Source: Struthio camelus
Lineage: Eukaryota; Chordata; Aves; Struthioniformes; Struthionidae
Assembly: GCF_040807025.1 (NCBI RefSeq)
Contig: NC_090943.1
Coordinates: forward strand, 136,969,950 to 137,033,949
Direction: 5' to 3'
DNA: 64,000 nucleotides
This document shows, piece after piece, positions 1 to 64,000 of this stretch; position 1 is the stretch's first letter, and each line of letters starts with the position of its first letter. A model generated the notes under the pieces. That model was not told where the DNA came from, ran no database searches, and saw only the letters and a list, made by a program, of their open reading frames with translations. Made by a program: the position numbers and the translations under genes.

Positions 1-3000
1 ATAGTGAATGAAGTAAAATGAATGCAGTTTAGTTTAACATATTGCAACACATCTGCTAAATTCAGTTTTTACTCTGAAGCATGACTGTACAAAAATAGTA
101 CTTCCTCCTTCATGGGTGGCTTCTTTTGTTTTAGAAATATAATTTTTTTTTTTTTTAAAGAGTTTGTATTAGTAGCTATTGCAGCTGTAAATGCAACCTT
201 AGTTACCAGCAGAACTGGTAACAGAATAAAGTCACGTTGTTGTAAATCAGCAACTTCATATGTCAGTGAGGACTTGAAAATTGTAGGTGTGATCCGGTAC
301 AAAGTGTGGCTGATCACTGAAAATCTACAAGTTGGCAAAAAAAAGAATAGAACAAAACTCAGCTCATGAAGCGCTTGGATATGTTTTCTTAAAGGAAAAG
401 GGGACTGAAGGACATGCAGGGGAAAAAAAATTGTTTAAAAGCAGTCTAAAAAAGTTTGACGGCCTGGATTCATTTTCTTACGACTAAAATAATTCTTCCA
501 TTTTTCAGATTCTTTGTCAGTTAATATCATTGCTCTTGTGAAATTAATTGCAAGCATGATTTATTATTGCTTTATTGCAAAGACTACTTCATTTTGCATA
601 CTCCTGAAGAGGTCCTAACTTTTTTTTCATGTGCCAGCAACTGAACATCTAAAATTGCAACAAGGAAAATGGATGTTTACCTGTGATTACTACTAATTTT
701 AATGGAATATTAAGATGCCTTTAATTCTTTGGCTTTCAAATCCCTCTCAAAAGACCAGTCCTCTGCCTTATGAAATACCTGCTTGCTTTATAGAAGACTC
801 ATAACAAAATAATAATAATAATAGTCCTACAGCATTGCAGCGTAACCTCTATCACTAGAATTTTTTTTAGACTGGGACAGACAAACATCTGTGAAGACAC
901 AGATATAGCAGGCACTGCCTCAAGCAAGGGGAGGGACTTGATCACCTCTTGAGATCCCTTCCAGTCCTCTCCTCTATCATTCTGTGACAACTGTCTCTCT
1001 GCTCTGGTCACAGAGGGGTGCGCCTTTATTTCCATGAGTGGAAGGAACGTGCAGTGCATTTTTTTGTGAGGAGTTTTCTACAGATCATTGCCTCTGCCCT
1101 GTTATAGTTGAAGTGCTGGTTGAATTCAGTTCTTTGTCTTACCAGGACTAGAGACAAGGAAGTCCAGCCTATTAGTGATAGTAGATCCAGGCATCAAATA
1201 TGCGAAAATATAAAATAGCTAAAACGCTTTTGTGAAAGTCTGGCTTACAGACTAAACCGTTCAAATGTCTTAGTGACGTTGGACAAAGCAAGTTGTACAG
1301 GTATTAATCTATTATACTTTATTTACATCATAAGGAGAACTGCTTGAATAAGAAATTTAACTACAGCTTCTGAATTCTCATCAATCTAAAAGTGAGGTTT
1401 CTCACATTTTAGAGTGTGTTTTTCGGTTTTATTTAAGAATGTAATACTACTGAAATCTGAAAAGAAGTTACAGTATATTCTCAATTACCTTTGAATATAT
1501 TCTGTTGTCAAAAAAATGTGATCTTGAATATTCAGATTCTTCACAAACTCAAATAGGCATTTTAACCTTTTCTTTCTGCTGAGGGTTAGTCAAGATTATA
1601 ATATCACATAGTCTTTTCTTAATGATGCAGAAAAACATTATAAAGCTTTCATTTTAGGCAGACTGTTTAAGGTTATAATTTCATAAATGTCCAAATGAAA
1701 AGTAGGTGAGAAGATGTTAGGAAAAAAAAGTGGATGAATGACTTGCTAAGCACTTTCCTCCTAAATTCCTGAAACATAAAGCAGCCTAGACAGTTCCATT
1801 CAGCAAAATCCGTGCCCCTGTAAAGTTTTGCCGTCCTTGAACTATTCAGAACTCTATCTACTTCGGTGCATACATCCTGCGTGGGCAGACTGAAAGGGCG
1901 GATAAAGGAGGCAGGTCATCCACACTTGGTATTACAGCTCACCTACCTCATTTCCATCTATGTGAATTCTGTCCACTTAGGCAGTTGCTACATACACACC
2001 CACTCAACTGCTTGCAATGGAAGAAATGCTATTATTACAATATTTAAGTGAAGTAATAGCTAGAGCAAGGCTGCCCAACTTCTTGACAGCCAGGACCTGA
2101 ATTGTATTACAATGTTTATTTTAGGATTTGATGGCAAATACACTTTATAATGCTGATAGTAATGCAAAATCACTCAGGGGCAATGGAGCCACTCTGTAGA
2201 CTACCAACTGGAGCGCTCTGAAGCTGAGACTTCAGTCCTGACTGTGAGCTATTGTATAAACGGTGCAAAGCTATGTACAGCCAAGGTGTTTAATCTAATA
2301 AGGCCATACTCAGAGTAGCAATCTGGAAGTGATGAGGCAAGTGGCCTGAAGGATTTTCTTCAAGAGGGAGGTGACCACGGTCACAGTGTCACGCTTTAGA
2401 AGGTCTCCTCCCTGAAGGGGGCAAAAGCTGCAATGTCTGCTCATAGAGTTGGAGACTGAATCTGGAAACAGCTGGCCAAGAATAATAGTTTTGAAGGGGA
2501 ACAAGAAGGGGATTGAGGCTTTAAAAAAGAAACGGGGAGACTTGAGTCATAAAGCAGCCTGGGCTCGCATGATCTTGCATTATGTAAGAGGGATGGCATA
2601 TACAGACAGAGTATCCCATCTGAACCAAAGAGCTCTCTTTCGAGCTAGGAATAAGGGCCTGCACGTCAAGCTGACCATTGCTGCTCAGGTCAACACCTTC
2701 AGCTTCAAGGCAAATGAACTGAGTTAGCGGCTAGACCACAAAATCTTAATCTCAAGCTATTTTCTGTTTTCCTCCAGGACAGGCTGAGCCCTCAGCCTTG
2801 GCAGAGTTTTGTTTGACTCCGCCCATTTTACATGGCCAGAAAGAGAATAGGATCTTCTATGCAATGCCCATTTTCTCCTGCCTGACCAGTGAAGTTCCTC
2901 ACTCCACCTACTGCTAACAATTTCAGTCCATCTAACAGCTTTCCAGGAATGGTATTGGAGGATGTTTCCTTCAGGATCTAAAGAAAAAGCAGTATCCTTT

Positions 3001-6000
3001 TCTTTATCTGCACCTTTTGCTTTATCTTCATCCGTGAAGCATCTCTTCCAGAAAACATAAAATAATTATTCTTTGTCTCAACTTCTACCTCTGCTGTGCT
3101 GGAGACTGCCTCGGAGACTGCCTGAAATCAGTTCCACAGCTGTGGTACAATCCAGACTCCATCTTTTAGCACCTAGAGATTGACATCTCTAGAACGTCAA
3201 TTTTGAAGGAAAAAAAATGGGTTCACATTCAGCTTGTCCAGATTTAAGACCTACAAGCAGCCCTCTCTTCCAATGACTCTACAACATTACTGGCTGCAAT
3301 GAGATACAGTTCTAAGGAGACACAAAGCCACCACGTGCTCCAAAGTGGGTCAATGGCAATTGCTAGCACTACCTAGGTCCTAGAAGACAAGAGGCAAGAC
3401 TGAGACACTTTTGTGAAACAGTAACAAGTAATTGGTAATTTTCAGATGAAACTTTCCAATCTTCAAAACCAAACTCAATCAAACTTAATCATCTGTTCCA
3501 CTTTCTGCTGGAAGCATATCCAGCGAAAGTAAGTCAGCTCTGACAGCAGCTCATCTCCAGTGTTGTACAAGCAACACAGGACTGGGACCCCCAACCTTCT
3601 ATAATCTATTTGTTTGTTTCAGCTCACAAATAGTAACAAAAACTCTGTAACTTCTATTGAAAACAGCTTCAGAACCCCACTCTTTTTCTTTTTCCTGCTA
3701 GAAAACTTATCTGAATATAAAACTTGTAGACTGATCATTAGTATGTGTTTATTCTGTGCTTCAGTTGACCTGAATTACTTTCTACCTACTTACCCCCCAA
3801 ACTATTTAAAGGCAACAATTATATCCTGTTTGAAATTTAATTTTAGTAGGCCAAAAAAAAAGTCAAGTGGCTCTGTCTTTTCTCCTAAGACAAGTTTCTA
3901 TATTCCTGTCATCCTTTGGGCTCTTCTCACTACTTGTTTCAATTTAAATTAATCTTTATAAACAAGAGGGAATTAGAATTAAATACAGTATTTCAGAGCA
4001 GATCTCAGTAATGCCTTCTACACTTCACTAATCCTTCCGGAAGTTCTTGTCAAATAAACCCTAAGGTTACACTTATCTTTTTCATGGTCTCATCCAATTG
4101 GCAGCTCTGCCGCTCCGTAATTTGTGGAGTCCAGTCTTGTCTTAATCTGTGTCCAACTGATAAGTTTCAAACTTACGGCATACATCATTGTACTTTAAAC
4201 TATGGCATTTCCAGCAGTTATTCCTAAAACAACTATTTCTACTATTTAATTCTCAAGATCATTCTTCTTCCCATAGACTGCTACAGTTCTTGCTTGTATT
4301 AACAACGTCTCCAAAACTTGTTCACAAGCAAATGTCACTAGTGCACTCCTTTTGTACTGTTGAAATCACTTAATCTTTTAATTTGTGAGACTTATTCATG
4401 AGGAACACCATCTCTAACACCTTCTTTCAGCACAACATGTTTAGCCATTTTCTATGCAAATTAAAAACATTCAGTTTGCTAAGAGATCATGTATGAAAAA
4501 CGTTACTGAATTCAAATAGATGACACGTTATTTTCCTTTCTCTTTCAGCAAAAATTATTTTGTCAAAAAAAGATCAGTTTAGCCTGGCAGGATTTACAAT
4601 TACAGAATGAAACATGAGTTTTACTATTTTTCTCCACATCTTGAATTATTATTTTCTTAATATACGTTGGCCTGAAACATAGTTCTCTTGTATTTTTACA
4701 TATAGGTGCTATATTTGCTATACGTCACCTATCTGATAATCTTAACTTCATAAAGCTACTAAAAAGTCCTTACTATTGGGCCTGTAAGTCCATTTTTCTA
4801 GACACTGTTCTGGTATAGACTGAGAAAACTACCTGGTTCTATCCTACTTATAATTTGTCTACATTGGCTTTTGCTTCCACCTTTGTAATTTCTACTCCTT
4901 CATCATTATTATTAATCTGCCTATGCCCTGTTTCATTGCCTTATTGAAAATTAGAGCAAAATACTTTTTCGCCTGTATTCATTCTTAATTAGTCTTACCT
5001 TCATTAGTTTCTTCCTTTGTTTTTATCTGAAGGTAAAAAAATCTTGACTGTTTTTTTCCCCATTGTTTAACATATCCTCCTACTTTCCAAGACACAGCTT
5101 ATTTTACCAGCAACTTCGTTTTTATCTAATTCTCTTAAGATCTTTATACTCATGGTAATACACACTGTACACCAGATATTTCTGCAATTATTGTGGAACC
5201 TTCTTTCTAATATTTTTGCCCCTTATTTGATCTAAAAATTCCAGACTCTGGATATCTTGCATCTCTTTAACTTCAATACATCTCAGACAGGTTCTCCTCA
5301 CATCCTGAGATTCAAATTCCTCAATTTTAATTTTGTGTAATGTTAAAAATTCATCAGAGTAGTATTATCCATCATTACAAATTTTCATTCACATCCAAAT
5401 CTGCTGCTGGACGCCCATACCAGATTCCAAAAACCACTCTGGAAAAGCCTCATACAACTTTTCTTCAAGGTGATTGTAAAGAAAATAAGGAAAAGCAAAG
5501 ATAACAATGCAATTCCTCAACTATGCAACTATGCTATCCAATAATCTTTATTCCAATTATATTTTATGAACAATGAAAGATTCTTCAATATCAATGTTGT
5601 CATGACTGCTATTTCACTTTAAGTAGTAGTTTTAGTTCCTTCATTTCTACCTAGATTCTTTGACTGATTGTATACAAATAGTGTTACCTTGATTTGGTGT
5701 TGGCCAGTGAGCACGATGTACAATCCCTTTTCTATCTGCAGTGACCACATAAATCTGCTTTTGCTATATTTTAAATACTTTATTCCTGCATTCTATTAAT
5801 TTCTCTACCAGCAAATATACTTATCCAATGATTTTGCTACTTCACACTAGGGGAGAAATACTTAGCGTCTCCTAAATGTCTTCCTTCACTAGAAAAGCTG
5901 TTACTGAACAAGTTAATCTTGACTCATAAAAGCGAGAAGTCAGCAGAAGAGCCTACCACCGGAATCCAGATCCCAGGTTTGTGACCGCTCTCCCCAAGCT

Positions 6001-7400
6001 ACAGCTACAGCATTACCTATGTGCAGGAAGAGATGGGCTGCAGCCCTACCCTTCTATCTCATGGGACCCAGGCAAGGGCAGCAGCTCAGCTCTGTTCTGG
6101 GATGAGCATGGACATAAGAGGGATGCTCAGGTTGGAGCAGGGCTTCTTACTCTATGCATCGTCTGAGGAACAGGGGACGCCTATTTACTTGTATCAGCGG
6201 CATCAAAATACGCTCAGTGTTTGGAGGGAAAGTCTGGTGAAGAATCCTCTTTAGGAATAAGCCCTACTGGACAATCATTTGAAATTTTCCTTACAGTATC
6301 ATTGACTATGCTTGCTTAATTCCCTGAGCATCTGCAAGTTTGGAGCAATCGTTCCTGAAGCACTATGGCAGCATCACGCTGTGAACAAGAGTTGGTAGTC
6401 CTGTCTAGCTTCCCTCAGGACCCATTTCAGTCTGAAATCAACATGCTGTGCCCTGGAAGAGACAAACTCCAGATGCACTCTTAAAGGCCTTTTAATCCTT
6501 AAAAGGCTGTCTCTAAGCATATGCAGATTTTTCTTCCGGTGTTCACTTGGGAAATTCCTCTCCTCTTCATTTGCAAATCATTCTTATCCCATTCTTGTTC
6601 AGTATCAAATCAAATGGATAAAATTCTATCACTTATCTTAAATAGGCCAGATTAATTCTTTTCTGAACTTAAAAATCTGTACCTACTGGTCTTATCCAGC
6701 CAAATAGGACATCTCTAATATTAGCTGTGTGCTGACTAATAGTAAAACATACGGGTATGTTTCAGGTTTCCTCTGTTTAATTTAGCCTTCTATTTAATTG
6801 TAGCCTTAGCGTGACATCGTGTTTTTCTAAGCCTTTTATTAAGAATCTTTCCTTCTCAATAGCCAAGCCCCTGTCTGCAAGTCTCCTTCAACAAGGTAAA
6901 ACGCGAACCGACAGTGGAGGCACGTCACTGGAAGACGTCTTTCCCCCGGGCACAGAGCGGATACTCATTGCTTACGACCAGTGGCGCAGTCCTCAGGGTA
7001 ATCGTACAAATACTGAACCCTGTCCCCTGCAGCCGTTTTAAACCCCATCTACCTGTAGCACATAGCTGCTGAGCCGCCCGTGATTTCCTAGAGGTCGCGT
7101 AGGCAGCCCTGCCTCATCACTCCAGGCTAAGCCATAGACTTCCCCTCCGTCTTCAGCTACAGCGAAACGGGCCGTGTGCCCTCAAGCCTGCTGTTCCCGC
7201 GCCACAACCTCCTTGCAGGCTCCTTCTTAGGAAACTCCCTCTTGAACACCCAGCAGCTACAGCGAGTTTTACCCAGCGGGTGGGAGGCTTCCCGCTGCCC
7301 GCCGGCAGCGCCCCGCCGCTGGGCACGGCGAGACCTGCGAGCGCGGGGCAGCGGCCGTTAGCGGGGCAGCGGCCGTTAACCGGTCACCTGGGGGGGAGGG
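1..7400. other. intergenic stretch with no recognised gene
   Basis: This AT-rich stretch has only short open frames (up to about 112 codons) with no recognisable domain, no matching splice structure and biased, low-complexity translations. The one repeat I recognise is a CR1 3'-end scrap near 900-990. I looked on the - strand for the gene that lies head-to-head with TMEM68 in mammals (TGS1) and recognised none of its exons. Short or non-coding exons could be missed by eye. Confidence 0.6.
900..990 (+). mobile_element. CR1 LINE 3'-end fragment
   Basis: The stretch follows the CR1 3' terminal consensus in sense orientation: a 'gggacttgatcacctctt' block, then 'gatcccttccag', ending in a 'tctatcattctgtga' tail that resembles the CR1 terminal octamer. 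It is short, degenerate and 5'-truncated, as most CR1 insertions are. The boundaries are approximate. Confidence 0.7.
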
Positions 7401-7429
7401 GGGCGGGGCAGGGCGCAGGGGAGAGGGCA

Positions 7430-8540
7430 GAAGGGGTCCGGGGAGACGGCAAAGGGGTACTGAGGAGATGGCAGGGGGCTGAGGCGATGCGGGGGACTGA
7501 GGAGAAAGCAGAGGGGAACTGAGGAGACGACGGAGGGACTGAGGAGACGACAGGGGTACCGAGGTGAGGGCAGAAGGGGAATGAGGAGAGGGCAGAGGGG
7601 CTGAGGAGACGGCGGGGGGGGGGACTGAGGAGACGGCGGGGGGGGGACTGAGGAGACGGCGGGGGGGGACTGAGGAGACGGCGGGGGGGGGGACTGAGGA
7701 GACGGCGGGGGGGGGGACTGAGGAGACGGCGGGGGGGGGGACTGAGGAGACGGCGGGGGGGGGGACTGAGGAGACGGCGGGGGTACCGAGGTGAGGGCAG
7801 AAGGGGAATGAGGAGAGGGCAGAGGGGCTGAGGAGACGGCGGGGGGGGGACTGAGGAGACGGCGGGGGTACTGAGGTGAGGGCAGAAGGGGAATGAGGAG
7901 AGGGTAGAGGGGCTGAGGAGACGGCGGGGGTACCGAGGTGAGGGCAGAAGGGGAATGAGGAGAGGGCAGAGGGGCTGAGGAGACGGCGGGGGGGGGGGGA
8001 CTGAGGAGACGGCGGGGGGGGGGACTGAGGAGACGGAGGGGGGGGACTGAGGAGACGGAGGGGGGGGGACTGAGGAGACGGCGGGGGGGGGGACTGAGGA
8101 GACGGCGGGGGGGGGGACTGAGGAGACGGCGGGGGTACCGAGGTGAGGGCAGAAGGGGAATGAGGAGAGGGTAGAGGGGCTGAGGAGGGGACAGAGGGGC
8201 TGAGGAGACGACGGGGGGGGGGACTGAGGAGACGACGGGGGTACCGAGGTGAGGGCAGAAGGGGAAAGAGGAGAGCGCAGAGGGGCTGAGGAGACGACGG
8301 GAGGACTACAGGAGATGACGGGGGGACTGAGGAGAGGGCAGAGGGGCTGAGGAGAGGGCGGGGTGAGGGACTGAGGAGGCGACGGGGGTACCGAGGGAGG
8401 GGAGGGCAGAAGGGGAATGAGGAGGGGGCGGGGGGACTGAGGAGGGGGCTGAGGAGAGGGCAGAGGCGGACTGAGGCGATGGGGGGGACTGAAGAGACGA
8501 CGGCGGGAGTGAGGAGAGGGCAGAGCGCACTAAGGAGGGG
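7430..8540. repeat. G-rich minisatellite upstream of promoter 1
   Basis: A roughly 22-27 bp unit, core 'gactgaggagacggcggggg', repeats for about 1.1 kb. The length of the G run varies from unit to unit. A longer block beginning 'ggtaccgaggtgagggcag' recurs at about 7555, 7781, 7866, 7931, 8131, 8241 and 8388, so there is a second, higher-order periodicity. The + strand carries many runs of five to eleven G, which makes G-quadruplex formation plausible (inference). The array ends directly at the CpG island of the first TMEM68 copy. Open frames across it are repeat artefacts. Confidence 0.95.
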
Positions 8541-9150
8541 GCGGGGAGCGACGCTGTTGGGGGCTCCGCGCCCTCCCCCTGCGCCTTGCCTGCCGGTCCC
8601 TGGCAGCGGGAAGCGGCGCCTTCATCTAGCGGCGCCGGGCGGGGCTACCAGGGCCCGTCCCGGGATCTTTATCTCTGAATTAAAAATGGAGATGTGGGCG
8701 CGGAACCCACTTGGGCTGCCCAAGGCCTGCCCCGCCTCCTCGGACCTTCACGCGGGGGCGGCGGCGCTCTTATCCCGGCACCGGGCCCGAACAGCGCGGT
8801 ACTTTTTTACTGCTGCCACCGTTGCGCGCAGGTGAGAGAGGCTGCGGGAACCTGTGAGCGCCTTCCCCCGTCCCGCCCCGTGGCGGGAGAGGGGGCTGTT
8901 GTGGCCGTGAAGCGGGGGAGCTGGGGCTGGGGCCGGGGCTCGGCGCACCGAGGGGAGCGAGCAGCCTCCGCTGCCGAGCGCGCAGGTTTTGCCACGCTTT
9001 GGTCCTCCGGTAGCGCGGGGGGCGGGGGGGGCGGGAGGAAAGGCAAGGCGCCTGCTTGCCCCCGCGGGAGCTCAGACGAGGAAGATTTGCTTCTTCCCTT
9101 TTGTGGGCGAGAGCCGGAGCATCCCCGTGGGTGGAGTGAGAAGCTCGATG
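8540..9150 (+). promoter_or_regulatory. CpG-island promoter of TMEM68 copy 1 (predicted)
   Basis: GC content and CpG density rise sharply against the AT-rich flanks, with many CG dinucleotides and Sp1-like GGGCGG boxes. A good 5' splice site (cag|gtgaga) inside it at 8831/8832 points to transcription to the right, toward the coding exons that start at 15 kb. I see no convincing TATA box, which is normal for a housekeeping-type CpG-island promoter. The exact transcription start cannot be read from the sequence. A divergent start on the - strand is possible but unsupported. Confidence 0.6.
8760..8831 (+). other. probable non-coding first exon of TMEM68 copy 1
   Basis: The 3' end is set by the donor cag|gtgaga, donor GT at 8832-8833. 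The 5' end is only a guess, because the transcription start is unknown. The next exon begins just three bases before the start codon, so a separate 5'UTR exon is required. Copy 2 has the same arrangement (donor at 31029/31030 inside its own CpG island), which supports the call. Confidence 0.45.
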
Positions 9151-12100
9151 GCAGGCGTTTCGAGAGCTGCCCTCCGCTCTGTATGGACGAAACAGCTTAT
9201 TTTTACTGCAAGGAGTCGGATGCGTTGAAACTGCAGTACCTGTGCGCGGGCTGGGCGTGCGCGATGATCCCTTGTCAGCGATCCCAAAAAGCAGAAATTA
9301 AGGAAAAATCGCGAGTTTTCTCACCAATAACGTTTCTAGGTGAACAAAAGGAGGAAATGCAGCTGTGTGGCACTTACTATGTTCTACTTGTGCCTCAGCA
9401 TATTATAGGCATGACCAAATAGCGATAGGATACAGATCCTACTGTTCATATGCAATCTTCCAGCTCATATCTATCAAATTTCTGGAAACTAAACCTCAGC
9501 ATTGCTACCTGACCAGTGATAGTTCTTAATTTGCGTGTGTTGAATCAAACTTGAATGAAAATTTAGTAATAATCATACTTGCTGAGGAAGTAAGAGCATA
9601 ATTGGGAAAAAAACAGTCTAGATTAGATAGCCTTGGTGTGTGGGAAAGATAGAATATGCACTGAAAGTAGCAGGACTGTGCACTTTACAGGACTGCTTGC
9701 AGAGCAATACTTTTTACTTCAGGGGGATATGCCTTTCAGTTTTGGGGTGGATGATAATACATGTAGGTAGGAAAAGCTGTGGAAACATAGAAGCATCTGT
9801 GGATATACGTAGGCAAGAACTATGAAGTGGCTATACGAGGACAGCAGAAGAGTCATATTTTGTGGAAGTGCTATAAAATATTCTGGAAAACACAAAACTG
9901 GAATTTCATTTACATTGTTAGTAATATATAGATAATAAAGGAGGAGATATAAAAAAGCTGTCTGGACGTGGTCCAGGGCAATGTGCTGTAGGTGATCCTG
10001 TTTGAGCAGCGGGGTTGGACTAGATGATCTCCAGAGGTCCCTTCCAACCTCAACCATTCTATGATGATGTAATTCTAAAATGTCATGTGATATATGTGTA
10101 TATATAAAGGAAACATAACATTTTTAACGAGGTGTGCACTGTGTGCACACAAAATTGTGCTGACCTACCCCAAGTCACACATGTATGAAAGCGCATTTTT
10201 CTGTTAGCTAGTCAGGCATTGCTTAGGCTCCAGTCTGCCAGTGTAGATATGAAAGGTCTTTGCAGTCATAATATTTTGGAATTATAAACATCATAACTTG
10301 TAGTGGGTGTGGACTGAATATGAAGTTGTCTTCTTGTGCTTAAATATTGTAGCTCCTTGGCCATTTAGACATCAGCAAAAGAGTTGCTATTACTTAAGAG
10401 AGGGGAAAAATCTGAATCATATCACCAAAATCTTGCTATTTGGTAGACATTCTTTTGCTATATTTTTGTGTTTTCCTCTTGCAAAACTGGTAGGAAGGCT
10501 TGAATAAGTCCTTGTCCGAGTCCCGCTTAGAAGACAGGTAATATGTGGAGTTGCAGCTGCCATCTTATTTCCCTTATGAAACAGAGCACTTGAGGCTGAC
10601 AGAAGAGAAAGTAAGAGCATGCCACAAGAAAGCAGATATCACAGAATTCTATATAGGAAAGTCTTCATCTACTTAATACTACTGTTCCTTCTATGCTCTG
10701 CTAAACTTTTTGCCAGGAACAAACAGCTGATCAGCAAGACTAATGCTACCTACACTTCAGTCAAAGCTGAAAGCTGACTGCAAGGTTTCAGTTTTGTTGC
10801 CATGGGTGTCTTGTGATGGTTTTGTTGTTGCTCTTCCGTTTCCTGGGATTATAATAGCAACTGATGAGATTATCCTTATTAACAAGTGCAGCAAGATCTC
10901 AGGATCTGAATGATTGTAATGGAAGAGTCTTTTGTTGGAAGGGGAGCTCGCCTTTACATAGGAAGAAATTAGTTCTCTCTGTGACATCACCTGTAATTTT
11001 ACAGTGTAGCTACTGCTATTACTCTGGAATTTGATATACTTTATAGGCGAAGCCAAAACAAACATCTTGGATGTCAACATAGATGTTGTTCCCTAGAAGA
11101 AAATGAAATCATTCAGAATAGTAAGACTTCAAGTCCATTGTTAGATGAGATAAGAAAAATATAGACAGTTGAAAAAATATTTGTTCACAAAACACTATAC
11201 CCATCTGTTAATCTTTTCTAGGATGTTCACTGTTGAAGAATATGGGAGATGTTTTTGACTCATATTTGATAGGAGAGAAATATCTCCTTAAAATTCCAAG
11301 ACTTGGGGCAAAACAGAACAGTTACGAGCAGATATGTTGCAGTTAATACTCTTATATTTCCATTCAATGCATAATCAAGCAGATCTTTAGTAAGAGCTTT
11401 ACAATAGGCACTCAAATAGTTATGTAATAAATTCTCTGTACAGTGTTTGGTAAAAAGCGTGCCACAAAATTATGTTTGTGGTCTCAGCAAGATGCTGGGG
11501 AGAGCTAGGCAGTAAACCATGTCAGAGAGAGACGTCCTATCCTGTACTAGTCCTTTGATGTTATGCTGACAGTTGCAGAGAGATACATTTACCACCTCGG
11601 GCTCAAATCATACAGTCCAAAAGCTGATCAGGGTTCATCCTTTTTTTTGAAATGTTGTAGGTAGTATTCAACAGAAGTATTGGGCAACTCTAACCGAGCT
11701 GAGCATCCTAACTGCCAGTAAGATCCATGCTCATCCTAACTTTTTATCATTCCGTCAATCATTTATTCTTTCCGTTCTGGCTTGGATTTAATTGGAATGA
11801 TGTAGAGTTAGCTTGCATCCCACCCACCCACTTAGTTAGCTGATGCAGAGTTAACTCACTCCATGTGTACTGAACTGTTTGCACACGTCCTTAGTCAAAT
11901 CAGTACTGTTAATATCCCTTTTGTAGGTTTTAAAGGATACTTTTGTACAATTAAGTCACTGAATTTCTTTCTTCTAGAGCTTTTTTTGGAGGGGGGGTCT
12001 ACACTCAAAATCGGAAATGAATAAGTAACTGATGTTCTTTTATCCTGTGGTTAGTGAGCAAACAAGGTTAAATGTAGCATTTTCCATCCAAAAGACAGTT

Positions 12101-15016
12101 TTATGCTGTGGAAAAATTGAGAAGGAGGAAGAGGAATTAGTGTAACATCCCACTGATGTTAGGAGAAAGTTCTGAAGATATTTAATAATGTAGGACTTAG
12201 AATCAATTCCCATTTGATGGGAATTCCCCCACTGATGATTAGTTTTTGTCATACCAGTTGATGACATTATTCATTTCATATGTTCTCCATTATAAAGAGC
12301 TTGACTAATACCTCATAATATTTTTATTAAAAAATAATGTACTTTCATAATCACTGTAGGCCAATTTAAGTTTGGGCTGTTCCCAAAAGTGGCTTTGGTT
12401 ATGTCAGCATTTATGTAGTCATCCAGTTAGCAGGGAGCTAGCTGGTCCTGCTGGTACCAGGTCTGGCTATGGCAGCACTGAGATGCAGTGAGAACGTGTG
12501 GTCAGGGGCTGGTGGAAGGGTTTGTTCCACCTTTGAGTAGCAGCTGGCATGTAGCTTAAAGCCTTTATTAAAATTATAGGGATGTGGCATTTGCACAAGC
12601 TATTAAACCTCTATAATTTCCTCAAAGAGTGGAGGTGCGTTCATTTACAAGATCAGTTTCCCCCAAAATTATGATGAGTAGCGTCAGTTACATTGATCCC
12701 ATACCAGCTTTTCAGTTATCTTGCTGGTGATTTATCTGTGCGCTGAGACGTGCAGCCTGTTACCTGCATTTGGGGACTTTGGCTACATCTCTGCCAGTCT
12801 TTGGGACTTTCCCCAGTCTTTCAAGAGTTATTAAAAATGAGCGTCAGGAGGCTAGAGGGAATTTCACCTGGCTTTTTAAAGAATGTTAAATATAAGATAT
12901 CTGAACATGTTGGTAGATTATAGGATGCCTTGATTACCAGCTTCCAGTCAGTGATCAATACATTGTCATTAATCCCCCCTTCACATAGGGGTTTGAAATA
13001 TTTACCTTATTATGGGTACATTTATTATGCGTGTGGAAATCTTATCTGAAATTGTTAGAAATTCTGAGTTTTGCTACGGGGTGTACTATGTGTTCCAAGC
13101 CTCCATAACGATGCAAAATCCACTCCTTTCCTTCTCCTTACGTTGCAGGATGAACGAGTTACTCTTAAGCACGAATGCTGTTTTTCTGATTCAGTAGCCT
13201 GAGGCAAGCCCTTAGCATTGCCTTCTCCTAGGTTCTGTCAGCAGAAGCAAGCTTCACAAGCGTTCAGGATTTGTAATTCTTACTGTTCTCAGTAACTTTA
13301 AACAATTAATCACTTCTTTAATAGAGAGTAGTGCCACACCATCAACTTCATCCTTCTTAAACATCTTGTAAGCAGAGATTTTAATATCCAACTAATACAG
13401 ACTATTCCTTTTGTTTCATTCATGATAGAGTCTCTTTTCAGTGAGAATTTCTACATCCTCTTATATCTTAGTCCAGCACCTGTAATCAGTATGCAAACAA
13501 TTATGTATTCATTCTCATGATGTCTTCGCTGCATTGGTTTCATTTGTTTGTTGCCTGCTGACCCTGATTTTATACAACCATTGCTTCCTTTGCACTCCTA
13601 GTTTAATATCCTTCCAGCTATTGCATTTGGTTTCTTTGGACTGGAAGCCATCCTGTCTGCACAGCCATTCTGTGCCTTTGAAAGCCGAGACAGTGTTCTG
13701 TGGTACCTGAGTGGACCTTTATACCAGTTCACCTCTGATATTCTATACAGGGCTTACTAAAGAAAAATAAAAAGACAGGAATTAGAGTTGTTAGTGAATA
13801 ATAGATTTGCTTGTATATGTATGTCAAATATACTCATAAAGTCTGTTTGGACTTGCTGTACTTCAAATTCTTGGCACTGTGGCAGTTGTGATTTGTTTGT
13901 TGTCCGTACTTGTTCTGGTGTTGGATCAGAAAAATGTACTTGTTGAGCAAGCATTGACCTGAGTGAGCCAAGTAAAAGCTGCATTTAGTTATGGATTAAC
14001 GTATATGATTGTAGTGTTTAAATCTCTGGTTAATGTGCTTAAGAATCCTAAAATAAGCAAGAGATACTGGATTTCCACTGCATTATAGAGACACTATTAC
14101 TTGCTGTAAAGCGGATAGAGTCAGGTACTGAGAACAGACAAAGTAGCTGCATAGGTGGCAAAAATATCTCTAGGCCCATGGAGCCTAATTGGCCTGGAAA
14201 GTCTGAAGGAAGGGTGTGTGTTTGCGAGTGTGTGGCTGAGTCAGTGGGGGTGTAGAGCTTCCCTTCAGGAGGCTGCCGGCAGTAGCAAATGCTATCCCAA
14301 CCACCTCTAGCCCTCTGGATGGAGCAGCAGCTATTCAGATTTTTGCCATTTGGCTCATCATCTAGTTCAGTTGCTCACTCTTTTGTTCATTTCCCTCACT
14401 TCCTGCTAGCTACCAAATTGAGGGGAACGAGAAACCTAGTTTGGACTCTCTGAAGAGGATCAGCAGAGCCAAGAGCTTTGGTATCGGTGTTTCTGGCTGA
14501 CTGCTGAAGATATTTATTGCTTAACGTTCTTCTGAGTTCCTAACAAGGAAGGCAAACCTAAACAGAAAACTCTTACTGTTACGTAGTTTTGATAGTGAAT
14601 GTGTCCCATTTAGCATGAATTTTTAGTTTTCCTCTAGAATCCTCACAAAGCCTAACCTAAAATGTATTCAAATCCCCAATGTTCAATTGCCTTTCTGGTC
14701 TGCTGGGAAGAAACATGTTCCAAGCTGTGTAGCCTACTTTCGTTGTTCCCTGTGGTACTTTTGGACTCTACTGCTTGTTCTCTGAGTACCTATTGTCTTG
14801 CTGTGTAGAACAGATCCATAAATATTTATGGTAATCTAATCGGCCTTCATAGGCAATAGTGGATAGCAATCGCCAGTGGCTATCTTAGCATGACAGAGAG
14901 GGGTAAAATGCTACAGCAAAATAACCGCTAGGTATATTTACAGTGAAGGTCTTTTCTAAAACAAGTAGCTTCCAGAATCATAGAAATTAGCTCTGTTTTT
15001 GTTCTCTTTCCTGCAG
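8832..15016 (+). other. first (5'UTR) intron of TMEM68 copy 1
   Basis: A predicted 6.2 kb intron between the CpG-island exon and the exon carrying the start codon. It contains the downstream shoulder of the CpG island and one CR1 3' fragment at about 9955-10070. A frame that stays open across 8694-9422 reads through the predicted splice donor and shows no domain, so I do not regard it as a gene. I recognise nothing else in it. Confidence 0.5.
9955..10070 (+). mobile_element. CR1 LINE 3'-end fragment
   Basis: Sense-orientation CR1 3' terminus. It has the 'gtggtccagggcaatgtgct' block, then 'gttggactagatgatctcc', 'aggtcccttccaacc' and the 'attctatgat' tail repeat. It is well conserved but only about 115 bp long, so heavily 5'-truncated. 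It lies in the first intron of TMEM68 copy 1, in the same orientation as the gene. Confidence 0.88.
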
Positions 15017-15347
15017 GACATGATAGGTAGAACAGAATCCTGTGCTTCAGGACAGATACCTATGGCCTACGTGAGCTGCCTTGCTTACATGCTGGAAGAA
15101 TGGACTGGTGTGGAGTACCTGGAGAAATATTTTTTTCATATGGTCATCTTCTCACTGATGATGAGTGCAATACTAGTTTTTTTTATAGTTCCTTTAACAA
15201 TCCTCTTTTTCATTTACCTTACTAATATTTTGCTTTTAATATATCAGAGGAACAGTGAGGTAAAAGCAGATCCCTTGAGTGATGTTTGGGATAATGCAAG
15301 AAAAGCTGTTGCAAGCTTCTGGGATATATATGCAAGAATATGGCATG
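15017..15347 (+). CDS. TMEM68: TMEM68 copy 1, coding exon 1 (N-terminus and membrane hairpin)
   Basis: Acceptor ctgcag at 15011-15016, ATG at 15020, donor g|gtaagt after 15347. It encodes residues 1-109 plus one base of Gly110. It opens with a Cys-containing N-terminus and EEWTGVEYLEKY, then the hydrophobic hairpin at 41-75, then WDNARK...ARIWH. This is the least conserved exon between the two copies (48 of 109 residues identical by hand count). The following intron (15348-16971) holds nothing I recognise. Confidence 0.92.
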
Positions 15348-18300
15348 GTAAGTATGGCATGACGGTTTGAAGGTTTGAATTGCAGTGGACAGTAAATATA
15401 CCTAAGTTTTAATTTTAGATTTCTTCCAAATGAGTGCGAGTAAATGATATATGTTGTACTTCCTGTGGCATAGATTGCGGATTTTCTGCCCCAAAGACTG
15501 ACTGCAGTTTAGAACAGACAGAATGAAAGGGAGAAATGAGACTATATAGGGTACATTTCTGTGAGTAGACAGATGCCCTTCTCTGTTTATGGTATCAGAG
15601 TAGACTGTAGTGTTCGTGTTAGTTCTAGTCACTTACTTGCAGGGCAGGATTATGATTTCTTTTTGTGTTTTAGTAGCTGTTCATAACCCACTTAAATGAA
15701 CAATCAAAACAAAACAACTAACTGGACAAGTAATTAGTGTATTTTTAGTTGGAGAAAACTACTCTGTTATGACAGCTTAAAATAACTTCAAGGGCTGTAT
15801 GGAAAAGAAAATAATTAGCACATTTAAATTTATACTATAGCAGAATTTAAAAGTAATCTGATTATTCAGTGTCATTATACGCAACCTTCAGGCACCTCAG
15901 CACACCCTGCTGCCTAGGAAAATCCTTAGCCCCAAGCTATGTACTCATTCTTCCCACAGGTGTAGTTTTAAATCTATAAGCAGGACTTAATTTTGCTGCC
16001 CTAATGATGAAGAATAAAATGTTATTCTCTGTGTTGTTACCCTTCCTCAGAGCTTTTTCCCTTAATCTTTGAACCTCCTGCAGTATAAAACCTTCTCCGG
16101 CTCTTCCTCAGACTCTGCCTGCTCCCTCTCTGGCCATCTCACTAAACAGCTCATGGCAGGAGTTGTAGCAGGGTTGGAGATGAAGGCAGGCAAGGTGAAA
16201 TCGAGTGCTTAGTTGGTAAGAGCTGTGGCTTTCCCAAGCCTTTGTATACGTTAGCCTACTATGCCTATGCCTACAGTTTAGCTCAAACGTAGGAAGAGCC
16301 AGGAAAGGGATTTATAGAAGTCTGCGCCTGTCAGGAAATTTTTTCCTTTGTGAAATGAAATGCACATAACTGCCATGTGGAGCAAATCTGCCTTTGGGAT
16401 TGTAATGGATTCTGCTTTGGACTTAAACACATAAACTAGGGCAACTTTTTTCTTCTGTAAAATCTGAATGGCAGGGTCCCCAGCCCAACTCTTCCTAATT
16501 TGAACACTTACATAGAAGGCCACTCATTCCCAACTTTCATTCTGTCTGGCACAGATTGGAGATTAATACTGCCTATTTTAGGAAGGCATCCAGTTAGGTT
16601 ATTTTTCTCTCATTCTCGTGATGAAGCTGTTTCATACTAGTGTACTGATTTTTTTTTAAATTACATTTTGGACCAGGAAAAGTTACAATAGGCAATAATT
16701 AACTTAGTCTACTCACTTGGTGAAAGTGTCAGGTTCAAATCTGATCTAGAGATTTAACCGGAACACAGATTACCCTACTAGGTAGGACATTCTGTGGTGT
16801 TTGAGGGGCCTTTTCTTTGCTATTGACCAAAGGGTGCCTCTAGAACTTAATTCTTTTAAAAGCTACTCCTTAGGCTCTTACAGCTCTCTCTGAAAGGCAT
16901 TCAGTAAAGGCTTTAATTCCCAGATAATTTAAAACAAACATTGTCATTGTATTACTTTCCATCCCATACAGGTTATGAGCTTCATGGTGTGGAAAACCTA
17001 CCAGAAGGACCAGGCATTCTTGTATATTACCACGGAGCTATTCCTATAGACTACCTTTACTTTTTATCAAGGCTCTTTCTCTGGAAGAAAAGACTTTGTC
17101 TGTCAGTAGCTGACCATTTTGTCTTTCGTTTACCAGGTAAGAACATGTTCTCTTGTATTTAAGCGTTCTGAATTCATTCTGCCTATTGCTGGTTTTGGTG
17201 AAATTAATAACTATTACAGTCTGAAGAGAGCTTTTAAGCAAAAAGATAGGGGGTAGGCTGGTAAATGCAGAAGAGTCAATGAGGTAGAATATCCTTTCTT
17301 TGAAGTGAAAGCTCATAAAGACGCTGGCAGCTCCTCCAAAAACAACAAACAGACATTATATAATTCCTTTGGGATGAAATTTCGTGACTAAACGGAAAGT
17401 GTAGGATAGGACTATGTTACTGACCTCATGCTGGCTGGTCAGCAGTGGATTATGAGAGCAGAAAAGCCTGGTAAATGGAGAGACATTAATTACTTAACTG
17501 CTTTTTAGACTGACTAGATACTGCAGCGGGGCATGACATCAAATCTAAATTTTTGAACAAAGCAAATGAGTCTTCTTTGAACAACTAGTCAAAAAATCCA
17601 CTAAAAGAGAAGCAGTTACAGATTTAGCCCTGAGCAGGGCGCAAAAACTTGTTTCAAGATTTTACTGTTGAAGAGCAGCTCTGTAATACGGATTACCACA
17701 ACATACTCAGATTCAACATATTATAGACTGAGAAATAAATAAATAATTGCTTTATAAAAGGGAGAAAATGTAGAAGAGCAAGCTTCATTTATTTTTAGAA
17801 AAACAAAGCATAAGGAAGAAGCAGCCAGAACTTTTCTCATCTCAAAAGAGGCTGCAAAGTAGAAAAGATAACAAAAAAAAAACAAAAAACAAGGATGATC
17901 AGAGGCATGGAATGACTTCCCCTGAGGAGGAAATATAGGACAGAAGTCTTGCATGATTGAGGGATATAAAATTCTGAGTTAATGCAAGAGGTGAATAAGA
18001 AGTGATAAGTCTGTCTTGTAGTAATTTCATGTGATGTATTGTAGTTCTTAACAGGCAAAAATATTAAAGCCAAGCAAAGGAAGTACGTTTTCACCTAATA
18101 AGGCTATGACATTCATAGTGACAGGACAAAAAATATAGATGAGTTCACAAAAGGATTAAATAAAGTCAAAATCTATCTTTGATTAAAAAAAATCTATCAA
18201 ATAAGACACACTGAATAGGATTAAGTAAGATGCAGTGACAAGATTCATCGCTGTTTTTGAAATTGTCCTGTTAAATTCTGCCATTCTTGCACCTTAAGAG

Positions 18301-21300
18301 TCATAGAACTGCCCAGTTTGACGATCTCAAGTAGTTTGCAATTTAACTGCGTAAAACTCAGCATAAAATGTTAAATGTGACATTTTAAAAGAATGCTAAA
18401 AATACATGCTTTACAGGCACTTATTTTTATAGTAATATTTATTGTACTTAAATTTTGTATTTGTTTTGTATTAAAAACATTTAAAAGAAAGGCGGGATGA
18501 ATAGATGTTAATTTCCAGATTTCCAGCTTTGAGGCACTAGTTTCTATTGCATGGCTGGTGTTTTGATAATTATGGCAAATAGCATACATAGACATTGGCT
18601 TATGGAGATGCTCTTGCTAAACTGGTTCATCCTGATAATGTTTGGGCAAAAATATTGTCCCACATTTGCCACTTTGCCAATATTTACTCTGTAGGTGGTT
18701 TATTGACTCCATACAAATTTGCCTTACTTCAAATATATAGCCATGAGATTTTCCTTAAGCTGTAATCTTGTTGTTACATGGAAACAATATTTATGATTTA
18801 AGTGTTACAATAATATGTATTTGCTATTTATTTATTATAGGACTTAAATTATTATTGAGAGTGACTGGTATTATGCCAGGTACAAGGGAGGAATGTCTTA
18901 GCGCACTGAAGAATGGACACTTGGTGTCTGTCTCACCTGGTGGCGTTAGAGAAGCACTCTTCAGTGATGAAAGTTATCAACTGATGTGGGGAAACCGAAA
19001 AGGCTTTGCTCAGGTGGCTATAGATGCAAAAGTGGTGAGTAATATATGTTACCATCCCAGTTTATGCTTGTTGCATGTATGTTTCAGTATAAAATGCAGT
19101 TTAAGAGAGTTTGCTGGGAAATCTTCTAGACAGAAGAAAAAGGTTTGAGAGTAAAGATTTCTTTTCCTCTTCTCCTATCTTCCTCAAGTATAGCAATCTA
19201 CAGGCAGCAAAGGTTTTATGGAAGTATATAGCTTTTTCTTGACTGTTGCAAAGCTTCCCTCTCTATGGTTCCATCTTGGATGAGTCTGCCTGGTTCCTGC
19301 TGTCGTCAGATGAAAAAATATTACTCTCAGGCAGGCATCTAATTTCTTGTCTTGACCACATTTCACAAACTTATGTTGTGGTCCTTCTCAATATTACTGT
19401 AATATTTGATTCTTTTTTCTCATCTTACTAGACTACTAAAATATGTTTCTCTTATTTTTCCTTCTACACGTTAGTCATTTCCTTATGGATTTTTAATGCA
19501 TTGTCCTTATTTTTCTTTCTTCCCACTCTGTTCTATGAAAGTCCAGGATTTTGTCCTTACCCTTGCTCTTCTTCATGTTTGTGAAAGAGTCCATCAACTA
19601 GCGCAAGGTGTGTCTAAATCAGTGTTTCGGTTTGGATCAGGAATGCTTTCTTGGAGCAGTTTTCCCATCTCCTCCACTTACAATGCTTTCAGGAACATCA
19701 TAGTATGGTTTCAGCGTACATGAACTGCAGTCCTCTTGGCCAAAACTACAGCAGAAGCACTCCAGGTGTGCAACATAATACTCTCAAGCTGCAAGTGGGC
19801 ATTCAGTTGATGGTACCAGACTACAGTTAGTTCTAAGTACAAACAGAACGCTGAAATGTGTCCAGTGTTGATGTTAGATCCTCAGCATCGTCTGTTTTCC
19901 TCTACAGATATGCCTCTATTGGTTTGCACTTTTTGCTAATGAACACATGGCCACAATTTCAGTTACGTTTTCCATGTGGATGATTATCTACAAATACAAA
20001 CTTTTACCACTGCGTCTGACTCCCTCCATATAATTCCACACATGAGATTGTTTCTCTGATGCAGTCTCTGGGAAATAATTTTATTTTGGATGGTATAGAT
20101 CTGAAACAGTAACTCTGTAACTCCCTATCTTAATTGCCACTTCCCATCTTCATCGTCATAACTAGGGCACAACTTTGTCTTGGATTAGGCTTAGCACACC
20201 TAGCACTCTTTGTGTGGAACATTACTAACATGCATGCAGGCTTTATCTCTTCTGCCATGAGTGTTTTGCTGCTGCTTTCCCAAGAATTGCAAAATTAGGA
20301 TTTTTATTCTCGTGAATATCTAATCCACTGCGGCGCTCTTCTTTGGCCTTCCAAGTTAATATAACCCTTTTCAGGCTATGTAAGAGTATCTGTCCTGCGA
20401 GTTGAGTTCTTCACATGAAATTTCTCACTACCCCTTTCAGTTTTTTATGTAGCTATTTCTCTTTCTTATTTCCTCTCACTTGTTGCTTGCTAAACTTTGC
20501 TTTGGTCCCTTTCTCCAAAGCTCCTACTGCATAGTGCCCAGGATTGCAAAATATATGCTTCAGGTTAATATTTCTTCATAACTGTCTGCCTTTGAAATCT
20601 TGTAGGGAGATAACAAAACAGTAGAATAAATTTAGGGGATTATCAAGTGGATAAAGTATTTTTAGCCTGGAAGACCTATTCCCAGCTCTTTGTCTGTCTT
20701 GCTGTCTGGTCTTGTAACCATTGGGAATTTTGTACTTCTGTTCCCTCTCCCTTCCTTTTTCTCAAAAGTGAGGGCTGTTAGTCACAATACTTGATACAGT
20801 GCGAGGGCTTGTACACCACCACTACTAGGAAAATAGGAGACTCTGAATAGAATAAACCCAGTCAAATTTGGATGTGCATTTGGAATTGCCTTATAATCTT
20901 TCCTTTTCTGTATTGGTATATAATAGTATACTTGGCTACTTTGCATGCAGCTTGAGTGATTTTTAGTAACTTCATTTTCCTGTTTGTCTAGTAAGCTACC
21001 TCAAACGTTGGAACAATTTTTTGCCAGATGTTTTCACTTCGCTTGGAACCTTATGGTATAATTCTACAGTTATGTGTTTTTTTTAAAAATAAAAATCGAA
21101 TTTAAAAAATCGAAATGCCCTCAACATAGGGTGCCACCCTTGATTAAAAAAAAAATCAGAAAATTCTTGCTAGAAATCCTGATCCTTACAATCTTACATA
21201 ATTTAAAAGCGTGTGGAAACAGCTGAATAGTAGTCCTTAAAATTCCTAGCACCTTCTTTTGAAAGGTGTTTTTTGGTTTAATGAATTGGATATTCATCAA

Positions 21301-24300
21301 AAATAAAATCTGTGAAGTGTGAAAGGTTCTTGTGGTGGTTTGTATTAGCCTGTCTGGTAAAACAGACACTATGTAGGACTATTACTTGGAGGGCGCAGAG
21401 GGGACTATCTTCTTTGACACCTACTAGCCTGAGCTCACCTTTACAGTGTGTCTTGCTCTCGTATCACTCCCCTTTGACTGAATACACTCATTCAGGTGTC
21501 TGTTCTCTTCTGATCAGGAAGTCTGTCTGGATTTCACTATGGTGGGCATCACTGTAACTACCTTACAGGCTCCACTGAATTTGGCAGGCTCCAACAGCCA
21601 AGAGGTTACTGAATAGCCGATAGCTCTTCTCTCTCTGCCTGTCCCAGATACCTTGCTGAAACAGCTATTAGACTGAAGTTCTGTATTTTTCTGTCAGCAT
21701 GATCATGGTAGCAATGATATTTTCAGAAAAAAGAAAGTTCCCCCTGTTAGTTTTTGTTTTGCTGTGAGAGATTTATGTGGTTACCTCTTAAAACACCAGA
21801 GATGAAAAAAGTGATTCCGATCGCACTTGCATTATTGGAACTGTCCTTGAGTCAGACACAAGGATTTAAGCATCTGTCTGCCCACAGATAATTAGTTGCT
21901 TGTCTTGTGTGCCATTCTGCATCCCAGTATAGTGATATCAGGGTTAGCTCCACTAGCAACAGCAGTTCATTTGCATAGGCGAATACATACTCCATTCTCC
22001 ATGTGGCCTTCCATGCTGTAACTGCTACACTGCTCATCCTGTAAGAAGTTACTGGGAAAAGTTACAAGAGCAGTTCTGAGAGCAGAAACTGGAACCTGGT
22101 ACTTGCGCCTCCCAGCTAATTTTTCTAACAGGACAGCAGATCTGGTTGCATGTATGTGCTCATTTAATCTCTTCCCTTCTCTCGCACCCCAGAATGAACT
22201 TTTTCACTATGCTGTAGCAGGCAATACATGCCATAAGGACATGGGAGCTGTAGATTTGAACATTTTGAGGATGAGGAGGGACTTAGCGGTATGATGACAT
22301 GTATTTTGCATAGTGGGCAAATGCTGTTTGTTCTACTATAGATAAAGATGCAGTGTTAAGTGTGCTGTAAAAGAAGAGTTCTGCTTTGTTTCTTTTTGCA
22401 GTAAAAGATGAGGGGATGAAGGAGCAGCTGAAGATGCTTATCATCCATTTGTGATATAGATGGACAAAGATGCGTCTGCTTGCTGTTCTATTCGAGTCGG
22501 ACACCCAATTTACGGAAGGAAATGGGGCTTATGCCTGACTCTCAGCTCCAGTCCCTGTGTTTGGCCCTAGAAGGCCAAAAGAGAGCAGGTGGCAGTTAAT
22601 TGTGTGAGAGCGGTATTATTTCCCCAAGTCTTCGAATATTGTGGCACAATATTGAATCTTTTTAGATAAAATATTGCAAATGGGGAAAAAAAATTAAAAG
22701 CAATGGAAACTATCAAAATGCTCTCTTAAAAAAAGCCTTCCCTTGGGACGTTACTGGTTTTAAGTTTTAGTTACTTTTAAAAACAACCAGATGTTAGCTT
22801 TCTAAAGACAGTGTAATAGAGGATAGTATTTGCAATGCTTAAGTTTCTTTGTGAAGGTTGAAATAATTTCCTAGTGTTTCAGTGATCACGTCCTTGGGAC
22901 CTCCCCATGAAAGGCGTTTATCAAGTGGTGTATCTTTTCTTCAAAATTAACCTTTACATTTAAAAAATAAATAATTTTGATGTTTTGATTAGCTCTGCTC
23001 AATGTCTTCCCCCAAAATAAACACACAAATATATTTCATATATGTGTGAATGAATGAACAGCAGACTTACTGGTGAAAACACAGCATTAATATTTGTTCT
23101 CTCTGTTCTAAATAATATCTGCCATCAGCAGAATATCAATTATGTGAGGTGTAGAAACTTCGCAGGCTTATATGCGTCACCTATATCAGTGTGAAAATCT
23201 ACATTTGACAGCTCCATGCCAAATGTGATGATTCTTAACAAATCTGCAAAATTTGAATTGCTCATTTAAATTCTTTCTGATTGTTGCACAGAGGACATCT
23301 AATTACCATTGTTCATCATGGCAGAAATAATGCTTCATTGCAATTCAGTATATTTTACTTGATTCTTTTTTTACATTCGGGAGATGAACTAGAATTTTTG
23401 TGGAAACATACCAGTTTCACTGATGCTGTCTTTAGGTAAGAATTCTGAAGTCCAAGATGGGCTTTCAGAATGGGAAGACTGAAAACTCAAAACAAATTGC
23501 TGATGAAGGCATTTAATTCCAGTGTGAAGAAGCTTACTGATTCCTAGTCTTGGTTAAGCAGAATAGAGACTTGAGCCTCTGTAGAGGCACCTGAGATGTG
23601 GAAAACAATCAGCAAACTACTGGCTGTTGGCAAATGGCACGCTATCTCCCCTTCCAGCCACGCCTAAGAAAAATGTTTAGTGTGTGTATTTGTCCCAAAC
23701 TGAAATATGAATGTTAATAATCCATTAGAATTTTGGAACTTCCAGTGCAGAATTGTAAGATAAGTTCAAAGTATTAAGTTCAAAGTAAACTCCTATTGCA
23801 GGGCAACTTACTAAGCTGTCAGCATTTCAGTGATAAGAAAGTTCCATGTTTGCTATCTAACCAACCAGTAATTATCCTCTATATTCAAGTAATTTTCTCA
23901 ACTGCATTATCAGGCACTAAAACATAAATTCAAACATGGTATAACATTTTCACCTTTTTATTTTTCTTGATTCCGTAGCCCATCATTCCGATGTATACTC
24001 AAAATGTCCGGGAAGGATATAGGATGTTTAAAGAAAGAAGTAAGAACTTTAAAATATATTTTAAGGATTTGGAATGCTTTCTTCACTTTTCTCTCAAAAA
24101 GGTTTTTCTTTTCAGAATTTTGCTTACACTGGATTCTTTAACATGCCTGCTGTGGGTCAGAGGTATCTCAAATATTGAACTATCTAGCAAGTGTGTAACT
24201 AGTGTGTGCTCTATGATTTGGTTCTTTAATGCAGTCTCATTTCAGTAATCTATTAATTCTGTCATCCTTTGTTTTGGTGGGCAGTTATTTAAATCTTAAC

Positions 24301-26533
24301 GATTTCTTCTTGACTGTCAAATGAAACGAGCACTTTAAGGAGTCTTTCCAAATCCATCAGTTTCAGCTTTGGATTGTGTTTACTGTCACTATGATCTCAC
24401 TTCTTCCCTCTTAAACTGTTACAGGATTTTTTAGACAGTTATATGAAAGTACTCGACTGCCGTTCACTCCGCCATATGGAGGAATTCCAGTTAAACTCCG
24501 CACATATATTGGGGAGGCAATTCCTTATGATCCAAATATAACTACTGAGGAATTAGTTGAAAAGGTAAGTTAGTTTTCCTTGCAATATTGAACTACACAC
24601 TTTGTTTTATATGTGCACTTGAAACTAGTTTTTTTGTAGGGTTGATTAAAGACAAGTACACTTTTACTAGCTTGTTAATATAATGGACAGTTGAGCGCCA
24701 TGCTTGTATAATGTGTGGATATCGACAAGTATGTACTGGCACAGTAACAGTTGTTTGGGATGCCCCTATCTTTTCAGAATGTGTGATAACTGTATTCTTG
24801 GAACACTAACTTAGTTTTTTCCCTCCTTGATAAATTTGATATCTGAAATAGTATAAACTGTTTTAAGTTCAATTTGAAGTAGATAGGAAAATAAACATAT
24901 ATATATATAACAAATATATTTTGAGAATCTTCCCTAAAGAACATAGGGCGCTAGAAACATCGAACAGTTCCAAAAGAGCTTCAGTCCCATTATCAAAAGG
25001 AAAACTTAAAAAAAAAATCATTCACATCCCAAATGCAAAAATATTTTGAGTACCTCCAGCTTGATGAAGTCAGTCGTGGTTAGGTGCATAACAACTTTTA
25101 TAGAAGTATGGTTTAGGCATTTTTCAAAATATTAATCTATACAGAAAACTCACTTTTTTTATTTTTCATAGAAGATGAAAGATGGCTTTATTCAGAAAAT
25201 TCTACTTCGGTCTAGGAATAGATAGATCAAAATATGGGTTAGGAATCACTGATCTGAAAATCACCTTGCTGCCCCAGAAAAGACGTAAGAAGTCTTTTCT
25301 TTGTTTGTTTTAAAGGATATGCTGCACATTGTTCTGGGCTTCATGACAGTGAAGCCAGAAAGACAGGTTTTGTCAGTTACAAGAGAACTGTCCCAGCAAG
25401 CTGCAGAGTTTGTGCTTACCAGTTTAGGAGGCTGCATGCAAGATTAATACTAAGATGGTCCTTATGGTTACCCATATTCTTGGATTTGGGGGGATTAGTA
25501 TTTTGTATACTTGCTAAACTGAAATTTAAAATTTCCACTGAATTGCTTTATTAAGCCAGGAGTTTGGCCATCCACTTCAGTGGAAGTACTGTTAAGTCTT
25601 CTGTGTCTAGTATTAGTTAAAAAAAAAAAAAAAAAACTTAAATGTGGTTTGAGATGAACGGTAGACTAGCTGATCTCTATCTGATCCTGCCTTGGAAAGG
25701 AGTCAGGAAGTGAATCTATCAGGAAAAGTTTAGCTACTCTTTGCTTATATTCCCAGTGATGTTTTACCGCCCATTTGGGGACAGATCACTGTAGTATTTG
25801 GCTACCTTATTTCAAATTTAAGTATATTAGGAAAAAATAAAAAGAGATCATTGCTATCCCTAGTGGAGATGTAGAATATTTTACTCATTTTCTTCACAAA
25901 CTTACATTTGACTTGCATGAAGACTGAAAAGTAATAGAATGTAGTTATAAGTTCTCTTATTATGTATATGCTGAGTATGATGAAATTATAGAAGAATTCA
26001 TGTTGGGAGGGACATCTGGAGGTCCCTGGTGCAACCTCTTGGTCATGGTAGGGTCGGATATGAGATCGGACCAGGTTTGTCAAGCTTTATCCAGTGCTTT
26101 TGAAAACCTCCAGGGCTGCAAAACTTTAAGACTGCAAAAACTTAATGTGTGCATGTATTAAAGGCTAATTTGACATACCAACTCCCAGGACTGAAAAGTC
26201 TTTACAATATGAACCTTACCAAACTGCAACCAATGTTCTTTTTCCATTTTAAAGGAAAATGTTGCTAGCACAGCTAGCTAAAATAAATGACACTTTTTTT
26301 TTTTTTCTTAAAGGAGATCTTACACGTGCATTTCCCAATACCTTTTGAAACTCTGGCAAGTCAGTGATTATGCTGTTTTTTCTTGCATAAGCAAATATGT
26401 AAAGGCCAACTTTCTCTTCTCTTTTCAGACAAAGACTGCAGTCCAGGCTCTAATAGATAAACACCAAACAATCCCAGGCAGCATATGGAAGGCCTTACTG
26501 GACCGATTTGATAAACAGCAGAAAAGTGATTAG
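15020..26533 (+). CDS. TMEM68: TMEM68-like acyltransferase (DIESL family), copy 1, complete in six coding exons
   Basis: Exons 15020-15347, 16972-17136, 18841-19034, 23979-24039, 24425-24564 and 26429-26533 join with consistent phases to 330 codons plus TAG. TMEM68/DIESL is an ER membrane acyltransferase of the DGAT2/MGAT/phytyl-ester-synthase group. It makes triacylglycerol independently of DGAT1/2 and is restrained by TMX1 in mammals (established knowledge). Visible: a hydrophobic hairpin at residues 41-75 broken by Pro58; the catalytic motif HG(AIPI)D with H130 and D136; VADHFVF near 155-161; SPGGVREAL at 196-204; and a C-terminal TKTAVQALIDKH block. The length is close to mammalian TMEM68 (about 324). 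ATG at 15020 is the first in its exon, three bases after the acceptor. Copy 2 follows about 9 kb downstream on the same strand. Copy 1 departs more from the family, with PPYGG and GEA where copy 2 has PMYGG and GDP. It may be a diverged paralogue with its own substrate or tissue (inference). It may be named TMEM68-like elsewhere. Confidence 0.93.
16972..17136 (+). CDS. TMEM68: TMEM68 copy 1, coding exon 2 (catalytic HG...D motif)
   Basis: Acceptor catacag ending at 16971, donor cag|gtaaga after 17136, length 165 bp, phase 1 at both ends. It carries YELHGVENLPEGPG and the acyltransferase motif YYHGAIPID (H130, D136), then VADHFVFRLP. About 35 of 54 residues match copy 2. The next intron (17137-18840) is AT-rich with no recognised element. 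Confidence 0.94.
18841..19034 (+). CDS. TMEM68: TMEM68 copy 1, coding exon 3 (SPGGVREAL motif)
   Basis: Acceptor ttatag ending at 18840, donor gtg|gtgagt after 19034, length 194 bp. It encodes residues 165-229 with EECLSALKNGHLV, then SPGGVREALFSDE, then WGNRKGFAQVAIDAKV. The PGG(V/A)REAL signature is shared by MGAT, DGAT2-like and plant phytyl-ester-synthase acyltransferases. 49 of 65 residues are identical to copy 2, which makes this the best conserved exon. Confidence 0.95.
19035..23978 (+). other. intron 3 of TMEM68 copy 1
   Basis: A 4.9 kb AT-rich intron between two well-defined coding exons. I see no transposon, RNA gene or convincing nested open frame, only short spurious frames. Confidence 0.7.
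23979..24039 (+). CDS. TMEM68: TMEM68 copy 1, coding exon 4 (61 bp micro-exon)
   Basis: Acceptor ccgtag ending at 23978, donor a|gtaaga after 24039. It encodes PIIPMYTQNVREG followed by YRMFKER, residues 230-249 plus one base. The size and phase match the copy 2 exon exactly. The second half differs: RMFKER here where copy 2 has RTLGGI. The short following intron (24040-24424) is unremarkable. Confidence 0.9.
24425..24564 (+). CDS. TMEM68: TMEM68 copy 1, coding exon 5
   Basis: Acceptor gttacag ending at 24424, donor aag|gtaagt after 24564, length 140 bp. It encodes residues 250-296 with FFRQLYE, PPYGGIPVKLRTYIG, IPYDPN and TEELVEK. About 31 of 46 residues match copy 2. The next intron (24565-26428) contains an A-rich tract at about 25620 and an antisense CR1 scrap. 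Confidence 0.94.
25980..26125 (-). mobile_element. CR1 LINE 3'-end fragment, antisense
   Basis: The + strand reads 'gttgggagggacatctggag', then 'gtccctggtgcaacctctt', and a 'cttttgaaaacctccaggg' block. This is the reverse complement of the CR1 3' region. It is degenerate and lies in the last intron of TMEM68 copy 1, 300 bp upstream of the terminal exon. Boundaries are approximate. Confidence 0.65.
26429..26533 (+). CDS. TMEM68: TMEM68 copy 1, terminal coding exon
   Basis: Acceptor cttttcag ending at 26428, then 34 codons and TAG at 26531-26533. It encodes TKTAVQALIDKHQTIPGS...LLDRFDKQQKSD, the expected C-terminal block of TMEM68. The counterpart of this exon could not be found for copy 2. 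Confidence 0.94.
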   Translation, partial: TKTAVQALIDKHQTIPGSIWKALLDRFDKQQKSD

Positions 26534-29500
26534 CATGCTTATGTTTATTTCATTGCTTTTAAAATATATAGTGAAAAACAATGTCCTACAGCAATGATGG
26601 CTAATAATTGGTTTTTAACCAGTTTAACTTCCATGCTTCTGCAGATTCAACAGAAGAAAACAAGTAATGTCTTGCAGGCTCCCCTGTATATGGCTCTTTG
26701 AGGATGTTCTTAAGTCAAGGAGAGTGAGTCCTTAAACAGGAAAACTTATGCATAATGGCAATGCAAATGCTAAACTCTCCAGAAGAAAATCATGTAGCTG
26801 GTATTTGGCCTGCACATAAAACAAATATTTGCATACAGCTGAGAACCTCAAAAATGTTGTCTTGTTCTGTGGTTTTATGTTTTGAGCTGATCACAGTCTA
26901 GTTTCTGAAAAGAATCTCAAATTTGGTGTTGTCCCACCAGAGTCCAATGTAGCAGGCAGTCTCTGTGAGCACCTTACCAATCAGACCTCACACAAGACAG
27001 TGTGAGGAGAGAAATTGTCTCACTTTAGCTATTCATCTATTGCTTAGATCATTTTTCTGGAGAGATGTATACAAAGAGAAATAATCCCACTAAACCAGAT
27101 ATTAGACTTACACAAATGCCTCATCTTCAGTATCTGGAAAGTAAGCATTCTGCATCTAGGACTTTGCTCTGACAGAAAAGTCTGCTATGGAAGTATTTTT
27201 ATCCCCTTTGTACAATGGAGTGAGGGATCGTACTCCCATTTTACGAGGGGATGGAGTAAATCTGGCTAACTCTAGAGCAGGAGTCACAGAGTGATAGAAA
27301 CGTCTGATTCAGATTGTAACTACCATTGGAAGCAGGAATTTAAGTTTTATACTCTCAAAGAGAGAAAAAAAGCTTTAGTTAAAAGTAGCACTATGCGAAC
27401 ACATGTTGAGTACTTTCAAGTCTCAGCTGGTACATCCATGCACTATTGCACCATACAATACTGATTTAGTGGAGGAGGTTGCCTCTAGTCTGAGAATCCC
27501 TGCATCATAGCCTATTTGCAGTACAGATGTGCTATAATCTCCCAGATCTCCCAGCCTGAGGCTTATAATCACTGGTGTTTTGCCTAAAAATGCAACACCT
27601 CCATCCCCATGTGGATTGAGTGTAAATGCCTGTTTGGAAAAGGAGGACGTAGGCAGTGTTGTCTTACTAATACATTTTTCAGAATACTGAAACTTGCTAC
27701 AAAGGAGAATGTATTCTTTACAAGCTATGTGATTTTATTGGTGGGAGTGGGAGACCTTTGTATAATTAAAAGCACCTGTTAACTTCAAAAACCAAGGAAA
27801 GTAATTGTTGTGCCTCATTTTTCTTCCTGTACTTTTAACGCTTGCACTCTTTCCCCTCAGCATCCTAAAAACTTATGTAGCATCTAAGACAGTATATACA
27901 ACATTAGCCCATTGTCACTGGAAAACTAAATCTACTCTTTGGATCAAACTATTCTTCTTTCCTCTTCCCATGCTGCTTCTCCCTAAATCATTTCTAACAT
28001 ATCTGAAGAAGGAAGCAGGATGGATAGGTGAGATTATTTTGAAGCAAGTTAGTCCCCTGGAACAAAACTACAAGAATCCTGTCCTGAAACAACTCAAATC
28101 CATTCTGAGAGATGGGAATGTTTACCTGAATACTCTATCTAGTTCTAGTTAAGGCAGTATACGGGCAGAAAGATTTTTCTCCTAGCAGAGACTCAACATG
28201 CATAGGAAATGATAGACTAAAGCAAATCAAGATGCTGACTACTATGCCTGGACATGAATAGGATTTCAAACCATGCAGTCTTATATAACATTTCTCTCTT
28301 TCCCTTATCAAATACCTCCAACCCCAACAGAAAACCCTCCCCAATAAAATGTTTTAAAAAATTCCAGATATAACAACCTTGCAAAATCTGGACTTCATAT
28401 TACTCCATGTTATAACTACTACAATTTTCTAAATTTCCCTGGTCCCTGGCTAAGAAGATTTAAGGCAAAGTATGAAAGTTTCAATATATGGAATTAATTA
28501 AAGGGCAAGTATTTATGTACTATGCAACACACGTCAAAAAAAAAAAAAAAAAGACCAAATACTGTAAAGCCCCCCAGATATCAGCCATTCAGTTTGTTTT
28601 AGAGATTGGGAGCAGCGTATCACATTGACTTCCTGTTGCCCATATCAAGCTGAGTAAAAAATATAATCTGAATTACGAAACTGGGGAATCAGGCTGGTAT
28701 AAATTTGTCAGTGCCCTCCACATACAGTCTGCATCTAACCCATATTTGAACACCTCCTTGACCATCTCACATATATGACTGAAAAGAGATATCTGTGTAT
28801 ATCTTAAAGTGTATGTGCAAATACACTTGCACAAGGATATACATTTTAAAATGTATTAAATTTTTAAATGTATTAACATACTCCGTCAAAAATGTTGAAA
28901 TGCTTCTCCCAGTCTGATGACTAACATAGCTGCATTACAGCTGACTTCATAAATCAGTCTGCCTGCACAAATTCTGTTTGGGATATATTTGGGCCTGAGG
29001 GACAGGTAAATTATATTGCTGCTTCAGTTTTCTGCTGCAGCTGCTGACTGTACAGTGTAAATACAAAGCCAAAAGCCTGTATTTCTGTTCTACAGCATCT
29101 GCAGTTGGACTGCAGGAGACAGCATTTTAATAAAGACTGGCAGAGTACTAAATTGGGACATTGCAATATGGAACAACTTATTTAGGAGTAATGTAAAATG
29201 TCACACTCCTGGAGGAACAGCAATATTTGTTAAAGAAGGTTTACACTGAATGTAAGTGATTTAACTGTTCCATGGATATAGAGAGTCCATACAGATTAAA
29301 AATTTTTCTGCTTAGAAAATATACGATACTGGTATCACCCAGTCAGGATGGTGTTAATGACTACGAGAAATTGTGGAAGCTGCAAGGGCAGAAAGAGTAA
29401 TGAAAGACTCAAGTTATTCTCTGTGGCATAAGAAAGAAAATCACTGTATTGATTAATACTTGGTTAAGAGAAAGCTAAGAAAGAACAGGAATAAATGTAA

Positions 29501-30120
29501 ATTTTTCACAATGGTGTGAGATTAGCTATATATAATCCCACATAAACCTGCGTGGGATTCCACTTATAAATGAGCAGGACTAAGGGATAAAGGTGAGGTG
29601 ACAGGGCTTTATACCAGCAAAATATTATTCCACAGACTAAAAGTAACACAGAACACCACAGCTGCAGATGGATTGTAAGATCCACCCGCAGTCAAATAAT
29701 AAAATGTCATGTTAAATATAATGTAGGTAAATGCAGCGTAACATGTAGGGTAAAGCAGTCCTGTTTGGTAAACATCACGACAGGCTTCAAATTAACCAGC
29801 CCGTGCTGAGGGAAAGGCTCTTGCAGTCACTATGCAGTTCCATGGAAACATCACGTCAGTGCTCAGCAGCGGCTCGCTGGGCAAATGAGCGCTGGCGACT
29901 GGCAGGAGAGAATCGGAGGAAGACATAACTCCAGGAAAAACGCTGTACATGCAGCACTGGTACCCTGACACCCGAACTGCGTGGGCTGCTGTCCCGCCTC
30001 AGCACTGCTGGAAAAGGTCACAGGCCCTCAGGGCTGAGCAGCCGCGTGGAAAGGTGTCGGCAGATTTCTCTACGGCAAGCCCAGGGAAATCATTTCTTTG
30101 GTTTGAGTGTAGAAATGCCA
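26534..30120. other. 3'UTR of copy 1 and intergenic spacer
   Basis: After the stop codon there is AT-rich sequence with no recognised gene. The first part is presumably 3'UTR. Candidate poly(A) hexamers are ATTAAA at 27765, AATAAA at 28343 and AATAAA at 29129. An A tract lies at about 28534-28552. A frame open at 27805-28152 has no recognisable domain. The spacer to the next promoter is short, about 2-4 kb. Confidence 0.55.
27765..27770 (+). terminator. candidate polyadenylation signal ATTAAA of copy 1
   Basis: ATTAAA is followed about 30-50 bases later by a GT/T-rich run ('attgttgtgcctcattttt'), which fits a downstream element. The AATAAA sites at 28343 and 29129 have the stronger hexamer but no clear GT-rich element after them. 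RNA evidence would be needed to choose. Confidence 0.35.
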
Positions 30121-30121
30121 C

Positions 30122-30610
30122 CACCACAGCACCATGCAACAACACACCTCAACAACCACACCACCATGCAACAATGTGCCTCAACCACCACACCATGCAA
30201 CAACCCACCTCAACCGCCACTACTATCACGCTGCCATGCAACAATGCACCTCAACAACCACCCCACCATGCAACAACCCACCTCAAGAACCACACTGCTG
30301 TGCAACAACCCACCTCAATCGCCACTACCACCACCTTGCCATGCAACAACGCACCTCAACCACCACCCCACCATGCAACAACCCCCCTCAAAAACCACAC
30401 CGCCGTGCAACAATGCACCTCAACAATCACACCACCATGCAACAACGCACCTCAACCACTACCCCACCATGCAACAACCCACCTCAACAACCACACCGCC
30501 ATGCAACAATGCGCCTCAACCATGCCATGCAACAACCCACCTCAACAACCACACCACCATGCAACAACCCACCTCAACCACCGCACCACCACTGTCACCA
30601 CCACACATCA
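30122..30610. repeat. C/A-rich minisatellite upstream of promoter 2
   Basis: Units mostly of 29-32 bp, with occasional variants near 41 bp, carry the core 'accatgcaacaacccacctc' followed by 'aacaaccac'. Successive 'atgcaac' cores fall at 30134, 30166, 30195, 30236 and 30268 and continue to about 30560. All three + frames stay open across the array, giving His/Thr/Gln/Pro-rich translations, because the unit has no stop in any frame. These frames, including the 424-codon one from 29949 to 31223, are repeat artefacts and not genes. The array directly adjoins the second CpG island. Confidence 0.95.
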
Positions 30611-30639
30611 ACGCCCCTCAACCACCCCCCCACCAATGA

Positions 30640-31460
30640 CGCCCCTGCCCTCCACAGCCCCCACCGCCCCGCGCCCCCTGGCGGCGCCCCGCTCCTCCCC
30701 GCCGGAAGCGCCGCTGCCGCGGTACGCGCCGCACAACGGTCCGGGCGGCTGCGCAGCCCGGGCAGCGCCGAGTTCCCCCTGCCCCGCCGCCACCGCCCTC
30801 TTCGTCGCCTCAGCCCCCGCTGCCTTCTCCTCTCCCGCTCCCCGCCCGCTCATCCCGCCGGCAGCGCGGTGGCCCGCCCGCCCGCCCGCCCGCTTCGCCC
30901 CTGGGGGACCCGCCCTAGCCTGGCCGCCCCGGGGGCACCCGGCCTCCGCGGGGGCGGCGGGCGGAGAAGTAAAACCAGGCCCGAGCAGGTATTTGGGGCT
31001 GCAGCCGGAGCCGGAGCGGCGAGGGGAAGGTGAGCGGGAGGCGGCGGCGGCGGCCGGGGGCGCTCCCTCCCTCCCTGCCCGCGGCGTCGCCGCCGGCCCC
31101 GAGGCGCGGGGAGGCCTCTGCCGCGGGCCGGGCCGGGCCGGGCCGGGCCGCCTGGCTCGCAGCCGCAGGGCCGGCGCGGCGGCGGCGGCGGCGTCCGCGC
31201 AGCGCCCGGTGCCGGGGTCGTGAAGGGGAGGCCTCGTGCGTGGGCGGCGAGGGAGGTCTGGGGCCGTTTTGCCACTACGAAGCGTCGCCTCGGCAGGAGC
31301 GGGCGGGCCGCCAGGCTCTCGCCCCTCCTGGCCAGCGACCTCCCCCCCCCCCCCCGTGTCGTGTTTTCTTCCACGGAGCGCCGTCTCGGGGCCACGGGGG
31401 CAGCTTTAGGGGCCCCCTGCGGTTTTAAAACCCGCGGATTCGTCGTGTGTGGTAGGGGGC
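30640..31460 (+). promoter_or_regulatory. CpG-island promoter of TMEM68 copy 2 (predicted)
   Basis: Extremely GC- and CpG-rich, with repeated CCCGCC/GGGCGG boxes, a (cccg)n run near 30878 and a (gggcc)n run near 31125. A strong donor aag|gtgagc at 31029/31030 gives rightward direction toward the copy 2 start exon at 35.7 kb. No TATA box is evident. As at promoter 1, a minisatellite directly precedes it. Confidence 0.65.
30960..31029 (+). other. probable non-coding first exon of TMEM68 copy 2
   Basis: Its 3' end is set by the donor aag|gtgagc. The 5' limit is unknown and is given only as a placeholder. The start-codon exon begins three bases before the ATG, so an upstream 5'UTR exon must exist. 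This is the only good donor I see in the CpG island in the right orientation. Confidence 0.5.
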
Positions 31461-32999
31461 AGCCTGGCCTGGCTGCGGGGCGATGGGGCCTTTGCGGTTG
31501 GTTAGCCCCAAGCAGGGCTTGGGGTCCCCGCAGGAGGCGGCAAAATCTTTTCCCCGAGCGTCGTCTTCTGAACTACGACTGAAGGGACAGGTGTGTTACA
31601 AGGGCAACGGAGGCAGACTGGATGGATGACGAGTGCTTGATTCAAACAGCCGGACTGGATTTGTTTACCTCGTTTTAAGGAGAAAAAACAAAACAAAACA
31701 CCTTGATCCTCCTCCAACTATCTGCAGAAGGGGTTCCTGGGCTCTTATTACAGAAGCTGAAAGCAAGCTAGCTCTTGTTTAAAAGGAAGAGCGAGACACC
31801 CGATGGACTCTAGGGCCTTCTAATTAGCTGAGGTGGCAGGTGCTATTAGTGGTTTTATTTGGTTCGCCTGTTCTTTGTGTTTATGGTAGCTTTGCTAATT
31901 TTAGTAAGGTATGCTGGCTGTAACTGACTAGCGCTGTAGCAAGCAAAGTCTTCCTCCTGTTGGTTTTTCAGCATCTTTCTAATTGGAGATGTTAGATTGC
32001 TATCCTGGGGCCCCACTTAAACATTTCATATAAAAGCGTGATCAAATTATGTTGTGTATGGTTGGCAGCGGTGTGTGTTGCTCCCTATAATCACTTCTTG
32101 TAGCGTGATCAGTAGTATTTCAAGTATCTCTATGTCTGCAGACCGCAGCTGAAAATCTCTGTTCTGGTTCATGTACGGCCGTCTCTGGCTCACAGGCTAG
32201 AAATCAGTGAAGGCGGTTTTATGTTAGACTTGTTTCCAGTTCTTTCAACATCAGCATAAAGGCCAGAGTTCGAATGTAAATCAGTGTGCACGCACTATCA
32301 TTAGTCAAATGTGAAAAGGCATCTCTTTCTTTTTGTGCAAATCTATGTACACTGCTCTGCTAGGAAGCTAGATTTGAGATTAAAAATACTTAGCTCAAAC
32401 CGCTTGAGAGGAAATGTGTTGGTGATGTTGGTGAAAAGTAAAAGTTCTTTAAGGGTATGACCATATTTCAGAGGAATTCTGCCTGTAAATGACTGAAGTT
32501 GAGACTCAGGAGTACTGTAATTTTTAGGTTTGGGTTATAACAGATGTCAGAAAATCTCTGAATAACAAGAAGGGCAGGATAGTCTCTGTTTCATTACTTA
32601 AACAAGACCCTAATCAGAGAGATGTTACTGGTGTTTCTTGTAACTTTAACTGTACCAGCCAGTCATGTAGCAGACAGCTGCAAAATGGGACAGAGCAAAA
32701 TAACTTTATCTGTTAGTAGTGCATATAAACTATGTTGGGCCTTTATTTAGTTCTGAGCAAGTCTATGCTTTTTTTGACTGTAGAGACTGTCTGTCTTCTC
32801 TTCTTCACTGCCATTACCTTTGGTAGGGTGTTTTATTTTGCCTTAATATAAATCATACTTTCAGATTTGGATATGGAGTGTTCTTGTGAGCCTGCCACAG
32901 GAGATCAGAACAAATGCTGGACTTGTAACAAGTAGAGCAAAAATGTAGCCTGTAGAGGGCCCTTACCTAGTGGATAATAAGTTGAATGTGGGTCAACAC

Positions 33000-33500
33000 T
33001 GAGGATGGCTATTTGCATCCTGGGCTACATTAGCAGGGCCATAGCCGTTAGATTAAGGAAGGGATTGTTTCCCTTTATTCAGTACTCGTGAGACCACATC
33101 TGGAGCACCGTGTTCAGTGTTGAGCCCTCCAGCAGAAGAAAGATATTGCCAAACTGGAAGGAGCCCAGAGGAGGGCAGCCAGTGTTGTTAGGTGGCTGGA
33201 GCCCGTTCTGTCTGTGCCAGGGCTGAGGGAGCGGAGTTTGTTTAGCCCAGAGAAGAGAAGGCTTAAAGGAGGTCTTGCTGCTGGTTCTTCATGAGTGGTT
33301 ATAGAGAGGGTAGCGTTAGGATTTTCTCATGGGCGCACAGCAAAGTGATGAGAGGCAACAGACACAAATCGCAGTAAGGGAAATTCTAATCAGAATAAAA
33401 TAAAAACTTTTTCACTGTGAGAGTAATCAAGCACTGGAACAGGGGCCCAGAGTGGGTGGTAAGGCAGTGCTCTAGATGCTTCTGGGGTTAGCAGTAAAGA
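33000..33500 (+). mobile_element. CR1 LINE fragment, sense, degenerate
   Basis: It matches the C-terminal ORF2 and 3' region of CR1. It includes 'gagaccacatctggagcacc' and 'gtgttcagtgttgagccctc' (the R-P-H-L-E-x-C-V-Q-x-W region), then 'gagaagagaaggcttaaagg' and 'actttttcactgtgagagta', and breaks off after 'caagcactggaacaggggcc'. It has many indels and stops, so it is an old copy. Confidence 0.8.
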
Positions 33501-34163
33501 TGATGGCAGATTTTAATTCATGTTACACATGAAGGCATAGATATGAAAGTAAACTTATAAAACAGTAACCATTGTATTTGAGGTATTGCATCTGATATTA
33601 AAAGGATATCTAACGTTAAAAAGACAAGTAGTATTTTGCAAGGCTGCCATATGTGGCCAGGACTTGAAATTTACCTGTTGAGGATTTGGTGTTTGGAGAA
33701 AGTCATAAACAATTTAAAATGTAGTAGGAGGCAGAGTGTAACTTTAAGTAATCTTTAAAGCTGTATAGTCACCGCAGGGTTTTGAAATATGTTTTTATGC
33801 TGTAACTTATGCTCCTTATTGTTCTCTAGTTAGTAGGTGGAATCAGGGGAGAAGTCCAGGCATAACGATCTGATAAAAATTATAGTGTTGAATCCTACTC
33901 CTAAATCTTGCTTGGTCTCACAGGTTGTGTTTCTTGTCTTTCTTTGCTGTGGGTGTTTGCTGCTTGACAGGTTCTGAAAACTAGAATGAGAAAATACTTT
34001 CTCTTGTTCTCTCTCGCATGCTTTCTCTCCTCCATCCTTTCCCCCTAATTCACCTCCACCTACCAGCTCTCACATGCTTAAGAAAAACCATGCACACGTG
34101 CATGCACACAGGAAATGCATGAAGTGTGTGTCTTTAAAGCCGTGAGCTTATAGATCACTGAAG

Positions 34164-34406
34164 ATGAAACCAGCGGCTCTTCGCAGTGTGCTCAAGAACG
34201 TTCTGAAGAACGAAGATTTTAAAGCCTGGATTAGAGGAACAGGCGTGGATCATGAGAGCAATGTCGCTGTCAGAAGATCAGGTTTCTTCTCATTGAAAGG
34301 AGTTATCTTGAGCAATGTGGGTAAAGGGAAATTTCGAAACACAGCAAGGATGTTCCTTTCCTTCTATCAAGATGGGAAAAAAAAATTGAGACTGGGCGAT
34401 AAGTGA
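34164..34406 (+). other. 80-codon open frame of unknown significance
   Basis: The frame opens MKPAALRSVLKNVLKNEDF and ends KKKLRLGDK before a TGA. It lies inside the first intron of TMEM68 copy 2. I recognise no domain, signal peptide or membrane segment, and the sequence is basic and of ordinary composition. It could be chance, a decayed processed fragment or an unrecorded alternative 5' exon. I do not assert that it is a gene. Confidence 0.12.
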
Positions 34407-34793
34407 GATGAGTTCTGCTCTGCTATGTGCTTCAACTTCTCATAGCAAATATTGAGTAAAATTGGTCCTGCCTCCTTGTTTTCATTGTCCTTAGGGTTCT
34501 GTTAGCATTAGCAAAATTATCTGCTGAATTTCAGTCATCTGTTGCTTGTGAAAACAGAGGAAGAGTAAAGGAGTGATAGACATATGTCTCTCTAGGCCTA
34601 GGAACTCTGCAGTCATGCTGTAAGTCACTTCTCAATAAAAACAAACACACACCCACCCCCAAATGTGATTGTTCTTAATCCATCTCTATCCATCTGCGTG
34701 TGTACATTATAATGGTGAAATATTTTCCCATTTGGTCTTGACTCTGAGTCTGGGCCAAAACTTTTCTAGATAAGGATAAATGTGTATGTTTGT

Positions 34794-34814
34794 CCCCCCC
34801 CCCCCCCCCCCCCC
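34794..34814. repeat. poly(C) tract of 21 bases
   Basis: An uninterrupted run of 21 C on the + strand. Such runs are prone to length error in assembly and polymorphism in the population. It lies in the first intron of TMEM68 copy 2. Confidence 0.95.
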
Positions 34815-35714
34815 AAGGTCCTATTTATTTTGTTCTGGAACTCTAGCATAGCTGCAGAAGCACATAGTTCATCTAACAAGCATTAAACAAGCCGAATAAC
34901 AAGTTTTCCTCCAAACAGTACAAATCTAAGGAAAAAATGTTGCTCCGAAATTGTGGAAAGCCTGGAATATCAACCCAGAGAGGTGTAACTGAAGCTTCTT
35001 AGAAACTGGGGTGGGAGGAGAGAGTCTTACACATAGACACAGTAAAAACAGTAGATACAAATTCTGAAGGTATTTTTGTGATCTTTTGTCCTCCTTTCTG
35101 TTTTTTTTTTCTGTTGTGCTCTGAAACTTGCATTTTACTGTCTGTGGATTTCCCGATACGGTTTAAGGTCTCTACATGGGTGAGACCTGCTTGAGACCAT
35201 CTTTCTGAGTCATCATGTGCTTGTGGTTAGTGGAAGTGTTCAGTAGGTTTTTATAGCATTGGATTTAAGATTATCATGTTTCCTGTTGCAGTAAATGCTT
35301 GGGAGAAGGTTTTTAATGTTCTGAGTATTGTGTTAAATGATAAATTAGCCTAATAACCAACTAGTCAGTACAAATTTCTGAAAATTGATAATACAAAAAG
35401 CTGCATAAATGCTTTTACTTTTTGTAAGATAAAATTTTGAATGAGATAAAAATCTTAAACTATCACACATTTTTTCAAGGTAGAGTAGGCAGCATTTCTA
35501 GCACAGAACACAAGAGGATTAAAAAATGAATAACAATTTTACTGTATGAACCTTTCTGCTTCTAGCAGGGGCTGCTGAGATGTACTATGAATGGTATATG
35601 AATGAAATGTGTCAAAGAGGTTTCTGTGTGATTAAACAGTAGGCAGGTTTATGCCTACCTTTTTTGAGGATTTATTCATCTGCTCTCTTTTTTTTTTTTT
35701 TTTAAATTAAACAG

Positions 35715-36045
35715 GAGATGATAGATAGCAATGAATCCTGTACTGCAGGACAGATACCTGTGTCCTACTTTGCCTGCCTGGCTTACTTACTGAAAGAATG
35801 GACTGGCGTGGACCATATTGAAGACTATCTGAGTTACGCAGTCTACCTTTTATGGGTGTTTTTTCCGCTCATAATAGTTTTTCTACTTCCGGGAGTTATT
35901 CTCCTCTTCATCTACGTTTCCGTTATCTTTGTTCATATTTATAAAAGGAAGAATGAATTAAAGGAAGCTTATTCCAATGATTTTTGGGATGGTGCAAAAC
36001 AAATGTTGGCTACGCTGTGGGATGGACATGCAAGAATATGGCATG
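35715..36045 (+). CDS. TMEM68: TMEM68 copy 2, coding exon 1 (N-terminus and membrane hairpin)
   Basis: Acceptor aaacag ending at 35714 behind a T-rich tract, ATG at 35718, donor g|gtaagt after 36045. It encodes residues 1-109, with ESC, GQIP, CLAY and EWTGV shared with copy 1, the membrane hairpin, and WDGHARIWH at the end. Length and phase match copy 1. The next intron (36046-38284) has no recognised element. Confidence 0.93.
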
Positions 36046-39000
36046 GTAAGTAAGATCTGACTTTTCATTAAAATGTGCTGAAGCTCTTATTCCTAGGTTT
36101 ATCTTTCAGGCTTATCAATGTACATCTTATTTTTGCTGCCATTACATGAGATTTGAATTTTGGACCAATTCTTTTTTTTTTTTTCCTTCAATTTGTCAAA
36201 ATTGCCAGTTGTTCTTCAGTCATTCTGGACTTGGGAGAAAAAAAGCAGATGAGGGTTTTTTTGGATGTAAAATTTGCTTTCTTATGCTTTTCTTATGCTG
36301 CTATAAAATGAGATCTTTCATCCAGCTGAATGTATGCAAAACTTTATTGTTTAAAGTTCTTTTTTCTTTTTCACTTTTAATAACTACTGCTGGATTTTCT
36401 TATTCCAGGAGTACCTGAAATGATAACTGTCTTAAAAATTAGTTCAGTTCATGAGATTCCAGGAGTTCTTTAGCAAGCAAAACAAAATGAACCAAATTAA
36501 AAAGCCTACTGTTCGTTCAGAGTGCATATATGGACGCTTAATGTCAGGTCACCCATTAGTTGCTGCATAAAGTTGAGTGTGGAGCCCCAAACTGTTACTT
36601 GTGCCTCTGAAGCCTACTTTCTTATTTTATTTCCATCTATGTATTTTTGACAACTGCTTTCTCTAGTAGAAGAATGTCAAAACTAAGGGCTCTGTTCCCT
36701 GTCCCTCTGCTATTTTTTCTTCTATAAAGACAGACATAATAAATGATTTGGCTTTTCTTTCTAAAGAAATCATAAGCCTCTTTCAGAACCATTCAGTCTA
36801 GATGCAGCTAAAGGAGAAAGGGATGTTTAAGAGCAATTTACATATAGAACAAATCCTTCTTGAAAATCATCTCTATTTGTTCTCCAGTCAAAAGGAAGTG
36901 GTTTTCAAGGCATTGATAACCAGATGGTGCAGCGGCTGTATCAGATAGGCTTTGTAAGGCTGAGATGTAACTTTCAAATCTAGGAAAGTACACTAGATCA
37001 AAATCAACAGCTATTGCAAATAGCTTAAAATGTTCACTTCATAATAAAAAGTTATTTACTTTTTTTCCATAAGAAAATGATTTTTAAGGGCTTGGCTCTT
37101 CTCATCCTAAGTAACTTTTTCTTTTTATAAGGTCTAACTTTTTATTTACACAGAAAAGATTCTCATCCAGACCCTCATCTACTGTTGTGACTTTCTTCTC
37201 TGCCCTGTGTGCTGCTTCCCATGTTCTGTATACACTTCTCTTACTTCAGAGTGAATTGTTTTATGATTTCCCCCCCTCCCCCCACGCTTAATTAATTGAT
37301 ATATCACAGGAAGACTTTTTCTCTTCATCCTGAAATCTCATAGCATTGCAAAAAAGCCCACCAAAAGTAGTACATGATACCTGTATCTTTATATGCACAT
37401 GCTAGATATAGGTATCGTTCTGGTTATTTTCAGCAGGCGTGGAGCAGAGTTAGTGGTCACTTCTGACGGTACGGAAGATAGGTACGTGTATGCTTGTACT
37501 GTGTTGCAGACCCAGAAGTGCAGAAAGTAAAAGTCAGTGGGAGAAGAGGCAAGAGAACAGACAGAATTAAAGAATGGATGAAGTGAAAGATACAGAACTA
37601 GTAACTTCAGAAGAAGCAACAGTAAATAAAAAAGGATACTGTAACAAAGCTGCTCTATGTTATCTGAATATATTCTAAACTGATCAGTTATTTTATGTTA
37701 ACTGTATATATTCTGCCTGCAAACTTAATTGGAAATGTGTGTTCAATAAGAAGCTTGTACCTGTTCATGTATGTTGCAATTAAACATAAATCCTGCTTCT
37801 AATTTAAGCCCCGAGTAAGTTTTAGTTCTTACTGGGGGGAACAGGGTGCAAGTGTATTCCCTAAGAGAACTGATTTTGAAAGGCAGATAATAGCTTGAAA
37901 TAGTTGTATTTCACCACCTATCTGATCCTTATTTTGATGTCTTTTGAATGATTGAGTCAGAGGACTTCTGCAGCCTTGAAGGTAGTGAAATGAAACAGTA
38001 AGGTAAAATATTATACAGCAGTTCAAGACAATGATGCTATTTTCTGGTTGCTTTTATTTTTTTCTTTAATTGCAGCTTTTCTGTTTTAAATTAAACTTTT
38101 CTTTCCTATGAAAGCAAGTTAGTAAATGTTATAAGTAAGCTCTTGTTCTCTTAGCAGCCATTAATTGCTCTACCACTTCTCAATAGCTGTTGGTTTCAGC
38201 TTGCCAATTTGATTAAAGGTAGTTTTTTTTGGGAATAGAATTATATAAAACTTTGATATGCTTTATGCTTTTTACTCCTAACAGGTTATGAGCTTCATGG
38301 TATAGAAAATATACCAGAAGGACCAGGGCTTATTGTGTTTTATCATGGAGCAACTCCTGTTGACTATATTTATTTCATGGCTAAACTTACTATACTACAG
38401 AAAAGAACCTGCCATGTAGTAGCTGATCATTTCGTCTTTAAATTACCAGGTAACTTGCTTCATTATGACCAATGAGTTTGAGGACTCAAGTAATTTCTTT
38501 TTACTGTGTAAATAATAGAATTTGTGCCGCAGGGCTACAACTCTTAGAGCGTATATTCAGACAAATTTATTTAAAGTCCCTTGGGGAAGAGCTGTCTCTA
38601 CCATGTTCTTTACAAACAATGGTGGTCTTATGCAACTGACCCATGCAAGGGTGGGTTGTATTCCTGGCTGAGCGGCCCCTGTCACTGCTTTTAGGGTATA
38701 TAGAAACAAAGGAAAGGAAATCATAGGAGAAACAGATGTGTCTGTATTAGTCAGTAGCAGCAACTTCAGTAAAATATTTTTCCTCGTTATTAATATAGGC
38801 AGAATGAGTGTAAACTGATTAAGAAATATGCTATTTGGAAGCAATGTCCTTAAAATTGGCAGTATTAGTTTGGGGGGAGGATGCCTTTGCATATCCTACC
38901 CAGCTGAAGATGGTGGGCAGTGGAGCCTGCCCCTGTGAAGACGGTGCCAAATAGAACGGAGTTTCCTGGAAGAAGGCTAAAGAGGCGTCCTGCAAGTTTG

Positions 39001-42000
39001 TGTGAATTTTAAACACCTTGTTATCTTCCCTGAGCACCAGTACAGCCAAATATGCAGCTGATTATTCAGGTACTAGTTACAAAATAACCAGTACATAACG
39101 AAACTAGTTATAAAATATACCTGAGTGCAGACAAATGTCTGTGGAGACCCAACTTTTTGTGCTTAGGTAAAGGACGAAGCTTTTGTGTGAATGTCTGTCT
39201 TCTCTGCCTCTTGCACACAGTGTAATTTCAAGTGCTCAAAGAGCTCAAACGTCCCAAAGTTCAATGTGATTTAGTATGTCCAGAGCTGCAAAGTCATGTG
39301 TATGTTATAGGCATAGAGGTGGTCCTTTCCTCATTTCCTGTTCTTTCAGTACAGTGGTGCTGATATCTTTATTGTTATTGAGCAGCACAATTGAGGGAAA
39401 ACAACCTTTTGTCACCTGTGTCAGCCATCATTATTTTTATGGTATCATAGCCTAAAAAATTATTGTTTTAAAAAGTACATCCAGAAAAGAGGTTTGTTAC
39501 ACGAATATATGAATACAGTGAAGTTTGTGTGTCGTCTTCTCCCCCTTCCAGCCCCCCAGCTTTTCTTCTCTCTGTGCATTGCTTACAGTGTCCTTTCCAT
39601 AGTTCCCTACAACAACCTCTGAGGTACTTAAACATTCCTCCCATACTTTCTACCTGTTTGATTATGCTTGTTGGTCAGACGTCTGCTGCCTCAGAACAAG
39701 GTAATGGCTGTAGTCTACCTGTTTCTCTATCTAGGAGGTACAGATTTGCTTCCCTTCCCACTTACCATCCCATTGAGCCAACAGTTTTTCACAAAATCTT
39801 GAGGTTTTGGTTTGTGATCCTGCTGTTAGATTTGATCAAGAATAAACTCAAGGGGCGTTTTTGAGTATCAAGTATAAACCAGTTGGAAAGACACTCACAG
39901 CACGACTGCATGACATTCTGGTTCCTTAATGAAACAGACTAAAATGGAGAACCACATATATGCAGTGCATCAAGGTTCATGATGCTGTAAGGGTGTTAGC
40001 TTATTTCCCCTCGTTTACCTTCTGAGCACAGTGTGTGTGGTCATGGAATTTCATCTGTTGCCCTTTAAAAATGATTACCAGTGGAAGAGCATGTGAGAAA
40101 CAGAAGTTCAGGGCTGCACTAAATTACCAGCCTGTATAGAGTTGTCCCTCTAAAGAACTGTAAAGAAAATAGACATTTAAAAGGCAATTAACAGCAGGAA
40201 CCCGCTTCATGTACTCTGAGTTGCCCTCCTGTTGACTACAGAGGGAGTCCAAGGAGATCAGCTAGTTAAATTAACTATCTAACTTAAAAGCATCTTGTGT
40301 TCCTATAAGGTATAAGGTTCAGATTCTTTTACAATGTTGGTTTCATTGAACCTGTCCCTTACAGCATTTTGGTTTTTAATTTCTTTTTAATATTGCTCAG
40401 GGTTGCATTTTTCATAAATGTGCTTGTGAACTTGTAAATTGCAGCCAATGATGCATAGTTTGGATTTTCAAAATAATGATGTTGTTGGTACTGTCTGAGA
40501 AGGGAAGCATAAAAGATGCCTGGGTTTGCAGACTGGGGAAGGAATGTACAGGGTTGAGGAGACAGTTTAAAAATTTTAAATTCACGTTATGATAAAGCAT
40601 GAGGAAGGTGAAGAGTATGTTAAGGACAAGATTTTGGTTGAACAGCCCAGTGGAAAAACAGTTGATCAGTCATGTTAGTTATGTGAGTTTTTGTTTATTT
40701 TAAGGGTGTGGGTTTTTTTTTTTTGAGTTTCTAAAATACATTAATACCCAGTCCTTCTTCCAAGTTCAGTTGAAATAAGTTGGAATAACAATCTCATAAT
40801 TAATTTTGTGAATTTACAGAAGGAGTGTTCTGTAGTGTACTGATATACAACATCAGCAATGCTTTTCATGGAAACAGCTCATATCACAAAACTGTTCTTT
40901 AGCCAATAAAGCTTCATTTCAGTCTCATTCCCTGAAAGCAGAACTTTTCCATAGAGGTAAAAGCATAGTTTTGCCTCTGCAACTGCTCTTGCCAACAGAT
41001 AAAGATTTGTCAGTTGATTATCAAATATTTTATATATTCCTGATTAATGTAACCAATTTTTTAATTTAGATTTGTCCCCATATTGTATGTGTTAATATTA
41101 ATGTGCAGTTCTGTATCAAAAGGAAGATTATTCTGTTTTTCTCAAGTTTCTTCTTTAAAATGAGACTCTAGATGTTGTGGTATGAATAAACTTAGGCTTC
41201 CCTCAAATATAATTTATTAGTATTGCAGAGACATCTAACTGGGGCTGATCTCAAGGAATTTAGTTCAGCAGTACAAAATCTAGCTTGTCTAGCAGACTGT
41301 TACTAGTGATATCGCTCAGGGGTGGGTACTAGGGCTGGTGTTGTTTAACGTTTTTATTTGATTACCTGGATGATGGGTTGGAGTGTGCTTTCAGTGAGGC
41401 CACTGATGGTATTGAATGCACAGTTGATGCACAGGGGGTTAGAGCTGGTGTTCAGAGTGACTTCACAGGAATGGCTGACAAATGTCATGAAGGTCAACAA
41501 AAGCAAATATGAAGTCACGCATCTGGGATGGAATAATCCCGTGCAACAGTACTGGTGAGACAGTGAGTAGATAGTGGCTTTGCAGAAAAGATGCTGGGCA
41601 TTCTCGTGGACAGCAAGTTGAGCCTAAGTCAGCAGTGTGCCCTTGCAGCAAAGAAGTTCAATTGCCTTTATTAGCGTGTGTAACGAGCATGTTGTGGAAA
41701 GAGATTCTTCCTTGTTATGCGGCACCTGTGAAACCACGTCTTGGAACACTGTGTCCAGTTTTGGGCTCCCCAGTACAAGAAAGACGCTGACATACCAGAC
41801 TGGGTGCAGTGGAGGGCCACTAAGGTGATTAGGGGGTTGGTGCACACAGTGTATGAGGATAGATGGAGAGAACTGGGTTCAGTAGGTGTCTGAGAAAGAT
41901 TGAGAGAGGTATTATTGCTGTTTTCAGCTACCTAATTGATGGTGCAAAGACCACCGTCACACTCTTCTCAGAGGTGCACAGGGATGAAAATGAGATGCAA

Positions 42001-45000
42001 CAGAAGCAAGCTGCAATGCAAGATATTCCGATTAGGCATATGGAGAGGTATTTTTGCAATGAGGGTGGTCAGACACCTGAAAGAATTGCCCAGAAAAAAT
42101 TGGGAAAGCTCTATCCTTGAAGATTTTCAAATCAAAGTTGAGCGCGGGCCTGAGCAGCCTGATCTAATTGGACCCACTCTGGGCTAGAGGGAGGAAGCTT
42201 GGACTAGATGACCTTCAGAGATCCCTTCCAACCCAGATTATTCATTGACAGTATCTGAGAGTAAGGCTGTGCAGGGAAGACAAGCCCAAGGAGCCCAGAT
42301 ATTATTTCTGATCATGTTTTGAAATCTGTAGTAATCTAGGATTGGGTGGAAAGAGCTGCTTCTGTGAAGCAAACCAGAAAGTTTGCTATCATTTTAGCTT
42401 GCCTGATCTAAGACTGCCTGATCTTGATTAAGTCTTTAAATTAAATTGAATGCCTTTCCAGAAGGTGCTTCAATTAACCTGAAGTTAATAGGCACAGTCC
42501 AGAAAAAATGGGGAGAAAAAAGCTATGGGGTGTGTTAAATACACTTGGTTTAGATGATTTAATGAAACTTCTGTTTTTATGACTTGCGAATCTATTATGA
42601 ACAGCTGTGAGGAACGGCTTGTTTCATGAATCTGAGCTGTGAGGAACGGCTTGTTTCATGAATCTGAATGTCAGGAACTGCCACGATGCAGTCTCATTGC
42701 AACTTCTACATTGGGCACTGTGTCAATAATGTTGTATCAATACTGTGCTTCTGTTGCTTACCTTTGAGGGGCAGAAGGGATGTGAAATGTGGTCCTGAGT
42801 CTTTTTTTTTTTTTTTTTTTCCAAATGAATATTGAAGCTAGGTCACAGGAAAGAAATATACTGGTGTTTTTATGGTCTGTAGATTCTCAGCTGTGTAATG
42901 CCCCGGATTAAATTGATTTCTCCAGAGTTCAGTTAAGAGAAAGAGTGCAGTGAGGACTGAGATTTCATTTGTGATGTTCTTCCCTGTCATCCTGCCTATA
43001 GTATGGGGCATGATCTACTTCCTGGAATTCTCTAGGCACTTTATTTAAAAAGTTTCCTGCCATTTTAGGGATCTCGGATGGTCTCTCTCCTGTAATGTCC
43101 CAGAGGAAAGGAACTGTGGTTTCTTGTCTGTTATATAGACAAGGTGATGCAAAGTTAGCATCTTTTCATGCTCTGGAAGGATGACAAACTTTGCTTAAAA
43201 TACTTTCGAGGGGAGGTTTTGTTGTTGTTTAAAGTGAAAAAATAGATTATTAGTCACTTGCATGCTACAGCAAAGTGCTGCCCCACTGCTACTTCTCACT
43301 CTGTGATGACCCTTATCCTGGCCATAGAGTATGGTGGCAGGCCCCTCAGGGACGCTGCATTAGTTCCTCTCTCTGTTGCCGTAACTTAGCAGGTTCTTCC
43401 CCTTTGCTCCAGGAGCAAAGGTGTTAATAATAATGTAGGATCTGCTGGTCAGGATATGAGACATAGCTCAGAATGTAAAGTTGGTCATAGGGGCTGAAAA
43501 GTTTTGAGAGAGCCAACTTGAAACTCCACTACCACTAATCCCTCTTGCAAAGTATTGCCTATATTCTGCCTATATTTTCTTCTTGGTTTTTGACCTATAA
43601 GCTGGAGAGACTCCCATGGAGTTGCTCTGTCATTTCCCTCCTACTCTGGCATGCCCATTGCAGAAGGGAAAACTATTTTCATACCTGCTGCTTCCTTGGA
43701 GTCTCTCTTCCTGTTTGGCTCTACCTTTCTCGTTAACGTTTTGTAAGAAAGAAACTTAGAAGCAAGCAACTTTGTGCTGCCATGTACATTCCAAAGAGCT
43801 ATAATTAGTTTGGGATGTAAAATCATGCAAAATCCCCTGAACAAAGCATCTGAAAGAAATGAAATGGGTTTAGGAAAACTCTATTTCAGGAGTCTTCTAT
43901 TCAGATGCTGCTAGGTAAAGACTGCTAGTGTTACCTGCAGCGTGTGAGGCAGACATAGCCAACTATGAGACAGTGCAAGACAAGGACCTCACAGAACTGG
44001 ATGAACCTCAGCTGTAACAGAGCTTGTGTTCTGTTGTCATGTTTGTGGATAATTCTGGCTGTATATAGATATAAATGAAGAAGAATTATTCTTCACACCA
44101 AAACCTAAAACTAGTTGGAGATCAGAATTCAGCTAAGAATAAACTAACGACGTGCTGACTCGTGCTTTCCTTCCCAAGACCTTAATATATATGGACTGTA
44201 AGTCAAGACAGAACTCTGTCTTCTTAAGTACATATACTCTTCTTCTGTGTATGTAAGAAATGTGTACTGAGAGTAACAAATATTCTTTTGTTAAACCCAG
44301 GTTAAAAAGTGAAGATGTATTATTGAGGGACAAACTTGACTGGAGCAATTCTGTACTCCTTTATATGGTTGATCAGGTTAAGTTTGCCTCAGTGGGAAAC
44401 TTCAGGAAAGAAGTAATCTTTCCCATCCTGCTCTGCCATCTAAAATTCCCGTTCCAGTATTCATAAAAGCTGAGTGAATGTAAAATATTTTGAACAAAGT
44501 GAACATGATGGACAGTTTCTGAAAAATGAGGTTGCTGCTAGTTACGTTCCTTCACATTAAGCTAGTTGTCTACATTGCATAGGTATGTGTCTATCTCACA
44601 CTTGTAAACAATTTTTGATGTTTTTCTGTTATTGAAAAGCAGGGTCAGTATGACACTTCAAATTCAAGATGGTATGAAGGGTTTATGTAATTTTACACTT
44701 AAACACTTAAGCAGTAGATGAAAAAATCTGAACATGAGGTGAATATATGCAGAATGGTCTTTGTAGTGAAAGGTCGACAGTATACTTACAAACTGAACTG
44801 TGGAATTAATACCTGCAGTGATATGGAACATGGAGAATGCTGCATTTTATTTATTTTTCTCCTTCTTTTATACCCACTGCCCTTTGTTTCCCAAAGGGGG
44901 GAAAAAACATAGCAATTTGTTGGTCTGCTTTGTTAGTGGACTTTACTAGGACTATGCCACATCTGAAAAGTAGAGCTTGGGCAGGGAGACAGTGCCCTGG

Positions 45001-47609
45001 AGCAGACTTAACAACTCCTTTGAAAGAGTACATTCAAGATGGCACTGAGTGCTTGCCTTTTTTTTTTTTTTCAAGTTTAGTCCTGACTGTGAGATAGCAT
45101 CTGACTTTACTGTGACAAAAAGACACTGAAAAACCTAAATCAACTTGATAGATGAAAATTTACAAGCAAGGCTTAATGCTTCAGCCCTTCCAGAAACATC
45201 TCTGATTCAGGGATATAGGTTGTTAGGTAAGTTTTAACCATTGTGTTCCGTTTTGGGAACGAATACTCAATGGTAATGTGAATTAACATTTTTCTCAATT
45301 AATATTATCATATCCTACAGGTTTTAAGTTATTACTTGATGTACTTGGAGTTATGCATGGACCAAAAGAAGAATGTGTCAATGCTCTGAAGAAGGGCCAT
45401 CTGGTAGCCATTTCCCCAGGTGGAGTTCGGGAAGCACTCTTCAGTGATGAGACATATGTTATTATATGGGGTAATCGAAAGGGCTTTGCTCAGGTGGCCA
45501 TTGATGCAAAAGTGGTAAGTGTGACAGATCACAGAGGAGAAGCAAAGAATGCTAACTTATTAATACTTTCTTCCAGGGAAGCTGTTCTGATGATGAAATA
45601 TTTTAGTGTTAAATTGCTGAGTGTCATGAATATGTTCTACTTGCTCTTGTAACTAAGTTTCAAGATTATTTTTCTCCCTTTTGAAAAGAAGGTTTTTGGA
45701 GTCAGCTAAGAATATTATGATCAGGAAATCTGGGAAATTGGGAATTCTTAAAAGAATGGGGGATGAAATTCAGGACAGTTGCTACATTATAAGCTTGTGC
45801 TGCTTTGCACATAGGTGGTCAGGGTTGTAAAGGCACAACCTCTGACCAGAATGATTGCAAAGCAACCATACATCAGTAGTTGTATTTCCTCTGTTGCTGA
45901 AGTACGCTGAGACTCAGCAGACCGGTACTCTCTGTGATGTTATATTCATACTGGAATCATTGTTGCTATATACTGTATTGGCATTTTTATGGTAGTGAGG
46001 AACCTCTAGGTTATGTATACAGCAGCAGGAAATGCTGTTCACTAGTGTGAATGATTTCTCTTCAGTTCTATCTAATACATAGCATTATCTGCCTGCTGAC
46101 CAAGGGGACTAGTTGAGCAAGGCACATATATGTATGATATGTTTGAAATGTAACTATTTTAATAATCCTTTCAGATCAGACTCCCTCTCATTCTGTACTT
46201 GGAAGGTGTGTACATATGCTCACGGGTCTGTGTATGCCTCAGTTTAAAAAAAAAAAAAAAAAAAAGGGTGAGGGGGAGGGAAGCATCACACCCAGAGTTT
46301 TACACTTAACCAGTCTCTGTTGGACAGTAAATAAAACTCTGGATTTCAATTTTAAATGTGTGACACTTTGCCCAGGAGGAAAATAATGCAGTATAAACAG
46401 ATATTTTCAACAGATTTAAATTTTATTAGGGTATTGTAATAGCACATGAAAGGCCATACTTGGGATTCAGCTATTGTGGTTTTATTTATTTTACTTGAAT
46501 GTATGTTCAGTTCCCTTTGTGCTACTTACCATAACTGGTGGGATGGAGTAGACTAGGAACGGTGTTGGAGGCAGGCTGGAAGCAAAGAAAATAACTTTAT
46601 TTAGGTTAAAGATGAGCTTTGAATCGCTTTTAAATCATAACCCTTCCAGGAAAGGAAAATGTGCCTAAAATGTCAGTATTGGGAACTTCAGCTTCTTGAG
46701 GTTGTCTTGTTTCAGCAGTTCATTTGCCAGAGTTTTTTGATGTGTTTTGTTGTATAGACAAACTTGGTATATGCAAAAATCTCTACCTATACCTGTATGT
46801 CAAAAGTAAGATGTTCCAAAGAAGATGGTCCAGAATGTAGAAATGTGTTACCATTCAGTTTAGGCAACTGCACTTCTTATTCTCTATAATTGCATTTGAT
46901 TATTTGCAGACTTTATTTTTTAAATAAATTTCTTGTTATCTGTTGAAAAGTTTAACTTGTTAACTCATCTCCGTGCCTTTAAAAAAAGTTTGAAAGAATC
47001 TGGATGTTTGAAAATCCTGTTGAGTTGTATGTTTCTGATGCTGCTGTGTAAAGTGAGCGTCTATTACAATTTGATATTAAAAAAACTTATATAATAGAGC
47101 CCCCACCAGGTCTTGTAAATTTTGACCGCTCTTTGTAACTTCCAAAACAGCAATAAAAGCTTGAACTATTAACACTATTCCAAATATTCTTCTGCAGAAA
47201 TGAGATTCATTATGCAATGACACATTATGTGTGAAGTAATAAAATCAGCAGAGCAGAGACAAATCAGAGACGTTTAGGGTTCCAGTCATGCGAATGCTTT
47301 CCTTTGAGCATAACTGCAAATTAGTCAAGAAGTTTAACCACTTAAGTCACAAAAGTACAAACACTGCTGGATGAGGGGAGGCCTAAATGCTCCACAAGGT
47401 CTAAAATTCTGCACTGCTTGAAGAAAATCGATGTGCTGAAACAGTAACTTGTTCTCAGCTGATGTTATTCTCCAGCCTGAAACCTCATTGCTGTGGCTTT
47501 AGAACTTATGAATCCTTATTTTGCTCCTATATGTCTTTGTCTGACAAACACTTCTGAAAGTAATTTCCCCTTTAGGTTTAAGTGAGGTAGTTTTTTTGTT
47601 GTTTTTTGT

Positions 47610-47642
<33 letters not shown>

Positions 47643-49470
47643 CAGTGCCGTTGTCATTAAATTCTTACCATTTTTTTTTCCCTCCTAGCCCATCATTCCT
47701 ATGTTTACACAAAATGTTCGAGAAGGCATTAGGACATTAGGAGGAATAAGTAAGATATTTTATATATTTGTTTGTAGTCTATTTTTTCCATGCGTGTTTA
47801 GTCTATTTCTGTAGAAGTAATCTCTGTATAATTCTGAGATTTGACACAATCTTGTTTCTTGAAGTTTACTCTCTAGTAGAGTTAAATGAGATGGATACAT
47901 GTTATTGTAATTGAACACCAGCAGTAGATGTAGTATTTGCTCCTGTAAGTTATTCTCTGCATAGCAATGGGCCTTCATGTAAGGAGTAGAAGAGAGGAGG
48001 AAAAAATGAGCCAGAACAAAGGCAAATACATTAAGACTTTTTTTTCCTCTCTATTTATATCTGCTAGGCCAACTCTAGGCTTTCTGCTGCCTGTTAAGAA
48101 GCAAAGGAAACATAAAGGTTTGCAACCGACAGCCAATTTCTTTAAATGTCCTCTTAAAGCTCTGTGCTGAAAATCTCTACCTGTACTTAAACTTCAAATG
48201 GTTTGAAGTACAAATAATACATAGTTAGCTTACTATTTGCCACAAAACCTTGTATTTGCATGCTGTCTTCCTCTTTCCTCACCTCTTTAGGAGTTCCAGT
48301 CGACACACTAACAGGTGGATATAAGCCTAAAAGGTCCTCCTCTAGGATGGTTAGATGCCCACATCTCTGCAGATCTGCTAGTGTCAAACTCCTCTCTTTT
48401 TCATTCTTCAACGTGCTCTTTGGCAGAGAGGGCCAAAACAGTCTCTTCCACTCAGTGTGTTCTGTCTCAAATGTGGCATAATCATGTTCATCAGAAGACT
48501 GTAGGGCAAAGCAGTTCCCTACCTCTCTACCCTCTAATTAGGAGCAATACATTGTGCGGAGAAAGGTCAGGCATCAATGTAGATAGGCAAAATGATTCAC
48601 ATTCTTCAGGCCCTACCAAAATAAAAAGCAATTAACTGTTGCTGTGCTCGGGAGAAGTGCTAGGGTTTGCAGGGCCTCAGACTAATCTGAATCTTCCCCA
48701 ACATGCTACTTGTATTCTACAGCAGAGGTACTAAAGGGGTTAACTAACATGCTATTAATTGCTGGAAGTATTACTCCAGTTTCAATAGTTTTGGAATATT
48801 CTTTGTTCTTACAGGCTGTATACAGAAGAAATCACATCTGTCAGTAAGGACTTTCTTATACCAACACTCTATTGAAGGAATTTCTTGTCAAAAATTGAGA
48901 GAAATTCTCACCTTTTCTGGGAGAAATGTGTTCTGTTGATGCTTGGGATAGCTGCCGAGGAAATGGCATGAGAGAGAAAGAGCAGAGCAGACTGAAATAA
49001 CCTGTTTTTTTTCCCCTCTGTGTGTAGTGTTTCCCTGCAACCAGTGTGTGGTCAGAAAGAGCAAGTTCAGCATTGTAGCCTTTTAGGTAGATACGACTGT
49101 TTCTGATCCTTTGGACCTAGGTGGGATTGAAGAGAACAGTTTTCCAGCAATGCTAGTTTCTTATGCTAAACTCTAAGATTAGCTGAATTGTAACCTGGAT
49201 TGTGTCGCGTTCCCTTCCTCCTCAGAGAGGCAGCTACTGGATTTTTCTCCTGTTCTTCTCTTTGCAGGTATTCTTTGGAGAGATTTCACTCTAAGTGAAA
49301 CAAGTCTTACAGTAGCATTAATACAGTTTTTATTAAATGAAAGTCAAGGGTAGAATAGCACTTGCAATGACATGCGGCTTTGAGAAGCTGGGGCAAGGGC
49401 TGGCTTACCAAACAAACCAGTTTAAGTTTTAAAACATACTGGGGAAAAAAACTTATGGAATAATCTTAAT

Positions 49471-49510
<40 letters not shown>

Positions 49511-49651
49511 GAAATATTTAGGTCACTATATGAGCATCTGAGATTGCCAGTAGTTCCTATGTATGGTGGATTTCCAGTCAAGCTTCGTACATTTATTGGA
49601 GATCCCATTCCATATGATCCAAATGTAACTGCTGAGGAATTAACTGCAAAG
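35718..49651 (+). CDS. TMEM68: TMEM68 acyltransferase (DIESL), copy 2, five coding exons visible, last exon missing
   Basis: Exons 35718-36045, 38285-38449, 45321-45514, 47689-47749 and 49512-49651 join in frame to 296 residues with no stop. Family knowledge: TMEM68/DIESL is an ER acyltransferase for ether- and triacylglycerol synthesis, with TMX1 as partner. Visible: a hydrophobic hairpin at 41-75 (Pro50, Pro58); the catalytic HG(ATPV)D with H130 and D136; VVADHFVF; SPGGVREAL at 196-204; PMYGGFPVKLRTFIGDP; and AEELTAK at the end. Of the pair, this copy looks closer to mammalian TMEM68 (FYHG, YFMAK, MYGGFPVKLRT, LGG), so it is the better candidate for the orthologue. ATG at 35718 lies three bases inside its exon, as in copy 1. 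The C-terminal exon of about 34 codons is not visible. It probably lies in the assembly gap at 51615-51814 or is unrecognisable. The transcript probably ends at the poly(A) site near 53417. Confidence 0.93.
38285..38449 (+). CDS. TMEM68: TMEM68 copy 2, coding exon 2 (catalytic HG...D motif)
   Basis: Acceptor taacag ending at 38284, donor cag|gtaact after 38449, 165 bp. It encodes YELHGIENIPEGPG, then FYHGATPVD with H130 and D136, then VVADHFVFKLP. The Thr and Val inside the HG...D motif differ from copy 1 (Ile, Ile). The catalytic pair is unchanged. Confidence 0.94.
41225..42250 (+). mobile_element. CR1 LINE fragment, sense, about 1 kb, degenerate
   Basis: Broken frames on the + strand still show reverse-transcriptase and C-terminal ORF2 landmarks: an S-G-V-x-x-G region at about 41310, 'aaatatgaagtcacgcatct' (K-x-x-V-T-H-L-G), 'gtgaaaccacgtcttggaac', and the 3' end 'gcttggactagatgacctt' plus 'gatcccttccaaccc'. 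There are several stops and frameshifts. It was inserted in gene orientation in intron 2 of TMEM68 copy 2. Confidence 0.85.
42603..42666. repeat. perfect 32 bp tandem duplication
   Basis: The unit beginning 'agctgtgaggaacggcttg' and ending 'catgaatctg' occurs twice in succession without a mismatch. The perfect match implies a recent event or an assembly artefact. Confidence 0.95.
45321..45514 (+). CDS. TMEM68: TMEM68 copy 2, coding exon 3 (SPGGVREAL motif)
   Basis: Acceptor cctacag ending at 45320, donor gtg|gtaagt after 45514, 194 bp. It encodes GFKLLLDVLGVMHGPKEEC, then AISPGGVREALFSDE, then WGNRKGFAQVAIDAKV, residues 165-229. 49 of 65 residues match copy 1. The next intron (45515-47688) has an A tract at about 46243 and a long T tract at about 47613-47639. 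Confidence 0.95.
47689..47749 (+). CDS. TMEM68: TMEM68 copy 2, coding exon 4 (61 bp micro-exon)
   Basis: Acceptor cctcctag ending at 47688, donor a|gtaaga after 47749. It encodes PIIPMFTQNVREGIRTLGGI plus one base. It retains the R-x-LGG loop that copy 1 has lost. The next intron is 47750-49511. Confidence 0.92.
49475..49506. repeat. (TC)n microsatellite serving as splice-acceptor polypyrimidine tract
   Basis: About 16 uninterrupted TC dinucleotides end five bases before the acceptor AG (49510-49511) of coding exon 5 in copy 2. The repeat is therefore in effect the polypyrimidine tract of that exon. Confidence 0.92.
49512..49651 (+). CDS. TMEM68: TMEM68 copy 2, coding exon 5
   Basis: Acceptor cattag ending at 49511, donor aag|gtaaga after 49651, 140 bp, same phase as copy 1. 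It encodes IFRSLYEHLRLPVVPMYGG, then FPVKLRTFIGDPIPYDP and AEELTAK, residues 250-296. A good donor at its end shows that at least one more exon follows. Confidence 0.95.
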
Positions 49652-51614
49652 GTAAGATAATGTGTGTGTGAGTATTATGCATATGTGTGTTTATATACAT
49701 GTGTGTGTATGTGTGTATATATATATATATGTATGTATGTATAATTTAAAATCTGCTCTAATACAAAACACTAGAATATACTTGTCAGGATAATGACTTT
49801 TGCCTGGGAGCTAGTTACAGAAGTTGATGGAATCATGAAAAATTTTGGATTTACTGTGAACTCTGAATGCTCCTCCTAAATACTGTCTTTTATAACTGGA
49901 CTTGCAGAAACTGTAGGCCTTTTAATGTCAATACTGTATGCTGTATTTGCTCCGAGAAACAACTCACTTTAGAGCCTGAAGAAGTTCAGTCAGATAAAAG
50001 TACCTCCACTTACTGCTCTGGATTGGTAAAGAAAGTCAATGAGCACTTCTCCCAGGGAAAGCATTCTTTTTTTTAATCTTCTAAGCAAGATACTAATGAA
50101 GCCTTCCAAATTTAGTCAACCTGTGGTTGCAAATTGTGGAATTTCCATACAATAGAGCAGCTAAAGCCAAATCATTTCACAGCTTTGCAAAGTCTATTTC
50201 CATTTCTATTTCCTCCAACTTGTCATGCAACAAATTTATTTGTGAATGCTCCCTTCTTCAAACTGAGGTCATTTATAGAGAGAATTGTCAGGTTTTCATG
50301 TTCCTTTAGTTTGTGAATAACTTTCATATTGCAGAGGCACAAAGCCAGTAAGTCGTGGAACAGTCGGACTAGGGGGGAGGTTTGAAATATCCATTTTTGA
50401 AAGCTTCACAGATGATCATTGTTAGCATTGTGAAAACTTCACATGAAGGGAAATAAACTTTTATTTTTGACCATGCCGGTATCAGTTCAGTTGCCTCTCG
50501 TTACCTTTTTTATCCTCTGATAAGATCTATGCAAAATGACATCTTAAAATATTCATCTGCATTATCCTATGACCTGTTTATGGAAAAGTGAGTGTTTCTG
50601 CTGGGGTTTACACATGGCTCCAGTCTGACAGAGCTTCTGAATTGCTGGCTTTTGGGAGAGTAGGTCTGTTTAAATGACATCCAGCCGTGCTTGGAGTCTT
50701 ACCTTAATGCCCACTCTCACTTGCTTCTGTCTTAAATGCAAATTCTGCTAGGTAATGCCCTTAAAGTGTGAATTCCCTGCTATCCTAGTTCAAGTGATTC
50801 TAGTGTGTTTCAGACTGTGGCATAGTATGTAGTTTCCCATTATGCATAGCTAAAATGTGAGCTTATTTTTTTCCTAATAGAAGCTTTAGATTTGTAAAGG
50901 CACTTGGGGTCAGATCCATAGAGACATGGCAGGAATCTGCTCCCAAGATTTTACAGTTTAACGCACATTTCATATTAGCAGTAAGAGTTTGTACCAAAAC
51001 TTACTTTTACTTTTACACTCTCAAGTGGGTGTGCTAATCACTGGTTTACAAAAGGCAGGTAGGTTTCTGTTCTGTCTCTGGCCTTAAGAATTGACTTGTC
51101 TTTGTTTCTCTAGGCACAACAGGAAGGTTACTGCGTGTCCTCACCATAACTTTGCATATTGCCCTGGATTTGAGTGTTCCCCATAGAGCTATTATATAAT
51201 AAGAATGGCTGCTATTAACTTCTTGGCCTGCTACACTTTTGAGTGAAAGTGAACGTTGCTGTCATATGCAGTATTTTAAGTGTGATCTAAGCATGCTTTA
51301 CTGGACTTGCTCCTTTAGGGGACTTGGGTGCAGGGATAATTACTTTGTAAAAGCCAAGTGGACAAAAGTAGAAGACAACTGTGTTTCCAGTGCTGCTTTT
51401 GAGCATATGTAGAAGTCCTTGCACACTGAAGAAGTGCTACTGCTGCAAACGTGGGCATTGACAGGAGTTTCTGGGTTGCACTACAGTACACAGGCACTGA
51501 CATGTTTCTGGATCTAGGTCTCTTCATTAGTTTACTGTGTCATCATTTTACTATTGCATATCACTAGTAGAGCTTGGTAAACACAGTGAACACAGCTGCT
51601 GAGGAGCTTGGAGA
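49652..51614 (+). other. last visible intron of TMEM68 copy 2, up to the gap
   Basis: After the dinucleotide repeat this is AT-rich unique sequence. I searched it by eye for a counterpart of the copy 1 terminal exon (TKxAVQALIDKHQ) and found none. Short open frames here have no resemblance to the family. Confidence 0.5.
49655..49745. repeat. mixed (TG)n/(TA)n dinucleotide repeat
   Basis: Alternating TG, TA and TATG repeats start a few bases after the donor of copy 2 coding exon 5 and run for about 90 bp. Confidence 0.85.
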
Positions 51615-51814
51615 NNNNNNNNNNNNNNNNNNNNNNNNNNNNNNNNNNNNNNNNNNNNNNNNNNNNNNNNNNNNNNNNNNNNNNNNNNNNNNNNNNNNNN
51701 NNNNNNNNNNNNNNNNNNNNNNNNNNNNNNNNNNNNNNNNNNNNNNNNNNNNNNNNNNNNNNNNNNNNNNNNNNNNNNNNNNNNNNNNNNNNNNNNNNNN
51801 NNNNNNNNNNNNNN
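51615..51814. other. assembly gap of exactly 200 N
   Basis: The round length suggests a placeholder of unknown true size. It lies inside the 3' part of TMEM68 copy 2 and is the most likely location of the missing terminal coding exon. Confidence 0.98.
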
Positions 51815-52560
51815 GGATTAGAGCTGTAGTGAACCAAGCAAATTTGTTTCAGAAACTGCTCAGAGCAGTGAATCAGAACCCTATAGTGCAGTCGCTCTTT
51901 TAAGTAGAACCATATTGCATGTTACTCCTGAGTAAAGAGTATATGTTATCCCATATACTTCTTACTGAATCCGTAAATTCTCCTTTGACAAAATGAACCA
52001 AGCATTTGAACTTTTAAAAACAGAAATATGAGTCCCATTTAGTACCATGTGTTCAGAATGCTTTATTTTGAAGGAAAGAAATGAAAAATTAGCACAACTT
52101 GTAACACTTCTTTTTAGAACAGTGGTTCTTTTGAAAAACAGGGTAAACATTCCCAAATACCCTTTAAATCTAGTATATAATCTGCTAAATATCCATGTGC
52201 TTCAAACATAATTTTTATGTTAAGTTACTATATCAGGTTGAGAGGGAAAGCTTATATACTTTCCTTAAATAAAAGCCATTGAGGAGTTGCAACAGGAGGA
52301 GTTGCAGGGTCGGGCTTGTGTGCTCTCATAGCATATTACGTTTTTTTCTGAACTAAAGCCTATGCTTTTATTGTCCAAATAGGAGTATCTGAAATATTTC
52401 CTCTGATTGCCAGCAAGTTTAATCTACAGTTTCTAAATTAGCATCTGGGAACTCTTTAGCTGTGGGATGAGATCAGATTCCTTAAGGAAAGGCAACAGGC
52501 ATTTTTGCTTTATTATGTGATCTCCTTTCAATAGTGTTGAATTTTTGACCTTTTCTTAAC

Positions 52561-53440
52561 AGACAAAAACGGACAACAATTTTGTTTTTAAACAGCAATT
52601 GTATTCCAGTTGTTATCTATTCCTCCAAACACTTAAGCATATGCTTTGCCTTATACTCCTTCAGTTGTGTAATCCCATGGATTTTAAACAGTGGATATCC
52701 CATGGATAAGTGCATGAGGATGATGCCCTATGTTAGAATAAAATCACTGACTCGGAAAGAATCTATAAATGATGATCTGCAAAACACCAAAAGTACACAC
52801 ATTAAATAGGTGATTTTTTTTTTTTTAATATATCAAAAGCATTTTATGTGGTGCTGGATTAAATGTTTTAAAGCTTGGGGAAAAATCATGTTAGGTAAAA
52901 AGAAATGCCCATTTCAGAGTTTTTTTTTGTTTGTTTTTAATGATTTGGGTTTTACTTGAAGACAAGATTATGTCCTTTAAGTTATTGGAATATATTTCAA
53001 AAATATTATGTTAACACAAAATATCATTAAAACTGAGAATGCTAAAATGCTACATCTGAGTACAGCTTAAGTATGACTTAGTTTTTACGGTCCAGCTTGA
53101 GGAAAGTGTAGATCAGTCTATACTGTGAAATTCTCAAAGGCGACTAAACCATACTTTAATGTTGTGGTTGCATATATGTAGAAGAAAACTCAATTTAAAG
53201 GGTTCTATTAGATGTGAACAGACCTTTGTGATCTTAGATTTTGTAAAATTTATTTTACTAAATTTGAGGGCCGTGTTTAATGCAACTTTTGCCCCTTTAA
53301 GTACAAAGACAAGTATCAAAAGTCAAGTGCAGTATTGGTACTCTTTAGATGTTCATATTTGTATTTGTATAGACCTTTCATATTTATATTTAAAAATGTA
53401 TAGAAGACACCTTCCAAATAAAATTGACAACTAGAACAGG
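52561..53440 (+). other. probable 3'UTR of TMEM68 copy 2; possible terminal exon start
   Basis: A strong acceptor (ttttcttaacag) ends at 52561-52562. The exon-like sequence after it begins acaaaaacg, which in the required phase reads T-K-T like the copy 1 terminal exon. It then departs (DNNFVFKQQ...) before a stop after about 48 codons. The rest is AT-rich, UTR-like sequence that runs into a poly(A) signal at 53417. It could be a terminal exon with a replaced C-terminus, or a chance match inside the 3'UTR with the true exon in the gap. I prefer the second. Confidence 0.3.
53417..53422 (+). terminator. polyadenylation signal AATAAA, likely of TMEM68 copy 2
   Basis: AATAAA is followed about 30 bases on by the GT/T-rich stretch 'gattgtgttgtgtttttg', a textbook downstream element. 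It is the best poly(A) site in the window and fits the end of the copy 2 transcript. Confidence 0.6.
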
Positions 53441-55560
53441 CTTCTGGGATTGTGTTGTGTTTTTGAACTAAATGAAAATATAGTGCTGTGCGCTGTTGAA
53501 CTATCAGCGCTTCTGAGCAATATGTAATACCCTTGAGAAGCTTTTCTTGCCTAGAAGAAGCCCCAAGAGGAATGAATTAAAGGAAAAATAATTGAGACAG
53601 TAGTGAAGTAATGGACAGAAGTCACATAAATGATATATCTGAGTTTTAATAGTTCTAGAGAGTGTCAAAGGAGGCCTTCTCAGGCACTGCAATACTACTA
53701 AAGTTGTTCTTAAGATTCCACACAGAAAGTAAATAGCAAAAGTGAAAAATTAAAATGTATTTGTACAGATTTGGTAGGTGAGTGATTATCTACCTTGTTT
53801 CTTTGAAAAAGAGGGGAAGTCTGGAGAGAGGCTCTTACAAATAAGCTTATGGACCAGGCTTTTTTTTAGCTGGTTTCGTTTACTGCTTGTTAGGCAGAAA
53901 TGCTTAAAGGAAATTTTGACATCAGTAGACTAGATAGCAAATTATGTCATTATGTATTATATAAAGCCTTTGGATTTACTGAAGACTGTCCAGGCTTGTC
54001 TTTCTCCTATTTTAGCCTCTTCCATGCAAACAGCATAACTGGGACATTCATTTTTAGCTTGTTTGGAAATAGAGGTAGACTACTGTGCCAACAGGTATTT
54101 AGCATTGCCTCTCAGCAAGACCCAAACCTCCTACTGGCCAGTTTACTGTCTTGTGCAATAGCAGACCACAGTCCGAACATCTGTTATTAGGATGTTTTTG
54201 TATGAAATTAGCCACCACAAATGCAAGTTAGAGCAGGTTGTCAGCATTGCCAACGCAGTTGTGCAGTTCATCTAGTGTTGGGTTCGCTATGCAAGTATCC
54301 CATTATGTTTCTTCATCCTATTACTCTGAAGAGAAACATGCAGATATGGTGACTTTTAACTCTTGCTAGCCCTACAGTGCTTAATCCCTATCAAGCTAGT
54401 CATATATGCTGAATTGCTTTTTGGATGTTATTTTTGCACCAAAAAAGAAATATGCCAAAGATAAATGTAGGGATGTATGGAACTGGTGCATGAGTGTAAT
54501 AGCACAGAAAATACATGGTAAGCAAGATAATCCTCCAAAACGTTTCTACTAAAACTTCATCAGACAATCTGATGGCACTTTTCTTAGTTCTGTTCGCTTC
54601 ACTTTCTGTCTACTAAGGTCTTTACCAGCAACAAAGATAATGTGCTTCTGTGGTACAGATCGGTGATGCTAATGCCTTTTTCTCTAGTTCAGAGGTAGCC
54701 AAAATGAATGGTGGTCTCAACACAAATAACTTTTCTCATCGTGGGTTATTTGCAGTGTTTACTTGTTTGCTTTTTTGAATAAATTTGTTTTGCACAGACA
54801 CTGTTTGCGAACTCACCACTTACTATCTTGAATTTTTGTTGCAACATACATTGAACACATGCCATATCTTGCTTCTTGAAGTATATTTTTAATTGTTATA
54901 ATGATCTCTCCGTGTCAGAAAATTGGCCACAAATGTAATAAATTTTTGAATTGTAAGGAGATTCTTTTTCTTAAAAGTGTATGCTTCTGCTTGGTCTGTG
55001 TGTGTGTGTGTTTGTCTAAAATGCTACAAGCAGATAAGATGCAATTTAGAATTAACATCAAGCTGTATATATAAGGCAGGCTCAGCTTTTTTCTCCTCAC
55101 TGTGCAGCTTAGTTGTTGGAAAGCAGGTCTATTCTTCTACAGCCATCACATAAGAGTAAGACCATCAGTCCCTAGCTTTCCTATTAGTAGCTATAACTGG
55201 AGAGAGTGCAAGGAGGGATTGCTTTAGCTCCTATTTTCTAGCTAAAACCACTGCAGACTCTAGAAAAAGAGATGCCAAACTTCTACACAAAACACTAAAG
55301 AGAATATTGTGTTATTCAGGGAAGATCTTAAAAGTTAACAAAAAAACTTTAAAAAAGTTAAAAGGCAAGAAATTGAACTATTTTTACTTAGGTCCTGTTC
55401 TTGGGAAACAAAATGTACCAAACATGGGGGAGGGTAGAATTTTGCAGTTTTTTGTCATCTTTACAGATTCTCTATAAGAGATACAGATAAGATCAATCCT
55501 GTTGCAGATATGCCTGAGCTGGAGCCTTATGTATTCCAGACTGAGTTTTACTTTTTTGTT
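53441..55560. other. intergenic stretch with no recognised gene
   Basis: AT-rich sequence downstream of the copy 2 poly(A) site. The only simple repeat is a short (GT)n near 54998. Another AATAAA occurs near 54777. No domain-bearing open frame is seen. Confidence 0.6.
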
Positions 55561-58075
55561 TTCACAGAATCGTTTAGGTTGGAAGGGACCTCTGGAGATC
55601 ATCTAGTCCAACCTCCCTGCTCAAGCAGGGTCCTCTAGAGCATATTGCCCAGGATCACATCCAGACGGGTTTTGAATATCTCCAGGGAAGGAGACTCCAC
55701 TACCTCTCTGGGCAACCTGGTCCAATGCTCTGTCACCCTCACAGTGAAGAAGTTTTTTCTCAGGTTCAGATGGAACTTCCTGTGGTTCAGTTTCTGCCCA
55801 TTGCCTCTTGTCCTGTTGCTGGGCACCACGGAGAAGAGGCTGGCCTCATCCTCTTGACACTCCCCCTTCAGATACTTGCACACATTGATGAGATCCCCTC
55901 TCAATCTTCTCTTCTCCAGGCTGAACAGGCCCAGCTCTCGCAGTCTTTCTTCAGAGGAGAGATGCTCCAGCCCTCTAATCATCTTGGTAGCCCTCCGCTG
56001 GACTCTCTCCAGGAGTGCCATGTCTCTCTTGTACTGGGGAGCCCAGGGCTGGACACAGCACTCCAGGTGAGGCCTCACCAAGGCTGAGGAGAGGGGCAGG
56101 ATCACCTCCCTCGTCCTGCTGGAAACGCTCTGCCTCATGCACCCTAGGATCCCATTGGCCTTCCTGGCCACAAGGGCACACTGCTGCCTCATGTTTAACT
56201 TGTTGCCCACCAGCACTCCCAGGTCCTTCTCTGCAGAGCTACTTTCCAGCAGGTCAACCCCCAGCCTGTACTGCTGCATGGGGTTATTCCTGCCGAGGTG
56301 CAGGACCTTGCACTTGCCTTTGTTGAACTTCAGGAGGTTCCTCTCCGCCCACCTCTCCAGCCTCTCCAGGTCCCTCTGAAGGGCAGCACAGCCTTCTGGT
56401 GTGTATAGCCTCTCCTCCCAGTTTCGTATCCTCAGCAAACTTGCTGAGGGTGCACTCTGTCCCTTCCTCCAGGTCATTGATGTATATATTGAACAAGACT
56501 GGACCCAAGACTGACCCCTGGGGGACACCACTAGCCACAGGCCTCCAACTTGACTCTGCGCCATTCACCACAACCCTCTGAGCTCGGCCATCCAGCCAGT
56601 TCTCAATCCACCTCACCGTCCACTCGTCTAGCCCATACTTCCTGAGCTTACCTAGGAGGATGTGATGGGAGACAAGTGTCAAAAGCCTTGCTGAAGTCCA
56701 GGTAGACAACATCCACTGCTCTGCCCTCATCTACCCAGCCAGTCATTCCATCAGAGAAGGCTATCAGATTGGTCAAGCATGATTTCCCTTTGGTGAATCC
56801 ATGCTGACTACTCCTGATCACCTTCTTGTCCTCCAGATGCTTAGTGAGGACCTCCCGGAGGAGCTGTTCCATCAGCTTTCCAGGGATGGAGGTGAGGCTG
56901 ACAGGCCTGTAGTTTCCTGGCTCCTCCTTCTTGCCCTTTTGGAAGACTGGGGTGACATTGGCTTTCTTCCAGTCCTCAGGCACCTCTCCTGATCTCCAGG
57001 ACCTTTCCAAGAGAATGGAGAGTGGCTTAGTGATAACATCCGCCAGCTCCCTGAGCACTCGGGGGTGCATCCCATCAGGGCCCATGGACTTATGGATGTC
57101 AAGTTGGGACAAAAGATCTCTAACCTGATCCTCCTCCACCAAGGGAGAGTCTTCCTTTCTCCAGCCTTCCTCTCTTGTCTCCAAGGTCTGGAATCCCTGA
57201 GGACTGGCCTTAGCAGTGAAGACTGAAGCAAAGGCAGCATTCAATAACTCTGCCTTCTCTGTATCCTTCGTCACCAGGGCACCCGCCCCATTCAGCGGCG
57301 GGCCCACGTTTTCCCTAGTCTTCCTTTTGCTCTTGATGTATTTGAAGAAGCCCTTCTTGTTGTCCTTGACATTCCTTGCCAGATTCAATTCCAACTGGGC
57401 CTTAGCCTTCCTTGTCGCATCCCTGCACACTCTGACAACGTCCCTGTATTCCTCCCAAGTGGCCTGTCCCCTTCTCCACATTCTGTACACTTCCTTCTTC
57501 TGCTGGAGTTTGGCCAGGAGTTCCTTGCTCATCCAGGCAGGTCTCCTGTCCGCTTTGCTCGACGTCTTCCTCAGAGGGATGCACTGCTCTTGAGCCTGGA
57601 GGAAGTGATGCTTGAATATTAACCAGCTTTCTTGGACCCCTCTTCCTTCTAGGGCCCTACCCCAGGAGATTCCCCTAAGTAGGTCCCTGAAGAGGCCAAA
57701 GTCAGCTCTCCTGAAGTCCAGCGTTGCAATCCTACTTATTGCCCTGCTCCCTCCTCAGAGGATCCTGAACTCCACCATCTCATGGTCACTGCAGCCAAGG
57801 CTGCCCCCAACCTTCACATCTCCAACTAGACCTTCTTTGTTTGTTAGTACAAGGTCTAGCATTGCACCTCTCCTCGTTGGCGTCTCCACCACCTGAGTCA
57901 AGAAATTATCATCCGTGCTTTGCAGGAACCTCTTTGACTGTTTGTGCCTAGCTGTGCTGTCTTGCCAACAGATGTCAGGGTGGTTGAAGTCTCCCATGAG
58001 AACCAGGGCCTGTGATCGTGAGGCTACTTCCAGCTGTCGGTAGAAGGCCTCATCGATGACTTCCTCCTAATACTG
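55561..58075 (-). mobile_element. CR1 LINE, 5'-truncated, about 2.5 kb, - strand
   Basis: This is the best preserved mobile element here. Read on the - strand from 58075 it begins inside the ORF2 endonuclease domain: GDFNHPDICW, LDLVLTN and GCSDHEMVEF at about 57997-57755. It then has the reverse transcriptase: [29 protein letters not shown] and YLDFSKAFD at 57532-56650; [20 protein letters not shown] and FAED at about 56540-56420. The C-terminal ORF2 region reaches 55635 and the 3' terminus lies at about 55561. Breaks: a stop right after the endonuclease block (about 57755, TGA where related copies have Arg), a frameshift just after SKAFDT (about 56680) and another just after the FAED motif (about 56415). 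It is inactive. Confidence 0.95.
55635..57997 (-). pseudogene. CR1 ORF2 (endonuclease-reverse transcriptase), broken
   Basis: Three open blocks in different frames cover the endonuclease C-terminal half, the reverse transcriptase and the C-terminal domain of a non-LTR retrotransposon polyprotein. The N-terminal half of the endonuclease and all of ORF1 are absent through 5' truncation. The polymerase motif C reads FAED where active non-LTR elements have F/YADD, so one catalytic Asp has become Glu. With the stop and two frameshifts this is a dead copy. Much of the amino-acid sequence is still easily readable, so the insertion is younger than the other CR1 scraps in the window. Confidence 0.93.
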
Positions 58076-60055
58076 TTTTCCTATGGTCAGGAAAATACTC
58101 TCTGCCCCCTTAGACTTCTCTGCAATATCAGAGCAGCTTCAGTCATCCTTTAGTTAACTCTCATCAGGGAATGGGAAGGTAGAACTCAATGAACATATAG
58201 TAGTTCTCATTTTGATTTCTTTGAAGTCTATCGAAGATACATAAAAACATTTCTGAGCTCCTGTTTCAGCTGCTGTGATGGAACTGCCAGCACTCCAGAT
58301 GCCTCTTGAATGGCTAGACTTCTCCTTACTGTATAAAAACTCTCCTGGCAGATCCACCAGGGCTTTTAAAATTTCCTGCCTGTCCTGAAATGGATGAATT
58401 TTCTCCTGTCCATACTGCAATGGATTAATTTGCCTAGCTAGCTGGCAGTTACAGGCTTGCTTGGCTGTGTTTTTTTTGCCTGCAGAGTTGCACATTCCAG
58501 ATGGACTTTTTGGTATCTTTATTTGATTTTATGAGAACAAGCTTGAAGGAAAAGGCTGATTGCAATGTGGTTCGGTCCCTGAAGACTTTTATAAAAATAG
58601 AAGACAAGCCTCATAAATGAAACACAGGTGCACACCCACAAACTCCAAACTAGTTTTGGAGTCCTAATTCTGGACAGTCTTGGGTCACATCTACAGGAAT
58701 AAAGCTTCCTGGCCTTTCTTTCTCTCGGTGCACACCCAGGACTTGGCAGAGAAGCAAAGCAGATGTGATGGTATTGCCAGTACCAAATGTGCCACCCGTG
58801 TTGTGCGATGAGGGTATGTGTGAGGGGGGTGCATCCTTTTTTGCAAGGAGCTGCAGTACAGCCTTGTGAGCAGATCTCAGCAGCACTGAGGGCCTCTTGG
58901 GAGCAAACGATAAGCCAGTAGACTCTAGCATGAGATATCTAGTAGCCTGCTTCATCCTAGACTTTTCATCAGGTAACACCTCAAGGGTTGCTATTTCCTT
59001 TCTAAAGCAAGCTAGCAGTCATGTTTCCTGCTAAATTCCTCTCTCCATCACTATCTCACACATGTCTCCACATCCTAGGGAATGGTGGTAACCCTGTACC
59101 AAAGAGCTGGTGCCCTGCAAGCACCCGCAGGCACAGTGTAACGAGGCTGCTAAGGTTGGCCTTGCAGTACGGGCAGTACATGAGGCTGCGGTAAACTGGG
59201 GCTGTCTTTGCAGCACGGGCAACGGAAGAGGCAGCAGCCAGGCTGCTCCAGCCATCCTGTTTTCAGTGCATCAAGTACCCTGAAAAACCTAGCACAGCCT
59301 AGAGCTGCTGCAGGTGTGGCTCAGCAGGCACAGTCTGTCCCTGGCTGCACAAGAAGTAAGGGCTGAGGAGCTAATCTAGTTAACTTCTGGTCTTCATGTG
59401 CACCCTACTACCATCTTTAGGGTCTCTGTGTGCACAGATCATTCTTTGTAGGGGAAGACTACAGCTCTAACAGGGTATGAAAGCTTTATAAAAAGAGCTT
59501 CTGGTATTTTTCTGTCATACATACAGTATCTGCAACTATTGCTTCTGGGAGGAAATAAGCTTTCTGCATAGCAGCTCAATTAAAGGAACTGACAGACATT
59601 CTTACACTGTATAATTTATTCTGTTCTTGTGGTGCAGCTTCTGGAACAAACATAGATCTGAAGTTCTGCTGACCACAACACCTTCAAGTTGCTTTGGGAA
59701 CTCCATGCCCAGTGCTTCATTATTTAGCTCTGCAAAGCAGTCCTCTTCCATGATCAGTATGTACAGTTTGACAGGCATTTGAAGTTAGAAGATTGCTTTT
59801 TGTCTGCAGAAAGGTGATTAAGGAGAATTTAGCAGGTGGGTGGCTGAGCACCAGCTAGTTCCCAAAAGCACACTTACAGGAGCAATGAATATAGGGAGTT
59901 GACCTAAAAAGGTAAGCAGAAAATCTCAGCCAATGGAGTGCATTGATTGATCTTTTTTAGTTTCTTAACTCTTAACATCTTCTGACCATTAATGGCTACA
60001 GGACCAGATACTGTCTAGTCTTATTTTTTACACAGCAGCAGCATGTATGTACATA

Positions 60056-60087
<32 letters not shown>

Positions 60088-63000
60088 CATGTGTGATGCC
60101 CTGTTTCTTCTGCATAAATAGGAACATGGAACTACTTCAGCTCCTGTTGCAAGTCAAATAGCAGACCAGTATTATTCAAGCCACCTATGGCTTTCAGAAT
60201 GTCAGGATGATGGCTTTCGTATTGGGTTTGTCATTATGCTTAATCATTTCTTGTTAACTGGTGAACTAAGTTTCTGTAGATGTGCTGATTTCTAACTGAT
60301 TGGCTCTTGAAACCATGCAGCAAAACACAGCCAGTATTGTGATAGCAAGGAAATAATGATTTCTGGAGCCCTAGCTCCTGATTTTAATCTCTGCAAATGT
60401 AGGAACTAAGGCTACAGGAACATTTTCATCAACTAGGAAGCTGCACTCCTTTATGGATTTGAGCCCCAGTTCCCACCTCTAACACGGAAAATGGCATCCA
60501 TATTAGTAGCATGCTCACATCAGTGCAATTAAGATTGAAACACTTAGGTTTCAGAATAGTGGCCCTACCTCAACAAATGTTGGCAATACTGATCTTCCTG
60601 AGCTCCCGAGTAAAGTACATAGAAAAAGCAGATTTGACAAGGGCGTAAACAGACATATTCAAATACAAAGGAGCATGGGCTACAGATGCAATTTCACTTA
60701 CAGAGTGGGGACTGCTTGAAAAAGACTGAAATCATTTTATCAGGGTTGTCCTTTGAGAGAAGTTTCACTTCTTTGGCAAGCTATCCTGTTTCGACAGTGA
60801 CTGCACCTCCCCAGGCAGCGGGCCAGGCAGGAGATTGCAGAGGAGACATGCAGCCGAAGCAAAACAGATGAGCCTACGCTATAGGCTCTTTAGGGGCAGA
60901 TCTGCTTCCATCTAAGCCTGAATCAAATTTAATACTAAACTGCTGGAAAGAGCTACTGATTTGCATCTGGGGAGAACAAAAGAGGTTTGGCTGAGCATAG
61001 ACAGCCTGTGTGGAGGGAAGGCAGTGGGGTGATTCATCGCAGGATAAATGTGCCGCTGCTGGGGTGGAGCAAACTCAGTTTAAAGAGGTGCAGTGGGTGT
61101 TGGCAGCCGCTGGAAATAAATAAATAAATAAGATCAAGATAATGTGGCTGAGTGCAGGTAATTCACATACCATTGGTCCAAGTTTCCCTGCCTAGGATCC
61201 TGTACTGTTCTCTCAGTATACTGGATTTACTTTATGCTTCAGGAGAAAAAGCTGAATGTTTATTTCTGCCAGGAATTCACCAGTCTTAACAAAAATCCAT
61301 CAGAAATGGAAACCTGGATTCTGCACAGGATTTTGGGCTTTGTTTTCCTGGCCGTTTTGCCCCTTTGTTTAGAGAGCTGTGCTGTCCCATTGCAACCATA
61401 ATAATAGGAATCACTTAGCTGCCCCCTTTCAGCACCAAGCCTGTGGTGCAGAAAGAGGTTAACGTTTAGCAAGGCAGGCTGTTTAAGTTTGAAAAGCTGT
61501 GAAAGCGCAAGACGGCTCAGCGTGGCTCAGAAAGTGCAGATTATGCTCCTTGTTAAGATGAAAGGAAAATTTCTTTAAATGCCTGATCCCCGGAGATCAG
61601 GCGCTGGCCAGCCTGAAATCAGCGTTGTCTGGCTGCCACTTGGTGCCAGGCCTCCTTGTTTCACACTTAAAATAGTTAAGCCTGTTTTCCATAGTTGCCT
61701 TGGTAAGGTTTGCCTTGATTTACAGCACGGGCACCACCTCTCCATTTGCTTGTCCAGGGCAGGGCAGTCCATGGCATGGAAAAACCTGAACATTGCATCT
61801 CCTCTGTAGGCATGTGAGGGCAAATACAGCGAGGATGCACACAAGGAAATTCACAGTGAGAGATTTGCTAACATTTTGGCTCACTTTTTTTCATTTTTCC
61901 CCAGAGGTATTGGCTGGAAGCATGCAGCCAGCGTTTCTGATGTCAGAAACATTAAGGGCATGAGAATTTAGAAGCACTGCTGTTGTGGCATGAGTGGGAA
62001 ACCACATGGCTGAAGCAGAGGCTATTCCTCTGAATACTTCATCTGAGCTTCTCTGAGTGTTAATACCAAGTACTGCATTCATGCCCTGACAGCTGCAGCA
62101 AGAGAAAGGCTCAGGTCAGTGCCTTGCCATTTAGTACAGCAGCAATGCAAGCTGACACATAGGGAGCAATTTATTCACGCAGCCTGATGTGGTCTGAAAA
62201 ATCCAGTATGGAAAAGTCTTCTCCACACCCTCTGTTTAAAACTCAGACATGCGAGACCCAGAGAGAGCAGAGTGCAGGTCGCGACTCCAGCACGTGCAGC
62301 GGCTAGCAGTGTCCAGCTCCAGCACTCACCCTCTGCCTGGCTTCACACAGGCTGCATCTCCTCCCTGGCTCTGCCCTCTCCTTCGGCATGCACTGAGCTA
62401 TACATTTACATCTTGTTCTCTAGGCACAGATTCTTTGCATATTTGCCCCGTGACTTTAGGCAGATGTAACATAAATAATAGAAAGACCAAAAGCTTGCTT
62501 ACTTTCTTCCAGCTATACTAGCTAGCTTAATAAGAGGTACAGCATCTCCCTAGAAATCTGGCTTACTGTATGAACTCAAATGCCATCTCTTCAGTACTGC
62601 TCTTGAATCGAGGTAATAGTTAACGCAGAGAAAGTTACTGCCTCTGATAATTCAGGTTTCAGTGAAACGTCAGATAAATTCCTCAAGGCAAACTGTAATG
62701 AACACAAGACTTTCATGTTCTTCCAAGAATGTTTGTGTTTCTGTAAGGCCGCACGGGTTTTTCTTTCTCTTCCTTTAGGAAATATGATAGCTGTGATTTC
62801 AAAACATGTTGCACGTATGTGCACAAGGAAAACCACTCAAACAGATAAAAGTGCTACCAAACACTTCCCTTCTTATTTTAGTTCTGCTCCAGGCAGAAAT
62901 AGGAACAGGCAGAGTATATTATCTCCATGTGCAGTAGGAAGCATCCTGTGGCATAGACCACTGGCTAAAAGGAATTATCTATGCAAGAGAAGTCAATTAA

Positions 63001-64000
63001 AGGAAAGATTTTATGAGATCTGTATTCAAAACAACGTTGTTAAAAGAAGTTACATTTCAAAATGAGGTTGAACTCTTACTTGTATGCCCTACAAGGGGGA
63101 TGACCTGACTGATTGGCAGCAAAGTGCAGCGACTTCTCAGCCACAATTAAGGGGGCTCGTGTGTCAGACCAGATCAGACCATTAGCCCGTATCACTTCGC
63201 AAACTGCGGCATGCACTGGTAAGCACTTACTTCAGATCCTGACTGCAAATGCCCATAACATGTCTTACCTCGGTGCAATTCTGGAGGGCTGTGTGGCTGG
63301 CAAGTAACACAAAGCCAGACTGCGCAGCAATGCCTGTGTGCTGAACCGTAGCCACGATGACCTTTTAAATGTGTGCCACTGTGGCAGATGACACCATGCA
63401 AGTGGCTTGATAACTGCAACAGGCAAATCAGAGACTGTCCTTTTGGTTCCCTGCTCCCCAACCCACATTTTAAAGTCTTAGCAGGATGAGGAAAAGCCAG
63501 CAGTAGTTTATCAGAGGCCCTAACTGAGCACTGAAAAAGAAGCTAAAGGGCAACATTCTTTGGATCTCAAAGTTTCCAAGAGCATTTCTAGCTCCACTGT
63601 GTATTTTATTAAAATGCCTGATTCTAGCAGTTCATATGGAGGAAATCAAAGACAGAAGTTTTACTCCGTAATTCTTTATTTCTTCATAACAGAAAGACTG
63701 TTAGAAAGCCTCATATAGATCCTCTACAGGAAAGGTAAATCTGATTTTATATGCTAGATAATATGCCACTTTAATGACATCATGTCCCACTAGCATGTGA
63801 AAGTGTTTTCTCTGAAATCTGGGGGGAAGGCATCCAACACAGTCTCATGTCTTTACTTGCACTGAGTGACAAGTTGGGATAAGGTGACATGTCCAAACAT
63901 AAGAAACTGCTATCAATAAATAAATAAATAGAGTTGCGTAGCTATAACTTTAAACATCAGACACATCAAATATAAAAGCAAAAGCCCATTAATTACCAAC
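58076..64000. other. intergenic stretch with no recognised gene
   Basis: Somewhat less AT-rich unique sequence. Contents I can name are a (GT)n repeat at about 60058-60085, short (AAAT)n runs at about 61119-61131 and 63916-63931, and scattered short open frames (up to about 116 codons) with no recognisable domain. No CpG island, CR1 piece or RNA gene was recognised. Confidence 0.6.
60058..60085. repeat. (GT)n microsatellite
   Basis: About 13 uninterrupted GT dinucleotides, ending in 'gttcatgtgtgatg'. Confidence 0.92.

Follow-up and report, generated by a model that had tools for sequence, protein, structure and literature searches.

A tandem pair of TMEM68/DIESL-type acyltransferase genes in Struthio camelus: a probable TMEM68 orthologue and an old, diverged second copy

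Organization of the locus

The window, by which we mean the whole 64,000-nucleotide stretch of Struthio camelus DNA that was analysed, contains two genes encoding TMEM68/DIESL-type proteins, designated copy A and copy B, that lie head-to-tail on the forward strand. The features are listed below. Coding exons are from the script-derived gene model, with residue or sequon checks where these are named, the CpG islands are from a CpG scan, and the poly(A) signal is from its motif.

6801–9400, no strand assigned: CpG island at the probable promoter of copy A
15020–15347, + strand: copy A (probable TMEM68-like gene), coding exon 1 from the ATG; luminal N-terminus and TM1
16972–17136, + strand: copy A, coding exon 2; carries H130 and D136
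18841–19034, + strand: copy A, coding exon 3; GGVR motif, and Leu166 opposite Phe166 of copy B
23979–24039, + strand: copy A, coding exon 4
24425–24564, + strand: copy A, coding exon 5
26429–26533, + strand: copy A, terminal (sixth) coding exon, ending in TAG
30201–31800, no strand assigned: CpG island at the probable promoter of copy B
35718–36045, + strand: first coding exon of copy B, the probable orthologue of TMEM68/DIESL; contains the Asn5 sequon (NES)
38285–38449, + strand: copy B, coding exon 2; H130 and D136
45321–45514, + strand: copy B, coding exon 3
47689–47749, + strand: copy B, coding exon 4
49512–49651, + strand: copy B, coding exon 5
51615–51821, + strand: 200-N assembly gap (51615–51814), probably holding the terminal exon of copy B, with GAT TAG at 51816–51821
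53417–53422, + strand: AATAAA, a possible poly(A) signal for copy B

Copy A is complete, its six coding exons between 15020 and 26533 amounting to 330 codons followed by a stop. In copy B, five coding exons, with 296 codons in all, can be read between 35718 and 49651. The two genes have common coding-exon lengths of 328, 165, 194, 61 and 140 bases (328 being the coding bases counted from the ATG, as the first-exon entries are coding starts), agree in phase and have GT/AG borders at their introns. The tandem pair with equal exon lengths and phases described in the first-pass annotation is thus borne out, and its statement that both frames are open holds for the whole of copy A, but for copy B only over the 296 codons.

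Comparison of the last exon of copy A with the translated frames of 49640–64000 gave no convincing match (best score 32). The likeliest account is that the terminal exon of copy B probably lies inside the assembly gap. The sequence immediately after the gap reads G-GAT-TAG, the last codon and stop as in copy A, these seven bases being weak evidence. Further AATAAA motifs are found downstream of copy B at 52268 and 52737; with several such motifs, the transcript end is not fixed, and the end at 53440 given earlier is compatible with the AATAAA at 53417.

Several repeats were also observed. A GC-rich minisatellite of 1.1 kb (7420–8546; units of 20, 24, 62 and more bases) lies inside the CpG island of copy A, and the long open frames within it are probably spurious. 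A second, CAACA-rich minisatellite (30117–30591; unit lengths near 32 and 105 bases) extends into the CpG island of copy B from its 5' side. Downstream of copy B, the minus strand at 55635–58066 contains reverse-transcriptase-like open pieces, split over several frames, which we take to be a CR1-type LINE. Both the repeats and the compactness of the locus have an avian look.

Similarity of the two copies

The two copies align without gaps, with 177 of 296 residues identical, reproducing the earlier hand count, and 620 of 888 bases identical; differences occur at 92, 55 and 121 of the 296 first, second and third codon positions, respectively. The alignment score is 1005, compared with a mean of 36.3 and a maximum of 50 for shuffled sequences (n=200). 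A DNA comparison of 1–28000 with 28001–64000 (E≤1e-3) returned nine matches, of which five are the coding exons, three are pieces of a repeat of dispersed type, presumably CR1, and the last is GC-rich and in inverted orientation. When exons were masked, a single 50-base match (10015–10064), within the dispersed repeat, was left between 9400–28400 and 31000–53440. An intron trace of the duplication is therefore no longer detectable, which argues that the duplication is old. Short matches between repeat pieces were seen near 9943–10064, 25990–26115 and 42199–42248.

The dN and dS values between the copies are 0.283 and 0.930 (NG86), 0.276 and 0.710 (LWL85), 0.268 and 1.485 (YN00), and 0.275 and 1.031 (ML). 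The dN/dS of about 0.18–0.39 is a pairwise value and hence an average over both branches, not a constraint on copy A alone; read in this way, it indicates purifying selection. The first-pass annotation had proposed an old duplication kept by selection, and both parts agree with these data: the introns are alike in only one repeat piece, dS is 0.71–1.49 by the four methods, and selection has been purifying on average. The pair is a genuine tandem duplication of long standing, under constraint on average.

It is very improbable that copy A is instead a recent copy or a decaying pseudogene. Such an origin would fit the missing Asn5 sequon, the replaced Phe166 and the largely altered TM1 sequence, but the open frame of 330 codons with GT/AG introns, the dN/dS well below 1, the restriction of intron similarity to one repeat piece, and the reported transcription of the likely chicken counterpart (see below) all argue against it.

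Domains and conserved residues

Both proteins match PF01553 and PF03982 above the respective cut-offs of 23 and 22 bits (48.2 and 23.7 bits for copy B; 46.4 and 26.9 bits for copy A). Along with the match to mouse Tmem68 described below, this supports the earlier assignment of both to the TMEM68/DIESL type. All 13 solved-structure matches listed for copy B (E≤1) are to ribosomal protein uL6/L9, with E values of 0.085–0.12, and a relation to this protein was rejected as due to chance. Rfam gave no match at gathering scores.

Residues were matched by numbering, the number in the window being the mouse number plus one. H129, D135, G198, R200, P229 and F165 are named as motif residues in mouse (PMC5417663). 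The corresponding H130, D136, G199, R201 and P230 are present in both copies, as is P233, in accord with the earlier statement that the catalytic residues, here the H130/D136 dyad, are intact. The literal HxxxxD spacing named in PMC5417663 is found in neither copy, since five residues separate H130 and D136 in both. In the reported experiments, mutation of the dyad (H130A in human DIESL; H129A with D135N in TMEM68, mouse numbering) abolished the gain in lipid droplets or triacylglycerol (PMC10482677, PMC9916437). The mouse F165 of motif II, described as possibly important for substrate binding (PMC5417663), corresponds to F166 in copy B and L166 in copy A.

The identity between the copies is unevenly distributed, with 90 of 126 residues identical in 111–236 and 10 of 26 in TM1 (51–76); the values for the other regions are 23/50 (residues 1–50), 16/34 (77–110) and 38/60 (237–296). 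The membrane anchor is thus the region where copy A differs most. Cysteines 8, 20, 152 and 183 are common to both copies. Asn5 of human DIESL is reported to be glycosylated, and loss of the glycan left triacylglycerol accumulation unaffected in cells without TMX1 (PMC10482677). The Asn5 sequon is kept in copy B and absent from copy A, which has no N-glycosylation sequon before residue 287.

Probable assignment of the copies to TMEM68 and TMEM68-like

Codons of mouse Tmem68 were taken from the primers given in PMC5417663, PMC9916437 and PMC10482677, with the exception of codon 130 (mutated), the C-terminal primer and the ambiguously placed codons of the TM1F primer. Over the resulting 81 codons, mouse agrees with copy B at 58 and with copy A at 36, and A agrees with B at 43. 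Mouse agrees with B only at 27 sites and with A only at 5 (sign test, p=1.1e-4), and A agrees with B only at 12. On the basis of 58 against 36 shared residues, copy B is assigned as the TMEM68/DIESL orthologue and copy A as the extra copy. Two of the four zebrafish tmem68 guides in PMC11663968 could be placed, the remaining two giving no clear placement; guide 2 (VFTPLV) matches B at 4/6 residues and A at 0/6, and guide 3 (DGARKT) matches B at 3/6 and A at 4/6. Each outgroup search with the A and B alignment relied on a pair of short peptide patterns, from the N-terminus or the middle of the protein, which distant relatives could escape; no relative was confirmed among 101 pattern matches in bacterial contigs and 46 in viral contigs.

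The order on chicken chromosome 2, from the coordinates given in PMC11210043, is XKR4 (110,760,621–110,984,213), TMEM68 (111,010,166–111,029,857), LOC421125 'transmembrane protein 68-like' (111,032,635–111,051,679), TGS1 (111,084,380–111,107,118) and LYN. By these coordinates, TMEM68 and LOC421125 are adjacent between XKR4 and TGS1, 19.7 and 19.0 kb long and 2.8 kb apart, and their upper gene ends are 21,822 bp apart, compared with 20,698 between the two ATGs and about 22–23 kb between the CpG islands of the window. Neither TGS1 nor XKR4 was identified within the window. On the premise that both chicken genes are transcribed in the direction leading away from TGS1, the orientation we take human TMEM68 to have, copy A corresponds to TMEM68-like and copy B to TMEM68, in agreement with the mouse match. 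Gene order, spacing and the mouse match of copy B, as distinct from direct sequence comparison, thus make LOC421125 (TMEM68L in PMC12193209) the most likely counterpart of copy A. The pair in the window is very probably the one already annotated in chicken, which makes it less unexpected than first thought. In the open-licence papers seen, no study on the evolution or enzymology of the TMEM68-like duplicate was found, and the extra copy seems to be uncharacterised.

Timing of the duplication

Two placements of the duplication are compatible with copy B as the orthologue of mammalian TMEM68 and copy A as an old paralogue. In the first, to which we give somewhat less than an even chance, the duplication preceded the split of mammals and sauropsids and the A copy was lost in mammals. 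This is suggested by the closer agreement of B with mouse (58/81) than with A (43/81), and by a dN between A and B (0.296) that exceeds that between mouse and B (0.170) in a fraction of 0.99 of the bootstraps (246 usable out of 500). The same pattern would, however, be produced by a later duplication with faster evolution of A. The silent sites, being near saturation, are not decisive, with dS between A and B lower than that between mouse and B in 0.67 of the 246 bootstraps. Additionally, published construct numbering suggests that TM1 is one residue longer in both A and B than in mouse, a difference that is not polarised.

In the second, which we put at even odds, the duplication is younger than the split from mammals, having taken place on the line to sauropsids, archosaurs or birds, and A then evolved faster. 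Acceleration of one tandem copy is common, and the 12 of 81 sites at which A and B agree and mouse differs are consistent with a duplication after the split. For this placement, replacement sites in A must have changed at a markedly higher rate, since A alone differs at 27 sites and B alone at 5.

Expression of the likely chicken counterpart

Genes linked to LOC421125 by name appear in several chicken expression studies. In a study that sequenced ovary RNA from 120 hens, cis-eQTLs are reported for a gene 'potentially mapped to LOC421125', one SNP also being an eQTL for the neighbouring TGS1, and this gene is put forward as a candidate for cumulative egg number by reasoning from the function of TMEM68 (PMC12203006); a review restates this result and calls the gene TMEM68 (PMC13299478). 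TMEM68L is reported to be lower in large testes (PMC12193209). In the trachea of chickens challenged with Mycoplasma gallisepticum, 'Transmembrane protein 68-like' is among 21 tabulated down-regulated genes in two of three comparisons, with log2FC of −6.727 relative to negative controls and −6.482 relative to birds that were only vaccinated, a drop of about 100-fold (PMC7885271). Six of these 21 genes are classed under cilia, and the section title describes the genes as mainly ciliary (PMC7885271).

The transcript check called for with the first annotation thus has a positive answer from ovary, testis and trachea, in chicken and provided that copy A is LOC421125. With the link to copy A made by name and position, expression of copy A would probably be cell-type-specific, ciliated airway epithelium and gonads being the best candidates, and the reported regulation is not that expected of a plain second storage enzyme. 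The tracheal decrease may reflect merely damaged epithelium, as bulk tissue cannot separate loss of cells from regulation.

The presence of cilia genes alongside TMEM68-like in the tracheal set led us to examine the promoters for RFX X-boxes, the consensus of which we take to be GTNRCCNNRGYAAC and GTNRCCATGGYAAC. The former gave 54 matches with up to 2 mismatches (61.4 expected) and the latter 21 with up to 3 mismatches (38.3 expected). With up to 1 mismatch, the CpG island of copy A contains no site, compared with 0.3 in simple shuffles; by the same measure, the island of copy B contains 1 (0.15 expected) and the window 5 (3.1 expected). The site in the island of copy B, at 31595–31608, is near-palindromic with 1 mismatch. 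A ciliary promoter of this kind for copy A is therefore unsupported.

Functional implications and comparison with mammalian TMEM68/DIESL

Taken as a whole, it is highly probable that mammalian TMEM68 (DIESL) has its orthologue in copy B and that copy A is an old tandem paralogue, most likely LOC421125, that has diverged. TMEM68/DIESL is described as an ER acyltransferase that makes triacylglycerol, a DGAT1/2-independent synthase reported only in 2023, with its MGAT/DGAT activity held down by TMX1 (PMC10482677, PMC9916437). By analogy, copy B would be an ER triacylglycerol-making acyltransferase. Copy A keeps the catalytic core, so that acyl transfer is still very probable as a prediction from sequence, and a role as a second storage-lipid enzyme, which the first-pass annotation stated outright, is a plausible candidate. 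Its regulation, membrane placement or substrate would probably differ, given the diverged anchor and luminal end, the lost N-glycan site and the leucine in place of the putative substrate-binding phenylalanine. A more specific proposal, which we regard as doubtful, is that birds keep a second DIESL-type acyltransferase, lost in mammals, as an enzyme of ciliated cells and gonads, with an altered anchor and substrate pocket and no luminal glycan, perhaps free of TMX1.

A paralogue with the same catalytic core and a different anchor and luminal end would offer a ready-made test of which parts carry the control by TMX1, and the likely chicken counterpart of copy A is of added interest as the egg-number candidate noted above (PMC12203006).

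Copy B shares with mammalian TMEM68/DIESL both domains (acyltransferase and DAGAT), as well as the Asn5 sequon and the phenylalanine of motif II. Copy A has both domains and the dyad but differs in its diverged TM1, Leu166 and the absence of the Asn5 sequon. The spacing of the dyad is shared by all three proteins, as the published numbering of human DIESL (H130 and D136; PMC10482677) likewise places five residues between the histidine and the aspartate.
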